Shown: positions 1 through 64,000 of the stretch, piece after piece
How the letters are laid out: the number at the start of each line of letters is the position of its first letter
Position numbering within the stretch: position 1 is the stretch's first letter
DNA from: Deinococcales bacterium
Lineage (GTDB): Bacteria; Deinococcota; Deinococci; Deinococcales; JAAFIG01
Direction of reading: 5' to 3'
DNA: 64,000 bases
Assembly: GCA_025359505.1 (NCBI GenBank)
Contig: JANYHH010000038.1
Coordinates: 1-64,000, forward strand
Made by a program: the position numbers and the translations under genes
Notes under the pieces: model-generated
Told to the model about the DNA's origin: nothing
What the model saw: only the letters and a program-made list of their open reading frames with translations
The model's database searches: none

Positions 1-220
1 TGCAACGCTCGAGCGCGTACTCGCGTCGCACGACCCCCAGCCGTTCCTGTCGGAACGAGCGCCCCCCTTCTTGCCCTGACAGCAGCACCTCACGGGCTTG
101 GGCGCTTCTTGCCCTTGAAGCAGCACCTCACGGGCTTGGGCGCTTCTTGATCCTAACCATGCACCTGACGGGCAGGATCGCTACTTCGCAGGGGGTGACT
201 TTTTTGTTGCCTCGAGCCGT
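1..220. other. Left-edge spacer with structured repeats
   Basis: No gene is supported here. Bases 1-60 may belong to a neighbour outside the window. Bases 71-184 hold three 38-base repeat units (separate entry). A T-rich stretch near 200-207 lies just downstream of the reverse-strand aldo/keto reductase, but I see no clear stem there. Confidence 0.5.
71..184. repeat. Three tandem 38-bp units, third diverged
   Basis: Units are 71-108, 109-146 and 147-184. The first two differ at a few positions. The third has diverged but keeps the length and the core gcacct.acggg. In units 1 and 2 a GCCC near the start can pair with GGGC near the end. In unit 3 these become GATCCT and AGGATC, which still pair, so both arms changed together. 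A relative lies near 41.4 kb on the other strand. Confidence 0.7.
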
Positions 221-1087
221 TTAGCTGTGCAGTTCGCTGAGCGCCTTAAAATCCTCATCATTCAGCTCGAGGCTGGCCGCTGCCGTGTTCTCCTCGAGAT
301 GCTTGACGCTGCCCGTGCCGGGGATCGGCAGCATCACGGGTGAGCGTTTCAGCAGCCACGCGAGCGCGACTTGAGATGGTGTGGCGTGGAGCTTGTTGGC
401 GATGGCGTCGAGTTTGCCACCGGGCTTGGCGAGGCTGCCGGTCGCTAGCGGAAACCACGGGATGAAGCCGATGCTGTTCGCCTCGCAGTAATCCAATACA
501 TCCTCGTGTTCGCGGTCGGCGAGGTTGTAACGGTTCTGCACGGTCGCCACGGGAAAAACGGCTCGAGCGGCTTCGATCTCTTTGACACTGACCTCGGACA
601 GTCCCAGATGCAGCACTTTGCCCTCGTCCTGAAAGGCTTTGATTGTCTGAAACTGCTCGAGCGCGGGGATTTTGGCGTCGATGCGGTGCAGTTGCCAGAG
701 TGGAATCTGCTCGAGTTTCAAGCGGCGCAGGCTCATCTCCAAGCATTGCCGCAGGTACTCGGGTCGGCCGACGGGCAGCCACTCGTTCGGGCCGGTGCGG
801 GTCAGTGCGCCTTTGGTGGCGACCACCATCCCGGCTGAGTAGGGGTGCAGCGTTTCAGCGATCAGGTCTTCGCTGACGAATGGCCCGTAACTGTCAGCCG
901 TGTCAATCAACTGAATTCCCAGCTCGGGCACGCGCTTCAAGGTGGCTCGAGCCTCGAGTGGGTCTTTCGGGTCGCCCCAAATGCCGTCGCCCGTTACACG
1001 CATCGCGCCGAAACCCAAGCGCACGACCTCGAGCGTGCCGCCGATCTTGAATGTGCCGCTTTTACTTGCATCAATCGTTGTTGTCAT
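221..1087 (-). CDS. Aldo/keto reductase family oxidoreductase
   Basis: A 288-residue protein that probably reduces an aldehyde or ketone with NADPH in the cytoplasm. The family's catalytic tetrad is visible: Asp and Tyr in [10 protein letters not shown], Lys in VVATKGA and His in WQLHRID. The C-terminal part has the expected cofactor-binding pattern ([14 protein letters not shown]). Length is normal for the compact bacterial branch. The start is ATG with a purine-rich GGCAGGGA upstream. It is followed by the structured repeats at 71-184 and shows no operon link with the lipoprotein hydrolase behind it. The substrate cannot be told. Confidence 0.9.
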
Positions 1088-1190
1088 TGATCCCTGCCTC
1101 CGCCTGTGAGTTTAATCTCTGCGGGTTAAACAACGCGTCTGAGTGGCAGTGCTGTCTGCACTGCAATGAAGCAGCCACCCCCTCGAGCGT

Positions 1191-2207
1191 TCACTGCGGC
1201 GGGAGTTTATGGGTCACGAAATCCAGCGCGTCCGCAATGGCGAGGTCGCGCTGATCGCCATTGCCGTGCGCCAAGCGGTCATAGACCAGCAGGTAACGCT
1301 GCTCAGACCAAACGGCTTTGGGCAGCGCAGCACCCGTCCACTTCAGTCCTGCGGCTTCGCAACCGCTCGGGGCGCTGGCCACCACGGTATTTGAGGCGTC
1401 AATGCGGTAACTACTAAAACCACCGATGTTGGCCGCCAGATCACAGGATTGACTGGGGAGCACAAACCAGTCCTGCACGCCGTGAACGATCAGCAGAGCG
1501 CCAGACCAGTTGCTGAGTGACGCAGCGTACTGGCGCGGCGAGCGCAGCGTGTACTGCTGCGGAACCTGAGCGGGCGTACCACCGAGTGCGCTTGTGACCA
1601 CCGCGTCCAATGCCTTTCCGACGAACTGCTTGGTGGCATCGCTCGAGGCGACGAGCCGCTGAATTTGCTGGTACTCCGCCGCCCAATCGCTCGGGCCGTA
1701 AAAATCGACCAGTACTTGCGCGGGCGCTCCGCGCTGCACCGCCCGCAAGCTGATGCAACCGCCGTGCGAACCGCCCATCACGGCCACGCTGGCGGGATTT
1801 GTGTAAGGCAAACCGCGCCCCAGCTCGAGCATCCGCAGCACGTCGTCAACCTCGCCTTGACAGACCTCGATTCCCCCTTCGGACGCGTTCTCGCCACGGT
1901 AAGACGACATCAGCACTGTGTAGCCAAAACCGGCGAAGACTTGGCAAAACGCCTCATCGCCCGCCTGCAAACCTTCGAAGCCACCGTGATTCCACAGCAG
2001 CACGGGAAATCGCCCGGTGCGGTTTGGGTGGCAAACCTGCCCGTTGATCCGCAAGCCGCCTGAGCGATACGAGACTTTTTCGCGCACGACGGTTGCGTCT
2101 TGATACGCGACTTGCACCGATTCCCACGGCGTTGCCAGCGGCTGAGCGGGCGTCGTACCCGCGCAGGCGCTCAAGCTGAGGATGATTGCACCAATCCATC
2201 TGTTCAT
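1191..2207 (-). CDS. Lipoprotein alpha/beta hydrolase (dienelactone hydrolase / prolyl oligopeptidase type)
   Basis: About 338 residues. I start at the ATG at 2207 rather than the GTG at 2222 because the protein then opens with a compact lipoprotein signal, MNRWIGAIILSLSAC, whose lipobox cysteine would be lipidated. The hydrolase core has PVLLWNHGGF as an oxyanion region and the nucleophile elbow GGSHGG (G-x-S-x-G). A late Asp in GVQDWF and His in DRLAHGNGD could complete the triad. It is therefore predicted to be a membrane-anchored esterase or peptidase facing the periplasm. The substrate is unknown. Spacing to neighbours suggests single transcription. Confidence 0.8.
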   Translation of the reverse strand: MNRWIGAIILSLSACAGTTPAQPLATPWESVQVAYQDATVVREKVSYRSGGLRINGQVCHPNRTGRFPVLLWNHGGFEGLQAGDEAFCQVFAGFGYTVLMSSYRGENASEGGIEVCQGEVDDVLRMLELGRGLPYTNPASVAVMGGSHGGCISLRAVQRGAPAQVLVDFYGPSDWAAEYQQIQRLVASSDATKQFVGKALDAVVTSALGGTPAQVPQQYTLRSPRQYAASLSNWSGALLIVHGVQDWFVLPSQSCDLAANIGGFSSYRIDASNTVVASAPSGCEAAGLKWTGAALPKAVWSEQRYLLVYDRLAHGNGDQRDLAIADALDFVTHKLPPQ

Positions 2208-2349
2208 GGCTGATCTTGGCACGGCTCAGCGAGCTTCTGGTGAGTCGCCCCGTCACCCAGCGAGCCTCAGAAATTCGCGGTCGGCTGATCCTCGAGCAGC
2301 AAGTGCCGTGCCTGCAACTTTGAGCCTCAGAATCCGCCGAGTTCGGAGG

Positions 2350-3021
2350 TCAATCCTTGGTTTCTTGTCCCTCGAGTGGCTCGAGAAACGACTTGATGTC
2401 CTCGGCGTTGTCGTGACCAGCTCGCAGCTCGCCTTGAAAGCCAATTAAGGTTAGTGTGCATGGTTTCACGTCGCCTGTGAGTTGCGGATTGATGTCGTTA
2501 ATGATCTGGTTCATCTCGCGCAGTAACCGTTTGTACTGTGCCGAAGTCAGATAAACCGTTCGGGCTTGAAAATGCGCTGGGTACGTCTGTACGGCATTTT
2601 TCTCGAGCCGCTTGGGTTTCGGCGGTAGACTTGAGGGTTCGACGAAGCCGATGGTGTGATAGTCGGGATCGTTGGCTTCGGCGCACTGCGCTTCGCTGGC
2701 TTCGTACGCTGGTAAAAACGCGGCTGATAACAGATTCAGCGCCCCTGCGATTGCCTCTTGGTACTCGAGCAGATTCTTACTATGCGTGAACTCTTTAGCG
2801 ACCAATTGGTAGTAGATGCGTTTGCCCTCGCGTTTGGTTTCAAACAGCAATCCCAGTTCCAGTCCGCGTTTGACATGGTGATGCACCAGATTGGCGGGCA
2901 TCCCTAGCTGCTTAGCGACATCGCTCGAGTTGCGTTCATATAAAAATTGATGCAGCACGGGCGTGTCGCGCAGGGTGCGGGCGGCTTCGGGGTTGGTCAG
3001 TCTGATGCGGTCTTTTTGCAT
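2350..3021 (-). CDS. Winged-helix transcriptional regulator (ArsR-like)
   Basis: 223 residues with an N-terminal winged helix-turn-helix at about 15-75 (RTLRDTPVLHQFLYERNSS, then VHHHVKRGLELGLL and a KRIYYQL wing). The C-terminal half (about 80-223) is not a recognised sensor domain; it contains a proline/lysine-rich linker and a region that may bind a ligand or dimerise. No metal-binding Cys pair of classical ArsR proteins is visible. It is divergent from the NfeD-like gene starting at 3158, so it could act on that shared 136-base region. Confidence 0.75.
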   Translation of the reverse strand: MQKDRIRLTNPEAARTLRDTPVLHQFLYERNSSDVAKQLGMPANLVHHHVKRGLELGLLFETKREGKRIYYQLVAKEFTHSKNLLEYQEAIAGALNLLSAAFLPAYEASEAQCAEANDPDYHTIGFVEPSSLPPKPKRLEKNAVQTYPAHFQARTVYLTSAQYKRLLREMNQIINDINPQLTGDVKPCTLTLIGFQGELRAGHDNAEDIKSFLEPLEGQETKD

Positions 3022-3157
3022 GGACGTATTGTGGCGCTTGCTATTTCAGTGCGCTACAAGCAGGGCTGAAATAGCCACTCTCGAGTCTCGTCCATAACCG
3101 AAATTCGTGAAACTTTCGCCTGCTCGAGCGCGTAATGTGATGTCGGAGGCGCTGCAT

Positions 3158-3745
3158 ATGTTTTTGGGGGCGATGGTGTTGGGATTGGTTGGTTTGGTGG
3201 CGATGTCACTGCTTGGCTTCACACACGGACACGCGGCGCATGGGCATTCAACGCACGGGCACGCAGGTCACGCGGACGCAGGTCACGGCGCTCAGGGTCA
3301 CTCGAGCCACGGTCACGACTCGAGCGGTGCGAAATTACTGGCGTTCCTCTCGCCTCGGGTGCTGTTTAGTCTGGCGCTAGGCTTTGGCGCGACGGGTTTG
3401 GTGGCGGACGCGTTCTTCCCGCTGTGGGTCGCGGTGATCCTCGCGGCGGTCGGGGCATTGGCGCTCGAGCGGCTGGTCGTCTATCCGTACTGGAATTGGT
3501 TGATGCAGTTCGCCAGCGCTCCAGCCGAGATGATGTCTGATACCTTGCGGGCCAAGGGACGGGCGGTGACGCGCTTTGACTCGAGCGGCTCGGGGCTGAT
3601 TCGTTTGGAGATGGACGGTCAGGTGCGCCAAGTGCTGGGGACGCTGACGTTGGAGCAGCGCGGGATCACCGTGCTGGTCGGCGATGCGGTGCGGGTCGAA
3701 GCGGTCGATCAAAACGGTAATTGCACGGTGTCTAAACTGCTGTAA
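3158..3745 (+). CDS. NfeD-like membrane protein with histidine-rich loop
   Basis: About 195 residues. I chose the ATG at 3158 because GGAGG (3145-3149) precedes it; a GTG at 3107 and an ATG at 3139 are in frame. There is an N-terminal membrane segment (MFLGAMVLGLVGLVAMSLLG), then a roughly 35-residue stretch in which every second or third residue is His or Gly (repeats like HGHAGHAD), two more membrane segments, and a C-terminal OB-fold-like domain (about 125-195). That layout matches short NfeD proteins, partners of flotillins. The flotillin gene follows 121 bases downstream. The His-rich segment is unusual for NfeD and could bind metal ions (inference). Confidence 0.75.
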   Translation: MFLGAMVLGLVGLVAMSLLGFTHGHAAHGHSTHGHAGHADAGHGAQGHSSHGHDSSGAKLLAFLSPRVLFSLALGFGATGLVADAFFPLWVAVILAAVGALALERLVVYPYWNWLMQFASAPAEMMSDTLRAKGRAVTRFDSSGSGLIRLEMDGQVRQVLGTLTLEQRGITVLVGDAVRVEAVDQNGNCTVSKLL

Positions 3746-3866
3746 TCCAAACAGTGATTGCGGCTTTAGGTCTGCCCCTCGAGCATCGTCTCGAGTGCAG
3801 CGCTTCAAACGTGGTGTCTCGAGCGCACTTTCGTTCACGCAGCGTCTCGAGCGAGAAGGAGTTTGT

Positions 3867-5081
3867 ATGGATTTCGGAGTTTTCACGCCCATCATCATCG
3901 CGCTGATCGTCATTCTCGTGGCGATTCCACTGATCGTCTCGAGCTTTCTGAGGAACGTCGAAGCCGGTTCGATCCGCATGGTTTCGTGGCTGAACGGCAG
4001 CACCCGCATTTATCGCGGGCCCGGCAAGAGTCTCGAGGTTCCGCTGTTCACGCAAGGCACGACGCTCTCCAGTAAGGCCATTAACGTGGATTTGGATATC
4101 ACCGATCAGACGGCTGATATTGACGATAAGGGCATTCCGCGCCCAATTAAGATTCAGGTGCTGGCGTCAGCGATTGTCAGTGTCGGTGACACCGACGCGT
4201 TGATTCGCACGGCTGCCAACAGGTATTTTGCCAAGCCAGACGTGGAGCAACTCAACACGCTCTCTGACCTGCTGACCAGCGCAGGGCGCAGGGCGATCAA
4301 CCTGCTGACCCACGATCAGTTGTTCAGTGCCAAAACGCCGGGGCAGCGCTCGGAACCAGCGCCTGACAGCGAGGACGACGATCCCTTGGCGATTATTATT
4401 CGCAAAGCGTGCAGCAAAGAGTTGACCGATCTGGGTCTGATCTTTAACAGCCTCAACATCAAAGTCGTGCGCTCCGAAGTCGCCGAAGCCCGCCGCCGCC
4501 AGAGCGCGGCCGAAGCCCAAGCCAGCGCCGATATCGTCAGCACGCAGCAGGCCCGTCGCGCCCGCGAAGCGCAGCTCGAGGCGGAGCGCACGATCAGCGA
4601 CAAAACCCGCGAGTTGGAGCAGACCAAGGCCAGCAACGCCGCGCTGGTCGCGCAGGCTGAGGCTTTGAAGCAGGACGCATTGGCGGCTCAGCGCAGCGCC
4701 GAGCTTCGCGCCACGCAGATCGCGCAGGCCGACGCCGACGCGGAGCGCGTGAAGATCGCCGCCAAAGCAAGTGCCGAATCCGAGGCGATTAAGATCAGCA
4801 CGATTGCCACGGCCAACGCCGAGGCGATTCAGAAGGTCAATCAGGCCATCGCCGATGGCGGTGAGTTGTACCTGCGCTACCGTCAGGTCGAGATGCTGCC
4901 GCAGCTTGTACCGTTGATTGCCGACGCGTTGGCGCAATCGAAGCTGATTACCGTTTCTGGTGGCGAAAACGGTGGTGCGGGTGGTCAGACCGCCGCGCAG
5001 ATTCAGAGCGTGATCCAAACCGTGCTGGCCGCGCAGCTCATCACCAAATCGGGCGTGCTCGAGTCAGGCAAAAGCGGCTGA
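3867..5081 (+). CDS. floA: Flotillin-like SPFH protein
   Basis: 404 residues. The ATG at 3867 is set by GAGAAGGAG at 3852-3860. An N-terminal membrane hairpin (IIIALIVILVAIPLIVSSFL) is followed by the SPFH/band 7 domain (about 30-200) and a long Ala/Glu-rich coiled coil (about 210-350) with many EA and AE dipeptides, as in flotillins. The C-terminus carries the oligomerisation region. Flotillins assemble in membrane microdomains. The NfeD-like gene just upstream supports the assignment. A strong terminator at 5116-5144 closes this pair. The gene symbol is by family only. Confidence 0.85.
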   Translation: MDFGVFTPIIIALIVILVAIPLIVSSFLRNVEAGSIRMVSWLNGSTRIYRGPGKSLEVPLFTQGTTLSSKAINVDLDITDQTADIDDKGIPRPIKIQVLASAIVSVGDTDALIRTAANRYFAKPDVEQLNTLSDLLTSAGRRAINLLTHDQLFSAKTPGQRSEPAPDSEDDDPLAIIIRKACSKELTDLGLIFNSLNIKVVRSEVAEARRRQSAAEAQASADIVSTQQARRAREAQLEAERTISDKTRELEQTKASNAALVAQAEALKQDALAAQRSAELRATQIAQADADAERVKIAAKASAESEAIKISTIATANAEAIQKVNQAIADGGELYLRYRQVEMLPQLVPLIADALAQSKLITVSGGENGGAGGQTAAQIQSVIQTVLAAQLITKSGVLESGKSG

Positions 5082-5115
5082 TCTCGAGTTGCGAAACCGT
5101 GTGACCTCGAGCTTG

Positions 5116-5144
5116 AAACCTGAGTCTATGTGACTCAGGTTTTT
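5116..5144 (+). terminator. Rho-independent terminator after flotillin
   Basis: A 10-base-pair stem, AACCTGAGTC with GACTCAGGTT around a TATGT loop, ends in a run of T (5140-5144). It lies 35 bases after the flotillin stop codon. Confidence 0.9.
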
Positions 5145-5416
5145 ACTTACATCGTTGCTCAAGATACATTGCCTAATTACGCTCGAGGGTTAAGCTTTGC
5201 GTCAAGATCAAAACAGGGCTGAAGAGGTCACTGTGCGGTCTCGAGCGCAAAGTTTTTGTCAGGGCGCGGTATGATGTGGCAGTAAGGGTCGAGCGACACC
5301 CCTGAACGCGAAGTTTGCTGAGGCTAGACACCGCCTTTAAGCGTGCCAGCGCATTCCCTCGTGGATGCCTCAATAAAGTCATTCACGGTAGGCCAAGCAA
5401 CAGAACAGGAGACACA
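5145..5416 (+). other. Upstream region of lon 1
   Basis: No gene is seen. A TATGAT at 5270-5275 could serve as a -10 box, but no good -35 hexamer sits 16-18 bases before it. CTTTGCG near 5195 and CGCAAAG near 5246 form a widely spaced inverted pair. No HspR-type operator like that of lon 2 was found here. Confidence 0.4.
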
Positions 5417-7879
5417 ATGCGTTGGGAATTACCCGTTTTAGCACTTCGCAACATGGTCATCGCCCCCGGTCACGCGCAGAGCATCGCGGTCGGGCGCGTC
5501 AAAAGCCGCCGCAGCGTCGAGGAAGCGCAAACGGCGGATCGCCGCGTGTTGCTCTTAACCCAGCGCGATCAGAACAACGACGATCCGATGGGCGAGGATT
5601 TGTACGACATCGGTACGCTCGCGGCGATCAAGCAAGTGGTGCGGATGCCCGATCAGACGCTCGAGGTGCTGGTGGAACCCTTGGAGCGCGTCAAGGTCAG
5701 TGCGTACTTGCCATTGCCGTACCTGCGGGCGGTCGCCGAAACTTTGGAGAGCGAACCCGATGCCGACAGCAACACCTTGCGCGTGCTGATGGACGAAGCC
5801 AAATCGAGCTTTGACAAGTACGTCGCGCAGAACAAGAACTTGCGCCTCGACAACATCCATTTGGAGCACCTGCGCCAATTGAGCGAACCGAGCCAAGTCG
5901 CGGACACCATCGGCTTTCACGCCTCTTGGGAGGTGGCTGAAAAGCAAGACTTGCTCGAGACTTTAAGCATCCGCGAGCGTCTGGAAAAGGTCGTCAAGCT
6001 GCTCGAGCGCGACCTCGAGCGTTTTGAAATGGACAAGAAGATTGCCGCCCGCGTCAAAGAGCAGATGGATCAAAACCAGCGCGAGTATTACCTGCGCGAG
6101 CAGATGAAAGCCATCGGCAAGGAACTCGGTGGCGGCGAGGACAGTGTCGCAGAAGTCGACGACCTACGCCAGCGCGTCGAAGCTGCTGGCATGCCCGCCA
6201 AGGTCAAAGAGAAGGCGCTCAAAGAAGTCGCCCGTTTGGAGCGCACGCCCGGCGGCAGCCCCGAAACGACCGTCGTCCGCAATTACATCGACTGGCTGCT
6301 GGACACGCCGTGGAACAAGCGCGACGAGGAAATCTTAGACATCAAACGCACCCGCGATATTCTGGACGAAGATCACCACGGCTTAGATGAGGTCAAGGAG
6401 CGCATCCTCGAGTTTCTGGCCGTGCGCCAATTGACGCAGGACATGCGGAAAAACGTCGCCGAGATCGGCGATAAAGACGCCAAGGACAAGCCCGAAGATT
6501 TGGAGCTTCGCGCCCCGATCCTCTGCCTCGTCGGCCCTCCGGGCGTCGGCAAGACCAGCCTCGGTAAAAGCGTCGCTCGAGCACTCAACCGCCAGTTCGT
6601 CCGCATGAGTCTCGGTGGGGTGCGCGACGAAGCCGAGATTCGCGGTCACAGGCGCACGTACATCGGCTCCATGCCCGGTCGGATCATTCAGAGCATGAAG
6701 CAGGCTGGCGTCGTCAACCCGATTATTCTCTTGGACGAGATCGACAAGATGGCTTCTGACTGGCGCGGCGATCCCGCCTCGGCGATGCTCGAGGTGCTCG
6801 ACCCAGAGCAGAACCACACCTTCCAAGACCATTACTTGGAGGTGCAGTATGACTTGTCGCAGGTGATGTTCATCACGACCGCCAACAGCCTCAACACCAT
6901 TCCGCGCCCGCTGCTGGATCGCATGGAAGTCATCGAAATCCCCGGCTACACGCTGGATGAGAAACTGGCGATCGCCAAGGGCTTCAGGCTGCCGCGCCAG
7001 ATTAAATCCCACGGTCTGGGAGACAAACTCGAGATCACCGATGCGGCTTTGAAGCGCTTGATTCAGGAGTACACCAAGGAAAGCGGCGTTCGCAATTTGG
7101 ATCGCCAAATTCAGAAACTCACCCGCAAAGCCGCTCGAGGCTTATTAGAGAAGCCGTGGGATGGTGTGAAAAGCATTGATGCCGAGGAAGTCGAGGATTA
7201 CCTCGGCGTGCCGATGTTCGAGATTGAAAGTAAAGAGAAGGTCTCGCAAGTCGGTGTGTCGCAGGGCATGTATTACTCGCCCGTCGGCGGCGGCATTCTG
7301 CTGATCGAGACATTGGCTACGCCCGGCACGGGCAAGGTCAGTTACACGGGTAGCTTAGGCGACGTGATGAAGGAAAGCGTGCAGGCGGCGCTGGCGTACT
7401 TACGCGCCCACGCAACCGAGTACGGCGCTGACCCGGACTTCTACAAGAATCTGGACATCCACGTTCACTTCCCGTCGGGTGGCACGCCCAAGGATGGCCC
7501 GAGTGCGGGCATTGCGATTGCGACCAGCGTCATCAGCGCGATCACCAAGCGCCCCGCCCGGGCAGACGTGGCGATGACCGGCGAGATTTCTTTGCGCGGC
7601 AAGGTGCTGATTATCGGCGGTGTCAAAGAGAAGCTGCTCGGCGCGTACCAAGCGGGCATCCGCACGGTGATCCTGCCCAAAGGCGACGCGCCGTTCCTCA
7701 AGGACGTGCCGGAAGCGATCAAAAACGACATGGAAATCCACCTCGTCGAAGACGTGCGCGAAGTCCTCGAGATGATGCTCGAGGATCGGGTGGAGGAGAC
7801 GGACATGCGGCCAACTGCGGGTCTCGAGGGGGTCACGCCCCCGCCCGTCAGTCCCGTGATCCCGCAGCCCGGCGTCTGA
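5417..7879 (+). CDS. lon: Lon protease 1 (ATP-dependent, La type)
   Basis: 820 residues, the usual size of a bacterial Lon. The start is the ATG at 5417 behind ACAGGAGA; an in-frame opening further upstream lacks the family's sequence. Order: LON substrate-binding domain (about 5-200), coiled region, AAA+ module with Walker [10 protein letters not shown] and Walker B ILLDEIDK, and the C-terminal S16 protease domain with the catalytic Ser in KDGPSAG and the Lys in GGVKEK. It degrades damaged and regulatory proteins in the cytosol. A strong terminator follows at 7892. A second, clearly different Lon is encoded at 25447-27930. Confidence 0.97.
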   Translation: MRWELPVLALRNMVIAPGHAQSIAVGRVKSRRSVEEAQTADRRVLLLTQRDQNNDDPMGEDLYDIGTLAAIKQVVRMPDQTLEVLVEPLERVKVSAYLPLPYLRAVAETLESEPDADSNTLRVLMDEAKSSFDKYVAQNKNLRLDNIHLEHLRQLSEPSQVADTIGFHASWEVAEKQDLLETLSIRERLEKVVKLLERDLERFEMDKKIAARVKEQMDQNQREYYLREQMKAIGKELGGGEDSVAEVDDLRQRVEAAGMPAKVKEKALKEVARLERTPGGSPETTVVRNYIDWLLDTPWNKRDEEILDIKRTRDILDEDHHGLDEVKERILEFLAVRQLTQDMRKNVAEIGDKDAKDKPEDLELRAPILCLVGPPGVGKTSLGKSVARALNRQFVRMSLGGVRDEAEIRGHRRTYIGSMPGRIIQSMKQAGVVNPIILLDEIDKMASDWRGDPASAMLEVLDPEQNHTFQDHYLEVQYDLSQVMFITTANSLNTIPRPLLDRMEVIEIPGYTLDEKLAIAKGFRLPRQIKSHGLGDKLEITDAALKRLIQEYTKESGVRNLDRQIQKLTRKAARGLLEKPWDGVKSIDAEEVEDYLGVPMFEIESKEKVSQVGVSQGMYYSPVGGGILLIETLATPGTGKVSYTGSLGDVMKESVQAALAYLRAHATEYGADPDFYKNLDIHVHFPSGGTPKDGPSAGIAIATSVISAITKRPARADVAMTGEISLRGKVLIIGGVKEKLLGAYQAGIRTVILPKGDAPFLKDVPEAIKNDMEIHLVEDVREVLEMMLEDRVEETDMRPTAGLEGVTPPPVSPVIPQPGV

Positions 7880-7891
7880 GGAAACCCAGTC

Positions 7892-7925
7892 AAAGCGCAG
7901 CCCCGATTCGGGGCTGCGCTTTTTT
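7892..7925 (+). terminator. Rho-independent terminator after lon 1
   Basis: An 11-base-pair GC-rich stem, AGCGCAGCCCC with GGGGCTGCGCT and a five-base loop, is followed by TTTTT. It starts 13 bases after the lon stop. Confidence 0.95.
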
Positions 7926-8039
7926 ACGGCTCGAGCGATGAATCTCGGGGGGTGCTGGAGGTCGTGCTCGCCACCAGCAAGCTCGAGTCTCCGAAACGAG
8001 AACTCGAGCGACGCTGGCTTTCCCTTTTGCTTACCGTCC

Positions 8040-8453
8040 TCAGACTTTGCCGTTGACGGTGGGCGCGGGTAGGGCGTGAGCGGTGCTAGCATTCATTTCA
8101 CTGCGACCGCTGAACACAGCGCCGCTTTCGATATCCAGAGCGCTGGCTTTGACATCACCGAACAAGCGCCCGCTCTTGGTGATCGTGATTTTTCCCTTTG
8201 CGACCACGTTGGCTCTGATTTCGCCGTGCAGGATTAGGTTGTCGACTTCCAAGTGCTCACCCGTGACGCTCGCGCCGCTCGAAACTTCTAAATTGCCGAC
8301 GATTCTAATGTTGCCCTCGAAATGGCCATCTAAACGCACAGAGCCTTTACTGTCCAAATCACCTTTGATGCTCGTGCCCGCCTCGAGATAGGTGTAATTC
8401 GCGCCGCTGCTGGCGGGCGTGGCGGCTTTGGCTGGGGTGTTGCGTCCGAGCAT
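8040..8453 (-). CDS. Bactofilin family cytoskeletal protein
   Basis: 137 residues. I use the ATG at 8453 because AGAAGAGG lies 7 bases upstream; a GTG at 8486 is in frame but lacks such a site. After a short disordered start, residues 20-125 form the repetitive bactofilin beta-helix (TSIKGDLDSKGSVRLDG, then GNLEVSSGASVTGE and successive hydrophobic/glycine turns). Bactofilins polymerise without nucleotide and often guide peptidoglycan remodelling. The gene directly follows an M23 endopeptidase (36 bases apart), the classic bactofilin partner, so the two probably form an operon. Confidence 0.92.
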   Translation of the reverse strand: MLGRNTPAKAATPASSGANYTYLEAGTSIKGDLDSKGSVRLDGHFEGNIRIVGNLEVSSGASVTGEHLEVDNLILHGEIRANVVAKGKITITKSGRLFGDVKASALDIESGAVFSGRSEMNASTAHALPAPTVNGKV

Positions 8454-8489
8454 ATGAAGACCTCTTCTGAGTAAATTGTCAAACACTGG

Positions 8490-9515
8490 CTATCGCCGAA
8501 CAGTCAAGATGTCCTCGAGATTGCCACCACCGCTGGGGCGGGCGCGGAATAGGTACGGGCCGGGGCTGATCGGCGTGCCGTTCACGCGCACTTCGTAATG
8601 CAGGTGCGGCCCCGACGAGTAGCCAGTGCTGCCTGTCAGTGCGATCAAGTCGTTGACATTTACGCGCTGACCAACTTTGACCAGTATTTTCGAGAGATGC
8701 CCGTAGAGCGTCTGATAACCGTAACCGTGGTTGACGACCACGTGAAATCCGTAACCCACGTTCGTCCAGCCAGCCGTTTCGACGATGCCCGGCGCGGTGA
8801 CGTTGACGGGCGTACCGATGCCCGTGGCGATGTCCCAACCCGTGTGACGTTCAAAACGCCCGCTGGGCCCGAACCTCGAGCCGAATTTGGAGGTGATTCG
8901 CCCGCTGGTCGGGAAGCCGGACGGAATTGCGGCTTCAGCCCGCAACTGCCCGCCAAGCGGCTCGAGTGCATTGCCGAAATCGTTATTCACCACGCTCAGT
9001 TGCGCGTCTAAGGCGCTGAGCATTGCAAACGGGTCTGTTTCCAGCAGGTCTGGGTTGCCACCGCGTGGCTTGGTGCTGGCCCGCGTAACCTTGACGCCAG
9101 CGCGATCCGCGACGGCCTGCACTTGCGCTTCCAAGTTTTGCAGGCGCAATCCCAGTTTGCGCGATTGATCGCTCAGCGCGGCAACCTTGCCTTGCTCGAG
9201 GTTAAGCTGTCGCTCCAAATCGGCTTTTTGCGCGGCGAGCTGCTGCTCCAAACCAGCCTTTTGCGCCTCCAGATTGACTTTATCAGCCAAAAGCGCGAAG
9301 TTCGTACCGACGCTACCCGCCAGCAACACGGGCGCTCCGAATGCCCCCAAGCCAACGCACAAACCGATCGCGGCCGCGGCGACCAACCAGCCCCAACGCA
9401 AGGAAAAGCGTCTCGAGCCGCCGCTGGCCGCATCTGGGATGACGAGTACCGTCATGCCGGAGCGCACGGGTTTGCGTTTGATGATGGCATCATCAGCGGG
9501 TTTGCGGGGCCACAT
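8490..9515 (-). CDS. M23 family metallo-endopeptidase, membrane anchored with coiled coil
   Basis: 341 residues. A short cytoplasmic segment precedes one membrane helix (about 41-68, LVAAAAIGLCVGLGAFGAPV), then a coiled coil (about 75-140, rich in Lys, Gln and Glu), a linker, and the C-terminal LytM/M23 domain (about 215-335). Zinc ligands are visible: His and Asp in RHTGWDIA and the H-x-H in GPHLHYEV. It should cleave peptidoglycan cross-links in the periplasm. It precedes bactofilin on the same strand, supporting a shape or growth role. Confidence 0.92.
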   Translation of the reverse strand: MWPRKPADDAIIKRKPVRSGMTVLVIPDAASGGSRRFSLRWGWLVAAAAIGLCVGLGAFGAPVLLAGSVGTNFALLADKVNLEAQKAGLEQQLAAQKADLERQLNLEQGKVAALSDQSRKLGLRLQNLEAQVQAVADRAGVKVTRASTKPRGGNPDLLETDPFAMLSALDAQLSVVNNDFGNALEPLGGQLRAEAAIPSGFPTSGRITSKFGSRFGPSGRFERHTGWDIATGIGTPVNVTAPGIVETAGWTNVGYGFHVVVNHGYGYQTLYGHLSKILVKVGQRVNVNDLIALTGSTGYSSGPHLHYEVRVNGTPISPGPYLFRARPSGGGNLEDILTVRR

Positions 9516-9623
9516 CTAAAAGTTAGTTTAGCCGATCTAAACTGGAAACTTGGTGATTTACCGGGTTGACTTGGGTCGAGTGAATTGTGTAAAGGTCTAC
9601 AAAACTGTTGCGGTAATCTTTGA

Positions 9624-9675
9624 GCAGTGCTGAGTTCGCTTGTCCTCGAGCAATGCTGAGTTCGCTTGTCCTCGA
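9624..9675. repeat. Two tandem 26-bp units upstream of SPFH gene
   Basis: Units 9624-9649 and 9650-9675 differ at a single base (gcag versus gcaa at the start), and each ends in CTCGAG. They lie in the divergent spacer between the M23 and SPFH genes. I see no further copies. Confidence 0.8.
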
Positions 9676-9781
9676 GCGATTGGGAACGGTCACTGCATTG
9701 GGGGCGTACTGTGAAGCTGAGAGCGAGATGAAGCACTGGGGCTGCGCGGCAGCCCCCGATGGACTCGCTCGAGGAGGCGTT

Positions 9782-10735
9782 ATGGGATTTTCAGTTTTAA
9801 TCATTATCGTCGGAATCGCGGCTGTTGTAGCCAGCGCAGCCCAGAAGCAGTTCGCACGCTTTCGCGTGCCCGGCATGGCGGCGATTGTCCTCGGTGCGGT
9901 GCTGTGGATCGTGGCGGCGGCGCTGATCAGCGTTCCCGTCGGTACGGTCGCGGTGATCGTCAACCGCTTTACGGGCCTGAAACCCGATGGTTTGCTGCCC
10001 GGTACACACATCATCGTGCCCGGCGTCGAATCACCGTTCTTCTACAACGCCCGTTTGCAGGAACTCACCTTATCTCGGCGCGGCGAGGGCGGCGCGAACA
10101 TCGACGAGAGCATCAAAGCGCTCAGCAAAGAGGGTTTGGAGATCAGCGTTGACGTGACCGTGCAATACCAGATTATCCCGTCCAAAGCCCCAATCATTCA
10201 TGAGCAGATCGGCCCAGATTTTGAAACCGTCATCATCCGCCCGCAGGTGAGATCTGAAGTCAGAAACGGTATTGGCCAGTTCAATGCCGCTGAACTGATC
10301 AGCACCAAGCGCAAGGAGTTGGAGACGCTGATCGTCAAGAATTTAGAAGCGGCGTTCCAAAAGGCCAACATTGACCTCAAAGCCATCCTGCTGCGCGAAG
10401 TACGCATTCCCGACAGCGTTGCCAAAGCCATCGAGGAAAAGCAAACAGCCGAACAGCGTGTGCAGACCGAGCGCAACAACCGCGACGCCGAACGCATCCG
10501 CGCTGACACAGCGGTCGTCAAAGCCGAGGGCGAGTCAAAGGCGGCCATTGCCCGTGCGAACGGTGAAGCCCGCTCGATCAGTCTGCGCGGCGCGGCCCTG
10601 AAAAGCTTTCCGCAATTGATTCAGTTAACGGTCGCTGAAAAGCTCGCGCCGAGCATTCAAACGGTGATGATTCCGTCCAACGGCAATTTTCTCTTAAACC
10701 TGCAAGACCTGACGCGTCCAGCCGCGACGAAATAA
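9782..10735 (+). CDS. SPFH / prohibitin-like membrane protein
   Basis: 317 residues. The ATG at 9782 follows GAGGAGG. Two hydrophobic segments lie at the N-terminus (SVLIIIVGIAAVVASA and AAIVLGAVLWIVAAALI), followed by a band 7 domain (about 55-215; VPVGTVAVIVNRFTG, then VQYQI) and a charged helical tail with EEKQTAEQRVQTE. The pattern fits prohibitin/HflK-like scaffolds that form membrane rings and often control membrane proteases. It is not linked to the flotillin at 3.9 kb and is distinct from it. The 225-base spacer after it holds a GTAGGGGC palindrome that could end its transcript. Confidence 0.88.
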   Translation: MGFSVLIIIVGIAAVVASAAQKQFARFRVPGMAAIVLGAVLWIVAAALISVPVGTVAVIVNRFTGLKPDGLLPGTHIIVPGVESPFFYNARLQELTLSRRGEGGANIDESIKALSKEGLEISVDVTVQYQIIPSKAPIIHEQIGPDFETVIIRPQVRSEVRNGIGQFNAAELISTKRKELETLIVKNLEAAFQKANIDLKAILLREVRIPDSVAKAIEEKQTAEQRVQTERNNRDAERIRADTAVVKAEGESKAAIARANGEARSISLRGAALKSFPQLIQLTVAEKLAPSIQTVMIPSNGNFLLNLQDLTRPAATK

Positions 10736-10788
10736 GCGACTCGAGATGGCTCGAGTCCAGTTGTCTTCGCAGACGTGAGGGAAGACTC

Positions 10789-10816
10789 GTAGGGGCATAG
10801 CACGCTACGCCCCTAC
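10789..10816. repeat. GTAGGGGC palindromic element (copy a)
   Basis: Ends GTAGGGGC and GCCCCTAC enclose a nearly self-complementary core (ATAGC / GCTAC), 28 bases in all. It lies between the SPFH gene and fur. Related elements occur near 28.2, 36.7, 41.4, 60.2 and 62.1 kb. Confidence 0.75.
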
Positions 10817-10960
10817 CCACTGTGCAGCGCCACGCCGAATCCCTGATGTAACTCGAGCAATACAGCGAAGTTCAACCACTTTGAATTTGGGAATTGATTG
10901 GTTGCCTCACCTTGCTCAAAACTCGTATTTTTTCATCCCGCCCTTGGGTAAACTGCGCTC

Positions 10961-11359
10961 ATGACTGTGCAGCGCAATACGCGGCAACGCGACAAGATCC
11001 TCCAAGTGCTTGAAACGGCTGAAGGGCCGCTGACCACGCAGGGCATCCTCGAGCGTGCGCGGGCCGATTTGCCGCAGCTTGGATTGGCGACCGTTTATCG
11101 CACGGTGGCACTGTTGCAGGGTGACGGGCGGATCAGCCCCGTGCGCTTGCCCGGTGAGGAACCGCGCTTTGAACCCGTGCGGGCTAAGCACCATCACCAT
11201 TTCGCCTGCACCAATTGCCAGCGCGTGCTGGAGCTGGATTTCTGCCCAGTGCATCTGCCTTCTGGGACGGTGCTGCCCAACGGCTTGAAGGTGCTGGATC
11301 ACCATTTGACGCTTTACGGCTTGTGCGATCTGTGCGACGCGGCCGGGCAGGTCGCGTGA
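10961..11359 (+). CDS. fur: Fur family metal-dependent repressor
   Basis: 132 residues. The N-terminal winged helix (about 5-80; ILERARADLPQLGLATVYRT is the recognition region) is followed by the metal-binding dimer domain with HHHHFACTNC and a second CDLC pair, the structural zinc site of Fur/PerR/Zur proteins. Which metal it senses cannot be decided by eye; the compact size and preserved Cys pairs also fit Zur or PerR. It overlaps the start of the YibE/F-like gene by 4 bases, so they are co-transcribed and the membrane protein may be metal-related. Confidence 0.88.
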   Translation: MTVQRNTRQRDKILQVLETAEGPLTTQGILERARADLPQLGLATVYRTVALLQGDGRISPVRLPGEEPRFEPVRAKHHHHFACTNCQRVLELDFCPVHLPSGTVLPNGLKVLDHHLTLYGLCDLCDAAGQVA

Positions 11360-12837
11360 CTCAAGCTTTTGCATCGCCTCGAGCGTGTGTGTCTCGAGCA
11401 TTATTCGCTCGAGCATTGCTGGTGATCTGCTTCGTTCTCTTCTCGAGTTTCGCGCTGGCGCAGCAGGTCGCCCCGGTTGAGCCGCTGCCGACGCAGCCGG
11501 ACTTGCCCCCACCAGCGGTCAGCGGCGTGATCGAGCGCCCGGCCGCGCCGGGCAGTGGCACGGACTTTGAAGTGCGCCTTGCCACGGGCAAACTGGTGAA
11601 CGTCGTGGATGACCTCGGCAGCGCCAAACTCGGCGCGACCGCCCTAGTGGTGGAGCAGAAACTCTCCAGCGGCATGAGCATTTACAGAATCTCTCCCGGC
11701 GAGCAACCCGAGTACATTGAGGGGCGCGTGCAGCGCGTTTCAAACGCCCCGCCTGACAAAAGCACGCCGCAGACGCTCGAGGTCAAACTTGTCAGCGGTA
11801 AAACCGTATCCGCGCAGGACGACTCGAGGCGCTTTTTAGCTGGCGATGAGATTCAGGTTTACCCGACTCTGGGGCCCAGCAACGAGTTTTTGTTTTACGC
11901 CAACGATTACGTGCGGCGCGGCGGGTTGCTGTGGCTGGTGATCGCGTTTGTAGCGATAGCGGCGCTGGTCGGGCGCGGCAAGGGCTTGCGGGCGGTGATC
12001 GGCATGGCGATCAGTTTGGGCGTGATTCTGCTGTTGATCGTCCCGGCGATTGTCGCGGGTTGGAATCCCGTGCTGATCGCCATTCTCGGCTCGAGTTTGA
12101 TTCTGGCGGCCAGCGTCTACTTCGTGCATGGGTTCAACTGGACTTCGCACAGCAGTCTGGCGGCGACCGTCGCCGCCGCGATCATTACACTGGGCTTAGC
12201 CTATTTATTCTCGAGTCTCACCAGTTTGACGGGACTCGGGGCGGAGGAGGGGACGTTCATCTTGCAGCTATCAACGGCGGCGGGTGTGACGGTCAATCTG
12301 CGGGCGCTGCTGATTGCGGGCATTTTGATTGGGGCGCTCGGGGCATTGGTCGACAGCACGGTCGCGCAGGCGGCCGTCGTGCGCGAGTTGAGCAACTTAA
12401 ACCCCAATCTGGACTGGCGGCAACTGTATAAAAGCGGCATGGGCGTCGGCTTCGACCACATCGGTAGCCTCGTCAACACGTTAGTGCTCGCCAATCTCGG
12501 ATCATCCCTGCCGCTGTGGGTGGTGTTCACGCTCGGCGACGTGAAATTCGCGCAGGCATTAAACCTCGAGTTGGTCGCCACGGAGATCGTTCACGCGCTG
12601 GTCGGCTGCATCGGTTTGATTCTGGCTGTGCCACTGGCGACATTATTGGCGGCGCTGCTCTTCAGAGGCGGGCGTCATCCGGGTTCGGACAACGTTCACG
12701 GTCACGCGCAGGTTTACAACCCGCAAACCCGCACCGAAGCGCTGATCGACGCCTTGCAAAAACCCGTTGTCGCGGGAACTCGAGCCTCGCGCCTCGATGT
12801 CAGCAAACTGCTCGAGCCTCCCAGAGACCAACCTTGA
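11356..12837 (+). CDS. YibE/F-like multipass membrane protein
   Basis: About 493 residues from the GTG at 11356, which overlaps the fur stop as GTGA. The N-terminal signal-like helix (ALLVICFVLFSSFALAQQ) leads to an extracytoplasmic beta-rich region (about 40-190), followed by seven or eight membrane segments (from WLVIAFVAIAALVG to LAVPLATLLAALLF). The arrangement and motifs such as GLGAEEGTF and the VDSTVAQ segment match YibE/F proteins, whose transport function remains unproven. Linkage to fur suggests a metal or stress connection (inference). Confidence 0.85.
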   Translation: MTQAFASPRACVSRALFARALLVICFVLFSSFALAQQVAPVEPLPTQPDLPPPAVSGVIERPAAPGSGTDFEVRLATGKLVNVVDDLGSAKLGATALVVEQKLSSGMSIYRISPGEQPEYIEGRVQRVSNAPPDKSTPQTLEVKLVSGKTVSAQDDSRRFLAGDEIQVYPTLGPSNEFLFYANDYVRRGGLLWLVIAFVAIAALVGRGKGLRAVIGMAISLGVILLLIVPAIVAGWNPVLIAILGSSLILAASVYFVHGFNWTSHSSLAATVAAAIITLGLAYLFSSLTSLTGLGAEEGTFILQLSTAAGVTVNLRALLIAGILIGALGALVDSTVAQAAVVRELSNLNPNLDWRQLYKSGMGVGFDHIGSLVNTLVLANLGSSLPLWVVFTLGDVKFAQALNLELVATEIVHALVGCIGLILAVPLATLLAALLFRGGRHPGSDNVHGHAQVYNPQTRTEALIDALQKPVVAGTRASRLDVSKLLEPPRDQP

Positions 12838-13142
12838 GGCTCGAGTGGTTGCCCGTGCTGGGCTTGGGGCTGTACGCCGCGAACGTCGCGCTCGGGCTGG
12901 GGTTGCAATGGCGGCTCTGGAGTCTGCACCGCGCCAAGTGGGTGCATCACGCGCTGTACTTCGCGGTTTGCGTGACGGCGCTGCTGGCTGGTTACGCACT
13001 GGTGATCCTCGAGCGGCGCTGGTGGATGCTATTGGTCACGGTTGCGTGCTTGGCGTGGTTGCCCAGAGCGCGGGGCGGCACGCGGTTGCACCGCAGTTTG
13101 ACGCTAACTGGCCTGCTGGCTTACGTTCTCGCGCTGATCTGA
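12834..13142 (+). CDS. Small membrane protein of unknown function
   Basis: About 102 residues. No ATG is available; a TTG at 12834 overlaps the preceding stop (TTGA), so translational coupling is likely. Three or four hydrophobic segments are seen (WLPVLGLGLYAANVALGLGL, HALYFAVCVTALLAGYAL, WWMLLVTVACLAWL, LTLTGLLAYVLAL). I do not recognise a family. Tight overlap with the YibE/F gene suggests that it works with that protein, for instance as a small subunit. Confidence 0.6.
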   Translation: MRLEWLPVLGLGLYAANVALGLGLQWRLWSLHRAKWVHHALYFAVCVTALLAGYALVILERRWWMLLVTVACLAWLPRARGGTRLHRSLTLTGLLAYVLALI

Positions 13143-13212
13143 GCGGTTAGTTTAGGTGTCAGCAGCGGTCTCGAGGGTAAACTGAAGCTCGAGTGAGTGA
13201 AAGGTTCGCAAT

Positions 13213-14040
13213 ATGGATTTCTTCGAGGTCTTACAAGGGCGTAAAACCACCAACGGGCCATTCGATCCTCGAGCGGTCAGCCAAGCCCATCAGCACGCGC
13301 TGATGGAAGCCGCCAGCCGCGCCCCGTCGCATTTCAACTCGCAGCCGTGGCGCTTCGTGCTGATCGAGGACAAAACGACGATCTCCAAAGTCGCGCAGGT
13401 CGCGGGCGCATCGATGGAGAAGCTGATTCACGATGGGCTATTTTTCGAGCGTTACCGCCCGTACTTTCGATTTTCACAAAAGGAACTCGAGGCTCGGGGT
13501 GACGGCATTCACTTTGATCAGTTGCCCGGGCCACTCAAACCCTTCGCCAAGCAGGTGATGAGTCCGACGGGCGTCGGAATCATGCGTAACCTCGGTGTGC
13601 CCCGGATGCTCGGGCGCGATAACCACGACCTCGTGGCGGGTAGCCCGCTGCTGATGGGCGTGCTGCTGGATAAAGAGGAGTACAAACCCGGCAAACTGAG
13701 CGGTTTCTACAGTGTTTTTGGGATGGGTGCGGCGATGGAGAACATCTGGCTGACCACGCACGCGCTGGGGATGGGGATTCAGTTCATCAGCACGCCGATG
13801 GAAATCCCCGAGATGTGGCAGCAACTCGTGACGCTCCTTCGCGTGCCGGACAATCTGGAATTGATGGCGATCTACCGCCTCGGATACGCCAAGGAGGGCA
13901 ACCGCCGCCCGAGCATCGATTGGAGCAGCCGCCACCGCAAGAAGTTATCGCAGTACGTCTACCGCGAGTCCTGCGACTCACCAGAATCGGATACCGACCT
14001 CAGTCCACAGCCAGCCGCGCACGGTATACCCCGACGATGA
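13213..14040 (+). CDS. Nitroreductase family FMN oxidoreductase
   Basis: 275 residues. The ATG follows a weak GAAAGG site. The FMN-binding start of the family is clear ([14 protein letters not shown], about 36-49), as is the central helix [20 protein letters not shown] and the C-terminal YRLGYAKEG. An insert of about 50 residues (about 75-135) makes it longer than typical nitroreductases. The last 25 residues are Ser/Pro-rich and look dispensable. Its stop codon overlaps the start of the type III polyketide synthase (ATGA), so the oxidoreductase may tailor the polyketide product (inference). Confidence 0.85.
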
Positions 14041-15110
14041 ATTCCGCAGCCAACCACTCAATCAATCCCAAAGTCGTCAGCGTCGGTACGGCCTTACCGC
14101 AGTACAGCGTCACGCAAGCAGAAGCTCGAGCGCTGACCAGAGCGATTTTCAGCGATCCCAGCCGCGATCTCGAGCGGCTGCTGAGGGTCTTCGACAACGG
14201 TCACGTCAAAAAGCGCTACTTGAGTGCGCCTTTGGAATGGTATTACAGCAACCACACGTGGTCTGAGCGCAACGCGATTTACGTCTCGACCGCTTTGGAA
14301 CTGTCCGAACGCTCGATTCGCATTGCTTTGGAGCGAGCGAATTTATCCCCTCGAGATATGGACGCGATTTTTTACGTCTCCACGACGGGGCTGTCTACGC
14401 CGAGCATCGACAGTTTGCTGATGAAGCGACTGGACATGAAGCGCCATGCGACTCGAGTGCCAATCTGGGGCTTGGGCTGCGCGGGTGGTGCATCCGGCCT
14501 GAACCGCGCTCTGGATTACGCCCGCGCCTACCCGGGCAGCCGCGTCTTACTGGTGTCGTGCGAAACCAGCAGCCTGACCTTCCAAGCCAACGATCCGAGC
14601 CGCGCCAATCTGGTCAGCGTCAGCATCTTCGGTGATGGCTGCGCGGCCGCTGTCGTCTCATCCCATCCCGACGACACTGGTTTCGAGGCATTGCGCGGGC
14701 ACAGCACACTCTGGGACGACACCGAAGACGTGATGGGCTGGGAGGTTGTGGACAGCGGCATGAAGGTCACGCTCAGCAAAAGCGTGCCAGACGTGGTACA
14801 GAAATACATCCGCAGTGACGTTGAACTGGCGCTGAGGCCACTGGGCTTGCGGATTGCCGATTTGACGCATTTTGTCACACACCCCGGCGGCGAGAAAGTG
14901 CTGAGCGCCTTTTGCGACGCGCTGGGGATTCTGAGCTGCAAGCTCGAGGATGCGCGGCTGATCTTGGAAGCGCACGGCAACATGAGCAGCCCGACGGTGT
15001 TGTTTGCTCTGGAGCGGTTGCTGCTGCGTCAGCCTGCGAGCGGCGAGTACGGTTTGCTGACCGCGATGGGGCCGGGATTCTCGGCTGAGCATCTGGTGTT
15101 CAAAACTTAA
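14037..15110 (+). CDS. Type III polyketide synthase (chalcone/stilbene synthase family)
   Basis: 357 residues from the ATG at 14037, which overlaps the nitroreductase stop. The thiolase fold carries the full Cys-His-Asn triad: Cys148 in [11 protein letters not shown], His282 in FVTHPGG, and Asn315 in [10 protein letters not shown]. The FGDG motif (about 198-201) is present. These features fit a bacterial type III PKS that condenses malonyl-CoA onto an acyl-CoA starter to give alkylpyrones, resorcinols or phenols. The usual companion methyltransferase is not beside it. The stop codon shares a TTAA with the convergent gene. The product cannot be predicted. Confidence 0.9.
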
Positions 15111-15616
15111 ACCGCCTCGAGCGTGACCGCAACGCTGCGCGGCGGCTCGAGAGCCAAGGCCGTAAAAACGCTTAACTCGAAGACGCCGGTCACGAACTCC
15201 TCGAGCGTGTCGAAGTCGTGGCGGTCAATCATCTGGTCGTTGGCTTTAAAGTCTGCGATTTCAAAACCTGTACCCGCGTACTCGAGCACCACGCTGAGGA
15301 TCACGAAGACCGTGCTGTCCTCATCCAGCGGCTCGAGGGTTCGGCAAACCATGATTTGGTAACCGGTCAGCTCGCCCGCTGTCACGGACTTGAACAGCCC
15401 CATGAACCCGCCGTTGCTCGAGTCCGCACCGCGCAGCTCGTCCCACTCTAGGCTCAGCGCGTCCCACTCGGGGTCAACCCAGTCAAACTTGACGTCGCGC
15501 TGGAACTCGAGCATGACTTTGAAGGTGCTGCCGAGCGTCAGGGTTTGCAGTGGCAATCCCCGAGCCGCGAGGAAATCCTCAAAAGCACGTTCAATCGCTG
15601 CCGAATCGGGCGTCAT
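15107..15616 (-). CDS. Unknown protein, paralogue of the next gene (copy 1)
   Basis: 169 residues with no recognised family. A start of type AFEDFLAARGLPLQTLTLGS leads to VMLEFQRDVKFDWV, a motif shared with the neighbouring gene at 15635-16309 (MLEFQHEVQLGWV). The protein is acidic and mostly beta-strand-like by alternating hydrophobicity, with no signal peptide or membrane helix. It lies 18 bases behind its paralogue and is probably co-transcribed with it. Together they look like a diverged tandem duplication. Confidence 0.75.
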   Translation of the reverse strand: MTPDSAAIERAFEDFLAARGLPLQTLTLGSTFKVMLEFQRDVKFDWVDPEWDALSLEWDELRGADSSNGGFMGLFKSVTAGELTGYQIMVCRTLEPLDEDSTVFVILSVVLEYAGTGFEIADFKANDQMIDRHDFDTLEEFVTGVFELSVFTALALEPPRSVAVTLEAV

Positions 15617-15634
15617 GACTGACAGAGTCTACGC

Positions 15635-16309
15635 TCAGACGTTGCTCGAGGCGATGTACGGACGAGCTTGCACTTGCTGCGCCCACGGTGGTGCTTCGAC
15701 CTGCACGCGGCGCTCGGGCAGCGTCGGGGTGACATTCACCTCCAAGGCGGGCACGCTGTTGGCGCGGATGAACGCGGGTTCGCGCATGATCGCCGCGAGA
15801 AAGTCGCGGCTCGAGTCGAACGCTCTGGAATCAAGCTCAAATTCTGTTAAGCCCTGAAAATCCCAGAGTTTGTATTCCAGTTCCAACGCGACCAGTGACT
15901 CGTCCAGATCAGCTTCCAAACGCCGGGCGACGCTGACCACGAATCGTCCGGGGCCGATGGGGACGCGCTGCGGACGTTTGAACAAGCCAAACGTGCCGAT
16001 TTGACGGATTTCAAAATGCGGGCGAACCTCGCCGCTGATGACGATAGCGTCCAATGTATTGACGGTCAGGATCTCGCCGAGAAAATCACTGAGCGTTTCG
16101 TCGTCCTCATCCTGCACCCAACCGAGCTGCACCTCGTGCTGAAACTCGAGCATCGTCCGCAGTGCCGCGCCAGCACACAAGCGATCCACGCGCAGCGCGA
16201 GCATGTTCAGGTATTCCCTGAATGCCAGTTGCAACTCGAGTTGTTGATACTCGGTGTCACGGATCACTTGTCTATTGTGAAGTGTCTGGGTGAGAGTTCC
16301 TTCCCTCAA
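15635..16309 (-). CDS. Unknown protein, paralogue of the previous gene (copy 2)
   Basis: Up to 224 residues. The start is uncertain: a TTG at 16309 or a GTG at 16267, neither with a good ribosome site. The core (about 25-190) aligns with the 15107-15616 product around AFREYLNMLALRVDRL and MLEFQHEVQLGWV, and again near the C-terminus (FELDSRAFDSSRDFLAAI versus MIDRHDFDTLEEFVTGVF). An extra C-terminal tail, Pro/Arg/Gln-rich, is absent from the sister. The function is unknown. It lies 20 bases downstream of bshB1. Confidence 0.7.
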   Translation of the reverse strand: MREGTLTQTLHNRQVIRDTEYQQLELQLAFREYLNMLALRVDRLCAGAALRTMLEFQHEVQLGWVQDEDDETLSDFLGEILTVNTLDAIVISGEVRPHFEIRQIGTFGLFKRPQRVPIGPGRFVVSVARRLEADLDESLVALELEYKLWDFQGLTEFELDSRAFDSSRDFLAAIMREPAFIRANSVPALEVNVTPTLPERRVQVEAPPWAQQVQARPYIASSNV

Positions 16310-16329
16310 CCCTCACGCGGATCTCAGAT

Positions 16330-17034
16330 TCAGGGCTTCCACAGCCACGGCGCGTTCGACTCGAAGGCTTCAGCCGCGTGGACGCCCGCGAACGCACCCC
16401 AGTAGATCATCCGCGCTCGGCGACGTTCCAGAATCAGTGGGCTGACCGTCGCTGAAACTTCCGCGCCCGTGAACTGACTGGCGTGTGCCAACACCGCCCG
16501 CTGCCAATCGCCCAGCACGCTCGAGACATCGGTCACTACATTCGCGGCAATGTCCGCGTTGCCCTGATAGTGCAGCACCTGCGACACGCGGTGCGGCCTC
16601 CCGTCCAGCGGCGCGTTTTTCAGCGCGGCGAAGTGAACGGCACAAAGCGCTACCCTCGCCGCACCGACGTGATCTGGGTGACGGTCGGACTCGTGCGGTA
16701 CGAGCAGCACCCGAGGGCGCAACTCGCGCAGCGCGGCCGCCAACTCGAGCCGATACGTCGGCGTGTCCATCACACTGCCGTCCGCCCAACGCAGATTCCC
16801 GCGATACGCCAAGCCCAGTATCCGCGCCGCTTCCAGCGCCTCGGCATCGCGGATTTCTGGCGTGCCGAGCGTGCCCAGCTCACCACGGGTCAACTCGAGT
16901 ATCCCGGTGCGCTTGCCCTGCGCCGCCGCGACCAGCAGCGTGCCGCCGCAACCGATCTCGGCATCGTCCGGGTGCGGTGCAATCGCCAGCAACTCGAGCG
17001 GTTCATTGGAGTTACCGTAGGTGCGGGTGCTCAC
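16330..17034 (-). CDS. bshB1: PIG-L family deacetylase, bacillithiol biosynthesis BshB1-type
   Basis: 234 residues. The zinc-binding signature AIAPHPDDAEIGCGGT opens the fold. LTRGELGTLGTPEIR and SDRHPDHVGA (third ligand and catalytic region) follow, and the C-terminal AEAFESNAPWLW resembles BshB1. It would deacetylate GlcNAc-malate to GlcN-malate on the way to bacillithiol, the low-molecular-weight thiol of Deinococcota and Firmicutes. The GTG start overlaps the plsY stop (GTGA). The chain-mates bshA and bshC are not in this window. Confidence 0.85.
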   Translation of the reverse strand: MSTRTYGNSNEPLELLAIAPHPDDAEIGCGGTLLVAAAQGKRTGILELTRGELGTLGTPEIRDAEALEAARILGLAYRGNLRWADGSVMDTPTYRLELAAALRELRPRVLLVPHESDRHPDHVGAARVALCAVHFAALKNAPLDGRPHRVSQVLHYQGNADIAANVVTDVSSVLGDWQRAVLAHASQFTGAEVSATVSPLILERRRARMIYWGAFAGVHAAEAFESNAPWLWKP

Positions 17035-17693
17035 GACCCCTCAGGTGGCGTCGGTGCTGGCTCCTCCGGCTTGACGGCTTCTGGTACAGGGTTTGGTACA
17101 GGGATGCGTTGATCGAATGGCCGCTCTTTGCCGTTGCGGATGCGATCTAAGTTCTCGCGGTGCATGAAGATAATCATGCTGAACAGCAGCGACATCATCA
17201 GCACGAACCACCACTCGCGCTTCATCGCGATGCCCAAAATGATGCTGACGAAACTAGTCAGCATACTGGCCGCGCTCGTGAAACGCGTAATCAGCACGGT
17301 GGCGACGAAGACCGGCAGCAGCGCGATGCCCAAACCAACATCTAAGAGTAAAATCGTGCCGAAGCTCGTGGCCACACCCTTGCCACCGCGAAAGCCCAGA
17401 AAAACGCTGTAATTGTGTCCGACGACCGCACAGAACCCGACGACCGCGACCTCCCAGCCCGGCATTCCAAACGCCTGCGCGATCAGCACCGCGATCCCGC
17501 CCTTCATGATGTCGGCCAGCGCCACGACCAGCGCGGGGCCCCAACCGGCTGCTCTCAACACATTGTTCGCGCCGATGTTGCCACTGCCGATTTTTTGAAT
17601 GTCAATGCCGTAAGTACGCATCACCAGCACGCCGACTGGAATCGCGCCAAAAAAGTAAGCGACGATGGCGACCCAGAAGATGTTGAAGTCCAC
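17031..17693 (-). CDS. plsY: Glycerol-3-phosphate acyltransferase PlsY
   Basis: 220 residues with five or more membrane helices. All three conserved loops are visible: GSGNIGANNVLRAAG, GHNYSVFLGFRGGKGVATS and TRFTSAASM. It acylates glycerol-3-phosphate from acyl-phosphate, the first step of phospholipid synthesis, in the inner membrane. A Pro/Glu-rich C-terminal tail of about 25 residues is extra. The stop overlaps the bshB1 start. Family recognition is firm. Confidence 0.95.
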   Translation of the reverse strand: MDFNIFWVAIVAYFFGAIPVGVLVMRTYGIDIQKIGSGNIGANNVLRAAGWGPALVVALADIMKGGIAVLIAQAFGMPGWEVAVVGFCAVVGHNYSVFLGFRGGKGVATSFGTILLLDVGLGIALLPVFVATVLITRFTSAASMLTSFVSIILGIAMKREWWFVLMMSLLFSMIIFMHRENLDRIRNGKERPFDQRIPVPNPVPEAVKPEEPAPTPPEGS

Positions 17694-17815
17694 GGCTCAG
17701 ATCATACGCAAAAACCGTGAACGCACGGTGCGCGAATTCTCGAGTTTGAACAAAGTGTAGCGATAGGCTGCTCGAGGGACACCAGCGCCAGCCGCTGCGC
17801 CGTAAAGTGCGAAGC

Positions 17816-18991
17816 ATGAAGCTCCTCGAGCCGCAGAGATCGTCAACGCTCGAGCCAGCACAGCTCGAGACCGCGATTGAGCATCTGTACGCGCACGTGC
17901 CGTTCTGCCCGACGATCTGCCCGTACTGCGACTTTCACGTTCTGGAGCGGCGCGGGACGCTGGTCAGTGATTACCTGCGCGAGTTCAAACGCGATGCGGC
18001 GCAACTGGAGTTGCTTTACCCGCGCAATCCGTTAAAAACGCTCTACATCGGCGGTGGCACGCCGTCGTTTTTGCGCGATGCGGAAATGACCGCGCTGGTC
18101 AGTACGATTCGTCAGCACTTTGGGTGGGCGTCCGAAGCCACGCTCGAGGTCAACCCCGGCACGGTCAGCCCGTCGCGGGTTGCGCTGTGGCGCGATCTGG
18201 GGTTCACACGTGCTTCGCTTGGCGTGCAAAGCACGCAAGATCAGGTGCTGAAATTCTTGGGGCGCACGCACGACGCCAAGCAAGCCTTGAGCGCGATTGA
18301 TGCGCTGCTCGAGGCGGGCTTCGAGGTCAGCGCTGACCTCATCACCGCCGTTCCCGGACAGGATTTAGACCGCGACCTCGAAACGATTGGGCGCACGGGC
18401 ATCAATCACGTCTCCTGTTACACGCTGACGATCGAGGCGGGCACGCCGTTCCACCGCGCTGGCGTGACCGTGCGCGAAGAAGACGAAGCACTCGCGCTCG
18501 AGCGAGCCGAACCCGCGCTGAACGGTTTTGGTCTCGAGCGTTACGAGGTCAGCAATCACGCCCGCAAGGGGTTTGAAAGCAGACACAACACCGCCTACTG
18601 GCAGAACCGTTTCTACTACGGACTGGGCGCGGGTGCGGCTGGGCATTACCCAATCAAATCGGCGATCACATCGCCGTTGGATGTGATCGCCCAGCGCCGC
18701 ACCAACCCGCATTTACATGAATGGCTGCTCGGACAACGTGGAGACCTCGAGCCAGTCACCCGCGAGGACTTCGTGACCGACGCCTTGTTCAATGGTTTGC
18801 GCTTAAAACGCGGGATTGACATCGCCTCCGTCAGCGCTCGAGCTGGGCTGGATGCCCGCGAGCATTTCGCGGCTGCGTTCCAAACCTGCGCCGACAAAGG
18901 CTGGCTCGAGTGGGACGGGGATGTGGTGCGGGCAACGCGGGCGGGGATGTGGGTGCTGAACAAAGTCGTGATGGAGTTCATGGCGGAGTAG
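17816..18991 (+). CDS. hemW: Radical SAM heme chaperone HemW (coproporphyrinogen III oxidase-like)
   Basis: 391 residues from the ATG at 17816; a GTG at 17807 is an alternative. The radical SAM site CPTICPYCDF (C-x3-C-x2-C), the GGGTPSFL motif and the HemN C-terminal domain are present. The spacing Cys-Pro-Thr-Ile-Cys, without the fourth Cys of HemN, marks HemW, which delivers heme rather than decarboxylating coproporphyrinogen. Annotation as an anaerobic coproporphyrinogen oxidase would be a common error. Convergent with the PIN gene, 12 bases apart. Confidence 0.88.
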   Translation: MKLLEPQRSSTLEPAQLETAIEHLYAHVPFCPTICPYCDFHVLERRGTLVSDYLREFKRDAAQLELLYPRNPLKTLYIGGGTPSFLRDAEMTALVSTIRQHFGWASEATLEVNPGTVSPSRVALWRDLGFTRASLGVQSTQDQVLKFLGRTHDAKQALSAIDALLEAGFEVSADLITAVPGQDLDRDLETIGRTGINHVSCYTLTIEAGTPFHRAGVTVREEDEALALERAEPALNGFGLERYEVSNHARKGFESRHNTAYWQNRFYYGLGAGAAGHYPIKSAITSPLDVIAQRRTNPHLHEWLLGQRGDLEPVTREDFVTDALFNGLRLKRGIDIASVSARAGLDAREHFAAAFQTCADKGWLEWDGDVVRATRAGMWVLNKVVMEFMAE

Positions 18992-19003
18992 CGGCTCGAG
19001 GAT

Positions 19004-19414
19004 TCAGGGATGGCACTGAAACGCTGAACCGTCGGATAACCGATAGACGAAAAAATCGCTATCCAAAGTCAAAATTTGCCGAATTCCAAGACTTTCCGCA
19101 GAAGCAACCAGCGATGCGTCTGCTAAGTCCATCGGTAGATCGCGGTACTTGTCCATCAAAACGCTCAATCTGTCAATCTCTACAAGCGTTGGGTCATACA
19201 ACTCAACTCTGCGAGATTGCAGCAAGTTCCAAAGGCGACGTTGGGCTGAGTAGCCGCCGATTTTTCCCAGAAAATGCATAACTTCAGTGCAGCAGCACCA
19301 AGTTGTCAATAACCGTTCATTCGGCAACGACGCTAACGCTGAGAAACAACGTTGGTGGTTTGCATCACGCAGATCAAACAGAGCAATCAATACGCTAGAG
19401 TCAATGAGAATCAC
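19004..19414 (-). CDS. PIN-domain ribonuclease toxin (VapC-like)
   Basis: 136 residues. The acidic PIN core is visible: Asp5 in MILIDSSVLIALFD, Glu in CTEVMHF, and two C-terminal Asp in LADASLVA and TLDSDFF. Four overlapping bases link it to the upstream antitoxin gene, the usual VapBC order. Such toxins cut RNA, usually tRNA or rRNA. Base use here is a little less GC-rich than in neighbours, consistent with an acquired module. Confidence 0.85.
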   Translation of the reverse strand: MILIDSSVLIALFDLRDANHQRCFSALASLPNERLLTTWCCCTEVMHFLGKIGGYSAQRRLWNLLQSRRVELYDPTLVEIDRLSVLMDKYRDLPMDLADASLVASAESLGIRQILTLDSDFFVYRLSDGSAFQCHP

Positions 19415-19686
19415 AAACGCTCGGTGCGGTGTTTTTTTACCATCTCATTGGCAAATTTTTCAGAGGTGTCTTCTGACCAGCTTTCGCCATTGCCTTCGAC
19501 CGTGCCAATAAATCCCCTGAGTCTATCCAGCAAAGTGTCACCGGGGAAATTTGGTTCGTTTAAAGCCTCGCGGACTCGAGCCACAGCGAACTCTTCAGGC
19601 GCAACGCCACTTCGTTTGGCAGCCTCGAGCAGTTGCGTTTCGAGGTCTGGTGGAATCAGCACGAGCATTACTAGATTGTACTGCAT
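19411..19686 (-). CDS. Antitoxin of the PIN toxin (putative)
   Basis: 91 residues. The N-terminal half (MLVLIPPDLETQLLEAAKRS) looks like a ribbon-helix-helix DNA-binding unit, and the acidic, disordered C-terminal half (GDTLLDRLRGF to the end) would wrap the toxin. An ATG at 19668 is an alternative start. The pair overlaps by four bases. Repressor sites are not recognisable in the 121-base spacer upstream. Confidence 0.75.
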   Translation of the reverse strand: MQYNLVMLVLIPPDLETQLLEAAKRSGVAPEEFAVARVREALNEPNFPGDTLLDRLRGFIGTVEGNGESWSEDTSEKFANEMVKKHRTERL

Positions 19687-19807
19687 CTGTCTCGAGACCG
19701 TTGAGCCATTTGGCAGATTTCGGGGTGCTGGCTAAAATGTGAGTTGAACTGTGCCCAAGTGGGTTTGGCACAAGTTGTACGGCGCGGTCGGGGCTAGACT
19801 CGACGGT

Positions 19808-20575
19808 ATGATCGAGGTCGTCAATTTCACCAAGCGCTTCGGGCGCGTCGCTGCCGTCAACGATGTGTCACTGACCGTCAAGCCCGGCGAGGTTTTTGGG
19901 CTGCTGGGCCCGAACGGCGCGGGCAAAACCACGACGATTCGCGGCATGACGGGTCTGACCCGCCCCACGTCCGGCACGGTGCGCGTCGCAGGTTTCGATG
20001 TCTGGCGCGAACCCGTCAAAGCCAAGGGCGCATTCGGTTATATCCCAGATCGTCCGTACCTGTACGGCAAACTGACTGCGAGGGAACTGCTGCGCTTCAT
20101 CGCTGGGCTGCATAAACTTCCCAAGGCAGACAGTGAAATCGAGCGCTGGCTCGAGTTTTTTGGGTTGACGGATTTCTCAAATGAACTGATCGAGACCTAC
20201 TCGCACGGCATGAAGCAGAAACTGACGATTATCAGCGCGATGCTGCCCGAGCCGCCCGTGCTGATCGTCGACGAGCCGATGGTCGGACTCGACCCGAGGG
20301 CCGCCAAACAAGCGCGGGAGCTGCTGAGCGATTACGCCAAAAAGGGCAAGACTGTGCTGCTGACCACGCACAGCTTGCCCGTGGCGGAAGCCGTCGCGCA
20401 CCGCATCGCCGTGCTGGACAGGGGTCACGTCCTCGCGGAAGGCACGCTCGAGGAGTTGCAGCGCCGCACTTCCGAGGAGCGCAGCGGCGTCGAGGGCAAC
20501 ACGCTCGAGCGGATTTTCTTCAAACTCGTCGAAGAGGAAGAACTCGAGCGGCAACGCGTCAAGGACGCGGCGTGA
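19808..20575 (+). CDS. ABC transporter ATP-binding protein (exporter type)
   Basis: 255 residues starting at the ATG at 19808. Walker A is GPNGAGKTT, the signature is YSHGMKQKL, Walker B is VLIVDEPMVGLD, and the switch His is in LLTTHSL. The sequence DRPYLYGKLTARELLRFIAG fits ABC-2 exporters (CcmA/NatA-like). It overlaps the permease gene by four bases, so the two form one transporter. The cargo is unknown. Confidence 0.93.
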   Translation: MIEVVNFTKRFGRVAAVNDVSLTVKPGEVFGLLGPNGAGKTTTIRGMTGLTRPTSGTVRVAGFDVWREPVKAKGAFGYIPDRPYLYGKLTARELLRFIAGLHKLPKADSEIERWLEFFGLTDFSNELIETYSHGMKQKLTIISAMLPEPPVLIVDEPMVGLDPRAAKQARELLSDYAKKGKTVLLTTHSLPVAEAVAHRIAVLDRGHVLAEGTLEELQRRTSEERSGVEGNTLERIFFKLVEEEELERQRVKDAA

Positions 20576-22323
20576 GCAGCCTGACAAAAGTTACCCCTCG
20601 AGATCGTGTGTATAACGCATCTCTGCTCGAGCTGAAATGGCGCGGGTTGTGGAACAGCGTCACTCGAGGCAACCCGTGGGCGTATGTCGCAGCCGCCGTG
20701 TTCGTGGGCGCGGTCGTCTACGGTGAGTGGATCGGCGTTTTCAGGGCGCTCGAGTACGTCTGCAACGCTGGGCGGACGTTTCTGGATGCCAAGGCCTCGT
20801 GCAGCATCGTCGGGCGCAGCATCAGCAGTCGCGTCTTAGAGTCCGGCCTGCTGGTGCTGGCGGCGGGCGTGACCTTCAGCGCGATCACCACGGCGATCTC
20901 GACGCTGTACGCCTCGGATGACCTGAATTTCTTGCTGGCGCAACCGATCCCGGCGGCTCGGGTTTTCGCGGTCAAGCTGCTGGACACGTACCTGTCGGCG
21001 GCTGGCGTACCGAGCGTATTGACGATCCCGCCGCTCTTGGCGATTGGCGCGTTCTTCGGTGCGGCGTGGTGGTATTACCCGCTGGCGATGCTCGCGGCGC
21101 TCATCACCTACGCGCTGCCCGTCGCGCTCGGCTCGAGCATCGCTATTTTCCTGATGCGTTTCGCGCCCGCTGGTCGGGTGCGCGAGGTCGCCACTGGGCT
21201 GGGCGTGGTGATGAGCGCCAGTCTGGTTTACCTGATTCGCGCTGCCCGCCCCGAGGAGCTGCTGCGGCAGCTCGGTCAGTCAGACAGCGACGCCGCGATT
21301 AACAAGCTGCTCGAGGCGCTGGGTGCGCCGAGCAACCCGCTGCTGCCGAGCAGTTGGGCGTCTGACTTCATCTGGACGGCGGCGAGGGGAGACCTCAACC
21401 TCAGCATCCTGCTGCTGACTGGCACGGCGGCGATGATGATGCTGATTGCGGGCTGGCTCGCGTCGCGGGCGTACCTTGAAGGCTGGGTGCGAGGTCTCGA
21501 GTCCTCACGCGTCAAGTTAGACCCCCGCCCGCGCCGCGCCTCGAGCATGGAGACTGCGCTCGGGCGCTTTGGCGCGGCAGGTCATCTGGTGATGAAAGAC
21601 GCCCGCTTACTGTTCAGGGACGCGACGCAGTGGTCGCAACTGCTGATTCTGGTCGCGCTCGGTGGCGTTTATGTCGTCTCGGTGCGGGCGTTTCCGATTC
21701 CCTTGGACAGTGACCAGAGCTTGATTTTGCGTAACGCGCTGGGTTTCATGACGCTGGCGTTTCAGGGCTTCGTGATCGCGGGCGTCGGCGTTCGCATGGC
21801 CTTCCCCAGCGTGTCATCAGAGGGTTACGGCTACTGGTTGCTGCGTACCAGCCCGATCAGCACCGCCAATATTGTCTTGGCTAAATTCTGGGGCGCACTG
21901 CCCGCGACGCTGATTCTGGCGCTCTGCCTCGGGTATTTCAGCGCCTCGAGCCTCAACCTATCGCCAGTCATCACGCTCTCGAGCGTGCTGGTCGCCTTCT
22001 CGAGCGCCTTTGCGATCACTGCGCTCGGCGTCGGTGTCGGCGCGGCTGTACCGCGCTTCAAGTCTGATAACCCAGCCGAAATCGCCTTCAGCGCGGGTGG
22101 GTTGATTTACATGGTGCTGGCATTGTTTTACAGCGGTCTGCTGGTCGTGATCGTCGCCCGTCCCGCGTACCTGAGCGTCATCAACCCGAACGCTTATCCC
22201 GGACTGTCGTACTTCGCCACACTCGAGGGGATCGTCGTGCTGGGCGTGTTGGCGCTGGTGACGGTGCTTGGCACGCTGCTGCCGCTGTGGTTTGGCTGGA
22301 CGCGCTTGGATCGCTTCGAGTAA
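20572..22323 (+). CDS. ABC-2 type permease, large
   Basis: 583 residues from the GTG at 20572 (overlap GTGA with the ATPase). About ten hydrophobic segments are spread over the protein, with a charged loop at about 295-330 in the middle. The size and the paired ATPase suggest a polytopic exporter permease, such as those moving a drug, lipid or polymer. No substrate-specific motif is recognised. A 120-base gap separates it from the convergent tldE-type gene. Confidence 0.85.
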   Translation: MSSLTKVTPRDRVYNASLLELKWRGLWNSVTRGNPWAYVAAAVFVGAVVYGEWIGVFRALEYVCNAGRTFLDAKASCSIVGRSISSRVLESGLLVLAAGVTFSAITTAISTLYASDDLNFLLAQPIPAARVFAVKLLDTYLSAAGVPSVLTIPPLLAIGAFFGAAWWYYPLAMLAALITYALPVALGSSIAIFLMRFAPAGRVREVATGLGVVMSASLVYLIRAARPEELLRQLGQSDSDAAINKLLEALGAPSNPLLPSSWASDFIWTAARGDLNLSILLLTGTAAMMMLIAGWLASRAYLEGWVRGLESSRVKLDPRPRRASSMETALGRFGAAGHLVMKDARLLFRDATQWSQLLILVALGGVYVVSVRAFPIPLDSDQSLILRNALGFMTLAFQGFVIAGVGVRMAFPSVSSEGYGYWLLRTSPISTANIVLAKFWGALPATLILALCLGYFSASSLNLSPVITLSSVLVAFSSAFAITALGVGVGAAVPRFKSDNPAEIAFSAGGLIYMVLALFYSGLLVVIVARPAYLSVINPNAYPGLSYFATLEGIVVLGVLALVTVLGTLLPLWFGWTRLDRFE

Positions 22324-22443
22324 CGCACTCCAGCTCGAGTTCGCTCGAGGGCGACTCAACTGCTTTCGTGGCTGCGGCTATTCAACGCCCGAACAACTCT
22401 GTAGATCCTCGAGACTCAAAGGCGTGCTCCTCGAGATTTCTTT

Positions 22444-23796
22444 TCAAGCGCCGCCGACGGCCAGCGCGGTGACGCGGACGCTCGGTGCGCCCGTGCCCGT
22501 CCACGGGGTGAACTCTAAATCATCACCGAGCGCTTCGATGGATTGCAGCAACTCCAAAAAATTGCCCGCGACAGTGAAATTCTCCAGCGCGTGCGTGACC
22601 GCGCCGTCCTTAATCCAGAAGCCGTCGGCTTGAAGGCTGAACTCCCCCGTGAAGACGTTGACGCCCGCGTGCGTGCCGTGAACCTCGGTCAGCAGCAGTC
22701 CAGTGCTGATGCCGTGCAGCAGTGCGTCGCGGCTGGTATGCCCCGGCTCGAGGAAAAGGTTCGTCGGGCTGACACCGACGATGCCCTGATAGCCGTAGCG
22801 CGAGGCGTGGCCCGTGCTGTGCGTATCGTCTTTCGCCGCTGTTTCGCTGTTGTGAAGGAAACTGTGCAGCACACCGTTTTCGATCAGGGTTAGCGGTGCG
22901 GATGGGTAGCCTTCGGCGTCGAACGGTTGCGATTGATAGCCGCCTAGCCGGGTCGCATCGTCGCGCAGGGTCACACAGGCTGATCCGATCGGTTCGCCGA
23001 GCTTGCCCGCCAATGGGCTTTTACCCTCCTGCACCATCTTGGCGCTGAATAGCGGGCTGAAACTCGAGAGCAGCGTACTCATCGTGCGGGCTTCGATCAC
23101 TGCTGTGTACGTGCCCGTCGCGGGCAGGGTCGCACCGAGCAGCGCCAAGCTTCTGCTGACCGCCTCGAGCGAGGTCGCGGTTGGATCGAGCGTCTCGAAT
23201 TCGCGAGTGAACTGCCAGTTGTACGTGGATTTGCTTTGATTGCCCTCACTGACCAGTGGCATCGCGCTTGTGGCAACGTAATTTGATTTGTACGCCCGTG
23301 CCAGCCCAGCGGTATTGGCGACACCAATCTCTTCTTCGCCATCGGTGTAAGCGGCGTAGGGAACGCTGACGACCCTGTGGTCGGCACTGCGGGCGGCGCG
23401 TTCCAACTCGAGTGCCACAGCGATTTTGCGTTCCACCCCGACGCCGGACAGTCCCTCACCGTACAGATCGCCGATGTGCGGCGGTTCGGCGTGGGCTGAC
23501 AGCGCTGCGAAACCTTCCGGCGCGACGAGGCTCGCGTTCTCGAGCGCATCGTTGAAGCAGCGCTCCAAGGCGGCTTCGGACAAATTCTCCGTGTAACTGT
23601 AGCCCCACGCGCCGCCTTGCAACACGCGCAAACCCACTCCGCTGCGCTTGGCGAGCTTGAACTCCGAGACTTCAGCGGCGAACGCCTCTATGTTGGTGCT
23701 CGAGCTTCGCTGCGCGTAGACCTCGAGCTGCACGCCTTTGTCAGTGGCGAGGCGCAGCAGCAAGGCTCGAGCGTCGGGAATGGAAAGTTGCTTCAT
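22444..23796 (-). CDS. pmbA: TldE/PmbA family metallopeptidase subunit
   Basis: 450 residues, the length of PmbA. No HExxxH motif is present, as expected of the TldE partner. Conserved blocks seen include ALERCFNDALENA, a central ARTMSTLLSSFSPLFSA and the C-terminal NVFTGEFSLQADGFWI. ATG follows AGGAGCAACCC. TldD/TldE cleaves and matures small peptides and acts in antitoxin turnover. It lies 79 bases behind tldD on the same strand. Confidence 0.92.
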   Translation of the reverse strand: MKQLSIPDARALLLRLATDKGVQLEVYAQRSSSTNIEAFAAEVSEFKLAKRSGVGLRVLQGGAWGYSYTENLSEAALERCFNDALENASLVAPEGFAALSAHAEPPHIGDLYGEGLSGVGVERKIAVALELERAARSADHRVVSVPYAAYTDGEEEIGVANTAGLARAYKSNYVATSAMPLVSEGNQSKSTYNWQFTREFETLDPTATSLEAVSRSLALLGATLPATGTYTAVIEARTMSTLLSSFSPLFSAKMVQEGKSPLAGKLGEPIGSACVTLRDDATRLGGYQSQPFDAEGYPSAPLTLIENGVLHSFLHNSETAAKDDTHSTGHASRYGYQGIVGVSPTNLFLEPGHTSRDALLHGISTGLLLTEVHGTHAGVNVFTGEFSLQADGFWIKDGAVTHALENFTVAGNFLELLQSIEALGDDLEFTPWTGTGAPSVRVTALAVGGA

Positions 23797-23875
23797 GGGT
23801 TGCTCCTGACATTCGATGGTACTCGAGCTTGCTGCTGGAAGGAGCTGAGTTGCTGTGTAACCGCTCGAGACTGCT

Positions 23876-25267
23876 TCAAGACCGACCGCCGACGGTGATC
23901 TCTGAGATCAGAATGTGCGGCTGCCCGACATCGGTCGGGATGCTGCCGGAAACGCTGCCGCACATGCCCTGCCCACGGGTCAAATCACCCGCTACGCCGA
24001 CGATGTTCATCAAGTCCCGCGCCCCGTTGCCGACGAGCGCCGCGCCGCGTACCGCTTCGCAGATTTCGCCATCGCGGATGATGTAGCTTTCGTTGACCGA
24101 GAAATTGTAATCGCCCGTGCCCGGCGAGACGCTGCCGCCGCCCATCGTGCGGGCGTAGAGACCGTATTTGACTTGTTTGATCAGATTTTCCGGCGTCTCA
24201 GGACCGCCCAGAATCTCGGTGCTCCGCATTCTCGAGGCGGGCGCGAAGGTGTAATTTTGGCGGCGACCAGAGCCGGTGCGGGCGTAGCCGGTTTTCATTT
24301 CACCGACCTTATCGGACAGGTAGTTCTTCAGAATGCCGTTTTCGATCAACACGGTGCGCTGGCTTGGCATTCCTTCGTCGTCCACGTTGATGCTGCCCCA
24401 CGCGCCGGGAATCGTGCCGTCGTCCACGGCGCTTAAACTTTCGTGTGCGATGCGCTGACCGATTTTATCCGCGAACACGCTGGCTTTTTTCTCAATCGCG
24501 GTCGTCTCCAATATGTGGCCGCAAGCCTCGTGAAAAATCACGCCGCCGAAGCCATTGCCGATCACGACCGGAATCGTGCCAGCGGGCGCGAAGCCCGCGT
24601 GGAGCATCGCGTTGGCAATTCGCGCCGCTTCCGCTCCCGTCTGCTCTGGTGCGTCACCCGTGAAGAACTCCATGCCCATGCCCGCGCCGGGCCCGTTGAA
24701 GCCGTTGCTGCGCTGCGTACCGTCCTCGGCGATGGCGTTGACCATCAGCCTCGAGTACACGCGCTCGTCCTCGACCCAATCGCCGTCGGAATTAGCAATC
24801 AGCACGCGCTGCACCCAGTCGAAGTAACGGGCGTCAACCGTTTTCACCGCGCCGACCCGTGCAGCCGCGCCCGCCCGTCGCGCCAGCGCTAACTTATCGG
24901 CTTTGCGTGTCTCGAGCGGATGTTGTGACACGCGGTAAAGCTTTTTTGGATTGGTCACGCGAAAATCAAGTCCGCCCGCGCCGCTCGCATCGACCTCGCC
25001 TGCGAAACCGTTGGCTCTGGCGACTGCTTGGGCGACCTCGAGCAGACCCTCGCGGCTCAGGTCGTTGGTGTACGCGTACACGACCTTCGTGCCGTACAGC
25101 GCCCGAATCCCCGCGCCGAAATCGTTGCCGCCGCTGATGTCCTTGACATGGCCGTTCAGCAGATGCAGGCGGCTACTGACGCAATCCTCGACGAACAGAT
25201 CAGCGAACTCCGCCCCACCACCACGGGCGAGACGCAGCACTTCGGAAACCAGATTTTGCTCGAGCAT
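23876..25267 (-). CDS. tldD: TldD metallopeptidase subunit
   Basis: 463 residues. The zinc site HEACGH (HExxxH) lies within VIFHEACGHILE at about 240, and the glycine-rich C-terminus (GSVSGSIPTDVGQPHILI) is family-typical. It forms the peptidase with the TldE-like product downstream. The order tldD-pmbA is seen widely. Family assignment is firm. Confidence 0.95.
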   Translation of the reverse strand: MLEQNLVSEVLRLARGGGAEFADLFVEDCVSSRLHLLNGHVKDISGGNDFGAGIRALYGTKVVYAYTNDLSREGLLEVAQAVARANGFAGEVDASGAGGLDFRVTNPKKLYRVSQHPLETRKADKLALARRAGAAARVGAVKTVDARYFDWVQRVLIANSDGDWVEDERVYSRLMVNAIAEDGTQRSNGFNGPGAGMGMEFFTGDAPEQTGAEAARIANAMLHAGFAPAGTIPVVIGNGFGGVIFHEACGHILETTAIEKKASVFADKIGQRIAHESLSAVDDGTIPGAWGSINVDDEGMPSQRTVLIENGILKNYLSDKVGEMKTGYARTGSGRRQNYTFAPASRMRSTEILGGPETPENLIKQVKYGLYARTMGGGSVSPGTGDYNFSVNESYIIRDGEICEAVRGAALVGNGARDLMNIVGVAGDLTRGQGMCGSVSGSIPTDVGQPHILISEITVGGRS

Positions 25268-25401
25268 CGCTAAAGTCTAGCGGGTTCAGGTTTCACGGAC
25301 GGCTCAACATTGAAAGCTCAGCGCCTGCACGACGGCGATTGAACTGGCAAGGCTCGAGGCTTTCGGTTGGATTGAACGCATTTGCTCGAGGCGTGCCTTT
25401 G

Positions 25402-25429
25402 AAAACGCCCCCGCATATGCGGGGGCGTT
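25402..25429 (-). terminator. Palindromic terminator between tldD and lon 2
   Basis: A perfect 26-base palindrome (25404-25429; arms AACGCCCCCGC and GCGGGGGCGTT) reads on the reverse strand as a stem ending in TTTT. It sits 18 bases after the lon 2 stop and also separates it from tldD. Confidence 0.9.
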
Positions 25430-25446
25430 CGTTGCTGTCCCGAGCT

Positions 25447-27930
25447 TTACGCGCTGGCTCGGGCTTGTTTAGTCCTCAACGCTCGAGGGGCTTTTTTCGG
25501 TGGCGCGTCGGCGATGGCTTGACGCTCCAAACTCTGCAACCCGCCGACCAGTGCGACCTCGAGCACCTGATCGAGCGTTTCGCAGGGGTGAAAGGTCACA
25601 CTGCGGCGCAGGTGCAGCGGGATGTCGTGCAGATCGGCTTCGTTTTGCTTGGGCATCACGACGTGCTTGATGCCAGCGCGTCGCGCCCCTAAGACCTTCT
25701 CTTTCAAGCCGCCGATCGGTAGCACGCGGCCCGTCAACGTGATCTCGCCGGTCATGCTGACATCGTGGCGCACGGGCACACCCGTCAGGGCGCTAATCAG
25801 GCTGGTGGCGATCGTCACGCCCGCACTTGGGCCCTCTTTGGGGACTGCGCCCGCTGGGACGTGAACGTGAATCTCGGAATCGTCGAGCTTGGTGAGCGGG
25901 ATATGGAAACGCTCAGCGTTTTTCTTGGCGTATGAAAGCGCGGCCCTAGCCGATTCCTTCATCACATCGCCCAGTTGACCCGTGAGGATGAGTCCCTTGC
26001 CGGGCAGCACGCTGGTTTCGACGAACAGAATGTCGCCGCCGACTGGTGTGTAGAACATGCCCGTGGACACGCCAACCAAATCGTCCTTGTTTTCGGTTTC
26101 GACCTGATAGCGTTGGGGCCCGATGTATTTCTCCAAATCAGTTTCGCCGATTCGAACGCGCTTCAGATCGCCGTTGGCCAGTTTGCGAGCGGCTTTTCGC
26201 AGCAGCGTCCCAACCTCGCGCTCCAAGTTACGCACGCCCGCCTCGCGGGTGTAATGCTGAATCAGCTTCTGCAATGCGCCGTCGGTCAGCAACACCTGAT
26301 TGGTTTTCAGACCGTTTTCCTCAGTCTGGCGCGGCAGGATGTACTTCTTGGCGATCTCGAGTTTCTCGGCTTCGATGTAACTTGAAAACTCGATGAACTC
26401 CATGCGATCTAAGAGCGGCGCGGGGATCTGATCGGGGTAATTGGCAGTCGCAATGAACATCACTTCACTCAGGTCAAATGGAATGCCCAAGTAGTGATCG
26501 GTGAAGCTGCCATTCTGCGCGGGGTCGAGCACCTCGAGCAATGCACTCGAGGGATCGCCCTGATACGACGTGCCGAGCTTGTCCACCTCGTCCAGCAGGA
26601 ACACTGGGTTCTTCGTGCCAGCGGTTTTCAAGCCCTGAATAATTCTGCCCGGCAGCGCCCCGATGTACGTGCGCCTGTGCCCGCGAATGTCGGCTTCGTC
26701 CCTCGCACCGCCCAAAGCGATGCGAACGTATTTGCGTCCCAAGCTGGCGGCGATGCTCTTAGCGATGCTGGTCTTGCCAACGCCCGGAGGGCCCACGAAG
26801 ACCAGAATCGGGCCCTTGTTGACCTGATCGGTTCCCAACTCGCCTTTTTCAACCCTTGCTTTCCTGAGCTGTCGCACGGCCAGATACTCGAGCACGCGGT
26901 CTTTGACTTTCTCGAGACCAAAGTGATCCTCTTCTAAGGTCGCGGCTGCGGCTTTGATGTCCAGTTGATCGTCGCTGCGCGTGTTGAACGGTAGTTCGGT
27001 GATCCACGTCAGGTAAGTGCGGATCACGCTGGCTTCGGCGCTGTCTGGGTGCATCCGTGCCAAGCGGTTGAGTTCGCGGTCAACCTCTTTTTGCGAATCC
27101 TCGGGCAGCGCGAGCGCCGCGATCTTGGCGCGGAACGCCTCAACCTCGTCGTCGCCCTCTTCCTCACCGCGCAGCTCTTTTTGAATCGCTTTCATCTGCT
27201 CGCGCAAAAAATACTCGCGTTGATTGCGGTCAATTTCCTCTTTGACCTGCGTCTGGATGCGCTGCTGGGCCTGCGCCAGCTCCAACTCTGAGACAAGCAA
27301 CACCAGCACGCGCTTCATGCGCTCTAAAACACTGGTTTCCTCTAGGATCGCTTGGCGGTCTTCGATCGAAAAATCGAAATTGAACGCAATGTGATCCGCC
27401 AGTTGCGTGGGGCTTTCCAAGGTTTGAATGAACTGCACGGTGTCCTGCTGCAAGGTCTTGTTTTTGACGACCTCGTTGAAGCGCGTCTCCAACTCGCGTT
27501 TCATCGCCAGCATCGAAGCGGGATCGCTGACCACATCCTCGAGCAGTTCAACCTCGGCTTCGATGTACTCCGGCCCGAAGTGGTAACGCAGCACTTTGGC
27601 GCGGCTTTGAGCCTGCACCAGCGTGCCGACCGTGCCGTCCGGGTTTTTACGCATCCGCAAAATCGTGCAGACCGTACCGACATCGTACAAGTCGGCGGAT
27701 TTGGGTTCGTCGATGTCTTTGTCGCGCTGTGAGACGATCAGAATCTGCTTCTCACCGTCGGCGGCCAGTTGCAGCGCCGCGACGCTGATGCTGCGTCCAG
27801 CGTCGACGCTCTGGACGATGCTGGGGTAAATCACGCTGCCGCGCACGGGGCAGACTGGAACGCGCAGGGTCTGAGGTTCACCTTGGCTCGAGGGGGGTTG
27901 AATGGTGGCTGTTTTCTTTGGTCTTGGCAT
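25447..27930 (-). CDS. lon: Lon protease 2
   Basis: 827 residues. A Lon with the same layout as the 5.4-kb gene but clearly diverged: LON domain (about 20-225), Walker [10 protein letters not shown], Walker B FLLDEVDK, catalytic Ser in KEGPSAGVT and Lys in GGLKEK. The basic tail ([13 protein letters not shown]) differs from the other paralogue. AAAGGAG lies before the ATG. A HAIR-like operator 20-40 bases upstream suggests heat-shock control by an HspR protein. Paralogous Lons with split roles are known in Deinococcus. Confidence 0.97.
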
Positions 27931-27949
27931 GGTGACTCCTTTCCCAAAA

Positions 27950-27970
27950 CTTGAGCCTAGTTATATCAAG
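27950..27970 (-). promoter_or_regulatory. HAIR-like HspR operator before lon 2
   Basis: Consensus HAIR is CTTGAGT-N7-ACTCAAG. Read on the reverse strand the site is CTTGATA-N7-GCTCAAG, matching 11 of 14 bases with the right spacing. It lies 20-40 bases before the lon ATG, close to where a promoter would be. HspR represses lon, clpB and dnaK genes in several bacteria; no HspR gene is in this window. Confidence 0.6.
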
Positions 27971-28396
27971 GATTCTGCTTTTGCGTATGCAGTTTGTGAC
28001 ACCAGTTTGGGTGTCTACGCTCAGCAATGCTACCGCGCCTCGAGCAAATTGGAATGCGAAGTCTACTGAGTGTGCTCGAGGTGCATCATGCTCACGGCAC
28101 GGGGCTATGCGATCACGCGGGCGCAACATGTATCTTGAGGCGCAACTCATGCACCTTCGGGCTGGGTCGCTGCGCCCCTACGAGCTGCCGTTCACGCTCT
28201 GAACTCAAAATATGGTTTTTGCTAACAGCAACTACTGAAGCCTGACTCTCGAACGTTCCATTCCGTAGGGGCTTGCCACTGCAAGCCCCGTGCGACAGCC
28301 GGACGACGAAGCGGCAACGATTTACCGCAATGACTTCGCGGTTGCCCTCGAGCCAACATTCTCGAGTCTCGAGCCGAGCGTTATAGACTGACCCGC
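27971..28396. other. Divergent spacer with GTAGGGGC elements
   Basis: No supported gene. A half-element GCGCCCCTACG lies at 28172-28182 and a full palindrome at 28265-28290. CTCGAG sites are clustered near 28351-28375. The promoter for the methyltransferase gene cannot be pinned down. Confidence 0.5.
28265..28290. repeat. GTAGGGGC palindromic element (copy b)
   Basis: GGGGCTTGC (28268-28276), a four-base loop and GCAAGCCCC (28281-28289) form a 9-base-pair hairpin preceded by GTA. The same sequence, inverted, is at 62111-62137, identical over about 27 bases. Confidence 0.8.
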
Positions 28397-29155
28397 GTGT
28401 CTTCGGTTCAACCTTTCAGCAGCCTCGCCAGTGTCTACGACGCAATTTTTAGCGATATCGATTACGGCGATTGGTGCGCGTTCACGCTGTCGCAAATTCC
28501 GGGTTGGGCGGGCGAAACCCTCGAACCGGGCGAAGTGCGCGTGTTGGACTTGGGGTGCGGGACTGGCTCGAGTACGCTGCCTTACGTCGGTTGCGGGTAC
28601 GACGTGACTGGCGTGGATGCTAGCGCCGAGATGTTAGCGGTCGCTCGAGAAAAATTGCCAGACACCCGCTTCGTGCAGCAGACCTTTCAGACGCTGGCGC
28701 TCGAGGGGCGTTTTCATTTGGCGACCTGCGTGTTTGACAGCCTCAACAACTTGACCGACCCGAACGACTTGCTGACGACTTTCGAACGCGTGCTGGCGCA
28801 CCTCGAGCCGCTGGGCTGGTTTGTTTTTGATTGCAACACGCGAATTGGTGTGCGTGAGCTGTGGGACGACGACCGCTTCGAGGGCGAGGTCATCACTCCA
28901 AGCGGCAGCGTGCGCTTTCTGTGGGAACACGAATTTCTCGAGGACAGCCAACTTGGGCAAGTGACGGCGCATTGCTGGGGTGAGGGTTTCTCGTTTATAG
29001 AAGTTCACCTCGAGCGCGGTTACGACGCGGGGGAACTGAGCGAGATGCTCACTCAAGTCGGATTTTGCAACATCACTTGCATGGAATACCCCGACGCAGC
29101 CGTGCCAGACTCAGATTCGCCGCGCATCTGGATCTTCGCGCAGCACCCTGCATAA
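28397..29155 (+). CDS. Class I SAM-dependent methyltransferase
   Basis: 252 residues from a GTG. Motif I is VLDLGCGTGSS, motif II is VTGVDASAEML, and FHLATCVFDSLNNL lies at the position of motif IV. The C-terminal part has strands of the usual methyltransferase cap. The target is unknown; the sequence resembles small-molecule methyltransferases of the Methyltransf_25 type. It stands alone between lon 2 and the two-component genes. Confidence 0.85.
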   Translation: MSSVQPFSSLASVYDAIFSDIDYGDWCAFTLSQIPGWAGETLEPGEVRVLDLGCGTGSSTLPYVGCGYDVTGVDASAEMLAVAREKLPDTRFVQQTFQTLALEGRFHLATCVFDSLNNLTDPNDLLTTFERVLAHLEPLGWFVFDCNTRIGVRELWDDDRFEGEVITPSGSVRFLWEHEFLEDSQLGQVTAHCWGEGFSFIEVHLERGYDAGELSEMLTQVGFCNITCMEYPDAAVPDSDSPRIWIFAQHPA

Positions 29156-29245
29156 TCATGAGTAATTTCTGAAGAGTCCGCACAATCTCTTCATCAAGTA
29201 TTTACCGTTCTGAACGTATGAAATTTCACTTATGACGTAAACCCA

Positions 29246-29270
29246 GTTCTCATGATCGTTCTCATATAAT
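29246..29270 (+). promoter_or_regulatory. Direct repeat and -10 box before response regulator
   Basis: GTTCTCAT occurs at 29246-29253 and 29258-29265, 12 bases apart, and the second copy runs into TATAAT (29265-29270). Response regulators of the OmpR family bind direct repeats spaced about 11 bases, so this could be an autoregulatory site that overlaps the promoter. No good -35 box is visible, as expected for an activated promoter. Confidence 0.5.
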
Positions 29271-29343
29271 CGCCCTCAGCAAGATGAGAGACCGCTCGAG
29301 CATCGTCAATCAATCGCGGCTCTCGAGACTCAAAGGAGGACAT

Positions 29344-30021
29344 ATGGAACGCAAGCCATTGGTGCTGATCGTCGAAGACGAAAAAGACATCGCCCGCTTC
29401 ATTGAATTGGAACTCAAAGCCGAGAGTTATGACACTGAGGTCGCCTTCGACGGTGTGACGGGTTTGAGCAAATTCCGTGAGGTCAACCCAGACCTGCTGA
29501 TTCTCGATCTGATGCTGCCCGTGCTGGACGGTCTCGAGGTTGCGCGGCGCGTCAGGAAGACCAGCAACACGCCAATCATCATCCTGACCGCCAAAGACGG
29601 CATCAGCGATAAGGTCGAAGGGCTGGATGCGGGCGCGGACGATTACCTCGTCAAACCGTTCAGCATCGAAGAGTTGCTGGCCCGCGTTCGCGCTCACCTG
29701 CGCCGCGTCAACCCCGCCGTGACCGGCGAGGTGCGCGTCGCTGATCTGGTGATGAATCTGGATGGCCGCGAGGTTTTCAGAGGCGGACGGCGCGTGGAGC
29801 TGAGCGCCAAGGAATTCGAGTTGCTCGAGTTACTCGCCCGCAATCCGGGCAAGGTCTTTAGCCGTTTTGAGATCGAAGAGAAAGTCTGGCCCGAGTACAC
29901 CGGCGGCAGCAACGTCGTAGATGTCTACATCGGTTACTTGCGCCGCAAGCTCGAGGAGACCGGCGAGCGGAGGCTGATCCACACCGTGCGCGGGGTCGGG
30001 TACGTCTTGCGGGAAGAGTAA
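29344..30021 (+). CDS. OmpR-family response regulator
   Basis: 225 residues. AAAGGAGG sets the ATG at 29344. The receiver domain has Glu11/Asp12, the phospho-acceptor Asp55 in LLILDLMLP, Thr82 and Lys104 in YLVKPFS. The C-terminal winged helix (about 128-222; [20 protein letters not shown] and [13 protein letters not shown]) is of OmpR/PhoB type. It pairs with the histidine kinase 57 bases downstream. A direct repeat overlaps the likely promoter. Confidence 0.95.
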
Positions 30022-30078
30022 GCTCCCCACTCGAGCAGTGTTTTTTCGCGGCTCGAGGCTCGAGAGGATGGTTGGCAC

Positions 30079-31542
30079 TTGACGCTGCGTTGGCGCTTGA
30101 CGCTGTTTTACACTTCGTTGATCGCGGTGCTGCTGGCGGCCGTGTTCACGACCGTCTACTACCTCGTGCGCTCGTCGCTGGTGGATGCCACCAACCGCGA
30201 GTTGAACAGCGGATTGACGCAAGTCCTGCGGGCCACGCAGCTTTCACCCACGGCCACGCCGTCGGAAAGCGATTGGGATGCGTTCTCGGCCGATTTGTAC
30301 GCGCAAGTCGAGCAGCGCCTCGAGCAGCCCAGACAAGCCAGTGACTTCGAGCAGTTGGGGTTCGCTCGGCTCAGTATCGGGCTGCAAAGCGCCAATGGCA
30401 ACCTCGCCTTGCCGCCCGATGGCTACGCGATATTGGTCAGGACTGGTTCATACCGAGGCGAGGGCTTGCTGCGCGTTAACACCAGCTCGTTCCCCGTCGA
30501 GATCACCGTGCAAATGCTGCCGGCCGCGATTCTCGAGTCTGGCAATACGGTCTATCCAGTCGTCTACGTCGCCAAGGATTTCGCGCCGTACCAGAACATC
30601 CTCAGCGTGCTGGCCCAGCGCATGATTCTGGTGTCACTACTCGGTATCGTGACGGCTTCTTTGCTGTCGTTCACGCTCGCACGGCAGGCGCTGGGGCCAA
30701 TCCGTCAAGTGCGCGATGCGGCCGCGCTGATTACGGGCAAAAACTTGAATCGCCGCGTGCCAGAACCCGGTACACGCGACGAAGTGGAAGACCTCGCCCG
30801 CACCTTGAACGGGATGCTCGAGCGGTTAGAAAGCAGCTTTGAAACCCAGCGGCGCTTCACAGCCGACGCCAGCCACGAGTTACGCACGCCCGTGACCGCG
30901 ATTGCGGGTCACGCCAGTTACCTGCTGCGGCGCACGAATCCCACGGAGGGGCAACGCGAATCGCTCGAGGCGATCACCAGCCTGTCCACGCGTTTGGGAC
31001 GGCTGATTGGGGATCTGTTAGACCTCGCTCGCGCCGATGCTGGCTTTGGTGTCGAGCCGCAGGAAACCAGCCTCGTGGCGCTGGCTGAAGACGTGCATCT
31101 CGAGGTCGCGGCGATTGCGGGCAACGCTGAAATAGAGATCATTGGGCCGCGTGACTTGCGCGTCTCGGTCGACCCGCACCGTTTCAGGCAGGTGATTCGC
31201 AACCTCGTGCAGAACGCGCTAAAAGCCGGCTCGACTCGCATCACTGTTGAGGTCTCTAAAGCGCTCGATCACGTCTCCATCAGCGTGTCCGACAACGGCA
31301 GCGGCATCGCGCCGGAGCATTTGAGTAAACTTTTCGACCGCTTTTACCGCGTGGATTCTTCCCGCGACCGAGGCGCTGGCGGCTCTGGCTTGGGGCTGAG
31401 CATCGTCAAATGGATCGTCGAGGCGCATCAAGGTGAGTTGCGCGTGACGAGCACGCTCGGGACTGGCTCGAGGTTCGAGGTCGTGCTGCCCGTGCCCGTC
31501 GCCCATCCGACCAGCGTCCGCCGCGAGAAGCAAGCGGTCTGA
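30079..31542 (+). CDS. Sensor histidine kinase
   Basis: 487 residues from a TTG with GAGAGGA upstream. Two membrane helices (about 6-30 and 175-200) flank a sensor domain of about 145 residues outside the cytoplasm. A HAMP domain (about 200-255; LARQALGPIRQVRDA) precedes the phospho-accepting His in DASHELRTPV and the ATPase with the N box NLVQNALK, G1 DNGSGI and G2 GGSGLGLSIV. Together with the regulator it forms a classic two-component system; the signal is unknown. Confidence 0.95.
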   Translation: MTLRWRLTLFYTSLIAVLLAAVFTTVYYLVRSSLVDATNRELNSGLTQVLRATQLSPTATPSESDWDAFSADLYAQVEQRLEQPRQASDFEQLGFARLSIGLQSANGNLALPPDGYAILVRTGSYRGEGLLRVNTSSFPVEITVQMLPAAILESGNTVYPVVYVAKDFAPYQNILSVLAQRMILVSLLGIVTASLLSFTLARQALGPIRQVRDAAALITGKNLNRRVPEPGTRDEVEDLARTLNGMLERLESSFETQRRFTADASHELRTPVTAIAGHASYLLRRTNPTEGQRESLEAITSLSTRLGRLIGDLLDLARADAGFGVEPQETSLVALAEDVHLEVAAIAGNAEIEIIGPRDLRVSVDPHRFRQVIRNLVQNALKAGSTRITVEVSKALDHVSISVSDNGSGIAPEHLSKLFDRFYRVDSSRDRGAGGSGLGLSIVKWIVEAHQGELRVTSTLGTGSRFEVVLPVPVAHPTSVRREKQAV

Positions 31543-31611
31543 GTGAACTCTCGAGACTATTCTCGAGTTGCCCCAAAAACTGAACTCGAGCTGACTCAGT
31601 GTTTACGGGAC

Positions 31612-31971
31612 TCAAGCTTTTTTCAGTCGCTCGAGCGCTTCGTCTGGGGTCAACTCGCCGCGCTCCAAGGCTTTGATCACATCATCTTTGTCGTCGCTCG
31701 GGTCGGCCTCGTATCCAAGCTGGCGCAGTAAGCTGTCGAACCGCGCCCTGACCGTCGGGTAGGAAATGCCCATCACGCGCTCGACCTCTTTGAGGTTGCC
31801 GCGCACTTTGATGTAGAGCCGCAGAAACTCGAGTTGCTCTTGCGGCAGCACCGCGAATTCGTTGAGCCTAAACGTGCCTTCGATAGCGATGCCGGACTCT
31901 GGGAACAGCAGCTTCGTTACTAGTGGCGCTTCGGCAATGCCGGGGAAATTCGTGGGTAAGTCGTAAATCAT
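31612..31971 (-). CDS. DUF2089-type small DNA-binding regulator
   Basis: 119 residues. Residues 35-85 form a helix-turn-helix (EQLEFLRLYIKVRGNLKEV, then ISYPTVRARFDSLLRQLG), the hallmark of DUF2089. The C-terminus (VIKALERGELTPDEALERL) repeats the short helical motif found in the N-termini of the proteins encoded upstream. It is last of four same-strand genes and probably regulates the cluster. Confidence 0.85.
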   Translation of the reverse strand: MIYDLPTNFPGIAEAPLVTKLLFPESGIAIEGTFRLNEFAVLPQEQLEFLRLYIKVRGNLKEVERVMGISYPTVRARFDSLLRQLGYEADPSDDKDDVIKALERGELTPDEALERLKKA

Positions 31972-31987
31972 CTTGACCTCGAGCCGT

Positions 31988-32260
31988 TCAAGTGACGCTC
32001 ATGCGAATTTCATCGCCATCAGCGGTTGAAATATCAATGAAATTGCCGACTGGCAGTTCGTCTCCGCGCAGTGGCTCTTGCAGACTCGCCATGTCTACTC
32101 CTTGCTCTTGCAGAATGCGTTGCGCCTCTTTGGGGATCAGTTTCAACGCGAAATTCGCTAATCCGAGCGGGATGTTAACGCGTGCCTCGTCGCCGTTCGA
32201 GGTGTCCACTTCAATCTTCAACATTCGCGAAGGGGTGTTTGTACATAGGTCTTCAGCCAT
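31988..32260 (-). CDS. Short paralogue of the next upstream protein's C-terminal domain
   Basis: 90 residues. The ATG at 32260 has AAGAGGTG upstream; ATG 32266 and GTG 32269 lie too close to that site. From residue 13 on it is almost the same as the C-terminal 80 residues of the 32274-32852 product (MLKIEVDTSNGDE versus LLKIEVDSSSGDE, both ending in DISTADGDEIR). It thus looks like a recent tandem duplicate that lost the N-terminal motif. Function unknown. Confidence 0.8.
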   Translation of the reverse strand: MAEDLCTNTPSRMLKIEVDTSNGDEARVNIPLGLANFALKLIPKEAQRILQEQGVDMASLQEPLRGDELPVGNFIDISTADGDEIRMSVT

Positions 32261-32273
32261 ATTCATCACCTCT

Positions 32274-32852
32274 TTAGTTGATGCTTATACGAATCTCGTC
32301 GCCATCGGCCGTTGAAATATCGATGAAGTTCCCGTTCGGCAGCTCGTCGCCGCGCAGCATCTCTTGCAAACTCGCCATGTCTAAACCCTGCTCCTGCATG
32401 GCGCGTTGCGCCTCTTTTGGGATCAACTTCAGCGCGAAATTGGCCAGCCCGAGCGGGATGTTGACGCGCACCTCATCGCCGCTCGAGGAGTCCACCTCGA
32501 TTTTCAGCAGTCGCGCCCCACCTTTGGTATCGCCACCTTTGCGTCTGAACGCGTTGTTTATGCGTTCACCAATCATGTCGCCTAGTCCCGCGAAGTCGTC
32601 AGCGCCGCCCATGAACGAAAAGCTTTTTTCGTGTCTCGAGTCGCTGCTCGTTTCTGCCTGACCGCCCGCCTCGAGTACCTGCGCGAGCGACGCGGCGTTC
32701 ATGCCTTCAGACATCAGTTGAAACAGTCGCTCCCACGTTTCCGGCGGGAGTTTCTTCAAGTTGCTGGATAGTGCGGTCAGTAACTTGATCGCATCTTCCT
32801 TGCCGATCTTGCCGTCCTTTGCGAGTTGTAAAACGCGCTCTACTTCGCCCAT
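32274..32852 (-). CDS. Unknown protein with N-terminal SHOCT-like helix and conserved C-terminal domain
   Basis: 192 residues. AAGGAG with 9-base spacing sets the ATG at 32852. The N-terminal motif (VLQLAKDGKIGKEDAIKLL) resembles a SHOCT short helix. A low-complexity link leads to a C-terminal domain (about 115-192; KIEVDSSSGDEVRVNIPLG) duplicated in the next gene. In Bacillus and relatives, proteins of this type sit in YvlB/LiaX-like operons with DUF4097 proteins and respond to envelope stress (family knowledge). Confidence 0.8.
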   Translation of the reverse strand: MGEVERVLQLAKDGKIGKEDAIKLLTALSSNLKKLPPETWERLFQLMSEGMNAASLAQVLEAGGQAETSSDSRHEKSFSFMGGADDFAGLGDMIGERINNAFRRKGGDTKGGARLLKIEVDSSSGDEVRVNIPLGLANFALKLIPKEAQRAMQEQGLDMASLQEMLRGDELPNGNFIDISTADGDEIRISIN

Positions 32853-32959
32853 GATTTCATGCTCCTTTGATGCTCGAGCGGTCAATGCTCGAGCCTGTTG
32901 CTGATTGAATTGCACGTTGCTCGAGCGTGACAGTGAAGACCTTCGCCTGCCTTGCAAAG

Positions 32960-33913
32960 TTACTGGCTCGAGCCGCCGATCGCTTCGATGTTCAAATCCC
33001 CAGCCGTCAAGCGGCACTCCAAAGTCGCCCGCCCACCACCCAAGCGCCCCTCGAGCGAGCCGCCCGTGATGCGCTTCTCCGTCTGGGTCAGGATGAAACC
33101 TTTGGCGCTGACATCGCCTGCGACGGTGCTGGCTTTCAAAGTGACGCTCGAGCCGGATTGCAATTTGAGGCTGATGTTGCCCGCGAGGGCTGATAAGCGG
33201 CTGTCGCCCGCGGTCAATGTCGTGCTGACTTTGACATCGCCGGCCTTGGCGCTGATGTCGAAGCTGCCCGCATCGTTCAGCGTCAAATCGCCCGCTTGCA
33301 AATCCATGGTCACGCGCCCGGTCACGCCGTTTACGTCCACGTCACCCGCCAAAGCCTTGACTTCTAAAAGCGCGAGGTCGCTGGGTACGGTGATCTCCAA
33401 GTTGACGGGCAGGTTGCGGCCGATGGTTTTAAGAACCGTGTTGAGCCAGCCGATTTCGGTCGGGTCATGAATCAGCGTGCTGGCGACGAGGCGCACCTCG
33501 TCGCCATTGCGGATGACCTCGAGCCGCCCGTTGTCGCTGTGCGCGGTGATGCCTTGGTGGTTGGGCAGGCCGCGAATGTTGATGTCGCCAGCGGTGATGC
33601 TGACGCTCAGTTTGCTGATTGCGCCATCGATCTGAGCGCTGCTGGATTGCGTGGTTGTGCTGGCGGCGGTCGCCGGAGTGGGAGGCGCTGGTGGTGTTTG
33701 TGCGGCTCGAGGCGGTGGTGCAGGAGGGGTAACGGGTGTTGGCGGTACGGCTCGCGCTGTCGGGGGCGGTGTAGGCGTTCCGCCGCTACCCGTTAGCGGG
33801 GCGCTGGTGGTGTCGCCGGTGTTGTCAAGCGCTTTCAGCAGCTTGTTGGCTTCCTCTGGGCTGATCTTGCCTTGGCGCAGCAGATTTTCGATGCGTTCGC
33901 GGAATGGATCCAT
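32960..33913 (-). CDS. DUF4097-like beta-helical protein (YvlB/LiaX type)
   Basis: 317 residues. The N-terminal SHOCT-like helix (RIENLLRQGKISPEEANKLL, about 6-25) precedes a Pro/Thr/Ala-rich linker (about 35-95) and a right-handed repetitive beta region (about 100-317) with recurring motifs such as ALAGDVDVNGVTG and LSALAGNISLKLQSG. It lacks a signal peptide, so it probably acts at the cytoplasmic side. First gene of the operon; a good promoter lies upstream at 33936-33964. Confidence 0.85.
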   Translation of the reverse strand: MDPFRERIENLLRQGKISPEEANKLLKALDNTGDTTSAPLTGSGGTPTPPPTARAVPPTPVTPPAPPPRAAQTPPAPPTPATAASTTTQSSSAQIDGAISKLSVSITAGDINIRGLPNHQGITAHSDNGRLEVIRNGDEVRLVASTLIHDPTEIGWLNTVLKTIGRNLPVNLEITVPSDLALLEVKALAGDVDVNGVTGRVTMDLQAGDLTLNDAGSFDISAKAGDVKVSTTLTAGDSRLSALAGNISLKLQSGSSVTLKASTVAGDVSAKGFILTQTEKRITGGSLEGRLGGGRATLECRLTAGDLNIEAIGGSSQ

Positions 33914-33935
33914 GATTGACTCCTTTGAGAATCAG

Positions 33936-33964
33936 ATCATGAACTAAATCTTATAAAATGTCAA
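33936..33964 (-). promoter_or_regulatory. Promoter of the DUF4097 operon
   Basis: On the reverse strand: TTGACA (33964-33959), 17 bases, then CATGAT (33941-33936), which matches four of six in the -10 consensus. The surrounding 60 bases are AT-rich compared with the genome. It ends 23 bases before the ATG. Confidence 0.6.
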
Positions 33965-34003
33965 GTTCAGTTTTCTATTTACAAAATGCTTCGAGTCCAC
34001 AAC

Positions 34004-35617
34004 TCAGTCATCAGACTCGAGCGTCATCGGGCGGCGGCGCTGCAACTGCATCGTCCCCCCAGAGACATTGTTGGACAACCGCATGTGCTCCCTCGAGCGT
34101 GGCGGGTCGCGCTCCAGATACCAGACCGCCAAACTGAAATGCCACAACTTGCGCGATTTGAGCGGCGTCAAGGTCTCGGCAACGCGCCGCACCAGCGGTA
34201 CGGGAATCGTAAACTCGCGCTCGCCGGGAAGCGCACTGACGCGCAACTCCACCAACCAACCCGTTTCTAAGAGCGCCTCGAGACTCGGCTGTTTGCCCAG
34301 AATCGCCTCGAGCGCCCCGCTGTAAACGCTTCCACTGAACAGTGCAGCCGCCGAAAGCGTCTCACGCGCACTGCGCGGCAACTCGTCTAAGCGCCCCAGC
34401 ACCACCCGCATCACCCCATCCGGCGCTTCGCTGCCCGCGCCAACATCGCCCTCCAACAGTGAGCGCCCGAAACTCTCGAGCAGCCACGGGTTGCCGTTGG
34501 CGGCTTCGAACCAGCGCTTGACGAGGCTGATCGGTTGCGGCCCGGCGAAGCTTTCGGTGATGGCTCTGGCTTCGACGAAATTCAGTGGATTGAGTTCCAA
34601 GGTGTTGGTGATGTGATCGCTTGGGCGCACGCGATGCTCCAAGATCAGCACCGGCTGTTGACGCTCGCGCTCCAAGCTGGTCAAAAAGGTTTTCGGCAAG
34701 CGCTCGGCTTGCTCCAACAAAATCACCAAAGCATCGTGCTGCGACAACCGCGCCAAGGTGTCCTCGGGCAGCGTGGAATGCTTCGGGTGCAGCGTCACGC
34801 ACCGCGCCCCGCTGCCCTCGAGCAGCGCCATGAAGTGCGTCACCAAACGGCTTTTCCCCACGCCCGGCGCTCCCGTGACCTGCGCGTAGACCAAGGCGTT
34901 CTGGGCGCTGGCCCGCAACCACCAACTGTCCAGCAGCGCCAGTTCCGCACTGCGCCCCTGAAACGGCGCGTCGAAGGCCCGTTCCTGCGTGGAATTGAAG
35001 CTCAGTAATCGGTACGGCCCGCGCTCCTCGGCGAAATCGCGGATGCTCAGTTCGCTGACCACCGCAAAGCTCGCCCCGCCTGTGATGCTGGCCACGCCGC
35101 GCTCCGAGACCAACACCTCGCCCGGCTGCGCGGCGCTGCACAAGCGCCTCGAGAGATTGACGACGCTGCCAAACAACGTGTACTCGTTGCCGACCCAACC
35201 CGTCGTGGCGTCGTCCACATCAATTCCAGCGCGACCCTCGAGTTCAAGTCCAAGCTTCGCGCCGTAAGCGGTCACGGCGACCAAGGCCGCTTTCGCGGCC
35301 CTGAGCGCCCGCAGCGGATCGTCGCTGTGGGTTTTCACCAGTCCGAACGCCGCCAGCACCGCATCGCCCTGAAACTGCACGACGTGACCGCCCAGAGCCT
35401 CGATCTCACCGGCCAGCATGGTCAGGATTTCGCCCATCAAATCAAAATACTCTTCGCTCTGATACGACTTGGCCAATTTCGTGCTGGCGACCAGATCCAC
35501 GAACAGCACGCTAACGCGCCGCCGCTCGTGAACTTCTGGTGGTAAAAGTACCGTGCCACACGCTGGGCAAAAGCGCCAGCCGGCATCGACGTTCTCCGCG
35601 CAGTTTTGACATTTCAC
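34004..35617 (-). CDS. Zinc ribbon + class III nucleotide cyclase + AAA ATPase
   Basis: About 537 residues from a GTG at 35617. A zinc ribbon (CQNCAENV, FCPACG) opens the protein, then a class III adenylate/guanylate cyclase catalytic domain (about 30-190; SVLFVDLVASTKLAK with the metal Asp, QGDAVLAAF), then an ATPase with P-loop GAPGVGKSR (about 265) and a helical end. Relatives usually continue for another 400-700 residues with TPR repeats; this one stops early. The metal and nucleotide specificity cannot be told. The start is uncertain. Confidence 0.75.
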   Translation of the reverse strand: MKCQNCAENVDAGWRFCPACGTVLLPPEVHERRRVSVLFVDLVASTKLAKSYQSEEYFDLMGEILTMLAGEIEALGGHVVQFQGDAVLAAFGLVKTHSDDPLRALRAAKAALVAVTAYGAKLGLELEGRAGIDVDDATTGWVGNEYTLFGSVVNLSRRLCSAAQPGEVLVSERGVASITGGASFAVVSELSIRDFAEERGPYRLLSFNSTQERAFDAPFQGRSAELALLDSWWLRASAQNALVYAQVTGAPGVGKSRLVTHFMALLEGSGARCVTLHPKHSTLPEDTLARLSQHDALVILLEQAERLPKTFLTSLERERQQPVLILEHRVRPSDHITNTLELNPLNFVEARAITESFAGPQPISLVKRWFEAANGNPWLLESFGRSLLEGDVGAGSEAPDGVMRVVLGRLDELPRSARETLSAAALFSGSVYSGALEAILGKQPSLEALLETGWLVELRVSALPGEREFTIPVPLVRRVAETLTPLKSRKLWHFSLAVWYLERDPPRSREHMRLSNNVSGGTMQLQRRRPMTLESDD

Positions 35618-35824
35618 AGGGCAAGCACCGTGGACACTCGGGAAAAGACGAGATTTCTCTTGTACTGAACAGCTCCCGATCTTACGCCTCTTCGTACCCG
35701 CTAAAAGTAGCAGATTCTCAGGTGTAGCACAATCTCTGCTCACGAAGAAGTCTTCCGCACTAGCCGAGTTTCGCTGCTGCCTCTCCGAACCCGTAACCGC
35801 GAACCGCGTACAATCAATCCGACT

Positions 35825-36595
35825 GTGCAGCCCATCAAACCCCAACCGATCAAACCCGTCGCTTTTTACGGCGCTGACACCCACGCGCTAATTCACCAGC
35901 TTTACACCTTGGAGCAGCGCTTCCTACCGATCCAAGTTCCCAGCCACTCCAAGCTCGAGCGCGTCGTGCAGGGACTCGAGCCGCTGGGGTTTTTAGGGCT
36001 GGTGTTCACTGAACCCTCGGCAATGGCGCTGGCATTGGTCGACCGTCCAGAACCTAGCGCCACGCGCAGCAATCACGTCGACGCGATCCAAGTCTCCAAC
36101 GGCGTGATCGGCGCGTACACTCTGGAAGACGCGCTGCTGAGCGTTTTAGAAACTCGAGGCTACCGCCCCGTCGGAGCGCACGCCGTGATCCTCGGCGGCG
36201 GCGCGGTTGCCAGTGCGGCCGTGCAACTCGCCCGCGCTGGACTGCGAACCTTGACGATCGCCGCCCCCAACCGCCCAGCCGCTGAACGTTTAGCCCGCAC
36301 CGCGCCAGCGGGCATCACCGTTCACGCGATCAGCTTGGACGAGCCAACCGTGCTGACCGCCTTAGAAAAAGCCGATCTGATCGTCAGCGCCGACCCGGCG
36401 ATTGCGCTCGACTCGAGGTTGCTGCAACCGTTCCACACGCTGATCGAAGCAGCAGGGGAGAGCGCTCTCAGCGTCGCCTTGGAGCGAGCAGGCGGGCAGG
36501 TCATCCCGTACCGCGAGGTCAGAGCGCAGCACTTGAGCGCTCAACTCGAGTTCGTCACGGGCTGGAAGTACGACCCTCGAGCCTTGATGTTTTAG
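35825..36595 (+). CDS. Degenerate shikimate dehydrogenase (AroE)-like protein
   Basis: 256 residues from a GTG. The C-terminal NAD(P)-binding fold is intact (HAVILGGGAVASAAVQLARAG, then SADPAI), and the general order follows AroE, including a GVIGAYTLED block where AroE has its G-x-N-T-D-x-x-G. The substrate half lacks the conserved NVTxPxK region: the corresponding place reads LGLVFTEPSAMAL. The catalytic Lys/Asp pair is therefore missing or altered. It may be an AroE-like protein with another substrate. Conventional AroE is not in the window. Confidence 0.65.
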   Translation: MQPIKPQPIKPVAFYGADTHALIHQLYTLEQRFLPIQVPSHSKLERVVQGLEPLGFLGLVFTEPSAMALALVDRPEPSATRSNHVDAIQVSNGVIGAYTLEDALLSVLETRGYRPVGAHAVILGGGAVASAAVQLARAGLRTLTIAAPNRPAAERLARTAPAGITVHAISLDEPTVLTALEKADLIVSADPAIALDSRLLQPFHTLIEAAGESALSVALERAGGQVIPYREVRAQHLSAQLEFVTGWKYDPRALMF

Positions 36596-36675
36596 CGCTC
36601 GAGAGTCAACTCGAGGCTCGAGACGGGTGATTTGCAGTTCAAAGTTCACGTCTTCTGTGCTGTCGGTGACGCGTT

Positions 36676-36704
36676 GTAGGGGCGAACCTCGTGTTCGCCC
36701 CTAC
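36676..36704. repeat. GTAGGGGC palindromic element (copy d)
   Basis: Ends GTAGGGGCGAAC and GTTCGCCCCTAC enclose a five-base loop, giving a 12-base-pair stem with perfect pairing. It lies between convergent genes, so it may act as a bidirectional transcript end. Confidence 0.85.
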
Positions 36705-36731
36705 GAAATCTAATGCACGCTCGAGACTGCT

Positions 36732-37580
36732 TTACCGACACGGGGGTGCTTCATCGTCGAACTGCCCCGTCACGCCGTCCTCGGACGCGCTGACCACGAC
36801 ATCGTTGCTGTTGAGGTTGTACTCCAAGCGCTGCCCCTTGATCGTGTCTTTCCCGTCACGGCTGGCGGACACGGCTGGGTTGCCAAACAAAATCGCCAAG
36901 TTCTTCTTATCGTCGTACTCGACCTTATCGGCGCTCGAGACGCGGCATTTACTTTCTAATGTCACGGTTCCCTCGAGAAAAGTTTTCTCGTTGTCCACGT
37001 CCACCGTGATTTTCTGTGACGAGCCGCGCAGCGTGTCGCCTTTGTCCTGCGGTCGCTCGAAGACAATCGGCCCAGCGATCACCGCGATGCCCGTCGCCTC
37101 GGTGTAATCGAGCCTCGAGCCAGTCAGTTTGGTTTTGCCTTGCTCGACGAAAACCGTTCCGGGCTTCGGGTCGGCTTTGATGATCGGTAGGCAGGCTTCA
37201 GCGTCTTCTGGCTGAGCCGTTGCCACACCGTTGTACGCCTCCAACTCGCCGTCGCCACCGTCTTTTTTGCGAACAAAGACCACGGGTGCGCGAATGATGT
37301 TCTTATCAATGAAGACGTGTACCTGATAAGGCGCGAGATCGTAATAAACGAATCGCGTGATTCGGTCTTTATCACCATCGAGTGGCGCACAGTACGTTAC
37401 CAACCCCGCCTCGTCCGGCCCGTACTTCACTGCCCGAATGACCTTATCGCCGCGCTCGAGGATCACTTCTGGCGGGAACGGAGTCGCGGGCGTCTCTGGG
37501 TCAAGCTGCGCCAGTGTCGCGCCGCACAACACCAGCAGCGCTCGAGCGATGTGACCAACTCGAGCGCCAGATTGCTTCAT
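36732..37580 (-). CDS. LptA/OstA-like periplasmic protein 2
   Basis: 282 residues. A signal peptide (HIARALLVLCGATLAQ) precedes a repetitive beta structure with motifs such as TFVEQGKTKLTGSRLDY, GSSQKITVDVDNEKTFLEG and KIRGQ-like turns that fit the OstA/LptA beta-jellyroll. No lipobox. Downstream of a longer sister (9 bases apart) and LptC, it likely belongs to an envelope lipid-transfer bridge or its remnants. Confidence 0.75.
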   Translation of the reverse strand: MKQSGARVGHIARALLVLCGATLAQLDPETPATPFPPEVILERGDKVIRAVKYGPDEAGLVTYCAPLDGDKDRITRFVYYDLAPYQVHVFIDKNIIRAPVVFVRKKDGGDGELEAYNGVATAQPEDAEACLPIIKADPKPGTVFVEQGKTKLTGSRLDYTEATGIAVIAGPIVFERPQDKGDTLRGSSQKITVDVDNEKTFLEGTVTLESKCRVSSADKVEYDDKKNLAILFGNPAVSASRDGKDTIKGQRLEYNLNSNDVVVSASEDGVTGQFDDEAPPCR

Positions 37581-37589
37581 GAACTCAGC

Positions 37590-38483
37590 TTACTTGTCCG
37601 TCGCGCATTTGAACTTATCGAACGGAATCTTAAAAGGGACACCAAGTTGATCGACGCGGTTGTTCTTGGTGTAATTGATGATCGTGCCTGACGAGATCGT
37701 CGCGCCGCTTTTACGGTTGACGTTCTTCGCTGGAATTTTCCTAGCGATATCGCCGATCACCCACGCAGTGTCCTTCGCATCGTCGTAATACAGCGCCTCG
37801 CCGGTCGTGACGTTATCACCAGCCTCGAGCTTGACGCCGCCACTGGCGATCAACGTGTTGGTGTCGGTGTCGACACGCACGTCCTTCGCCGTAATCACAA
37901 GGCGGTTATCGCCCGCTTTTTTAGGTTCGCGCACCACACCCACCGAGCGCGGATCGGACAGGCAGCCTAAACTCGAGTCTTCGTCGTAGACAATCTTGGC
38001 GCTGGTGGCGGTTTGTGTGCCGTTGACCAGTTTGACGCTGCCTTCCGACGTGGAGACGTTGGTGTCCACGTCGAAGGTCGCTTTACCCGCCGAGATCAGC
38101 ACGTCGTCCTCGCCCGCTTTTTGCGGCTTCTGCACGATCTTGGCGGGGCCAGTCAGCACACCCAAACCGCTGGTCTCGCGGTACTCGAGGCTCGGGCCCT
38201 GCGCGGTCAAGCGCCCTCTGGTGACGGTCACGCCGCCCAGAAAGGTTGCTGTGCGCTTGCCTTCACTGCCCGCGACGGGCGTACCGTCGGGCGCGGTCAG
38301 CGTCGCTTTGTCGCTGGCGATCCCGAGTTTCTGCACACTCCCTTTAACGTTCCCCGTGAACTCGAGGCTCGAGGCTCGAGGCGAACCGTTTTGCTTGTCG
38401 GCCTGAATCTCGATCACCCTCGAGCCAGCCGCTAACGCGATGCCGAACGCGAGCAGTGCCGCGATGCTCAGTATCTTTTTCAT
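37590..38483 (-). CDS. lptA: LptA/OstA-like periplasmic protein 1
   Basis: 297 residues. AAAGGAG sets the ATG at 38483. Signal peptide MKKILSIAALLAFGIALAAG is followed by several OstA repeats (ADKQNGSPRASSLEFTGNV and, later, ISAGKATFDVDTNVSTSEG, TAKDVRVDTDTNTLIASGG). The pattern of paired strands fits LptA, which bridges the periplasm. It overlaps the LptC-like gene by 4 bases and is followed by a second OstA protein. The gene symbol is by family only; the lipid carried in this phylum is not LPS in the usual sense. Confidence 0.8.
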   Translation of the reverse strand: MKKILSIAALLAFGIALAAGSRVIEIQADKQNGSPRASSLEFTGNVKGSVQKLGIASDKATLTAPDGTPVAGSEGKRTATFLGGVTVTRGRLTAQGPSLEYRETSGLGVLTGPAKIVQKPQKAGEDDVLISAGKATFDVDTNVSTSEGSVKLVNGTQTATSAKIVYDEDSSLGCLSDPRSVGVVREPKKAGDNRLVITAKDVRVDTDTNTLIASGGVKLEAGDNVTTGEALYYDDAKDTAWVIGDIARKIPAKNVNRKSGATISSGTIINYTKNNRVDQLGVPFKIPFDKFKCATDK

Positions 38484-39154
38484 TTGGTCTCCTTTTTCGT
38501 GCCAACCAGCACGCCATCTTTGCAGGATTCCGCGCCGCCATCGACGAAGCTGATTCTTGGTCTGTCCATCGAAAAGCGCTCCTTTAAATCGAAGCTCGCC
38601 TCGAGATTCGTCCCAGTCTGCTTGAAATCCGGCGCGATTACTTCGGCATACGGAGCGCGATAACCGCTGTTCTGGTCGATCACCACCGGTACGCTGCCCG
38701 CGCCACCGTCGGCGTAGCCTAGCTTGACCGTCGTGCAATCCTTTTTGATGTAGACGACCGCTGTTTGCGTGCGTAAGTTGTCGTTGCCGTCAATCGTCAA
38801 TTCACGCGCCGATAACTCCAAGTCCGTGACGCCTTTGAAAATCCGCTGCCCCGTCCCCTCGAGCGTGACTTGACTCTCGCGGGTATCGGGGTTGTAGATC
38901 ACGCTGCTTGCACTGAACTTCCACTGGGCGTCCGGGTCGGCCGCTGGGTACAACTCCAGTTTCACGCCCTCCAAACGCACGTTGCTAAGCGCCACTTGGT
39001 TCTGAACCGGCCAGATGCTGACCACCACGCCGAGCAGCAGCAGGATTCCCAGAGCCATGAACGCGAGTCGTGTCACGCGGTGAATATCGCGCTTAATGCC
39101 ATGAGCTACGTGAAGCAATCCCAAACTTGCGTTGGTCAGCGGCTCGAGTCGCAC
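38480..39154 (-). CDS. lptC: LptC-like single-pass periplasmic protein
   Basis: Up to 224 residues. One membrane helix (FMALGILLLLGVVVSIWPV, about 32-50) anchors a periplasmic beta domain (about 55-224) with LptC-type repeats: VRLEGVKLELYPAADPD, SSVIYNPDTRESQVTLEGTG and AYAEVIA-like strands. The start is the GTG at 39154, immediately after the preceding stop; an ATG at 39059 lies inside the helix. First gene of an LptC-LptA-LptA operon. LptC joins the ABC transporter to the LptA bridge. Confidence 0.75.
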   Translation of the reverse strand: MRLEPLTNASLGLLHVAHGIKRDIHRVTRLAFMALGILLLLGVVVSIWPVQNQVALSNVRLEGVKLELYPAADPDAQWKFSASSVIYNPDTRESQVTLEGTGQRIFKGVTDLELSARELTIDGNDNLRTQTAVVYIKKDCTTVKLGYADGGAGSVPVVIDQNSGYRAPYAEVIAPDFKQTGTNLEASFDLKERFSMDRPRISFVDGGAESCKDGVLVGTKKETK

Positions 39155-39540
39155 TCATGCAGTCTGCAAGCTCAGCAGGTTGGCATCCCTGACCAGCAGC
39201 CAGTTGCCAGCTCGTCGCTCGAAAACGCTCAAGGTAAGCCCAAAACGGCGCGTCACCGCTCCAGACTCGAGGCGAGTGACAACCAGTGAAAGCTCAGTCC
39301 AGCAGTGCGCCACTGCGCCGTGAACGCTGATGTCAAAGACGGTTTGCTGCGCCTCAATCCCGATCTGCTCGAGCGTCCCTGACAGCGCGGTAGCAAACGC
39401 CGCCCGATCATTGCGGGCTGCCCAGCCTGCAAAAACACCGCGTTCTCAGCGATCAGTGCCAGCACCAGCGCTGCATCGCCCGCTTTCGTCGCCTCGAGCC
39501 ACGTCTGCATCAACGCGGCGATTTGCTGTTCGTCAGTTAT
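39155..39540 (-). pseudogene. Frameshifted SnoaL/DUF4440-like (NTF2 fold) gene
   Basis: Two reading frames join to give a clean NTF2-like protein. From 39510 down to about 39400 the frame reads MQTWLEATKAGDAALVLAL; then a shift of one base near 39397-39403 gives a second frame (AFATALSGTLEQIG, then VHGAVAHCWTEL and NWLLVRDANLLSL) that ends at 39155. Homology seems to begin upstream of the first ATG: TDEQQIAALM can be read from about 39537, with only an ATA (39538-39540) near a GAGGTG site. Either this is a decayed gene or there is a sequencing error. Confidence 0.8.
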
Positions 39541-39544
39541 CGTT

Positions 39545-40699
39545 TCACCTCATGCCGGGCTGCTCGAGCACACGCGCCAGCACGAATTTCAGGTAACGCC
39601 CTTCAAAGAACGTCACGGGGTGATCGACCGCCTGCCCGTTCTCTTGCACGATCTGCACGCGCTTGCCCGCGTCGCCCGCTGATTCCAACAGAATTTCCTT
39701 AAACGCATCCGCGCCAATCTGCGATGTGCAGGATGCAGTCGCCAGCATTCCGCCGTCAACCACGCAGCGCAGCGCTAACGAGTTGAGTTTTTTATAGGCT
39801 CGAGCGGCTGCGTATTTGTTGTCTTTAGAGCGGGCGAGGCTCGGCGGGTCGAGGATCACCAGATCAAAGCGCTTACCGTCCCGGACGTACTCCTCGAGCA
39901 ACGTGAAGCAATCGGCGGCGATGAATTCGTGGGCGGCTGGATCAAACCCGTTCAGCGCGAAATTGCGCTCCGCGTCGCGCATCGCCGCTGGCGCGATGTC
40001 CACGCTCGAGACCTTGGTCGCGCCGCCCCGTGCCGCGTACAAGCTGAATGCGCCGGTGTACGCGAAGAGGTTCAGCACGGTTTTGCCGCTCGAGACGCGC
40101 TCGATCAGGCTGCGGTTATCGCGGTGATCCAGAAACAAGCCCGTCTTTTGCCCCTCGTACAGATTGGCGATAATCTTTAAGCCATTCTCCAAGATCGTCA
40201 GTTCCGGCGGCGGCATTGTGCCCCACAGCACCTCGAGCTGCTTGTCCTCGCGCCGCACGATCCCCTTCAAACCCAGATCACTCTTGGCGAGTGCCTGCAC
40301 CACGTCTGGCACGATCACCTCCAAGCAATCGGCGTAGGTTTGCAGCACCGCATAGCGCTCATAGCGATCCACGGTCACGCCCGGTAGGAAATCGCCCTCG
40401 CCGCCGATCAAGCGCTGCGCGTTGGTTTCCGCGCCAAACCAGTTGGCACGTAACTCCAAAGCCCGCGTCACTCGAGCACGGATCATCTCACCGTCCGGCT
40501 CGTCGCGCCCAAACAGCCTGAGCGCAATCGGGCTGCGGCGATCAAACAGCCCATACGACCACGCCCGCCCTGCTTGCACCCGCACCCACTCGCCCGTCTC
40601 GAGGTCGTGATCGGGCAGGTGATTGTGGTAGACCCACGGGTGGCCGCTGGCGATGCTCGCCTCGAGCTGTGGGTTGAGGGTCAGGGTCGGCAGGTTCAT
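39545..40699 (-). CDS. rlmI: Class I rRNA methyltransferase, RlmI type
   Basis: 384 residues from the ATG at 40699. A PUA domain (about 8-85) precedes a linker and the methyltransferase core: motif I VLNLFAYTGAFS, motif II VSSVDIAP, motif IV LVILDPPSLAR and motif VI TASCTSQ with its Cys. The layout is that of RlmI/RlmK-type 23S rRNA m5C or m7G methyltransferases. Upstream of the disrupted SnoaL-like gene in the same direction. Confidence 0.9.
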   Translation of the reverse strand: MNLPTLTLNPQLEASIASGHPWVYHNHLPDHDLETGEWVRVQAGRAWSYGLFDRRSPIALRLFGRDEPDGEMIRARVTRALELRANWFGAETNAQRLIGGEGDFLPGVTVDRYERYAVLQTYADCLEVIVPDVVQALAKSDLGLKGIVRREDKQLEVLWGTMPPPELTILENGLKIIANLYEGQKTGLFLDHRDNRSLIERVSSGKTVLNLFAYTGAFSLYAARGGATKVSSVDIAPAAMRDAERNFALNGFDPAAHEFIAADCFTLLEEYVRDGKRFDLVILDPPSLARSKDNKYAAARAYKKLNSLALRCVVDGGMLATASCTSQIGADAFKEILLESAGDAGKRVQIVQENGQAVDHPVTFFEGRYLKFVLARVLEQPGMR

Positions 40700-40747
40700 C
40701 GAGCGCAGTGTACGCTGCGTGTCACCAGTCACAGTACGATGTAAGAC

Positions 40748-41338
40748 GTGCTCAAACTTCTCGAGAAAATCAATGGAATTGCACAACTCGGGCTGCACTA
40801 CTCGCAAGATCCATACGACCGTCAACGCTACGAGCAACTGCTCGAACTCGCGGCGCAAGGGTACGGCGACACGCTGGGGATTCCATCCAGTGAAGTCAGA
40901 AACCGCCTTGCCAGCGGTCTCGAGCGGCTGTCCGTCTGTCCAGAACTCGGTGCAGACGCGGTGATTTTTGACGATGAGGCCAGAGTGCTGTTGATGAAAC
41001 GCACCGACAATGCGCGGTGGTGTTTCCCATGTGGCTCCGTCGAAGCGGGCGAGTCGCCCCAGCAAGCGGCGGTTCGTGAAGCGTATGAAGAGACGGGTCT
41101 CGAGGTCGAGATCGTGAGCTTAGTCGGGGTGTATACGCGCTTTCCGAGCGTGGAGTACGGACTGTTCACAATGGTCAAAACCGTGTTTCTGTGCCGTGTA
41201 ATCGGTGGGCAACTGCGCCGCTCGCACGAAGATCTCGGGTTGCAATACTGGCGCATTGAAGACGTTCCGATTTGGCACTGTGAAATGCAGGCGCAAGCGC
41301 TCGAAGCTCGAGCAATCTGGCGTGCTGGACGGGTTTAA
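40748..41338 (+). CDS. NUDIX hydrolase with N-terminal NUDIX-associated domain
   Basis: 196 residues from a GTG. An N-terminal helical part (about 1-55) precedes the NUDIX fold. The box reads GSVEAGESPQQAAVREAYEE and continues TGLEVE, matching G-x5-E-x7-R-E-U-x-E-E-x-G-U. It hydrolyses a nucleoside diphosphate linked to another moiety. The substrate is unknown. Convergent with the sugar-permease pair. Confidence 0.9.
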   Translation: MLKLLEKINGIAQLGLHYSQDPYDRQRYEQLLELAAQGYGDTLGIPSSEVRNRLASGLERLSVCPELGADAVIFDDEARVLLMKRTDNARWCFPCGSVEAGESPQQAAVREAYEETGLEVEIVSLVGVYTRFPSVEYGLFTMVKTVFLCRVIGGQLRRSHEDLGLQYWRIEDVPIWHCEMQAQALEARAIWRAGRV

Positions 41339-41362
41339 TAATTGTGGCAACTCGAGCGTTGC

Positions 41363-41435
41363 ATGGGCGAAGCGCCCAAGCCCGCAAGGTGCTGCTGTCA
41401 GGGCAAGACACATGCAGTTCGCCCCTACGAAACTT
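41363..41435 (-). repeat. Composite repeat: GTAGGGGC end and 38-bp-type unit
   Basis: On the reverse strand, GTAGGGGCGAAC (from 41430) is followed by CTTGCCCTGACAGCAGCACC and then cgggcttgggcgcttc. The last part is a near copy of the units at 71-184, with GCCC and GGGC arms kept. The GTAGGGGC end links that family with the palindromes. Confidence 0.7.
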
Positions 41436-41452
41436 ATGCTCGAGACTTGTCG

Positions 41453-42241
41453 CTACTTCAGTCCGCCCTCGAGCGTTTTGGTGACGCGGCGCTCGAAGAT
41501 GATGTACAGAATCAGAATCGGTAGGCTGGTGACGATGGCGGCCGCGCCGAGCGTTCCCCACGCGTTGGGATTCTTACGCAACAGCTCAGTCAGTGCGACC
41601 TGCACCGTCCACCAGTTTGAATCGTTCAGCACGACTCTTGGGTACAGCACCAGATTCCAGTGCGCGGCGAAGCCCAGCACAGCCGCCGCCGTCATCTCGG
41701 GACGCAGCAAGGGCGCGATCACTTTGGTGAGGATTTGCAGGTTGCTCGCGCCGTCCAGCCGTGCGGCTTCGACGAACGTCCACGGGACTTTGCTGATGCC
41801 GCTGTACAAGAGGAAAACCGTGAATGGACTGGCGAGAAACGGGACGACAAGTGCCAATGGGTTGTTGAGCAGATGCAGGTTTTGCAGTAAGCCGTACAGC
41901 GGAATCAGCAGCAACTCGGCTGGGACGCTGAGCAGAAACAAGAAGATCCCGAGCGCGGGTGTGCCGTTCCTGATCGCATACGCCGCTGGCAGCGCAATCA
42001 CCAATTGCATGAACGCCACGAAGCTCGAGAGCACGAGGCTGAGCAGAAGCGGGCGCAGCAAGGTGTCAAATGGAAGTTTGACGAAATTGTCAAACGTGTA
42101 ACCATCGCCGATGATCCGCCCTTGCAATGCGGCGTTCGGCGGCAGGAAGGCGCTGTACGCCAGCCAGAGTATCGGCAGCAGCGCGAAGATCGTCAACAGC
42201 CCGACGATCACGCGCCCAAAAATCGTCCCGCGTGGCATCAC
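41453..42241 (-). CDS. ABC transporter permease, carbohydrate type (MalG-like)
   Basis: 262 residues, six membrane helices. The EAA loop (EAARLDGASNLQILTKVIAPLL) is typical of the MalG branch of sugar importers. ATG with weak site. Its partner permease is encoded 32 bases upstream. No substrate-binding or ATPase gene lies next to them, so these may be supplied by genes elsewhere. Confidence 0.9.
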   Translation of the reverse strand: MMPRGTIFGRVIVGLLTIFALLPILWLAYSAFLPPNAALQGRIIGDGYTFDNFVKLPFDTLLRPLLLSLVLSSFVAFMQLVIALPAAYAIRNGTPALGIFLFLLSVPAELLLIPLYGLLQNLHLLNNPLALVVPFLASPFTVFLLYSGISKVPWTFVEAARLDGASNLQILTKVIAPLLRPEMTAAAVLGFAAHWNLVLYPRVVLNDSNWWTVQVALTELLRKNPNAWGTLGAAAIVTSLPILILYIIFERRVTKTLEGGLK

Positions 42242-42273
42242 AGCGACCCTCCTCGAGACTCGAGAATCGGCAT

Positions 42274-43152
42274 CTATTCGCTCCTCAGGGCGCGAGCTTG
42301 CAGCGCGGCGAAGGTGAACGCCACGGCCAGCACTAGTACGCTCAGCGCTGCGCCGTACCCGAACTCAAACTTCTCAAACGCGGTTTCGTACAAAAAATAC
42401 CCGAGCACTCGGGTGCTGCCGAACGGCCCGCCCCTCGTCAGCAGGAAGACGGCGGTGTAGCTTTGCAAGGCGTACAAACTGCCAATGACCCCCAAGAAAA
42501 TTAGGCTCGGGCGCAGCAGCGGCACGATGATTTGCCAGCGCACCTGAGATTCCGACGCGCCGTCTACTCTGGCTGCCTCGAGCACTTCGGACGGGATGCC
42601 CTTCAAGCCAGCGCTGACGACCAGCACGGCGTAACCGAGATGCTGCCAGATCGTGAACGCGGCGATCAGCACCAGCGCCGCCCACGCCTTGTCGCCCCAC
42701 GGCAGCGCCAGCACGCCGCCCGTCAATGTGGACAGCACGCCGTAATCTGGGGCGTAGAGCGTGTACCAACCGATGGCGCTCGCGCCGATCGTCCACAGGC
42801 CCGGTAGGAACAGCGCCGCTTTGACGATGCGCTCCAAGCGCGTGCCCTCGAGTTCAATCGCTGTGAGCGCGGATAAACCGACAAAGGCGGGCAGGGTCAG
42901 TGCAGCGAAGATCAGCGTTGTAATCAAGGAGCGCCCTAGATCGGGGTCGCTTAACAGATTGGCGTAATTGCCCAGCCCAACGCCTTGACCCGCGATCACG
43001 CCGTCCCATTTGAGAGTGCTGATCTGAAAAACCTGAATCAGTGGGTAGCCAACGAAGACTGCCAGCAGCAGCAAACTGGGGACTAGTCCCCACCAGCCCG
43101 GACTGAGCTTGAAGCGCGGCGCGACTCGAGGTGATGACGGTGTGGCGTTCAC
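42274..43152 (-). CDS. ABC transporter permease, carbohydrate type (MalF-like)
   Basis: 292 residues from a GTG at 43152 with AGGAAAAC upstream. Six membrane helices and the EAA loop EAARVDGASESQVRWQI mark it as the MalF-type partner. The substrate is unknown; no binding protein is seen. Follows a small exported protein gene at a distance of 31 bases. Confidence 0.9.
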   Translation of the reverse strand: MNATPSSPRVAPRFKLSPGWWGLVPSLLLLAVFVGYPLIQVFQISTLKWDGVIAGQGVGLGNYANLLSDPDLGRSLITTLIFAALTLPAFVGLSALTAIELEGTRLERIVKAALFLPGLWTIGASAIGWYTLYAPDYGVLSTLTGGVLALPWGDKAWAALVLIAAFTIWQHLGYAVLVVSAGLKGIPSEVLEAARVDGASESQVRWQIIVPLLRPSLIFLGVIGSLYALQSYTAVFLLTRGGPFGSTRVLGYFLYETAFEKFEFGYGAALSVLVLAVAFTFAALQARALRSE

Positions 43153-43183
43153 GTTTTCCTCGAGCGCGTTTGGGACAGTTGAC

Positions 43184-43753
43184 TCACAATGTGAATCGCA
43201 ACCCGAAATTGGCTCTGGCCCAACCGACCGTGTTGTAATCAACGCTCAGATCCAGCGCGAAGACATCGATGTAATAGCGCCCCGCGATGCCCAGATCAAA
43301 GCCGAACACACCGTTGGTCAGCGCCAGCAACGACGCGCTGAACGTCAAATACGCCGGCTCGAGGTTAACGGTCAGCATCGGGCCCAGCCCGATCTTGAAC
43401 GCGCTGACGCTCGAGCCGAGGCTGTACGCGCTGACATCCAGCCACAATCCAGCGGCGAATAATCCGCCGCTGAGCGACGGAAACAGCACGGCTTTGACCG
43501 TTGCGCCCGCGTCTACGCCGCCTGCGAACGACACGCCCGCTTTGGCGACGACGCTGGTGTCAATGAACGGCACGATGCTGAACGGCGTTTCAAAGCTCGC
43601 GCCCAAGCTGATGACGCTGGCTGGCTGGTACTGATAGCCGAAACTGACGCCGACCGCCGATTCGGACACGATGCCGAGCGGTGCGGCATCGGCGGGTGCA
43701 GTACTCAGCATGGCAGCCGTGACCAGTAAAAGCGGAAAAGCTCGAGTTCGCAT
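43184..43753 (-). CDS. Exported outer-membrane-beta-barrel-like protein
   Basis: 189 residues from the ATG at 43753, set by GGAGG. A signal peptide (FPLLLVTAAMLSTAPADA) is followed by alternating aromatic/glycine strands (VGVSFGYQYQPASVISLG, DLSVDYNTVGWARANFG) ending in FGLRFTL. This fits a small barrel in the outer membrane. No family name is given. A remnant of a similar protein's C-terminus lies just upstream at 43834-43932. Confidence 0.7.
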   Translation of the reverse strand: MRTRAFPLLLVTAAMLSTAPADAAPLGIVSESAVGVSFGYQYQPASVISLGASFETPFSIVPFIDTSVVAKAGVSFAGGVDAGATVKAVLFPSLSGGLFAAGLWLDVSAYSLGSSVSAFKIGLGPMLTVNLEPAYLTFSASLLALTNGVFGFDLGIAGRYYIDVFALDLSVDYNTVGWARANFGLRFTL

Positions 43754-44062
43754 GTTGATAACCTCCACGAAGCGTTTTGGCAGTATACGACTCGAGCCAC
43801 TAAGCTCAGGTCAGTGTTGTGTGAAGATCTGTTTTACAACTTGAAATTGACACCAATCGCGCGGCCGTAGTCATAACCCAAATCACCAAACCCGAACGGT
43901 CGCACTTTTAGGGCCTGTTGCACAAAGCTTGTTCACTTGTGCCCAGAAGCACAAGCTCGAAGGCGTGTGCTACACGCTCGAGATATTTTTTAGTTCATCA
44001 GCCGATCCATCTCGAGCCTACCCAGCGAGGCTGAGCGGCATCTGGCAGACTCGAGTCCATCC
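43754..44062. other. Spacer with decayed barrel gene
   Basis: No intact gene. On the reverse strand a 32-codon open stretch ends like an outer-membrane barrel (see next entry). A GGGCCTGTTGCACAAAG run at 43912-43928 resembles ends of some insertion sequences, but no transposase is seen. Confidence 0.4.
43834..43932 (-). pseudogene. Truncated C-terminus of an outer-membrane barrel protein
   Basis: Read in reverse, the stretch encodes LKVRPFGFGDLGYDYGRAIG followed by VNFKL and a stop at 43834. The alternating pattern and ending resemble barrel proteins such as the neighbour at 43184-43753. A stop codon lies immediately upstream (43933-43935), so only the tail remains. Confidence 0.45.
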
Positions 44063-44959
44063 TCAGGGTTCGGCGCGGCGACCCGTCAGGCGCGTGTACA
44101 GGCGCTTGTACCACGCGGGTCGGTAGTGCTGCACGAAGCTTTGGGTGGCTACGCGGCTGCCGACATCGTGCCCGAACAGTTCGGTCAGGTAGTAACGGTG
44201 ATCCATCATCCACAGGTACAGGTCAGCCTCGGTACGCAGTGGGAATTTATCCAGTGCGTGCGCCGAACGGATCTCCTCGATCATCCGCGTGTACAGCCGT
44301 TCAAACCAACTGGTCACGGCTTCGTCAAAGCCGATATCGCGCTTTAAATTCAAGCCCATGTAGTACTGGCGCTTGGCGATGTGATCCAGCAGCACATCGT
44401 AACGCCCCGGTGTGGTGAAGCGAATCTCAAAATGACCGGGGTGCAACTTGTCCAGCTTCGTGACCTCGAGAAACTGTGCGTACTCGCCTTTGATGATGAA
44501 ATCCTTGATTTCGTCACCCTTTTCGGGGGGAATGGCGACATCGAGTTCGATCACTTCGGCATCGATGAATTTTTGCCCGTCCATGTGGGCTACGGACACG
44601 CGGTGATTACCGTCTTTGACGAAAAACGTCTCACCAACTTTGTAAACCTGAATCGCTGGCAACTCTTTGCCGTCCAGCTTCAAGCGGCGGATGTTGCTCC
44701 AACGCTCGCTCAAATGCTCAGACCTAGGCAGGAACGCGTCGTCGAAATCGCGGTAACGATCCACCGATCCGATGATCTTATCGACGCTGATGACCTGCAA
44801 GCCGACGTAACGCTCGCCAGTCGGATGCAGGTGCTTGACCGCATCGAAGGGCAGTAAATCGTTCTCCTCGCCGCGCAGCCACGCCAAGATATCGTGAAAC
44901 CACGCTTTACGCATCGCGGATTTCAAATCGAACTCGGCTTGAGATTTATTCCAGTTCAT
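44063..44959 (-). CDS. ParB-like (DUF4032-type) protein
   Basis: 298 residues. A region around 105-125 (VGETFFVKDGNHRVSVAHMD) carries the GNHR signature of the ParB/sulfiredoxin fold. The rest is mainly helical, with an acidic N-terminal part (AWLRGEENDLLPFDAVKHL) and a C-terminal WMMDHRYYLTELFGHDVG. Proteins of this type are of unknown function; some couple to universal stress domains. The ATG is well placed. It stands alone, 166 bases from trmL. Confidence 0.75.
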   Translation of the reverse strand: MNWNKSQAEFDLKSAMRKAWFHDILAWLRGEENDLLPFDAVKHLHPTGERYVGLQVISVDKIIGSVDRYRDFDDAFLPRSEHLSERWSNIRRLKLDGKELPAIQVYKVGETFFVKDGNHRVSVAHMDGQKFIDAEVIELDVAIPPEKGDEIKDFIIKGEYAQFLEVTKLDKLHPGHFEIRFTTPGRYDVLLDHIAKRQYYMGLNLKRDIGFDEAVTSWFERLYTRMIEEIRSAHALDKFPLRTEADLYLWMMDHRYYLTELFGHDVGSRVATQSFVQHYRPAWYKRLYTRLTGRRAEP

Positions 44960-45124
44960 AAGCCCACCCGCAGTACGTCAGGCATCTGCTCTCGAGCCTG
45001 CCCGCGAAAACAGGTTACACCGCTGACCGTGAAGCGAGATCAGCTCACGGTCAGAACGCCTTGAGCACGCGTTCATCTACGCCTCGAGCGACGCCGCTCC
45101 TGCTGGCTCGAGAGACGGTATTGT

Positions 45125-45613
45125 ATGGACGCCGTGCTAAAAATCGTCTTGTATCAGCCCTTGAACCCACACAACACCGGCGCGATTGCCCGTACCTGCG
45201 CGATGCTCGGTAGTGAGCTGCATCTGGTGCGACCGCTTGGGTTTGACTTGCCAAACCGCGATTTGCGCCGCGCCAGCATGGATTACATCTTGGACACGAA
45301 CGTCAGCGTGCACGAGTCATGGGATCATTTCAAAGCCAGCCTGTCCCCCGCTGCGCGGCTGTGGTTGTTCACCGACGCGGCGCAGCAAACCTACACCGAA
45401 GTCGCGTATATCAGCGACGATTACCTCGTCTTCGGGCGCGAGAGCGACGGCATTCCCGCGCAGATTCTGAGCGCACACCCGTGCGTCAGCATCCCAATGC
45501 GCGGCGCGAGCGGCGGCCCACGCACCGATCACCGCTTTCACAGTTTGAATGTATCGGTGAGCGCCGCGATTGCGCTCTCAGAAGCGCTGCGGCAAATTCA
45601 CAGCGTTTCTTGA
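45125..45613 (+). CDS. trmL: tRNA (cytidine/uridine-2'-O-)-methyltransferase TrmL
   Basis: 162 residues, SPOUT fold. The trefoil-knot motifs are clear: LYQPLNPHNTGAIARTCAML at the start, VFGRESDGIP in the middle and SLNVSVSAAIALSEALRQ at the end. TrmL methylates the wobble base 34 of tRNA-Leu. The 3' end overlaps the convergent phosphoesterase by 16 bases. Confidence 0.93.
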   Translation: MDAVLKIVLYQPLNPHNTGAIARTCAMLGSELHLVRPLGFDLPNRDLRRASMDYILDTNVSVHESWDHFKASLSPAARLWLFTDAAQQTYTEVAYISDDYLVFGRESDGIPAQILSAHPCVSIPMRGASGGPRTDHRFHSLNVSVSAAIALSEALRQIHSVS

Positions 45614-46269
45614 AGCCCTTGGGCACGCACAGGCAACTCGAGCAATACATAGCCATAAGCGTTGACGACTCGAGTGCCGGCTGGCGTGGTGTACTCGACG
45701 CGTCGCCCCTCGTAATTGTGAACGTGGCCGTGCACCAGCAGCGGCGGCGCGTGACGATCCATGAATCGACCGATTTGCTTGCACGGCCGATGCGCGAAAT
45801 CCGTGCCCGCGTGCGGCCCGGGGGGCGGCGCGTGCGTCAAAAAAATGTCGATGTCGCGCCCCGTGCGGATTTTGCGCCACCAGAGCTGCGGCTCGAGCCG
45901 TGCCAAAGCGACTTGGGTTTCAAAGCCCGTGTACTGGCCTTCGGTCGCCTCGTTGTACCTTGGAGCGCCGCCCCAACCGACGATTCGTAAACCGGCCGCT
46001 TCGACGATTCGCCCGTGCGCTGCAATCGCGCCGCCCGGCGGCGTGAGATTCCCGAGGTAATCCTTGACTTTTTCCTCGCCGTGGTTGCCATGCACCCAAA
46101 CGACGGGGCAGGTGACTTTTGTCGCCAGAAACTCAATGTAGTAACCCGGTAAATCGCCAGCGCACAGCACCAAATCAATCTTACCCAGTCCCTTGGGGAA
46201 GGTCTCGCGGTAAATGTACGGGCTGATCGCGTCCGCCACCGCTAGGATTCGTTTGACTGCTGACTCCAC
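45598..46269 (-). CDS. Metallophosphoesterase (calcineurin-like)
   Basis: About 223 residues from a GTG at 46269 with uncertain start. Motifs: LCAGDLPG, WVHGNHGEE, LTHAPPPG and LVHGHVHN. The first motif of the family, D-x-H, reads VADAIS here, so the His is replaced. That is known in some families but may reduce activity. The 305-base spacer upstream holds no clear gene. The substrate is unknown. Confidence 0.8.
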   Translation of the reverse strand: MESAVKRILAVADAISPYIYRETFPKGLGKIDLVLCAGDLPGYYIEFLATKVTCPVVWVHGNHGEEKVKDYLGNLTPPGGAIAAHGRIVEAAGLRIVGWGGAPRYNEATEGQYTGFETQVALARLEPQLWWRKIRTGRDIDIFLTHAPPPGPHAGTDFAHRPCKQIGRFMDRHAPPLLVHGHVHNYEGRRVEYTTPAGTRVVNAYGYVLLELPVRAQGLQETL

Positions 46270-46574
46270 CCGCACCGCCCTCGCTGACCAGATTGTTTTC
46301 GCGTGCTCCCGAGTATGACATGCTGCCCATGGCCGCGTGAAAGCGCGAGTTGCAATTGCGTGAAGCGGCGTGGACTCGAGCCAATTCACACGGTCGCTGA
46401 GCTGGTCAGGCTCGAGTTTCAGGCTGAGTCCGCGTTGCGATTGTCCTGTGCGGGGGTTGAGTTTGCCCTCGAATCAGACACCGAGCGCTGACTTGCTGCT
46501 CGCATGGCTCGAGGGTGAATGGGGAAGTTGTCATGAACAGGGAGTTTCGCGCCGAACATCAAGTGAACGCTGGT

Positions 46575-47474
46575 TCAAACCGCCGTCCACAGCAGGCGAT
46601 TGCGCGTCAATTTGAGTTGCACCAGCCCGCGCTCCTCCAAATCTGTCAGGTGCGCCAGCACCGCCGTTTGATTGAGCACGTAACGCGTCAAATCTGTGAT
46701 CGTCACCTCGAGCATCGCGCAGACCCGCTCGAGCACCTCCGGCAGCGTCGCGGCTTCACCGCAGGCGATCAGCACAGCGCTGGAGGCTCGCTCGAGCGCC
46801 GCGAGGTTCGCGTCGCACAAGTTGTCCACGTCGCCCGTCGGCTCGCCGTGACCGGGCACAACCACTCGAGCCTTATTCGAGCGCACGGTCTCGATTGCCT
46901 CGCGGACGTGCTGCACGTCGACCATGAATTGCAGCGGGTATTTTTGCAGAATCACCGCGCCGAAGACCGCATCGGTCGCAAACAATACGTCCCTGACTCG
47001 CACCGCGAACTGAATGTGGGCGTGACCGCTGACATCCAGCAGCTCGAGCGCGACCCCAGCGATCTCGCGCAGCCCGGCTTCGTTGAGTATTTTCGTGCCG
47101 CTGGCCGGGGCGAGCAACCACTTGTTTTGCAAGGCCACGGGCGGCCGCGCCCCGTTCCACAAGGTGATCGGCTCGAGGATCGGGTAGCGCAGAATCGCCT
47201 CTTCAAAAATCGGGCTGTAGGCTGGAATCCCCAGCGCTTCCTGCAAATACGCGTTGCCGCCGTAGTGATCGGCGTGCGAGTGCGTATTGACAATCGCCAC
47301 CGGCTCGAGGTGGGCAGCGCGGCAGGCTTTGAGGATGCGCTTGGCGTGGTCTTTGTCCGCGCCAGAGTCGATCAGCACGCAGCCGCCACTGCCAGTTCCG
47401 ACGACGCCGACGTTAACCGCGCCGGGCAGGTAATGAATGCCAGTTGAAAGTGTGACGAGTTGAGCGGATGCCAT
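46575..47474 (-). CDS. Metallo-beta-lactamase fold hydrolase
   Basis: 299 residues. The zinc motif THSHADHYGG is present, then DVSGHAHIQF, ATDAVFGAV and the C-terminal PGHGEP. The last 60 residues (TITDLTRYVLNQTAVLAHL, ending RLLWTAV) look like a winged helix, probably involved in dimerisation. The fold fits glyoxalase II-like or quorum-type hydrolases; the substrate cannot be told. It is separate from its neighbours. Confidence 0.9.
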   Translation of the reverse strand: MASAQLVTLSTGIHYLPGAVNVGVVGTGSGGCVLIDSGADKDHAKRILKACRAAHLEPVAIVNTHSHADHYGGNAYLQEALGIPAYSPIFEEAILRYPILEPITLWNGARPPVALQNKWLLAPASGTKILNEAGLREIAGVALELLDVSGHAHIQFAVRVRDVLFATDAVFGAVILQKYPLQFMVDVQHVREAIETVRSNKARVVVPGHGEPTGDVDNLCDANLAALERASSAVLIACGEAATLPEVLERVCAMLEVTITDLTRYVLNQTAVLAHLTDLEERGLVQLKLTRNRLLWTAV

Positions 47475-47686
47475 ACGATGCAGATTACCGAGTTTGCCTC
47501 GCAGGCCAGTGTGTCAACGGGTTAAGAGATGACGCTGCAATCGTTTGCCGCTTGAGCGTCGCATTCATGGTCTCGAGCGTGGCGCTGATTTTGAAGCACT
47601 CGATTTCGAACCGCGCCCCGAGCTTCAGTGCTGCCAACGAACTCGGCTCGAGCGCGAAACGGTCGTTCCGCACGCCGATGCTCGAG

Positions 47687-49366
47687 TCAAGGTAGGCAGG
47701 TCAGTTTTGGTTCACCATTCCACGTGCGGGCGTAACGCTGCGCGGCCAGCGCCAAGAAATCCTCGATGCTGAAACCGAGCGGCTGATCCGCACGGTGCTT
47801 CGCGGCTGCTCGAGCGATAATCGCCTCGAGCTGATCTGGCAGCGGCAGATTCGGTGAGGGCGTCCCCCACCAGTTCAGGCGTTCGTTGTACACCCAGACG
47901 TACTTGTCGCTGGTCTTGAGTGCCTGATACGTGTGATGCTCCAATACGAGTTGACGCTCGTTCGCATCGCGCAAGTGGCAACCGAGCAAGCCGTTAGCGT
48001 TTTGCGCGTTGTAGGTTCCGAGCAGCCCATCAACGAAGACTGCCTGCGACGTTTTGACTTGTGTATCGTATTTGAAGCGGTTTTCGGGTGAGACGAGCGC
48101 TCGAGCCGCGTTTTTGAAGTCTTTGAACCCACCGAACTCCTGCGCGTTTGGCAAGTAGTAATAATACGAAGGTTCGTTGCCGTCGATCAGTTCGGCTTTT
48201 GCGCCAATCACGTCCAGCATCCCGTCGATGAACGCACCAAGCAGCGCCCACTCGACTTGCTCGAGGGTTCGCCCCTGCTCGAGCTGCTGTTTTAGGTACG
48301 TCACCCCAAACAACGTCAGAATTTTCACGTCGGGCAGCTCGAGCTGAATCGCGTCCAGAAACGCCGCCCCGCGCTGGCGCACCTTGGCTCGCACGGCGGC
48401 GAAACTCTGGTTTGGGTAGCGGGCTGCGCTGTACGACCACGGGTTCGTGCCGTAAGGTTCTGGATCGAAGAAGAAGCCCTTCACACCGCCCGCCTTGGCT
48501 GTTTTGGCGAAGTTGCTGGCGTTCGTCAGGGTCGCTGCCCAGTCCGCATCATTAAACCAACTCCAATTCGCCTCGCTGGCCGCCCAGATGCTGATGAAGT
48601 TCTGGTTGAGCTTGGAAATTTTCATCGCGCTCAAATCGCTTCGGTCAGCCGCGAATGCGCTTGGCGGGTACGGCGTTTTGTTAAAAATCGTTTTGCCCGC
48701 GTTCAAATGCATCACCACGCCGTCAAAAGGACGTCGCTCCATCTGAGCGATGTTGGCCCGTAGAAAATCGGGGGTCGGTGAATCCCAACCGAGTTCGATC
48801 AGTTTCTTGCCCGTCGCTGCTGGAACAGGTGCTGGTGGCGAGGCGGAAAGTGCGAACAGCCCCGCCGTGGGAATCACTTGCCGCATCAAGTCAGGCCCGC
48901 TCCACTCAAGCTTCAAACTCGCCTGACCATCGCTTTCAAAATACTCGAGGCTGATCGCCACGCGTTGGTTTGCCCTCAATGTGACTGTGCCGCTCGAGGT
49001 GCGGGCCGTGTGATGCGAAAAATCATCCAGCACGCGCTCAGCCCCCACGCTCAGGCGCACGCCGTCATCAGCCGTCGCGTAGAACGTGTACCTTCCAGCG
49101 GTCGGAGCGCTCAGCTCACCGCTGTACCGCGCAGTGAACGCATCTGCGGCGATGCCGCTGGCGGGCGCACCAAGTCCCCAATCGAAATCGATGCGCGGCT
49201 CGAGGCGGGTCACGGCGGGGCCAGCGAACTCGAGGTTACTGAAGTACGCCCCCGTCAGTCCCGTGCCGATCTCGGCGCTCGGCCCGACACCTTGGTCGAG
49301 GTTGCTCGCGCAGGCCGCTAAAAATAAGACTCCAGTGAAAGTCAAAAACAGAATTTGATGACGCAT
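47687..49366 (-). CDS. Lipoprotein with PA14 domain and glycoside-hydrolase-like barrel
   Basis: 559 residues. Lipobox LAAC (MRHQILFLTFTGVLFLAAC) is followed by a PA14 domain (about 35-170; GAYFSNLEFAGPAV, FYATADDGVRLSVG, LEYFESDGQASLKLEWSG) that binds glycans in other proteins. The remainder (about 185-559) looks like a TIM-barrel carbohydrate-active enzyme with DGVVMHLNAG and FFFDPEPYGT. The catalytic residues are not identified. Surface-anchored polysaccharide breakdown is a plausible role (inference). Confidence 0.75.
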   Translation of the reverse strand: MRHQILFLTFTGVLFLAACASNLDQGVGPSAEIGTGLTGAYFSNLEFAGPAVTRLEPRIDFDWGLGAPASGIAADAFTARYSGELSAPTAGRYTFYATADDGVRLSVGAERVLDDFSHHTARTSSGTVTLRANQRVAISLEYFESDGQASLKLEWSGPDLMRQVIPTAGLFALSASPPAPVPAATGKKLIELGWDSPTPDFLRANIAQMERRPFDGVVMHLNAGKTIFNKTPYPPSAFAADRSDLSAMKISKLNQNFISIWAASEANWSWFNDADWAATLTNASNFAKTAKAGGVKGFFFDPEPYGTNPWSYSAARYPNQSFAAVRAKVRQRGAAFLDAIQLELPDVKILTLFGVTYLKQQLEQGRTLEQVEWALLGAFIDGMLDVIGAKAELIDGNEPSYYYYLPNAQEFGGFKDFKNAARALVSPENRFKYDTQVKTSQAVFVDGLLGTYNAQNANGLLGCHLRDANERQLVLEHHTYQALKTSDKYVWVYNERLNWWGTPSPNLPLPDQLEAIIARAAAKHRADQPLGFSIEDFLALAAQRYARTWNGEPKLTCLP

Positions 49367-49660
49367 CTGACCTCCATGACCTCAATCAGCGAGTCGCATT
49401 TGAGCACGAGCGCGTGAGATTGCAAAGTTCGCCTCCAGCCTGCATCAGATCGCAGTCTTTTAAGTTTAAGTCGTCGATTGCGATATCTTCAACTCAATCT
49501 TGCGATGGTCGTCCTTGCTCGAGAGGCTTAGCTCAAGTCGCAACGCTCGAGTGATACTTCAGTGGCTCGAGAAGATTCGAGGCTGTTCATCCCCAAGCTA
49601 AGCAGCAGAAGTCCTTGATTGGAAGCCTGTTAAACCACGAGCACTGGTACGCTACCCAGC

Positions 49661-50431
49661 ATGAGCATCGAAGGCGCGGGCGGGCGGCACATCATCATCA
49701 CCGGAGCCTCGAGCGGCATTGGTGAAGCGACCGCTCGAGCGCTGGCGCAGGCTGGGCATCGGCTGGTGTTGGCGGCGCGGCGCAAGGAACTGCTGGATGC
49801 TTTGGTGACGGACTTGAACCCGAGCGGTAAGCGCGTGATCGGCGTGGTTTGCGATGTCACGAAGCCCGATGATCTGGCGGCGCTGGTCACGCGGGCCCGC
49901 GCCGAGTTCGGTGCGGTGCAGGTGCTCATCAACAACGCGGGCGTGGATTCTGGCGGGCAGAAATGGTGGCTCGAGGGTGCAGAAGAGGTAGAGAAAGTCA
50001 TGGCGACCAATGTCACGGCTGTTTTTCACTTGACGCGGCTGGTGCTGCCAGAGATGCTGGAGAATCGCAACGGTCACGTCATCAACATCGGCAGCGTCGC
50101 TGGGCGTCTGGCGGTCAGTAGCTTGTACAGCGCCAGTAAATTCGCGGTGCGGGGCATGAGCTTATCGCTCCGCCGCGAGCTGCTGGGGACTGGTGTCAAC
50201 GTCTCCTTGGTCGCGCCGGGCTTCATTCGCACGGCGATGACCGCCAAGGGCGGCAAGCGCCCCTTGCCGATGCCGGGCCCCGAGGTGATCGCCAATGCGA
50301 TTCTGGGTTTGCTCGAGCACTCCCGCCCTGAAGTGATCGTGCCCAGCTATTACCGCCTGCTGTGCTGGCTCGAGACGCTGATTCCCGCCTTGGGCGACGC
50401 GCTCGTGCAGCGCTCGTGGAAAAAAGACTGA
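49661..50431 (+). CDS. Short-chain dehydrogenase/reductase
   Basis: 256 residues. Rossmann motif GASSGIGEATA, NNAG, catalytic Ser in INIGSVAGRL and YSASK (Y-x3-K) are in order. Substrate unknown. No clear ribosome site. About 170 bases separate it from the HU gene. Confidence 0.93.
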   Translation: MSIEGAGGRHIIITGASSGIGEATARALAQAGHRLVLAARRKELLDALVTDLNPSGKRVIGVVCDVTKPDDLAALVTRARAEFGAVQVLINNAGVDSGGQKWWLEGAEEVEKVMATNVTAVFHLTRLVLPEMLENRNGHVINIGSVAGRLAVSSLYSASKFAVRGMSLSLRRELLGTGVNVSLVAPGFIRTAMTAKGGKRPLPMPGPEVIANAILGLLEHSRPEVIVPSYYRLLCWLETLIPALGDALVQRSWKKD

Positions 50432-50602
50432 GGCATGGCGAGAACATCGTGTGCCACGCTACTTTGAGCGGTCAGTGGATATTGCGCTGCACGCGTAAGG
50501 CGTGCTACTTTGCGTCACAGGCGCAGTTTTTAACCACAGTACCGACGAGCACGGGACTATCGTCACTGGAACATTTGCAATGCGCCAACCACAAGGAGCT
50601 GT

Positions 50603-50908
50603 ATGGCTAAGAAAACCGTGAAGAAGACCCTGACCAAATCCGACCTGATCGATGTCCTCGCGGACAAAACCCAAGCCAAGAAAAAAGATGTCAAAACGAT
50701 GATCGACAGCTTCATCAATGAGGTCGCCGGAGCGCTGGGCAAAGGTGGCAAGGTGCAGATCACGGGCTTCGGTACGTTTGAAGTCCGCAGCCGCAAGGCA
50801 CGCAGCGGCGTCAAGCCCGGCACGACCACCAAGATCAAAATTCCAGCCAGCAAGTACCCAGCCTTCAAGCCCGGTAAAGCGCTGAAAGATCAAGTCAAAG
50901 CCAAGTAA
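50603..50908 (+). CDS. HU-family DNA-binding protein
   Basis: 101 residues, ATG behind AAGGAG. A Lys-rich N-terminus (MAKKTVKKTLTKSDLIDVLA) precedes the HU fold with GFGTFEVRSRKAR and the DNA-binding beta arm. The pattern KNPQT of classical HU is replaced by RKARSGVKPGTTTKIK. It compacts and bends DNA. Its transcript probably runs into a cascade of hairpins (50920-51031) and a terminator. Confidence 0.95.
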   Translation: MAKKTVKKTLTKSDLIDVLADKTQAKKKDVKTMIDSFINEVAGALGKGGKVQITGFGTFEVRSRKARSGVKPGTTTKIKIPASKYPAFKPGKALKDQVKAK

Positions 50909-50919
50909 TACGAATTCCG

Positions 50920-51031
50920 GAAAATTCTTTGAAGAATTTTCTGCCCTAGAGGGCATAGGAACAGATACGGATTCCGTGCTGAATGCAATTTATTCGCAAG
51001 AATAAATGAAGTGATTAAACGGAATCCGTAT
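50920..51031 (+). repeat. Cascade of four inverted repeats after HU
   Basis: GAAAATTCTT/AAGAATTTTC (50920-50941), TGCCCT/AGGGCA (50942-50955), then 13-base arms ATACGGATTCCGT (50965-50977) and ACGGAATCCGTAT (51019-51031) that enclose a further 8-base hairpin, ATTTATTC-GCAA-GAATAAAT (50988-51007), with a GNRA-type tetraloop. All would be transcribed with HU, ahead of the terminator. Confidence 0.85.
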
Positions 51032-51050
51032 AATGACCTCTCGAGCAGCA

Positions 51051-51082
51051 ACGGGTGAGGCTACTTGGCTTCGCCCGTTTTT
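51051..51082 (+). terminator. Rho-independent terminator after the HU hairpins
   Basis: CGGGTGAGGC (51052-51061) pairs with GCTTCGCCCG (51068-51077), using two wobble pairs, and is followed by TTTTT. Confidence 0.75.
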
Positions 51083-51489
51083 GCTGCGGCTCAAGATTTG
51101 GCGAAACTCTCGAGCACAGTTGCCCCGCGTGCATCCGCCACGCCCTTCGCGGCGCAATTTGGCATCATGGTTTGCGTGACCTTCAAACTGATTTTCGCCC
51201 CTGAACCCGACCTGTTCGAGCAGCGCCTCAACCGCTTCATGGCTGATCTGGGCGAGGACGCCGTGAATAGCCCAGTTGCAGTTCTCGACGGTCATGCTGC
51301 CCAATGGCGAGGTGATGTTCAGTGCCTTGCTGGGCTTCAAAAAAGCCAAAGGCTGGGACGAATAGGACTGGCTCGAGCGTGAGACAAGGGAGCGCAAACC
51401 CCGTGCAGTCAGCGCTTGAACGGTGATCCTCGAGCTGCCATCGGGACTGTTTTTTTCGGTCGGTGATGAAGCGGTGCGGCTCGAGCCAG

Positions 51490-53292
51490 TTACGGCAGGG
51501 GAATGGCGGTGAAGAAGTTGAACCGCACTCCAGCCGGGCCAGCCGCCACATCCGCGCCGAAGTTAAACGGCAAGAACCCAAACCAGCGCCCCGGCACATT
51601 GATGCCCAGTCCGACATCCCACAGCCATTGCTGCTCGGATCGGTTGACATCCAGCGCCAGCCCAAAGTCGGCGAAGACGCGCAGCTCTGGATCGGCACTC
51701 AGTAGCCCTGCCAAATTGCCGAGGTTCAAGCGATACCCGAGTTCTAAATTGAGAATCAGCGCCTGCGGACTGATCGCGTAATCCAAGGGATACGCCCGCA
51801 ATAAACTGTTGTAGCCCAAACTAAACCCTGCCGCGCCACCCGTGCCCAAGCCAAATAACGCTCGCGCCCTGAAAAACACTGGCTCGAGGTCGAACCGCGC
51901 CGCGAGACTGGCTTCGACGCGCAGACTCGGGGCGTACCCGAAACGCAGGGCGACTCTGGGCTGAAGGGTAACGACTCCGAACTTGAAGGCGCTCGAGCCG
52001 CTGATGCTCAACGCGCTCGCGTCCACGCTGGCACTGGCTTTCAGCGCCGCTGTCTCGAGCGTCGCCTCGAGCCGCCACGCTGCGCCAAGGGCGCGACGCG
52101 CCGGGTCGTAACTGGCCGTGAGTCTCAGCGGCTGCGCCGCATACGTCAGGCGCACGAACAGCGCGTCACTTGGGCTGTCCAGATTGTTGACGTAGCCCGC
52201 GCCAATCGAAAAACCACCCAACGCCCCACCGCCGACATCCAAACCAACGCCGAGGGTCGAAAACCCGCCCAGTGAACCCGGCAACGTACCCGCGTCGTAA
52301 CTGCTGGGCGCGAGTTCAATCGCGGGCGCGACCGTGAACGGGATTGGTAAGCCTCGAGCGGCGCTCAATCCAGCCTCGAGCCGTGCGCTCCACAGCGCAT
52401 TGACGGGGTTGTCGGCGTGCGGATCGCCACTGGCGTTCAGCGCAATCCCCTTCACCTCTAAAGTGTGTTTGATGTCAGGCAGCAGCGCTCTGGCCGCCTC
52501 GCGCCCGCGCTCCATCAGTTCTTGCACCTTGGAGAAATCAAAGTACAGCGCGTCGAAGGTTTTGACGCGAATCCAGACATCGGGCTGCACCTGCTCGGTT
52601 GGGGAGAGCACCACGCTCGTGACCGCGTTCAGCGTGCCGATTAGGTTGGTTGGCGGCGCGTCTGGCTCGGGTTGCCCGCGAATGGCGATCACGACTCCCG
52701 CGCCCAGATCCCGCGCCACGCCGACCGGGTATGGATCGCGCAGCCCACCATCGGTGAAATACGCGCCGTCGATCTGCGCGGTTGGGAAAATCAGCGGCAA
52801 GCTGATGCTGGCCCGCATGGCGGTCGCTAAATCGCCCGTCTCCAACGTGCGGCGCTTAGCTCCGCGCTCGAGCGGCGTGACCATCACCGCCAGTTTCGGG
52901 CTGGTGTCCTCGAGCTGCATATTGCTGACCAAGGCGCGGTAGACGACCTCGAAGCCGCTTGGATCTAAAAGACCGTTCAGCGGCGGGAACAGCACGCGCA
53001 CCAGCTCGGACTGACGCGCTTGCAACTCTGGCAATCGCTGGCGCAGTGTCTCGAAGCTGTAGCCGCTCGAGTACAGCCCGCCGACCAATGCCCCGGCGCT
53101 CGTGCCGACGATGCAGTCCACCGGTACGCCGCTCACGACCAGCTCCTCGAGCGCCCCGAGGAACGCAAAGCCTCTGGCGACGCCGCCCGCGAGGGTCACA
53201 CACACTTTTTTTTGGGCTGGCTGACCGAGCGCGACGGACGCGAAACACAGACAGACGCTGAGGACGATCAGGAATCTCGAGGCTGACGACAC
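51490..53292 (-). CDS. Patatin-like phospholipase with C-terminal outer-membrane barrel
   Basis: 600 residues. A signal peptide (FLIVLSVCLCFASVALG) is followed by the patatin domain (about 30-260) with GTSAG as the catalytic Ser box and DGGLRDPYP holding the Asp. The oxyanion loop reads AGGVARG rather than the usual GGGxRG. The rest (about 270-600) is a beta-barrel resembling BamA/ShlB, ending in FNFFTAIPLP. The layout resembles PlpD (type Vd secretion), but here the barrel may simply anchor the lipase. A 110-base spacer separates it from the YHYH gene. Confidence 0.85.
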   Translation of the reverse strand: MSSASRFLIVLSVCLCFASVALGQPAQKKVCVTLAGGVARGFAFLGALEELVVSGVPVDCIVGTSAGALVGGLYSSGYSFETLRQRLPELQARQSELVRVLFPPLNGLLDPSGFEVVYRALVSNMQLEDTSPKLAVMVTPLERGAKRRTLETGDLATAMRASISLPLIFPTAQIDGAYFTDGGLRDPYPVGVARDLGAGVVIAIRGQPEPDAPPTNLIGTLNAVTSVVLSPTEQVQPDVWIRVKTFDALYFDFSKVQELMERGREAARALLPDIKHTLEVKGIALNASGDPHADNPVNALWSARLEAGLSAARGLPIPFTVAPAIELAPSSYDAGTLPGSLGGFSTLGVGLDVGGGALGGFSIGAGYVNNLDSPSDALFVRLTYAAQPLRLTASYDPARRALGAAWRLEATLETAALKASASVDASALSISGSSAFKFGVVTLQPRVALRFGYAPSLRVEASLAARFDLEPVFFRARALFGLGTGGAAGFSLGYNSLLRAYPLDYAISPQALILNLELGYRLNLGNLAGLLSADPELRVFADFGLALDVNRSEQQWLWDVGLGINVPGRWFGFLPFNFGADVAAGPAGVRFNFFTAIPLP

Positions 53293-53402
53293 AGCTCAAG
53301 ATACCGCTTGAATGTCAAGATTGATTGCGATACCGCCCTCGGCTGAGCAAACCTCGAGCCTTTTACGCAATCTTTACCGTGCGAGGCTAGATTCGAGTTC
53401 AC

Positions 53403-54299
53403 ATGAGCATTGCATTCTTATTGACGGGTTGGCGAGGCTGGGTGCTGACTGGACTGATCGCGTTGGACGCGCTGAGCGTCGCTTTAGCGCTCAGCGCGGG
53501 CAGTGGCAACGCGCTTGACCTGACGCGCTTACCGCTTGGCGATGGCAAGCTCAGTGCAGCGCCGCAGCGTGGGTACGTCTACCGTTGCCCGCAACCAATC
53601 AGCAATCTGGGCGCGTTCAAGCAGGGCCCGTGGATTCGCAGTGACGGCACTTTTGATTTCACTGCCAAAGCCGTCGTAGACGGCAGCGTCACGCACACCA
53701 GCGTCCTCAACCAGACCCTCGAGACCGCTGCACTGAGCTTGACGGGCAACGGCTTGCCGAATCACCCGACGGGCACGTACCCGATCGCCACCACCGACGA
53801 CGCGTATCAGTACGACCGCAACCCCAACCGCATCAGGGCGCAAAACCTCGAGTACCGCCTGCCCGCGAGTCCAGTGGCTGCCGCGCAGCCCTCGTGTTTA
53901 CCAAACGGAGCGATTGGCGTGATGCTCAGCGGGGCTGTCTTGTACAACGCGCTCGATGCGGGCGGGCGCGATGCGCTGGCGCATGAGACGCAAGACGCCT
54001 GTCAGGGACACCCCGACCCGCGAGGTGCGTACCATTATCACAGCCTGTCAGACTGCGCTGGGGACGGCGGCAGCGGGCCATCGAAACTGCTGGGCTACGC
54101 GCTCGACGGTTTCGGGATTTACGGCCCGCGAGACGAGACGGGGCAGATGCTGACCAACGCCGACCTAGACGCCTGCCACGGACGCACCAGCGAGGTCGAA
54201 TGGCGCGGCAGACTCTTGAAGACCTACCATTACGTGGCGACCCTCGAGTACCCGTACACATTGGGATGCTTCACGGGAACGCCCGTCACTCGGCGCTGA
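53403..54299 (+). CDS. YHYH-domain protein
   Basis: 298 residues. A hydrophobic N-terminal segment (GLIALDALSVALALSAG) suggests export. The domain signature AYHYHS (about 216-221) sits in a region rich in His, Asp and Gly with ALDGFGIYGP. Proteins of this type are secreted and of unknown function. The 3' end overlaps folC by 14 bases. Confidence 0.85.
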   Translation: MSIAFLLTGWRGWVLTGLIALDALSVALALSAGSGNALDLTRLPLGDGKLSAAPQRGYVYRCPQPISNLGAFKQGPWIRSDGTFDFTAKAVVDGSVTHTSVLNQTLETAALSLTGNGLPNHPTGTYPIATTDDAYQYDRNPNRIRAQNLEYRLPASPVAAAQPSCLPNGAIGVMLSGAVLYNALDAGGRDALAHETQDACQGHPDPRGAYHYHSLSDCAGDGGSGPSKLLGYALDGFGIYGPRDETGQMLTNADLDACHGRTSEVEWRGRLLKTYHYVATLEYPYTLGCFTGTPVTRR

Positions 54300-55482
54300 A
54301 GCCCGCTTCGATCAGCTTGGCGCGACTCGCGCCGACCAGATACAACGATCCAGCGATCAGTACGCGGCTCCCAGCCTCGAGTGTGGCGCTCAGTGCGGTC
54401 TCGAGCGAGTTGTAGGCGACCCCGCCGAACCGCGCTGCCAAGCCGTGCGGATCAGCCCCGAGCGCTCCCGGCGACACGAAATGCAGCGATTCAGCCATCG
54501 GTAAAAGCGGCTCGAGTAGCGCTGGAACGTTTTTGCGCTCCATCGCCCCGAACAGCAGCGCGAAGCGTCCCGTCAGACTCGAGGCGAGCGCCAGTGCGCC
54601 CGCTGGGTTGTGCGCCCCATCCAGCCAGACGCGCTGTTCCCCGCGTTTGAAAACCTCCAATCGTCCCGGCCACGTCGCCTCGAGCGCCGCGTTCACAGCA
54701 GCTTCGTCTTGCCCCAACAGGCGCAGCGCAGCGACTGCCAATCGCGCATTCTCGAGCTGATGTACGCCGCGCAAGCGTGGCGCTCGAGGGAGTGAGAACA
54801 GTGGTTGCTCGAGACTCAGTTCATACAGGATTGCCCCGCGTTGTCGAGCCACGTGGCGGATCACTTCCAAGCCTTCGCCTCGAGCGGCAGTGACGACGGG
54901 CGTACCACTGCGAATCGCTCCGGCTTTCTCGAGCGCGATGTTTTTCAGGATTGAATCTTCCGGCCCGACGCCGATCACCGCCTCGTGGTCGTAATCCACG
55001 TTCGTCAAGACCGTCAGCGCAACCCGCTCGAGGGCGTTACTGGCGTCGTTCGCGCCGCCGACGCCCGCCTCGATCACACCCCAATCAACGTGACGGTCAG
55101 CGAAGTACTGCATCGCCAGCAGAAAGCTCAAGTCGAAAAACGCCGCGCCGCCCGCGTGAACCTGCGCCCATTCGACGAACTCGAGCACGACCGCTTTTGG
55201 GATCAACTCTGCACCCACCGCGATGCGCTCCCGAAAGTCGGTCAGGTGCGGCGACGTGAACATCCCGACCCTCGAGCCGCCATGTTGTAAGCCCGCTGAT
55301 AACATTGCGCTGACCGATCCCTTGCCGTTCGTGCCGAGCACGTGAATGCTCAAAAAGTCACGTTCTGGATGACCCAGCACCGCCAGCAGCGCTCGTGAAC
55401 GCTCGCGGCTGCGCTCGTCCCCAGCGCGGGTGCGGGCAAACAGCCACTCGAGCGCAGCGGCGTAGGGGAGAGGTTCAGGCAT
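54286..55482 (-). CDS. folC: Folylpolyglutamate/dihydrofolate synthase FolC
   Basis: 398 residues from the ATG at 55482. Mur-ligase-type P-loop GTNGKGSVSAML, then the folate loop FTSPHLTDFRERI and the later DGAHNPAGALAL are in place. It adds glutamate to folates in the cytosol. Family assignment firm; start uncertain because an upstream in-frame start has no good ribosome site. Confidence 0.93.
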   Translation of the reverse strand: MPEPLPYAAALEWLFARTRAGDERSRERSRALLAVLGHPERDFLSIHVLGTNGKGSVSAMLSAGLQHGGSRVGMFTSPHLTDFRERIAVGAELIPKAVVLEFVEWAQVHAGGAAFFDLSFLLAMQYFADRHVDWGVIEAGVGGANDASNALERVALTVLTNVDYDHEAVIGVGPEDSILKNIALEKAGAIRSGTPVVTAARGEGLEVIRHVARQRGAILYELSLEQPLFSLPRAPRLRGVHQLENARLAVAALRLLGQDEAAVNAALEATWPGRLEVFKRGEQRVWLDGAHNPAGALALASSLTGRFALLFGAMERKNVPALLEPLLPMAESLHFVSPGALGADPHGLAARFGGVAYNSLETALSATLEAGSRVLIAGSLYLVGASRAKLIEAGFSAE

Positions 55483-55542
55483 TGGTAGGCGTTCATTCTG
55501 TCCCGTGGAGCCGCGAAATTGCAATCTCGAGTAAATTAGTTC

Positions 55543-56169
55543 ATGGCTTTGGAGCGCGAACTAAAACTGACTGGCCCGCTGCCCGACTTGAGCACCGTCT
55601 CCGAGATCGCGGGGTACGCGCTTAACTTTTCGCGCACCGAGCGGCAAACCAACACGTATTTCGACACGTCCAGCGCGATTTTGAGATCAGCGGGCATCAG
55701 TCTGCGCCTGCGCCAGATTGCGGACGGCTCGGGCGTTTACACCTACAAAGGGCGGAGCACCGTCGCTGCTGGCTGGCATCAAAAAACTGAACTCGAGCAG
55801 GATGCGGGGAACGCTACGGGTCTCGAGAATCTGAACGATCTCGAAATCGTAAGTCACGTCTCGAGCGTTGCTGAACTGTCCAGTCTCGAGCCAGCCTTCA
55901 TGTTCAAGACGATCCGCCAAGTGTACGACCTCGAGCGCGTCGGAGAACTCGCGCTGGACAAGGTGACGATTTTGAACTCCAGCTTGGAGCCGATTGAAGC
56001 CTTCACCGAACTCGAACTCGAGATCAAATACGCTGTGTCAGATGTTGACCTCGAGCATATTGAAATTGCGTTGCGCCAGTACCCAAACCTCGAGCCGTCG
56101 AACCTTTCAAAATCAGCTCGAGCCATCGCCGCATTGAATCGGTCACGCACGAGTTCCTTGCGGCGGTAA
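55543..56169 (+). CDS. CYTH-domain protein (class IV cyclase / triphosphatase fold)
   Basis: 208 residues with the N-terminal E-x-E-x-K motif (ERELKL) and alternating acidic strands TELELEIKY. The fold is a triphosphate tunnel. The activity, adenylate cyclase or inorganic triphosphatase, cannot be told from sequence. It lies 10 bases before an aminotransferase gene, so they are probably co-transcribed. Confidence 0.85.
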   Translation: MALERELKLTGPLPDLSTVSEIAGYALNFSRTERQTNTYFDTSSAILRSAGISLRLRQIADGSGVYTYKGRSTVAAGWHQKTELEQDAGNATGLENLNDLEIVSHVSSVAELSSLEPAFMFKTIRQVYDLERVGELALDKVTILNSSLEPIEAFTELELEIKYAVSDVDLEHIEIALRQYPNLEPSNLSKSARAIAALNRSRTSSLRR

Positions 56170-56179
56170 GATTCTGAGC

Positions 56180-57538
56180 ATGACTGTCGCCACTTGGGAC
56201 ACCGAACGCCTGCTCGAGCTGGATCTGGCGCACATCCTGCACCCCGTCACCAACCTGCACCGCCACGCTAAATCGGGCCCGCTGATTTTAACGAAGGGTC
56301 ACGGCGTCCACGTCTGGGACAGCAGCGGTAAATGCTACATTGACGGCTTCGCGGGCTTGTGGAACATCAACGTTGGTCACGGTCGCGCTGTGCTGGCAGA
56401 GGCGGCGAGAGATCAGATGAACCAACTGGCCTTCGCGCCGAATTTCTTCGGCATCGCCACGCCGCCCAGCATTGAACTGGCCGCCAAACTCGCGAGTATG
56501 ATGCCCGGTCATCTCAACCATTTCCAGTTCACCTCCGGCGGCAGTGAAAGCAATGAGAGCGCGATCAAAATCGCACGCTACTACTGGAGCATCCAAGGTC
56601 AGACTGAGAGAAACAAAATTATCTCGAGGCACGGCGCGTATCACGGGGTCGGCGGCGTGACCACGACCGCCACGGGCATCCCCGCGTACTGGAAGGATTT
56701 CGGGCCCGTCGCGCAAGGCTTCGTCTACGTTAGCTCACCAAATTTGTACCGCAACAAGCCAGTCGGCATGAATCCCCAGCAGTTCATCCAGCACCTCGAG
56801 ACCGAACTCGAGACGACGATTGCCGCTGAGGGTGCGGGCACGATTGCTGGCTTTATCGGTGAACCGACGCAGGGCGCGGGCGGCGTCTGCGCCGCGCCGG
56901 ACGGCTACTGGGCGATGGTGCAGCGCGTGTTAAAACGCCACGATATTCTGCTGATCGCCGACGAGGTGATTACCGGCTTCGGGCGCAGCGGGCAGATGTT
57001 CGGGCATCAGACCTATGGGTTCATGCCCGATTTGATCTGCATCGCCAAGGGCATCACCAGCGGCTACATTCCCTTGGGCGCGGTCGGGATTTCTGACCAG
57101 ATCGTCGCGGTGCTGCAAACCCCCGACCGGATGTTCATGCACGGCTTCACGTACAGCGGACATCCCGTCGCCTGCGCGGTCGCGCTGGAAAACATCAAGT
57201 TGCTCGAGGATGAGCATCTGCCCGAAAACGCCCGTGTGATGGGCGAGAAATTACTGCACGACATGACAGCGGCTGTCGGAGATCACGCCCACGTTGGCGA
57301 CATTCGCGCCAAAGGCTTGATGATGCTGGTCGAAGTCGTGCAGGACAAAGCCACCAAAGCCGCTTACCCCGCGCTGAGCATCGGCGGGAAACTCCAAGCG
57401 GCCACTCGAGCCAGAGGCCTGATCGTGCGCTGTGGTGACAACGGCATTGCAATCGCGCCACCGCTGACCGTCTCGAGCAGCCAGATCGACCAGATCGTGA
57501 ATATCGTCAAAGACGCGATTTTTGAGGTGTTTGCTTGA
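56180..57538 (+). CDS. Class III aminotransferase (omega-amino acid type)
   Basis: 452 residues. PLP Lys is in CIAKGITSGYIPLGA, preceded by IADEVITGFGRSG. FAGLWNINVGHGR opens the conserved region. The sequence fits beta-alanine/omega-amino acid-pyruvate aminotransferases. A link to pyrimidine breakdown is possible but unproven. Its end overlaps the convergent diguanylate cyclase by 32 bases. Confidence 0.9.
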   Translation: MTVATWDTERLLELDLAHILHPVTNLHRHAKSGPLILTKGHGVHVWDSSGKCYIDGFAGLWNINVGHGRAVLAEAARDQMNQLAFAPNFFGIATPPSIELAAKLASMMPGHLNHFQFTSGGSESNESAIKIARYYWSIQGQTERNKIISRHGAYHGVGGVTTTATGIPAYWKDFGPVAQGFVYVSSPNLYRNKPVGMNPQQFIQHLETELETTIAAEGAGTIAGFIGEPTQGAGGVCAAPDGYWAMVQRVLKRHDILLIADEVITGFGRSGQMFGHQTYGFMPDLICIAKGITSGYIPLGAVGISDQIVAVLQTPDRMFMHGFTYSGHPVACAVALENIKLLEDEHLPENARVMGEKLLHDMTAAVGDHAHVGDIRAKGLMMLVEVVQDKATKAAYPALSIGGKLQAATRARGLIVRCGDNGIAIAPPLTVSSSQIDQIVNIVKDAIFEVFA

Positions 57539-58910
57539 ATTCGTACATCCGCATATCAGCCAGATGCATCAATGCAGATGGATCAAGGCTTTCGTTTGGG
57601 TAAAACGCTGCCCCGAACGAAACCCTGACTTTGAGATCCGCAATCGCGTCCAAGCGAAACGGCTGCTCGAAAGCGGCTTGAATGCGCCGAGTCACCGTTG
57701 CGAGCTGGTCTTCAGACCGCACGTGAGGCAAGTAAAACGCGAATTCGTCACCGCCCAAGCGGGCCACCACATCCCCAGAACGCAGTTGATCGCCCATGCG
57801 CTGCGCCACTTGCCGCAGCAGTTCGTCGCCCGCACCGTGCCCGTAACGGTCATTGACTAACTTGAAATCGTCGAGATCCAAAAATCCGACGACGAAATGC
57901 GAATCGCTCGGCTGCTCGAGCAATTTCATGAACGCCTCGCGGTTCGGCAATCGGGTGAGCGCGTCGTGAAAAACGCGAAACTCGAGCTGGGTTTGGCGTT
58001 TGTATTGCTCGGTGACATCCGTAAACGATCCGACGGCCGCGTAGGGTTTTTGTTCATCAGGCCGAAAGAGCGGTCGCGCAGTGATCGAAATCCAACTCAG
58101 TTGATCAAAGCTGTGATGCACACCCATCAAAACGTTGCTGACCGGAACGCCGTCGCGCAGGGCGACTGGCACGGGATGATCCGCACCGACAAACGGCGTG
58201 CCGTCTTCGCGCACCGCCCGCCAGCGCGGATCGAAACTCGTGCGCCCCAGCAGTTGATCCATGCTCAACCTGAGCACCCGCGCCGCGCTTGCATTGGCTG
58301 AGATGATCTGACCACCAGCGTCCTGCACGACCACGCCTTCCTCGAGCGCGGCGAAGGTTTCGGTCAGCAGATGCTGCTCTTGGTGAACCATCGCTTCGGT
58401 CTGTCTAAGGCGAGCGTTGACGCGGCGCAACTCGAGCGCGTCCACCACGGCGGCCGCCAAATCACTCAGATTGGCATTGTCGGTCGTTGAGAAATCGTCG
58501 TGCGGCCGGTGATCCACTATACACAGCGTTCCTAGCCTCGAGCCATTGTATGCAACGAGCGGCGCACCAGCGTAGAAGCGTATGTGTGGATGACCGATCA
58601 CAACCGGGTTATCAAAAAAACGTTCGTCGGTCGCGGCGTTTAGAATCACCATCGGCTGATCGCTGAGAATCGCGTGACCGCAGAAGCTGACCGAACGCTG
58701 ATCTTCGCCGCTGCTGATTCCAACGCAGGCTTTGGCCCACAGTCGATGCTCGTCAACCAGCGAAATGATGGCGATTGGTACGTGGAACACCCGTGCGGTC
58801 AAATTGACGAGCCGCTCGAGCGGCTGTTCTATCGACGTATTCAAGACATCGTATTCGCGCAATGTCTCGAGTCGCAGCGCTTCGTCGTGCGGAACTTGAG
58901 CTTCGACCAT
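57507..58910 (-). CDS. GAF-PAS-GGDEF diguanylate cyclase
   Basis: 467 residues. GAF (about 20-165), PAS (about 180-300) and GGDEF (about 310-460) domains with the active site GGDEF inside ARLGGDEFAFYL and no EAL domain. It would make cyclic di-GMP. An RxxD inhibitory site four residues before GGDEF is not obvious. It lies between an aminotransferase and the urate genes without operon link. Confidence 0.92.
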   Translation of the reverse strand: MVEAQVPHDEALRLETLREYDVLNTSIEQPLERLVNLTARVFHVPIAIISLVDEHRLWAKACVGISSGEDQRSVSFCGHAILSDQPMVILNAATDERFFDNPVVIGHPHIRFYAGAPLVAYNGSRLGTLCIVDHRPHDDFSTTDNANLSDLAAAVVDALELRRVNARLRQTEAMVHQEQHLLTETFAALEEGVVVQDAGGQIISANASAARVLRLSMDQLLGRTSFDPRWRAVREDGTPFVGADHPVPVALRDGVPVSNVLMGVHHSFDQLSWISITARPLFRPDEQKPYAAVGSFTDVTEQYKRQTQLEFRVFHDALTRLPNREAFMKLLEQPSDSHFVVGFLDLDDFKLVNDRYGHGAGDELLRQVAQRMGDQLRSGDVVARLGGDEFAFYLPHVRSEDQLATVTRRIQAAFEQPFRLDAIADLKVRVSFGAAFYPNESLDPSALMHLADMRMYEFKQTPQKSRL

Positions 58911-58958
58911 GCGTTACACAATAAGCGCTGCTACACAAAAACAAAGTGCAGATTTGAC

Positions 58959-59312
58959 CTAGCTGCCCCGGTACGTGCTGTAGCCGTAAGGCGACAACAG
59001 CAGCGGCACGTGGTAATGCCCGCTGGCTTCACTGACACAAAAACGAATCACGATCACCTCGAGAAACGCCGGATCGGGCAACTCCAAACCACACGCCCGC
59101 AAGTAATCCCCCGCCTGAAACTCGAGTTGATACGCGCCCATCGGGATCGTCTCACCGCTCAGCAGCGCTTCGTCGGTGCGCCCGTCGCTGTTGGTGACGG
59201 TCGTTTTCAGGTGAACTCGAGCCTCACTTGAGACGCTGTATAAATCAATCCGCACGCCCGCAGCGGGTTTCCCTCGAGCCGTGTCGAGGATGTGCGTGCT
59301 CAGCCGCGCCAT
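58959..59312 (-). CDS. uraH: 5-hydroxyisourate hydrolase (transthyretin-like)
   Basis: 117 residues from the ATG at 59312. The family ends YRGS, and the N-terminal LSTHILDTARGKPA with the active His/Arg pattern is seen. It hydrolyses 5-hydroxyisourate, the uricase product. The start overlaps the uricase stop, so the two are co-translated. Confidence 0.93.
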   Translation of the reverse strand: MARLSTHILDTARGKPAAGVRIDLYSVSSEARVHLKTTVTNSDGRTDEALLSGETIPMGAYQLEFQAGDYLRACGLELPDPAFLEVIVIRFCVSEASGHYHVPLLLSPYGYSTYRGS

Positions 59313-60160
59313 TAACGCCTGACCGTCACGCCCAAGATTCCGTAAAACGGTTTCGACACCGTGAACAGCCCAGCCTCCGCGCCGTCCAGCACCATGTCCC
59401 ACGTGTGGTTCTGCCCCTCGAGTTCGATCTCACGAATCACTGCACTAGCCGCGATGACGTTTTGCCCCATCTTGTAAATCACCTGCTGGATGCTGCCGCT
59501 GGTCACGTCGTTGAACGTCTGCTCGAGCGTCGCATTGACGGCTTTCACCAGCTCGAGATCGGTGCGTAACCCGTCACTGACATCGCCGTAGCGCCATGCG
59601 ACCTCGAGCTTCATTCGCAGTGGGCGGTCTTTCATCTCTGGCAACGTCGTGTACTCGTCGCGCACGAAACCGTAAAACGCGCTGCCGGACAGACGCAGCA
59701 GCTCGTACCCATTGATGCTCGAGACGAGATCCTTGACGATCACCGCGCCGTCAGCGTCGCGCTCGAGCCAAATTTGCGCGGCTGATCGCGCTCCGCTCGA
59801 GGGTCGCCAGCCCGACGCGCCGACCGCATCGAACGGAACCTGCGTCGCCGTCAGCTCCGCGCCCTCAGCCTGCGGGTATTTCTCCAAGAACTTTTTGCCA
59901 AGAAAATAAGTCAGCCCCTCGAGCGATGCGCCGTCGTAATTCAGCGTTTCACGCTGCACGAAGTTCTTCATGCTGTCAGTCGCCACCAAACCCGTGTTGT
60001 CGCCCGTCGTGTACGTCGTCCAGAACCCATCGCCCCAGATCACGATCGTGACTGCCGCCGCGAGGATCGGCGCATCGCGCCCGTCGCGGTGCAAGCGGTA
60101 AACGATAGTCTCGCCTTTGCCGTAGTAACTGGACTTCTTGCCGCTGAGGAGTTGGCGCAT
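59312..60160 (-). CDS. uaZ: Urate oxidase (uricase)
   Basis: 282 residues from the ATG at 60160. The N-terminal SYYGKGETIVYRLHR and the TDSMKNFV motif (active-site Thr and Asp) are clear, as is the later RSNHTWD-like end region (GQNHTWDMVLD). It oxidises urate to 5-hydroxyisourate without cofactor. A GTAGGGGC-type end (CGCCCCTAC) lies near 60208 in the spacer to uraD. Confidence 0.9.
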   Translation of the reverse strand: MRQLLSGKKSSYYGKGETIVYRLHRDGRDAPILAAAVTIVIWGDGFWTTYTTGDNTGLVATDSMKNFVQRETLNYDGASLEGLTYFLGKKFLEKYPQAEGAELTATQVPFDAVGASGWRPSSGARSAAQIWLERDADGAVIVKDLVSSINGYELLRLSGSAFYGFVRDEYTTLPEMKDRPLRMKLEVAWRYGDVSDGLRTDLELVKAVNATLEQTFNDVTSGSIQQVIYKMGQNVIAASAVIREIELEGQNHTWDMVLDGAEAGLFTVSKPFYGILGVTVRR

Positions 60161-60244
60161 GGGTGATTCTAACTTACAAGGCGAGGCGTGCGTCACGCAT
60201 TTGTGTGCAAGGCACAACGCCCCTACGGTTCGTTACGCACGCAT

Positions 60245-60739
60245 TCAGCTCGAGATCAGCGCCTCGAGCCGAAACCGCGCAATTTTTTCGATCTCCTCGA
60301 GCGCGGTTTGAAACTCCTGTCCCAGATCATGGTGAACGCGAGCCTCGAGCGCAGCGCGAACATCGTTTTTGTCTTTGCCCTTAACCGCCAGAATGAACGG
60401 AAATCCAAACCGAGCGCGATACGCACGGTTCAGCCCTAAGAGCGCCGCGTGTTCAGTCGGCGTCAAGCTGTCCAGTCCAGCCCCGCGCTGCTCAGCTACC
60501 GAGTCCGAAGTCATGCTGATTCGCGCCGCGAGTTCTGGGTGCGCCCTGATTAACTCGAGCTGCTGGTCGCGTGACGCTGCCCGCATCGCCTTGCACATCG
60601 CCGCGTGTAACGCAGTCAGGCTCGAGAATGGGCGCTGGTCGGTGACGCTTGCTGCGACCCACGGCGAATGCTCGAAGATCGCGCCGAGCGCGTCGATGAA
60701 CGCGTGTGGCTCGAGTGTGTTGAGATTGAAGATGGTCAT
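60245..60739 (-). CDS. uraD: OHCU decarboxylase UraD
   Basis: 164 residues. HSPWVA with catalytic His near residue 23 and LIRAHPELAARI are conserved. It decarboxylates 2-oxo-4-hydroxy-4-carboxy-5-ureidoimidazoline to S-allantoin. Overlaps the guanine deaminase stop by 4 bases. Confidence 0.92.
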   Translation of the reverse strand: MTIFNLNTLEPHAFIDALGAIFEHSPWVAASVTDQRPFSSLTALHAAMCKAMRAASRDQQLELIRAHPELAARISMTSDSVAEQRGAGLDSLTPTEHAALLGLNRAYRARFGFPFILAVKGKDKNDVRAALEARVHHDLGQEFQTALEEIEKIARFRLEALISS

Positions 60740-62037
60740 GTTGTCTCCCTCGAGTGAACGCAGTCACCCTCGATCCAAACCTGCGCGATGCTCTCGCTGC
60801 CCGCCAGCGCGAACGCTGCCGACAGCATCCTCTGGAGCGAATCTGCGTGCTGAAAGACTTGCTCGAGCGGATCGCCTTTTCTAGGTTTGACCCAGACGGC
60901 ATCGAACGATTTGCCGACCGTGAAATCGCCACACGTCCCCTCGAGTCCCAAGGCTTCCGCGCCTGCGAGTGTTGACAGGTACAGCATTTGCGCCGCATTC
61001 ATCGTCACACCGTCTGGCGCGAGGCGCTGCAAACTGTAGGCTTGCAAGGCTTCTTTTAAGACGCCGTAACCCGTGCCGCCGCCGATATCCGTTCCGAGCG
61101 CGACCCTGACGTTGTGCTGCAAATGCCGCCCCAACCCAAAAAATCCACTGCCAATCGCGGCGTTGCTGCACGGGCAATGCGCGACGCTCGAGCCGGCTGC
61201 ACTTAAGCGCTCGAGTTCAGAGGTCGAGGCGTGCAAGTTATGCGCCAGCAGCGACCTCGAGCCGATCAGGTCGTAGCGCTCGTAAGTCTCGAGGTAATCC
61301 CGTGCCCACGGGAACAGCCGTCTGACCGTCGCAATCTCGTCAACGTTCTCGTTGATGTGCGTGTGAAAACGTGCGGTTGGCGTCTCTGTCATGAGCTGCT
61401 GGCAAACCTCGAGCATCGCTTCACTAGCGGACAGCGAGAAGCGCGGCATCACCGCGTACTGGGCGCGACCCACACCGTGGAAACGCTGGATCAGAGCGCG
61501 TCCGTCCTCGAGCGCTGATGTTGGCGTCTGGTGAAGCTCCGGGCGCAGCAATCGGTCTGACAAGACCTGTCCGCTGACAACCCGCAAGCCCCTTGCTGCG
61601 CCCTCCTCGAACAGCGCCGCTTGTGCCCCAGCAAAATGTGCCCCGAAGACCATCGCGCTGGTCGTGCCGTGCATCAACAGCGCCCGCACAAACGCACTGG
61701 CGACGCCTCGAGCGTAGCTGACATCTGAGAGCCGCGCCTCCTCGGGGAGCGTGTTCAACTCGAGCCAGTCCAACAGCGTCATCCCCAGCGCCCCGATCAC
61801 CCGCACCTGCGGGTAATGCACGTGCGCGTCCACCAAACCCGGCAGCAGCAAGCCGCCGCGCAAATCTGTACTCTCGAGATTCGGGTAAAGCGTTCGCAGG
61901 CTCGAGAAATCTCCAACTGCCACGATCTTCCCGCTTTGCACCACGATCCCCGCATCCGAGATTGCCTCGAGCGAGCCGCCCTTGAACGGGTTCTGCGGTG
62001 TGTGCAGCAGCGAAGCGCGGTACAGCGTGTCTGGCAT
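60736..62037 (-). CDS. guaD: Guanine deaminase
   Basis: 433 residues from the ATG at 62037, the length of E. coli GuaD. Metal motifs DAHVHYPQ, FHTHINEN, HNLHAS and GTDIGGG mark the amidohydrolase site. It turns guanine into xanthine. Xanthine dehydrogenase, needed to reach urate, is not here. Confidence 0.93.
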   Translation of the reverse strand: MPDTLYRASLLHTPQNPFKGGSLEAISDAGIVVQSGKIVAVGDFSSLRTLYPNLESTDLRGGLLLPGLVDAHVHYPQVRVIGALGMTLLDWLELNTLPEEARLSDVSYARGVASAFVRALLMHGTTSAMVFGAHFAGAQAALFEEGAARGLRVVSGQVLSDRLLRPELHQTPTSALEDGRALIQRFHGVGRAQYAVMPRFSLSASEAMLEVCQQLMTETPTARFHTHINENVDEIATVRRLFPWARDYLETYERYDLIGSRSLLAHNLHASTSELERLSAAGSSVAHCPCSNAAIGSGFFGLGRHLQHNVRVALGTDIGGGTGYGVLKEALQAYSLQRLAPDGVTMNAAQMLYLSTLAGAEALGLEGTCGDFTVGKSFDAVWVKPRKGDPLEQVFQHADSLQRMLSAAFALAGSESIAQVWIEGDCVHSRETT

Positions 62038-62110
62038 GGCTGGAAGGTTATCAAAAAAAACGCGGCGAACGTCAATGACCCGTTCGCTGCATTGATTGGT
62101 CGCGCTCGAG

Positions 62111-62137
62111 CGGGGCTTGCAGTGGCAAGCCCCTACG
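62111..62137. repeat. GTAGGGGC palindromic element (copy f)
   Basis: GGGGCTTGC (62112-62120) and GCAAGCCCC (62125-62133) form the hairpin, followed by TAC. In the opposite orientation it equals the element at 28265-28290. It lies between guaD and the exported-protein gene. Confidence 0.85.
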
Positions 62138-62147
62138 TAGTGGATTG

Positions 62148-62558
62148 CTATTGAGACTTTACAAGTGGGATCACGTTGAACGTCGGTGAAATTAAAGCTG
62201 TTCCCGAATTGACTTCGATTCCACGTACAACACTTCCTTTGCGAACGGTTACGAAAGCGACAACACCGCTGATCCAACCTTTAGCGGACAGCATCTTCGG
62301 CTCCTGTCCAAGAACATTCTTTAATGTATTTGCATCCGCTTCTCGAGCTTTGAGAAATGGAGTCATCTTCCCTGACGGTGCGAAACGAATGTAGGTACTG
62401 TTTCCAGTCAAGGTTAATTCGACAGAAGTAATTCGGGGCGGATTTGGAGACTTAGGGTCTGCAACATATGTTCCGTAAACTGATGGCGCAACTGCATATG
62501 CTTGACCAAGAGTGAGCAACATTATCGTTGCAGCAAATAAAAATCTCGAGATTTTCAC
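62148..62558 (-). CDS. Small exported protein of unknown function
   Basis: 136 residues from a GTG at 62558 that overlaps the BMP stop (GTGA). A signal peptide (ISRFLFAATIMLLTLGQAYA) is followed by a Pro/Ser-rich stretch and strands. No known family is recognised. The base composition is lower in GC than its neighbours and CTCGAG sites are sparse (two), suggesting recent arrival. Confidence 0.7.
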   Translation of the reverse strand: MKISRFLFAATIMLLTLGQAYAVAPSVYGTYVADPKSPNPPRITSVELTLTGNSTYIRFAPSGKMTPFLKAREADANTLKNVLGQEPKMLSAKGWISGVVAFVTVRKGSVVRGIEVNSGTALISPTFNVIPLVKSQ

Positions 62559-63712
62559 TTGGCTGGTTCGTCTGCGATCTCGCCCAGCACGCCCGGCGCG
62601 ACCCAGCCCATGCTGTTGAGATCGCCGATGCTGGCGACTTTGCCCGCTGGCACGCGCAGGATGCCGTTGCGATCCATGATCGGGCCGGTGTACGGGTCAA
62701 ACGTCGGCTTGGCGCTGCTCATGTCGGCATTCAGCGCCATCACGCGGTCGTAGACATTGGTTTTCTTGCCTGCGACGGTGATGCTGACGGCTTTCAATCG
62801 TGCCATGAACTTCGGGTTGATTGGCATACCGTTCTGAGCGCCCAACTCGACGGCTTTCTCGCGCAGCAACCACCAGTAGTCCACATTCTGCAAGGATTTG
62901 GTGTTGTAACCGCCCGCGACGACTTTCTTCATGAAGTCGATGTAGATTTTTTCCCAGTGAACGAGCTGACCGCTGACCACAACGTCGGGGCCAAACTTGT
63001 ACATGCTGTTGTAATGCGAAAAGACGGGGATGTTCTTCTTGGCGGCCGTTTGCACCACCGTTGCGGTGTCCTCGGTGAAGGCGAGCGCTTCCGCGCCCTC
63101 AGAGATCAGGGATTCAGCGGCTTCCCTTGCTTTCACGGGATCGAACCATGCGTTGATCCACTTGACGTTGACGGTCGCCTTTGGATTCACCGCTCGAGCG
63201 CCCAGCGCGAATGCGCTGATGTGACGCTTCAGCTCGGGGATTGGAAACGCACCGACATACCCTAATTTGCCGGTTTTGCTCAGCGCCGCCGCCATCATGC
63301 CGTTCAAATAGTAAATTTGGTAGAAATCCGCCATGTACGTCGCCATGTTCGGAGCGCGTTTGTAACCGCTGGTGTGCGCGAAGATCACATCGGGGTACTT
63401 TTTGGCAGCCTCCAAAGTCTGATCCATGAATCCAAAGCTGGTCGTGAATACAACCTTGCAACCGTCACCGACGAGCTTATCAATCGTGGGCATCGCTTGG
63501 GCTTCGGGGACGCTTTCAACAAATTTCGTCTCCAAGCCGGGAATGGCTTTCTCGGTCAGCAGGCGAGCTTCGTTGTGGGCAAACGTCCAGCCGATATCAC
63601 CGACGGGCCCGACGTAGACGAAACAGGACTTGGGGACGGACGTTTGAGCGCTGCTGTGTAAGCCCACTCCCACGAGTCCCGCGACGGCCGCCAACATCAA
63701 AACGTTCTTCAT
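62555..63712 (-). CDS. BMP-family nucleoside-binding lipoprotein/ABC substrate-binding protein
   Basis: 385 residues. AGGAGG lies before the ATG. A signal peptide (MLAAVAGLVGVGLHSSAQ) precedes the BMP/PnrA fold (GDIGWTFAHNEAR, then TTSFGFMDQTLEAAKKYPDV, FAHTSGYKRAPN and VDYWWLLREKAVELG). These proteins bind purine nucleosides for an ABC importer. It adjoins a permease gene that runs off the right edge and the guanine/urate pathway, which fits nucleobase salvage or use. Confidence 0.92.
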   Translation of the reverse strand: MKNVLMLAAVAGLVGVGLHSSAQTSVPKSCFVYVGPVGDIGWTFAHNEARLLTEKAIPGLETKFVESVPEAQAMPTIDKLVGDGCKVVFTTSFGFMDQTLEAAKKYPDVIFAHTSGYKRAPNMATYMADFYQIYYLNGMMAAALSKTGKLGYVGAFPIPELKRHISAFALGARAVNPKATVNVKWINAWFDPVKAREAAESLISEGAEALAFTEDTATVVQTAAKKNIPVFSHYNSMYKFGPDVVVSGQLVHWEKIYIDFMKKVVAGGYNTKSLQNVDYWWLLREKAVELGAQNGMPINPKFMARLKAVSITVAGKKTNVYDRVMALNADMSSAKPTFDPYTGPIMDRNGILRVPAGKVASIGDLNSMGWVAPGVLGEIADEPAK

Positions 63713-63844
63713 ACTTGCCTCCTAAGGACGTTCCCGCCTTGCGAGACGGGTTAAACGAAAATACCAACCCGCTGTTCAAAGGGTGCTGCTCGAGGATTTA
63801 CTTTCGAGCAGGGAGGTTTGAAACGCGAATCTCGAGCCGAGCTG

Positions 63845-64000
63845 CTAACGTTCACCACGCCGATACGGTCGTCCGAGGCTTTCGGGCGCATTGCCCTGCT
63901 GACCCCGAGCGCCGATCACTGCGAGTACCACAATAACAAGAATGTACGGTAGCGCGGCCAATACTTCTGTGGGGACAGCCACGCTGCCCTGCAACCTGAA
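63845..64000 (-). CDS. ABC permease of BMP transporter, C-terminal fragment
   Basis: 52 codons to the stop, continuing beyond the window. The reverse reading FRLQGSVAVPTEVLAALPYI (a membrane helix) and the end LGRPYRRGER fit the last helix and tail of nucleoside ABC permeases of the NupQ/YufQ type. It is upstream of the BMP gene on the same strand. Confidence 0.8.
   Translation of the reverse strand, partial: FRLQGSVAVPTEVLAALPYILVIVVLAVIGARGQQGNAPESLGRPYRRGER

Follow-up and report, generated by a model that had tools for sequence, protein, structure and literature searches.

Highly iterated palindromes (HIPs) have been described in cyanobacteria, where HIP1 (GCGATCGC) and the alternates GGCGCC, rCCGGy and GCsGC are found (PMC4390886, PMC6604393). 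Most of them reach about 500-2,500 copies per Mb, rCCGGy more, and Synechocystis has one copy per 1,131 bp (PMC4390886, PMC6604393). In the methyl-directed repair model of HIP1, a saturation near 1 kb has been argued. What iterated palindromes do has been debated since HIP1, and the CTCGAG system reported here bears on this question. CTCGAG is the recognition site of XhoI and PaeR7I; a restriction-modification system of this kind would deplete the word, whereas we found it enriched.

In the window, the whole 64-kb stretch of DNA that was analysed, CTCGAG is the top over-represented hexamer. The observed 408 copies compare with 27.3 +/- 4.5 (maximum 38) in dinucleotide shuffles and with 20.6 predicted from composition, a 19.8x excess. 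A sequence-only reading had claimed an extreme iteration of this palindrome, which proved real and larger than stated. Its estimate of about twenty copies in the first 3.1 kb agreed with the exactly 20 that we counted, and all four clusters that it named were recovered (Table 1). As it had described, the sites lie in coding and spacer DNA, in 3/3 codon phases and between genes. The density of 6.4/kb was even along the window (median gap 102 bp), and 2-kb bins had a mean of 12.8 and a variance of 12.6, as in a Poisson distribution. The suggested octamer-type palindrome was instead a hexamer, with only 62/408 sites reading as GCTCGAGC.

Table 1. Location of CTCGAG sites and site clusters in the window
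Feature	Span	Sites	Strand	Basis
CTCGAG, 408 copies, even spread, mean spacing 157 bp	1..64000		.	count and shuffles
CTCGAG pair, 7 bp apart	28361..28373	28361/28368	.	
CTCGAG pair, 7 bp apart	30052..30064	30052/30059	.	
CTCGAG triple cluster	36598..36622	36598/36610/36617	.	
CTCGAG triple cluster, 7 bp between neighbours	38361..38380	38361/38368/38375	.	

A longer motif with preferred bases at -3/+3 was rejected, the flank effect being an avoidance of GRGCYC. GAG or GGG stood directly before CTCGAG in 0/3,932 flanks. The iterated word is not HIP1 proper (GCGATCGC, core CGATCG), and this core occurs in the window at 0.58x. The second most enriched palindrome of the window was AGCGCT (63 copies, 3.1x). 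Two distinct genes for Lon (endopeptidase La), both full-length, lie in the window at 5315-7879 (+) and 25447-27930 (-), about 18 kb apart, and one of its proteins is 69% identical to Deinococcus.

The statistics were built on whole-genome counts and sampled stretches. In the window's own genome (4.23 Mb, 127 contigs), CTCGAG was found 27,118 times and the reversed word GAGCTC 9 times; the bias is therefore not restricted to the window. Part of this contrast is an avoidance of GAGCTC, and the fair excess of CTCGAG is 20-45x over expectation. When CTCGAG was counted in all 111 genomes of the class, the bias recurred in graded strength through most of the order. Each of the four genomes of the window's family holds 26,600-28,200 copies, about 6 per kb, and the density was about equal at 46, 51 and 59% G+C. 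This family and genus g11 of a sister family reach 6-8 per kb. Intermediate levels were found in a Meiothermus-like, a Marinithermus/Oceanithermus-like and a third family, where the word was raised in all phases and 3-20x in most contexts, and in a Thermus-like genus and G004 it was at or below codon expectation (the group names are inferred from codon usage, short matches to Thermus and Allomeiothermus plasmids and the Deinococcus-like window protein). In a background of 80 genomes, gathered via Lon, the highest ratio was 8.2 and the median 0.5. The excess thus runs genome-wide far above composition and Markov expectation, and lineage-wide with graded strength. The densest stretch seen (L010, G016:C1:1-4800) had 59 CTCGAG in 4.8 kb, or 12.3 per kb.

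Most other palindromes were strongly avoided. In 111 kb, comprising the window and the G000 stretches L001-L003, GGYRCC, CCWGG, CTGCAG and TGCGCA were at or near zero and GGWCC was at 1% of expectation; GRGCYC was at 0-14% of expectation in the window's family. This avoidance suggests heavy past or present restriction. The own genome has nine Eco57I-type matches and several C5 and N4/N6 methyltransferases, and its restriction-modification loci hold 5.5 CTCGAG per kb, near the average.

Genes were called on the sampled stretches by a simple codon-score method, and the codons lying outside the sites supplied the frequencies for the expected CTCGAG numbers. Across G012 and the four genomes of the family, the ratio of observed to expected was 21-103 in the phase CTC/GAG, 23-48 in phase 1 and 27-57 in phase 2; between genes it was 30-45. 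The between-gene odds factor of the strongest genomes was near-constant at about 30-45, corresponding to log-odds of about 3.4-3.8. Since the word is enriched in every codon phase and between genes, independently of the reading frame, it is a DNA-level trait and not codon usage. In the Thermus-like genome, codon preference does suffice to explain the word (observed/expected 1.0 in phase 0), but elsewhere phases 1 and 2 and the intergenic DNA were enriched 20-57x after codon correction, and the enrichment was constant while G+C ranged over 46-59%. It is therefore hardly conceivable that the word is a by-product of codon usage, composition or the avoidance of other sites.

The bias also reaches the proteins. 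Between 66 and 81% of the Leu-Glu dipeptides were written CTCGAG, against 2-10% expected. Leu-Glu itself was 2.0-2.6x as frequent as expected from the amino-acid composition, Glu-Leu 0.9-1.1x. The excess of the one dipeptide without an excess of the other shows that the CTCGAG force alters proteins. Synonymous and amino-acid choice are both changed, and the proteins are rewritten.

Beyond 20 bp the gaps between CTCGAG sites were geometric, and a regularity near 1 kb was looked for and not found. Together with the Poisson-distributed 2-kb bins, the geometric gaps point to a force that acts per site and not per kilobase. Between genera of the family, 44-56% of the CTCGAG sites were kept, compared to 10-19% for all hexamers; some of this may reflect convergence where Leu-Glu itself is conserved. 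The non-conserved sites differ by 1-5 bases. A mutational cold spot was rejected as an explanation, because an about 35-fold lower loss would keep nearly all sites. Between genes, the transition neighbours TTCGAG, CCCGAG and CTTGAG were at 1.5-2.4x of expectation, whereas the transversion neighbours were mostly near 1. This accumulation indicates that sites decay by ordinary mutation and that near-misses persist, which likewise counts against a cold spot. CTTGAG/CTCAAG stood at 0.9x in the window and was about 2x enriched between genes; a by-product of Vsr-type repair would need these T:G near-misses to be depleted, which they were not. Taken together, the random spacing and the build-up of near-misses argue against uptake sequences, Vsr-type repair and a saturation of HIP1 repair at about 1 kb.

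A DNA uptake sequence would accumulate through biased uptake and recombination, as a molecular drive. The uptake sequences (USS) of Haemophilus and Neisseria accumulate in this way, and they resemble CTCGAG in being short genome-wide words with an effect on proteins that are scarce in new DNA, being rarer in new segments and in constrained coding DNA (PMC7811141). They occur about once per kb, and an uptake word would be spaced more evenly than random, whereas CTCGAG is about six times as dense here, is randomly spaced above 20 bp and has no regular spacing at fragment scale. With a median gap of 102 bp, almost any fragment would hold several sites and the bias in uptake would vanish. Uptake sequences reportedly affect proteomes, as Findlay and Redfield are said to have found in 2009. 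The Thermus-like genus is without the CTCGAG bias, although Thermus is naturally competent. We regard an uptake function as very improbable.

We then considered plasmids and phages. CTCGAG was enriched on pMESIL01 of Allomeiothermus silvanus (2.26/kb) and pOCEPR01 of Oceanithermus profundus (2.66/kb), and no enrichment was seen on Thermus pTT27 and three Deinococcus plasmids. The Meiothermus phages MMP17 and MMP7, which are close relatives and not two independent cases, contain 87 and 90 CTCGAG (2.6-2.7 per kb, 7.8-8.1x), and 50-52% of their Leu-Glu is coded CTCGAG. Judging from their annotations (Mu-like, excisionase), the Meiothermus phages tested are probably temperate. Eight IMG/VR relatives with a terminase 74-95% identical had 1.8-3.7 per kb. 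Riverbug, a homologous Thermus phage whose terminase is 66% identical, had 0.68 per kb (2.0x), with 14/75 Leu-Glu written CTCGAG, below the codon prediction of 0.37; three other Thermus phages had 0.12-0.43 per kb. Over 22 kb of aligned MMP17 and Riverbug DNA, 56 sites were found in MMP17 and 13 in Riverbug, 3 of them in common. On pMESIL01, three transposase/integrase genes had 0 CTCGAG in 3.6 kb, where about 8 were expected, suggesting that the word builds up with residence time. Since phages and plasmids track the CTCGAG level of the host, the simplest assumption is a host factor that works in trans on the DNA residing in the cell, and a role confined to the organisation of the chromosome is disfavoured.

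Two IMG/VR sequences deserve mention. A relative of MMP17 with a terminase 54% identical (L418 1-13748, IMGVR_UViG_3300031472_000086) has 0 CTCGAG versus 4.6 expected, and the host of this phage may restrict the word. The contig L351, among the densest matches listed, is also rich in GTCGAC, GAGCTC and GACGTC and was set aside as a compositional case.

Our preferred reading, to which we give a probability of about 0.4, is that CTCGAG is a highly iterated palindrome outside the cyanobacteria, belonging to a Deinococcota order and arising from biased fixation by a host repair or recombination factor. This would be a methylation-independent, sequence-specific drive on chromosome, plasmid and phage, with the hexamer filling nearly all the synonymous positions open to it and the proteins pushed to Leu-Glu. 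Both the factor and the stage where the bias comes in are inferred. A putative trans-acting host factor would recognise the CTCGAG duplex in replication, repair or recombination, and the resolution of heteroduplexes would favour the strand bearing CTCGAG. Sites would be gained one by one in any DNA that stays in the cell for long enough. The order would have had the factor from its common ancestor, with the greatest strength now in the window's family and in one genus of a sister family; the Thermus-like genus and G004 may have lost or overridden it. Biased conversion and weak selection of equal strength fit the data alike.

A possible alternative, nearly as likely as biased fixation, is that CTCGAG is weakly selected across the genome as a binding site or 'self' mark. 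Here, a host nuclease or a defence/repair protein would spare or process CTCGAG DNA, in effect like Chi, and chromosome, plasmids and phages would all benefit from the word. This is consistent with the tracking of the host level by phages and plasmids and with the conservation of the sites between genera. The genomes strongest in CTCGAG also avoid other palindromes most, as efficient selection would give. A protein footprint would account for the pairs 8-17 bp apart, which were about half as frequent as expected (samples of G000-G003 and G012). However, this deficit fits hairpin avoidance equally well, and pairs at 7 bp, where no loop is possible, were not depleted. CTCGAG is its own reverse complement and lacks the strand polarity on which Chi depends; it is thus not a Chi-type site, which is strand-polar and non-palindromic. 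AddAB-like gene pairs were found in both the enriched genomes and the Thermus-like genus, and AddAB presence was therefore rejected as an explanation.

The remaining candidate was a methylation-linked HIP as in cyanobacteria. CTCGAG would then be marked by an orphan methyltransferase and enriched through an epigenetic function or through mismatch repair directed by the mark. Every strongly enriched cyanobacterial oligomer had a candidate cognate methyltransferase (PMC4390886), and an orphan CTCGAG methyltransferase is known in Nocardia (PMC4752239), where the sites are clustered next to dnaA, whereas here they are uniform and very dense. We searched 19 genomes for methyltransferases (METHYLTRANSFERASES: PF00145, PF01555, PF07669, PF02384 and PF02086) and clustered the genes. 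In these five families, no gene was common to all enriched genomes and no orthologue was common to 4/4 members of the window's family. The methyltransferases were many and patchy, as in restriction-modification systems. This negative result is strong evidence against a gene common to the group and weaker evidence against genes confined to single lineages, and an unusual or divergent methyltransferase may have escaped the search. The enriched genome G006, a single contig, is without PF00145, PF01555 and PF02086. It has one PF07669 gene, with relatives in the unenriched Thermus-like genus, and a PF02384 match in a 530-aa ORF with the size of a type I HsdM. None of the genome's methyltransferase-family matches lay on the window's contig (C92), as the sequence-only reading had noted for the window. 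For the XhoI-family endonuclease (PF04555) there were 0 matches in the 19 genomes, and the control genomes also gave 0. Random spacing, moreover, contradicts a saturation at about 1 site per kb. A methylation-linked origin is thus unlikely.

In MMP17, a gene annotated as a Vsr-like endonuclease adjoins a D12 adenine methyltransferase (L408 26062-27388, minus strand). MMP7 likewise has a DUF559 gene and a DNA adenine methylase, and the homologous Riverbug is without such an annotation. Relatives of the MMP17 methyltransferase were found in G059, G012, G001, G085 and pOCEPR01. It was rejected as the common factor, since PF02086 was not found in G006, G008, G062 and G070. Of the roles proposed from the sequence, uptake is thus countered by the random spacing and the density, and methylation by the lack of a conserved system in the five families, whereas a repair or recombination drive or a self mark is more probable.

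The order includes cultivated bacteria of the Meiothermus type, which have phages, and offers natural contrasts in close relatives with and without CTCGAG and in homologous phages on two hosts. This separates hypotheses that cyanobacteria could not, as the phage data do for a purely chromosomal role. The simple form of the published repair model is hard to reconcile with the random spacing and with the lack of a shared methyltransferase. A hexamer bias able to double the frequency of a dipeptide matters for codon models, phylogenetics and phage host prediction.

In the open-licence literature searched, a scope outside which most subscription journals lie, there was no report of a CTCGAG element. 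The likeness to HIP1 that the sequence had suggested holds, as this Deinococcota genome, too, has a palindrome iterated throughout. CTCGAG behaves as a HIP and has three of the four defining features: one palindrome is over-represented genome-wide, in coding and spacer DNA alike, and the bias extends through a lineage at graded strength, some members having lost it. The fourth, a cognate methyltransferase in the enriched genomes, was not found as a shared gene of the five families, and this is the main departure from the cyanobacterial class. CTCGAG also differs from the cyanobacterial HIPs in its sequence, its phylum and its random spacing. At 6,400 per Mb here, its density is at least about 2.5 times that of most cyanobacterial HIPs, and effects on amino acids and on phages are documented for it here.

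Follow-up and report, generated by a model that had tools for sequence, protein, structure and literature searches.

A minus-strand operon in the window (the whole stretch of 64,000 nucleotides that was analysed) is best explained as a member of the known class of DUF2089-toastrack operons, in which a shared helical hairpin would bring the regulator and its partners into one complex, a reading to which a probability of about 55% is assigned. From 5' to 3', the operon consists of P1 (33913-32960), P2 (32852-32274, with an ATG start codon at 32852), P3 (32260-31988) and the DUF2089 regulator (31971-31612). Judged by sequence comparison, the hairpins of P1, P2 and the regulator are copies of one homologous module, and their sharing is real, old, conserved and ordinary for its family, where it has already been catalogued.

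Of the three copies, that of the toastrack protein P1 (317 aa), RQGKISPEEANKLL, is N-terminal (hairpin at 33818-33907), as is that of P2 (192 aa), KDGKIGKEDAIKLL (hairpin at 32760-32846), and that of the regulator (119 aa), ERGELTPDEALERL, is C-terminal (hairpin at 31618-31689). A sequence-only reading had described them as the same motif of about 14 residues; all three are present where quoted and are homologous, but instead of single 14-residue helices, the quoted segments are parts of a hairpin of about 26-30 residues with two helices, of which they cover the turn and the second helix. This hairpin is predicted in the AF2 models, with helices at residues 3-12 and 18-28 of P2 (pLDDT >90) and at residues 92-103 and 109-118 of the regulator (mean pLDDT of the model 89.8).

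The Pfam family PF22746, named 'SHOCT-like_DUF2089-C' after DUF2089, has a curated cut-off of 27 bits and matches P1 (29.9 bits, E 3.8e-7) and P2 (27.2 bits, E 2.7e-6) above it and the regulator below it (19.8 bits, E 5.7e-4). A search of the window's own 4.2 Mb genome returned five matches at E<=0.1, namely P1 (E 1.6e-7), P2 (E 3.3e-6), the regulator (E 9.9e-4) and two at a second DUF2089 locus. Against a profile of regulator tails, made of regulator C-termini from other genomes only with the window excluded, P1 scored 20.0 bits, a value reached by 0 of 2000 shuffles. P2 alone was not significant against this narrow profile (0.2 bits, 71 of 2000 shuffles as high) and matched the joint profile, and the regulator-tail profile alone detected the N-termini of the neighbours in tens of operons. 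Chance resemblance of the three motifs was ruled out by the profile searches, the whole-genome specificity and the conservation.

Of 111 genomes of the order, 105 were found to encode DUF2089; a single-protein query of the genome contigs had returned three loci only and was superseded by whole-genome family searches. The usual arrangement across 60 regions of the order places a SHOCT-like toastrack protein, a SHOCT-like protein with the C-terminal domain of P2 and DUF2089 on one strand. The gene order differs in the 40 Firmicutes regions, of which 36 have a same-strand neighbour bearing the hairpin, and the tail is kept in 38 of the 40 regulators by profile or by reading of the sequence. Plasmid records extend the regulator-partner pairing to Paraclostridium, Niallia and the actinomycete Embleya, as well as to Legionella, where a weaker hairpin is found on a membrane protein. 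Absence of the motif from the regulator in homologous operons, which had been named as an outcome that would tell against the sequence-only reading, was looked for and did not occur. PF22746 matches 61 of the 72 regulators compared from such operons (E<=0.01) and all 68 of the 68 P2-type proteins.

The hairpin is also strongly biased in its placement, with 163 of 4246 same-strand frames within 3 kb carrying it versus 1 of 4682 opposite-strand frames. Among regulators with the hairpin, 97 have a hairpin partner and 7 do not, versus 2 with and 6 without among those lacking a detected terminal hairpin (Fisher p 1.8e-5, a raw count over presence/absence entries that are not phylogenetically independent). 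The six partnerless regulators without a hairpin comprise one plasmid- or bacteriocin-linked type and one shortened protein, and the known misses in this count are two regulators with an internal hairpin (L177, L178), two loci that do have a hairpin partner (L049, L184) and one on a short contig (L055). The conservation of the linkage across phyla argues for a shared function.

In the preferred reading, the hairpins would bring the regulator and its partners into one cytoplasmic complex, either via each other or via a common ligand. How much toastrack protein and P2 there is, or what state they are in, would then set the action of the DUF2089 helix-turn-helix (HTH), the target of which is most likely its own operon. 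The proposal of the sequence-only reading that the regulator binds its two partners through the hairpin was not supported: hairpins from cognate pairs do not resemble each other more than those from non-cognate pairs (0.386 versus 0.377 and 0.385 versus 0.377), and the mutual information between regulator and P2 hairpins, at 21.8% above the clade-permuted null, was matched by an equal 21.8% excess between the regulator hairpin and the unrelated P2 C-terminal domain used as control. Since this control was equal, the excess represents residual ancestry rather than evidence of an interface, and hairpin co-evolution was dropped as a sign of binding. The regulator version of the hairpin differs consistently from the partner versions: at position 22, 44 of 64 regulators have Arg where every P1 and P2 copy has Leu, and at position 13 Glu predominates in regulators, and Lys, Arg or Gln in partners. 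These sequence differences could fit heterotypic pairing. The classical SHOCT domain gave a negative result in a test of oligomerisation (Eberhardt et al. 2013, PMC3581485). A stricter form of the proposal, namely one homotypic docking hairpin by which free partners would titrate the regulator directly, giving a soluble switch without a membrane sensor or the usual zinc ribbon, is considered doubtful.

The main rival, possible but improbable, is that each hairpin anchors its own protein, independently of the others, on the inner side of the membrane, where the regulator would be held until stress and the proteins would meet by shared location. Membrane anchoring is a proposed role of SHOCT-like domains (Ravi et al. 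2024, PMC11237479), the hairpin helices are amphipathic with moments of 0.32-0.50, and the Legionella partner joins the hairpin to a membrane protein. Against this, the hairpins are acidic on average, with net charges of -1.7 in the regulator, -1.35 in P1 and -0.47 in P2, their mean hydrophobicity lies slightly below 0, and zero membrane segments are predicted in P1, P2, P3 and the regulator. The acidic hairpins and the missing membrane segments weigh mildly against anchoring. With no membrane segment predicted in the four proteins, the sequence shows no envelope link of the kind implied by the self-contained envelope-stress switch that had been suggested for the operon; an envelope-stress role is proposed from the toastrack family alone.

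It is decidedly unlikely that the hairpin is just a common stable mini-domain that was fused repeatedly, with the operon proteins not interacting. The lack of specific covariation between hairpins would suit such a module, as would the weak matches of PF18495 (VbhA antitoxin, another short helical module) on some regulators, by which the turn signature is not exclusive, but in the window genome the hairpin is confined to DUF2089 loci (E<=0.1), and its presence in the regulator is linked to its presence in the neighbours. Equally improbable is that the adjacent convergent two-component system (29341-31542) is the main driver, with DUF2089 as a secondary local regulator: of 63 loci of the order, 17 from several families have a convergent pair of OmpR-type response regulator and histidine kinase next to the DUF2089 gene, with response regulators 81-94% identical to that of the window, but the pair was not found beside DUF2089 at the other loci, the closest relatives examined included, and it would leave the shared hairpin unexplained.

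The HTH domain of the regulator (31708-31848) is assigned to PF09862 at 79.8 bits (cut-off 33.4; E 2.4e-22), and the fold search with the regulator ranked LuxR-type HTHs and those of sigma region 4 highest, at weak E-values; fold searches of the regulator and of P2 gave zero matches at E<=0.001, and PDB sequence searches with the regulator, P2 and P1 returned nothing useful. The N-terminal zinc ribbon of DUF2089 has four cysteines, and the window regulator contains zero cysteines. In the window family the corresponding columns are occupied by other residues, as they partly are in related families, and the beta-ribbon fold of the N-terminus (31860-31971) is retained in the AF2 model despite the cysteine loss. 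Because the cysteines are lost and the beta-ribbon is kept, the window regulator is classed as a ribbon-degenerate DUF2089 relative, with the same HTH and tail and not the full three-part architecture. The nearest families lack the zinc-ribbon cysteines too, another family of the order has lost them in part, and most Thermaceae-like and Firmicutes members keep them.

In P1, the hairpin is followed by a Pro-rich linker and the toastrack domain (DUF4097), which matches PF13349 at 39.6 bits against a cut-off of 22.9; the LiaX model scored 19.3 bits on P1 and did not reach its cut-off of 350. P2, modelled with AF2 and aligned with 67 homologues, continues from its hairpin through further helices to an unnamed C-terminal domain of about 75 aa (32280-32510; strand-strand-three helices-strand-strand). 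Zero Pfam or NCBIfam models match this domain, and beyond PF22746 no other credible Pfam family was found in P2. The domain is kept in most DUF2089 operons of Deinococcales and Firmicutes. P3 (90 aa) is a free copy of it without the hairpin, with the domain at 31991-32230 and 67 of 79 residues identical to the P2 domain, and was not seen in the three nearest relatives examined.

A candidate operon promoter, TTGACA and CATGAT separated by 17 bases, was read from the sequence at 33936-33964. The element AACTTGACA upstream of P1 is present in the window and three same-family relatives, and no conserved inverted repeat was evident in the promoter region of the four relatives compared. On the operon's own strand, a short way upstream of it, lies a gene for a protein with an adenylate/guanylate cyclase domain, an AAA domain and a zinc ribbon (34007-35884), and such a cyclase-domain/AAA protein is found upstream of the operon in one relative as well (L052).

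The second locus of the same genome (contig C96; L049, 4756-6245) repeats the pairing: a DUF2089 paralogue with a similar tail adjoins a protein of 367 aa in which a SHOCT-like N-terminus is joined to an unrelated body. This body contains repeats of the form VQLGIHxIxxxYVLEL. Short DUF2089 proteins with a diverged tail, mostly close to bacteriocin genes, occur on plasmids (L186, L187, L188 and L190, each at about 4000-4700) and are followed by a small membrane protein without the hairpin. The two form a distinct pair, possibly with a regulatory or immunity function.

The supposition that hairpin sharing between a regulator and its targets is undescribed was wrong, as it is found both in Pfam and in the literature: a SHOCT-like domain at the DUF2089 C-terminus in toastrack operons and toastrack proteins with SHOCT-like N-termini have been reported (Ravi et al. 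2024, PMC11237479). No functional study of DUF2089 regulators and toastrack operons was found in the literature searched, and these are widespread in Deinococcales and Firmicutes. Through the conserved three-way hairpin sharing, the way in which the regulator may sense its partners becomes open to direct test; since the sharing is already catalogued, the value of the window operon is mainly that of a clear test case.

Among known systems, the DUF2089-toastrack operons (PMC11237479) share with the window a DUF2089 protein with a C-terminal SHOCT-like domain in an operon with N-terminal SHOCT-like toastrack proteins, and the window differs from them in the loss of the zinc-ribbon cysteines, the absence of a membrane protein from the operon and the addition of P3. 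PF22746 is the window motif itself, with P1 and P2 above the cut-off and the regulator copy below. The classical SHOCT domain (Eberhardt et al. 2013, PMC3581485) is likewise a short bi-helical module added to many proteins, but the window hairpin is a SHOCT-like relative of it; the classical SHOCT model is absent among the Pfam matches of the operon proteins up to E 10. LiaX/YvlB toastrack proteins (LiaFSR-LiaX), an envelope-stress family, resemble P1 in that a helical N-terminal part precedes a beta domain of the DUF4097 type, whereas the window operon carries no LiaF, LiaS or PspC gene and its regulator is a DUF2089 protein.
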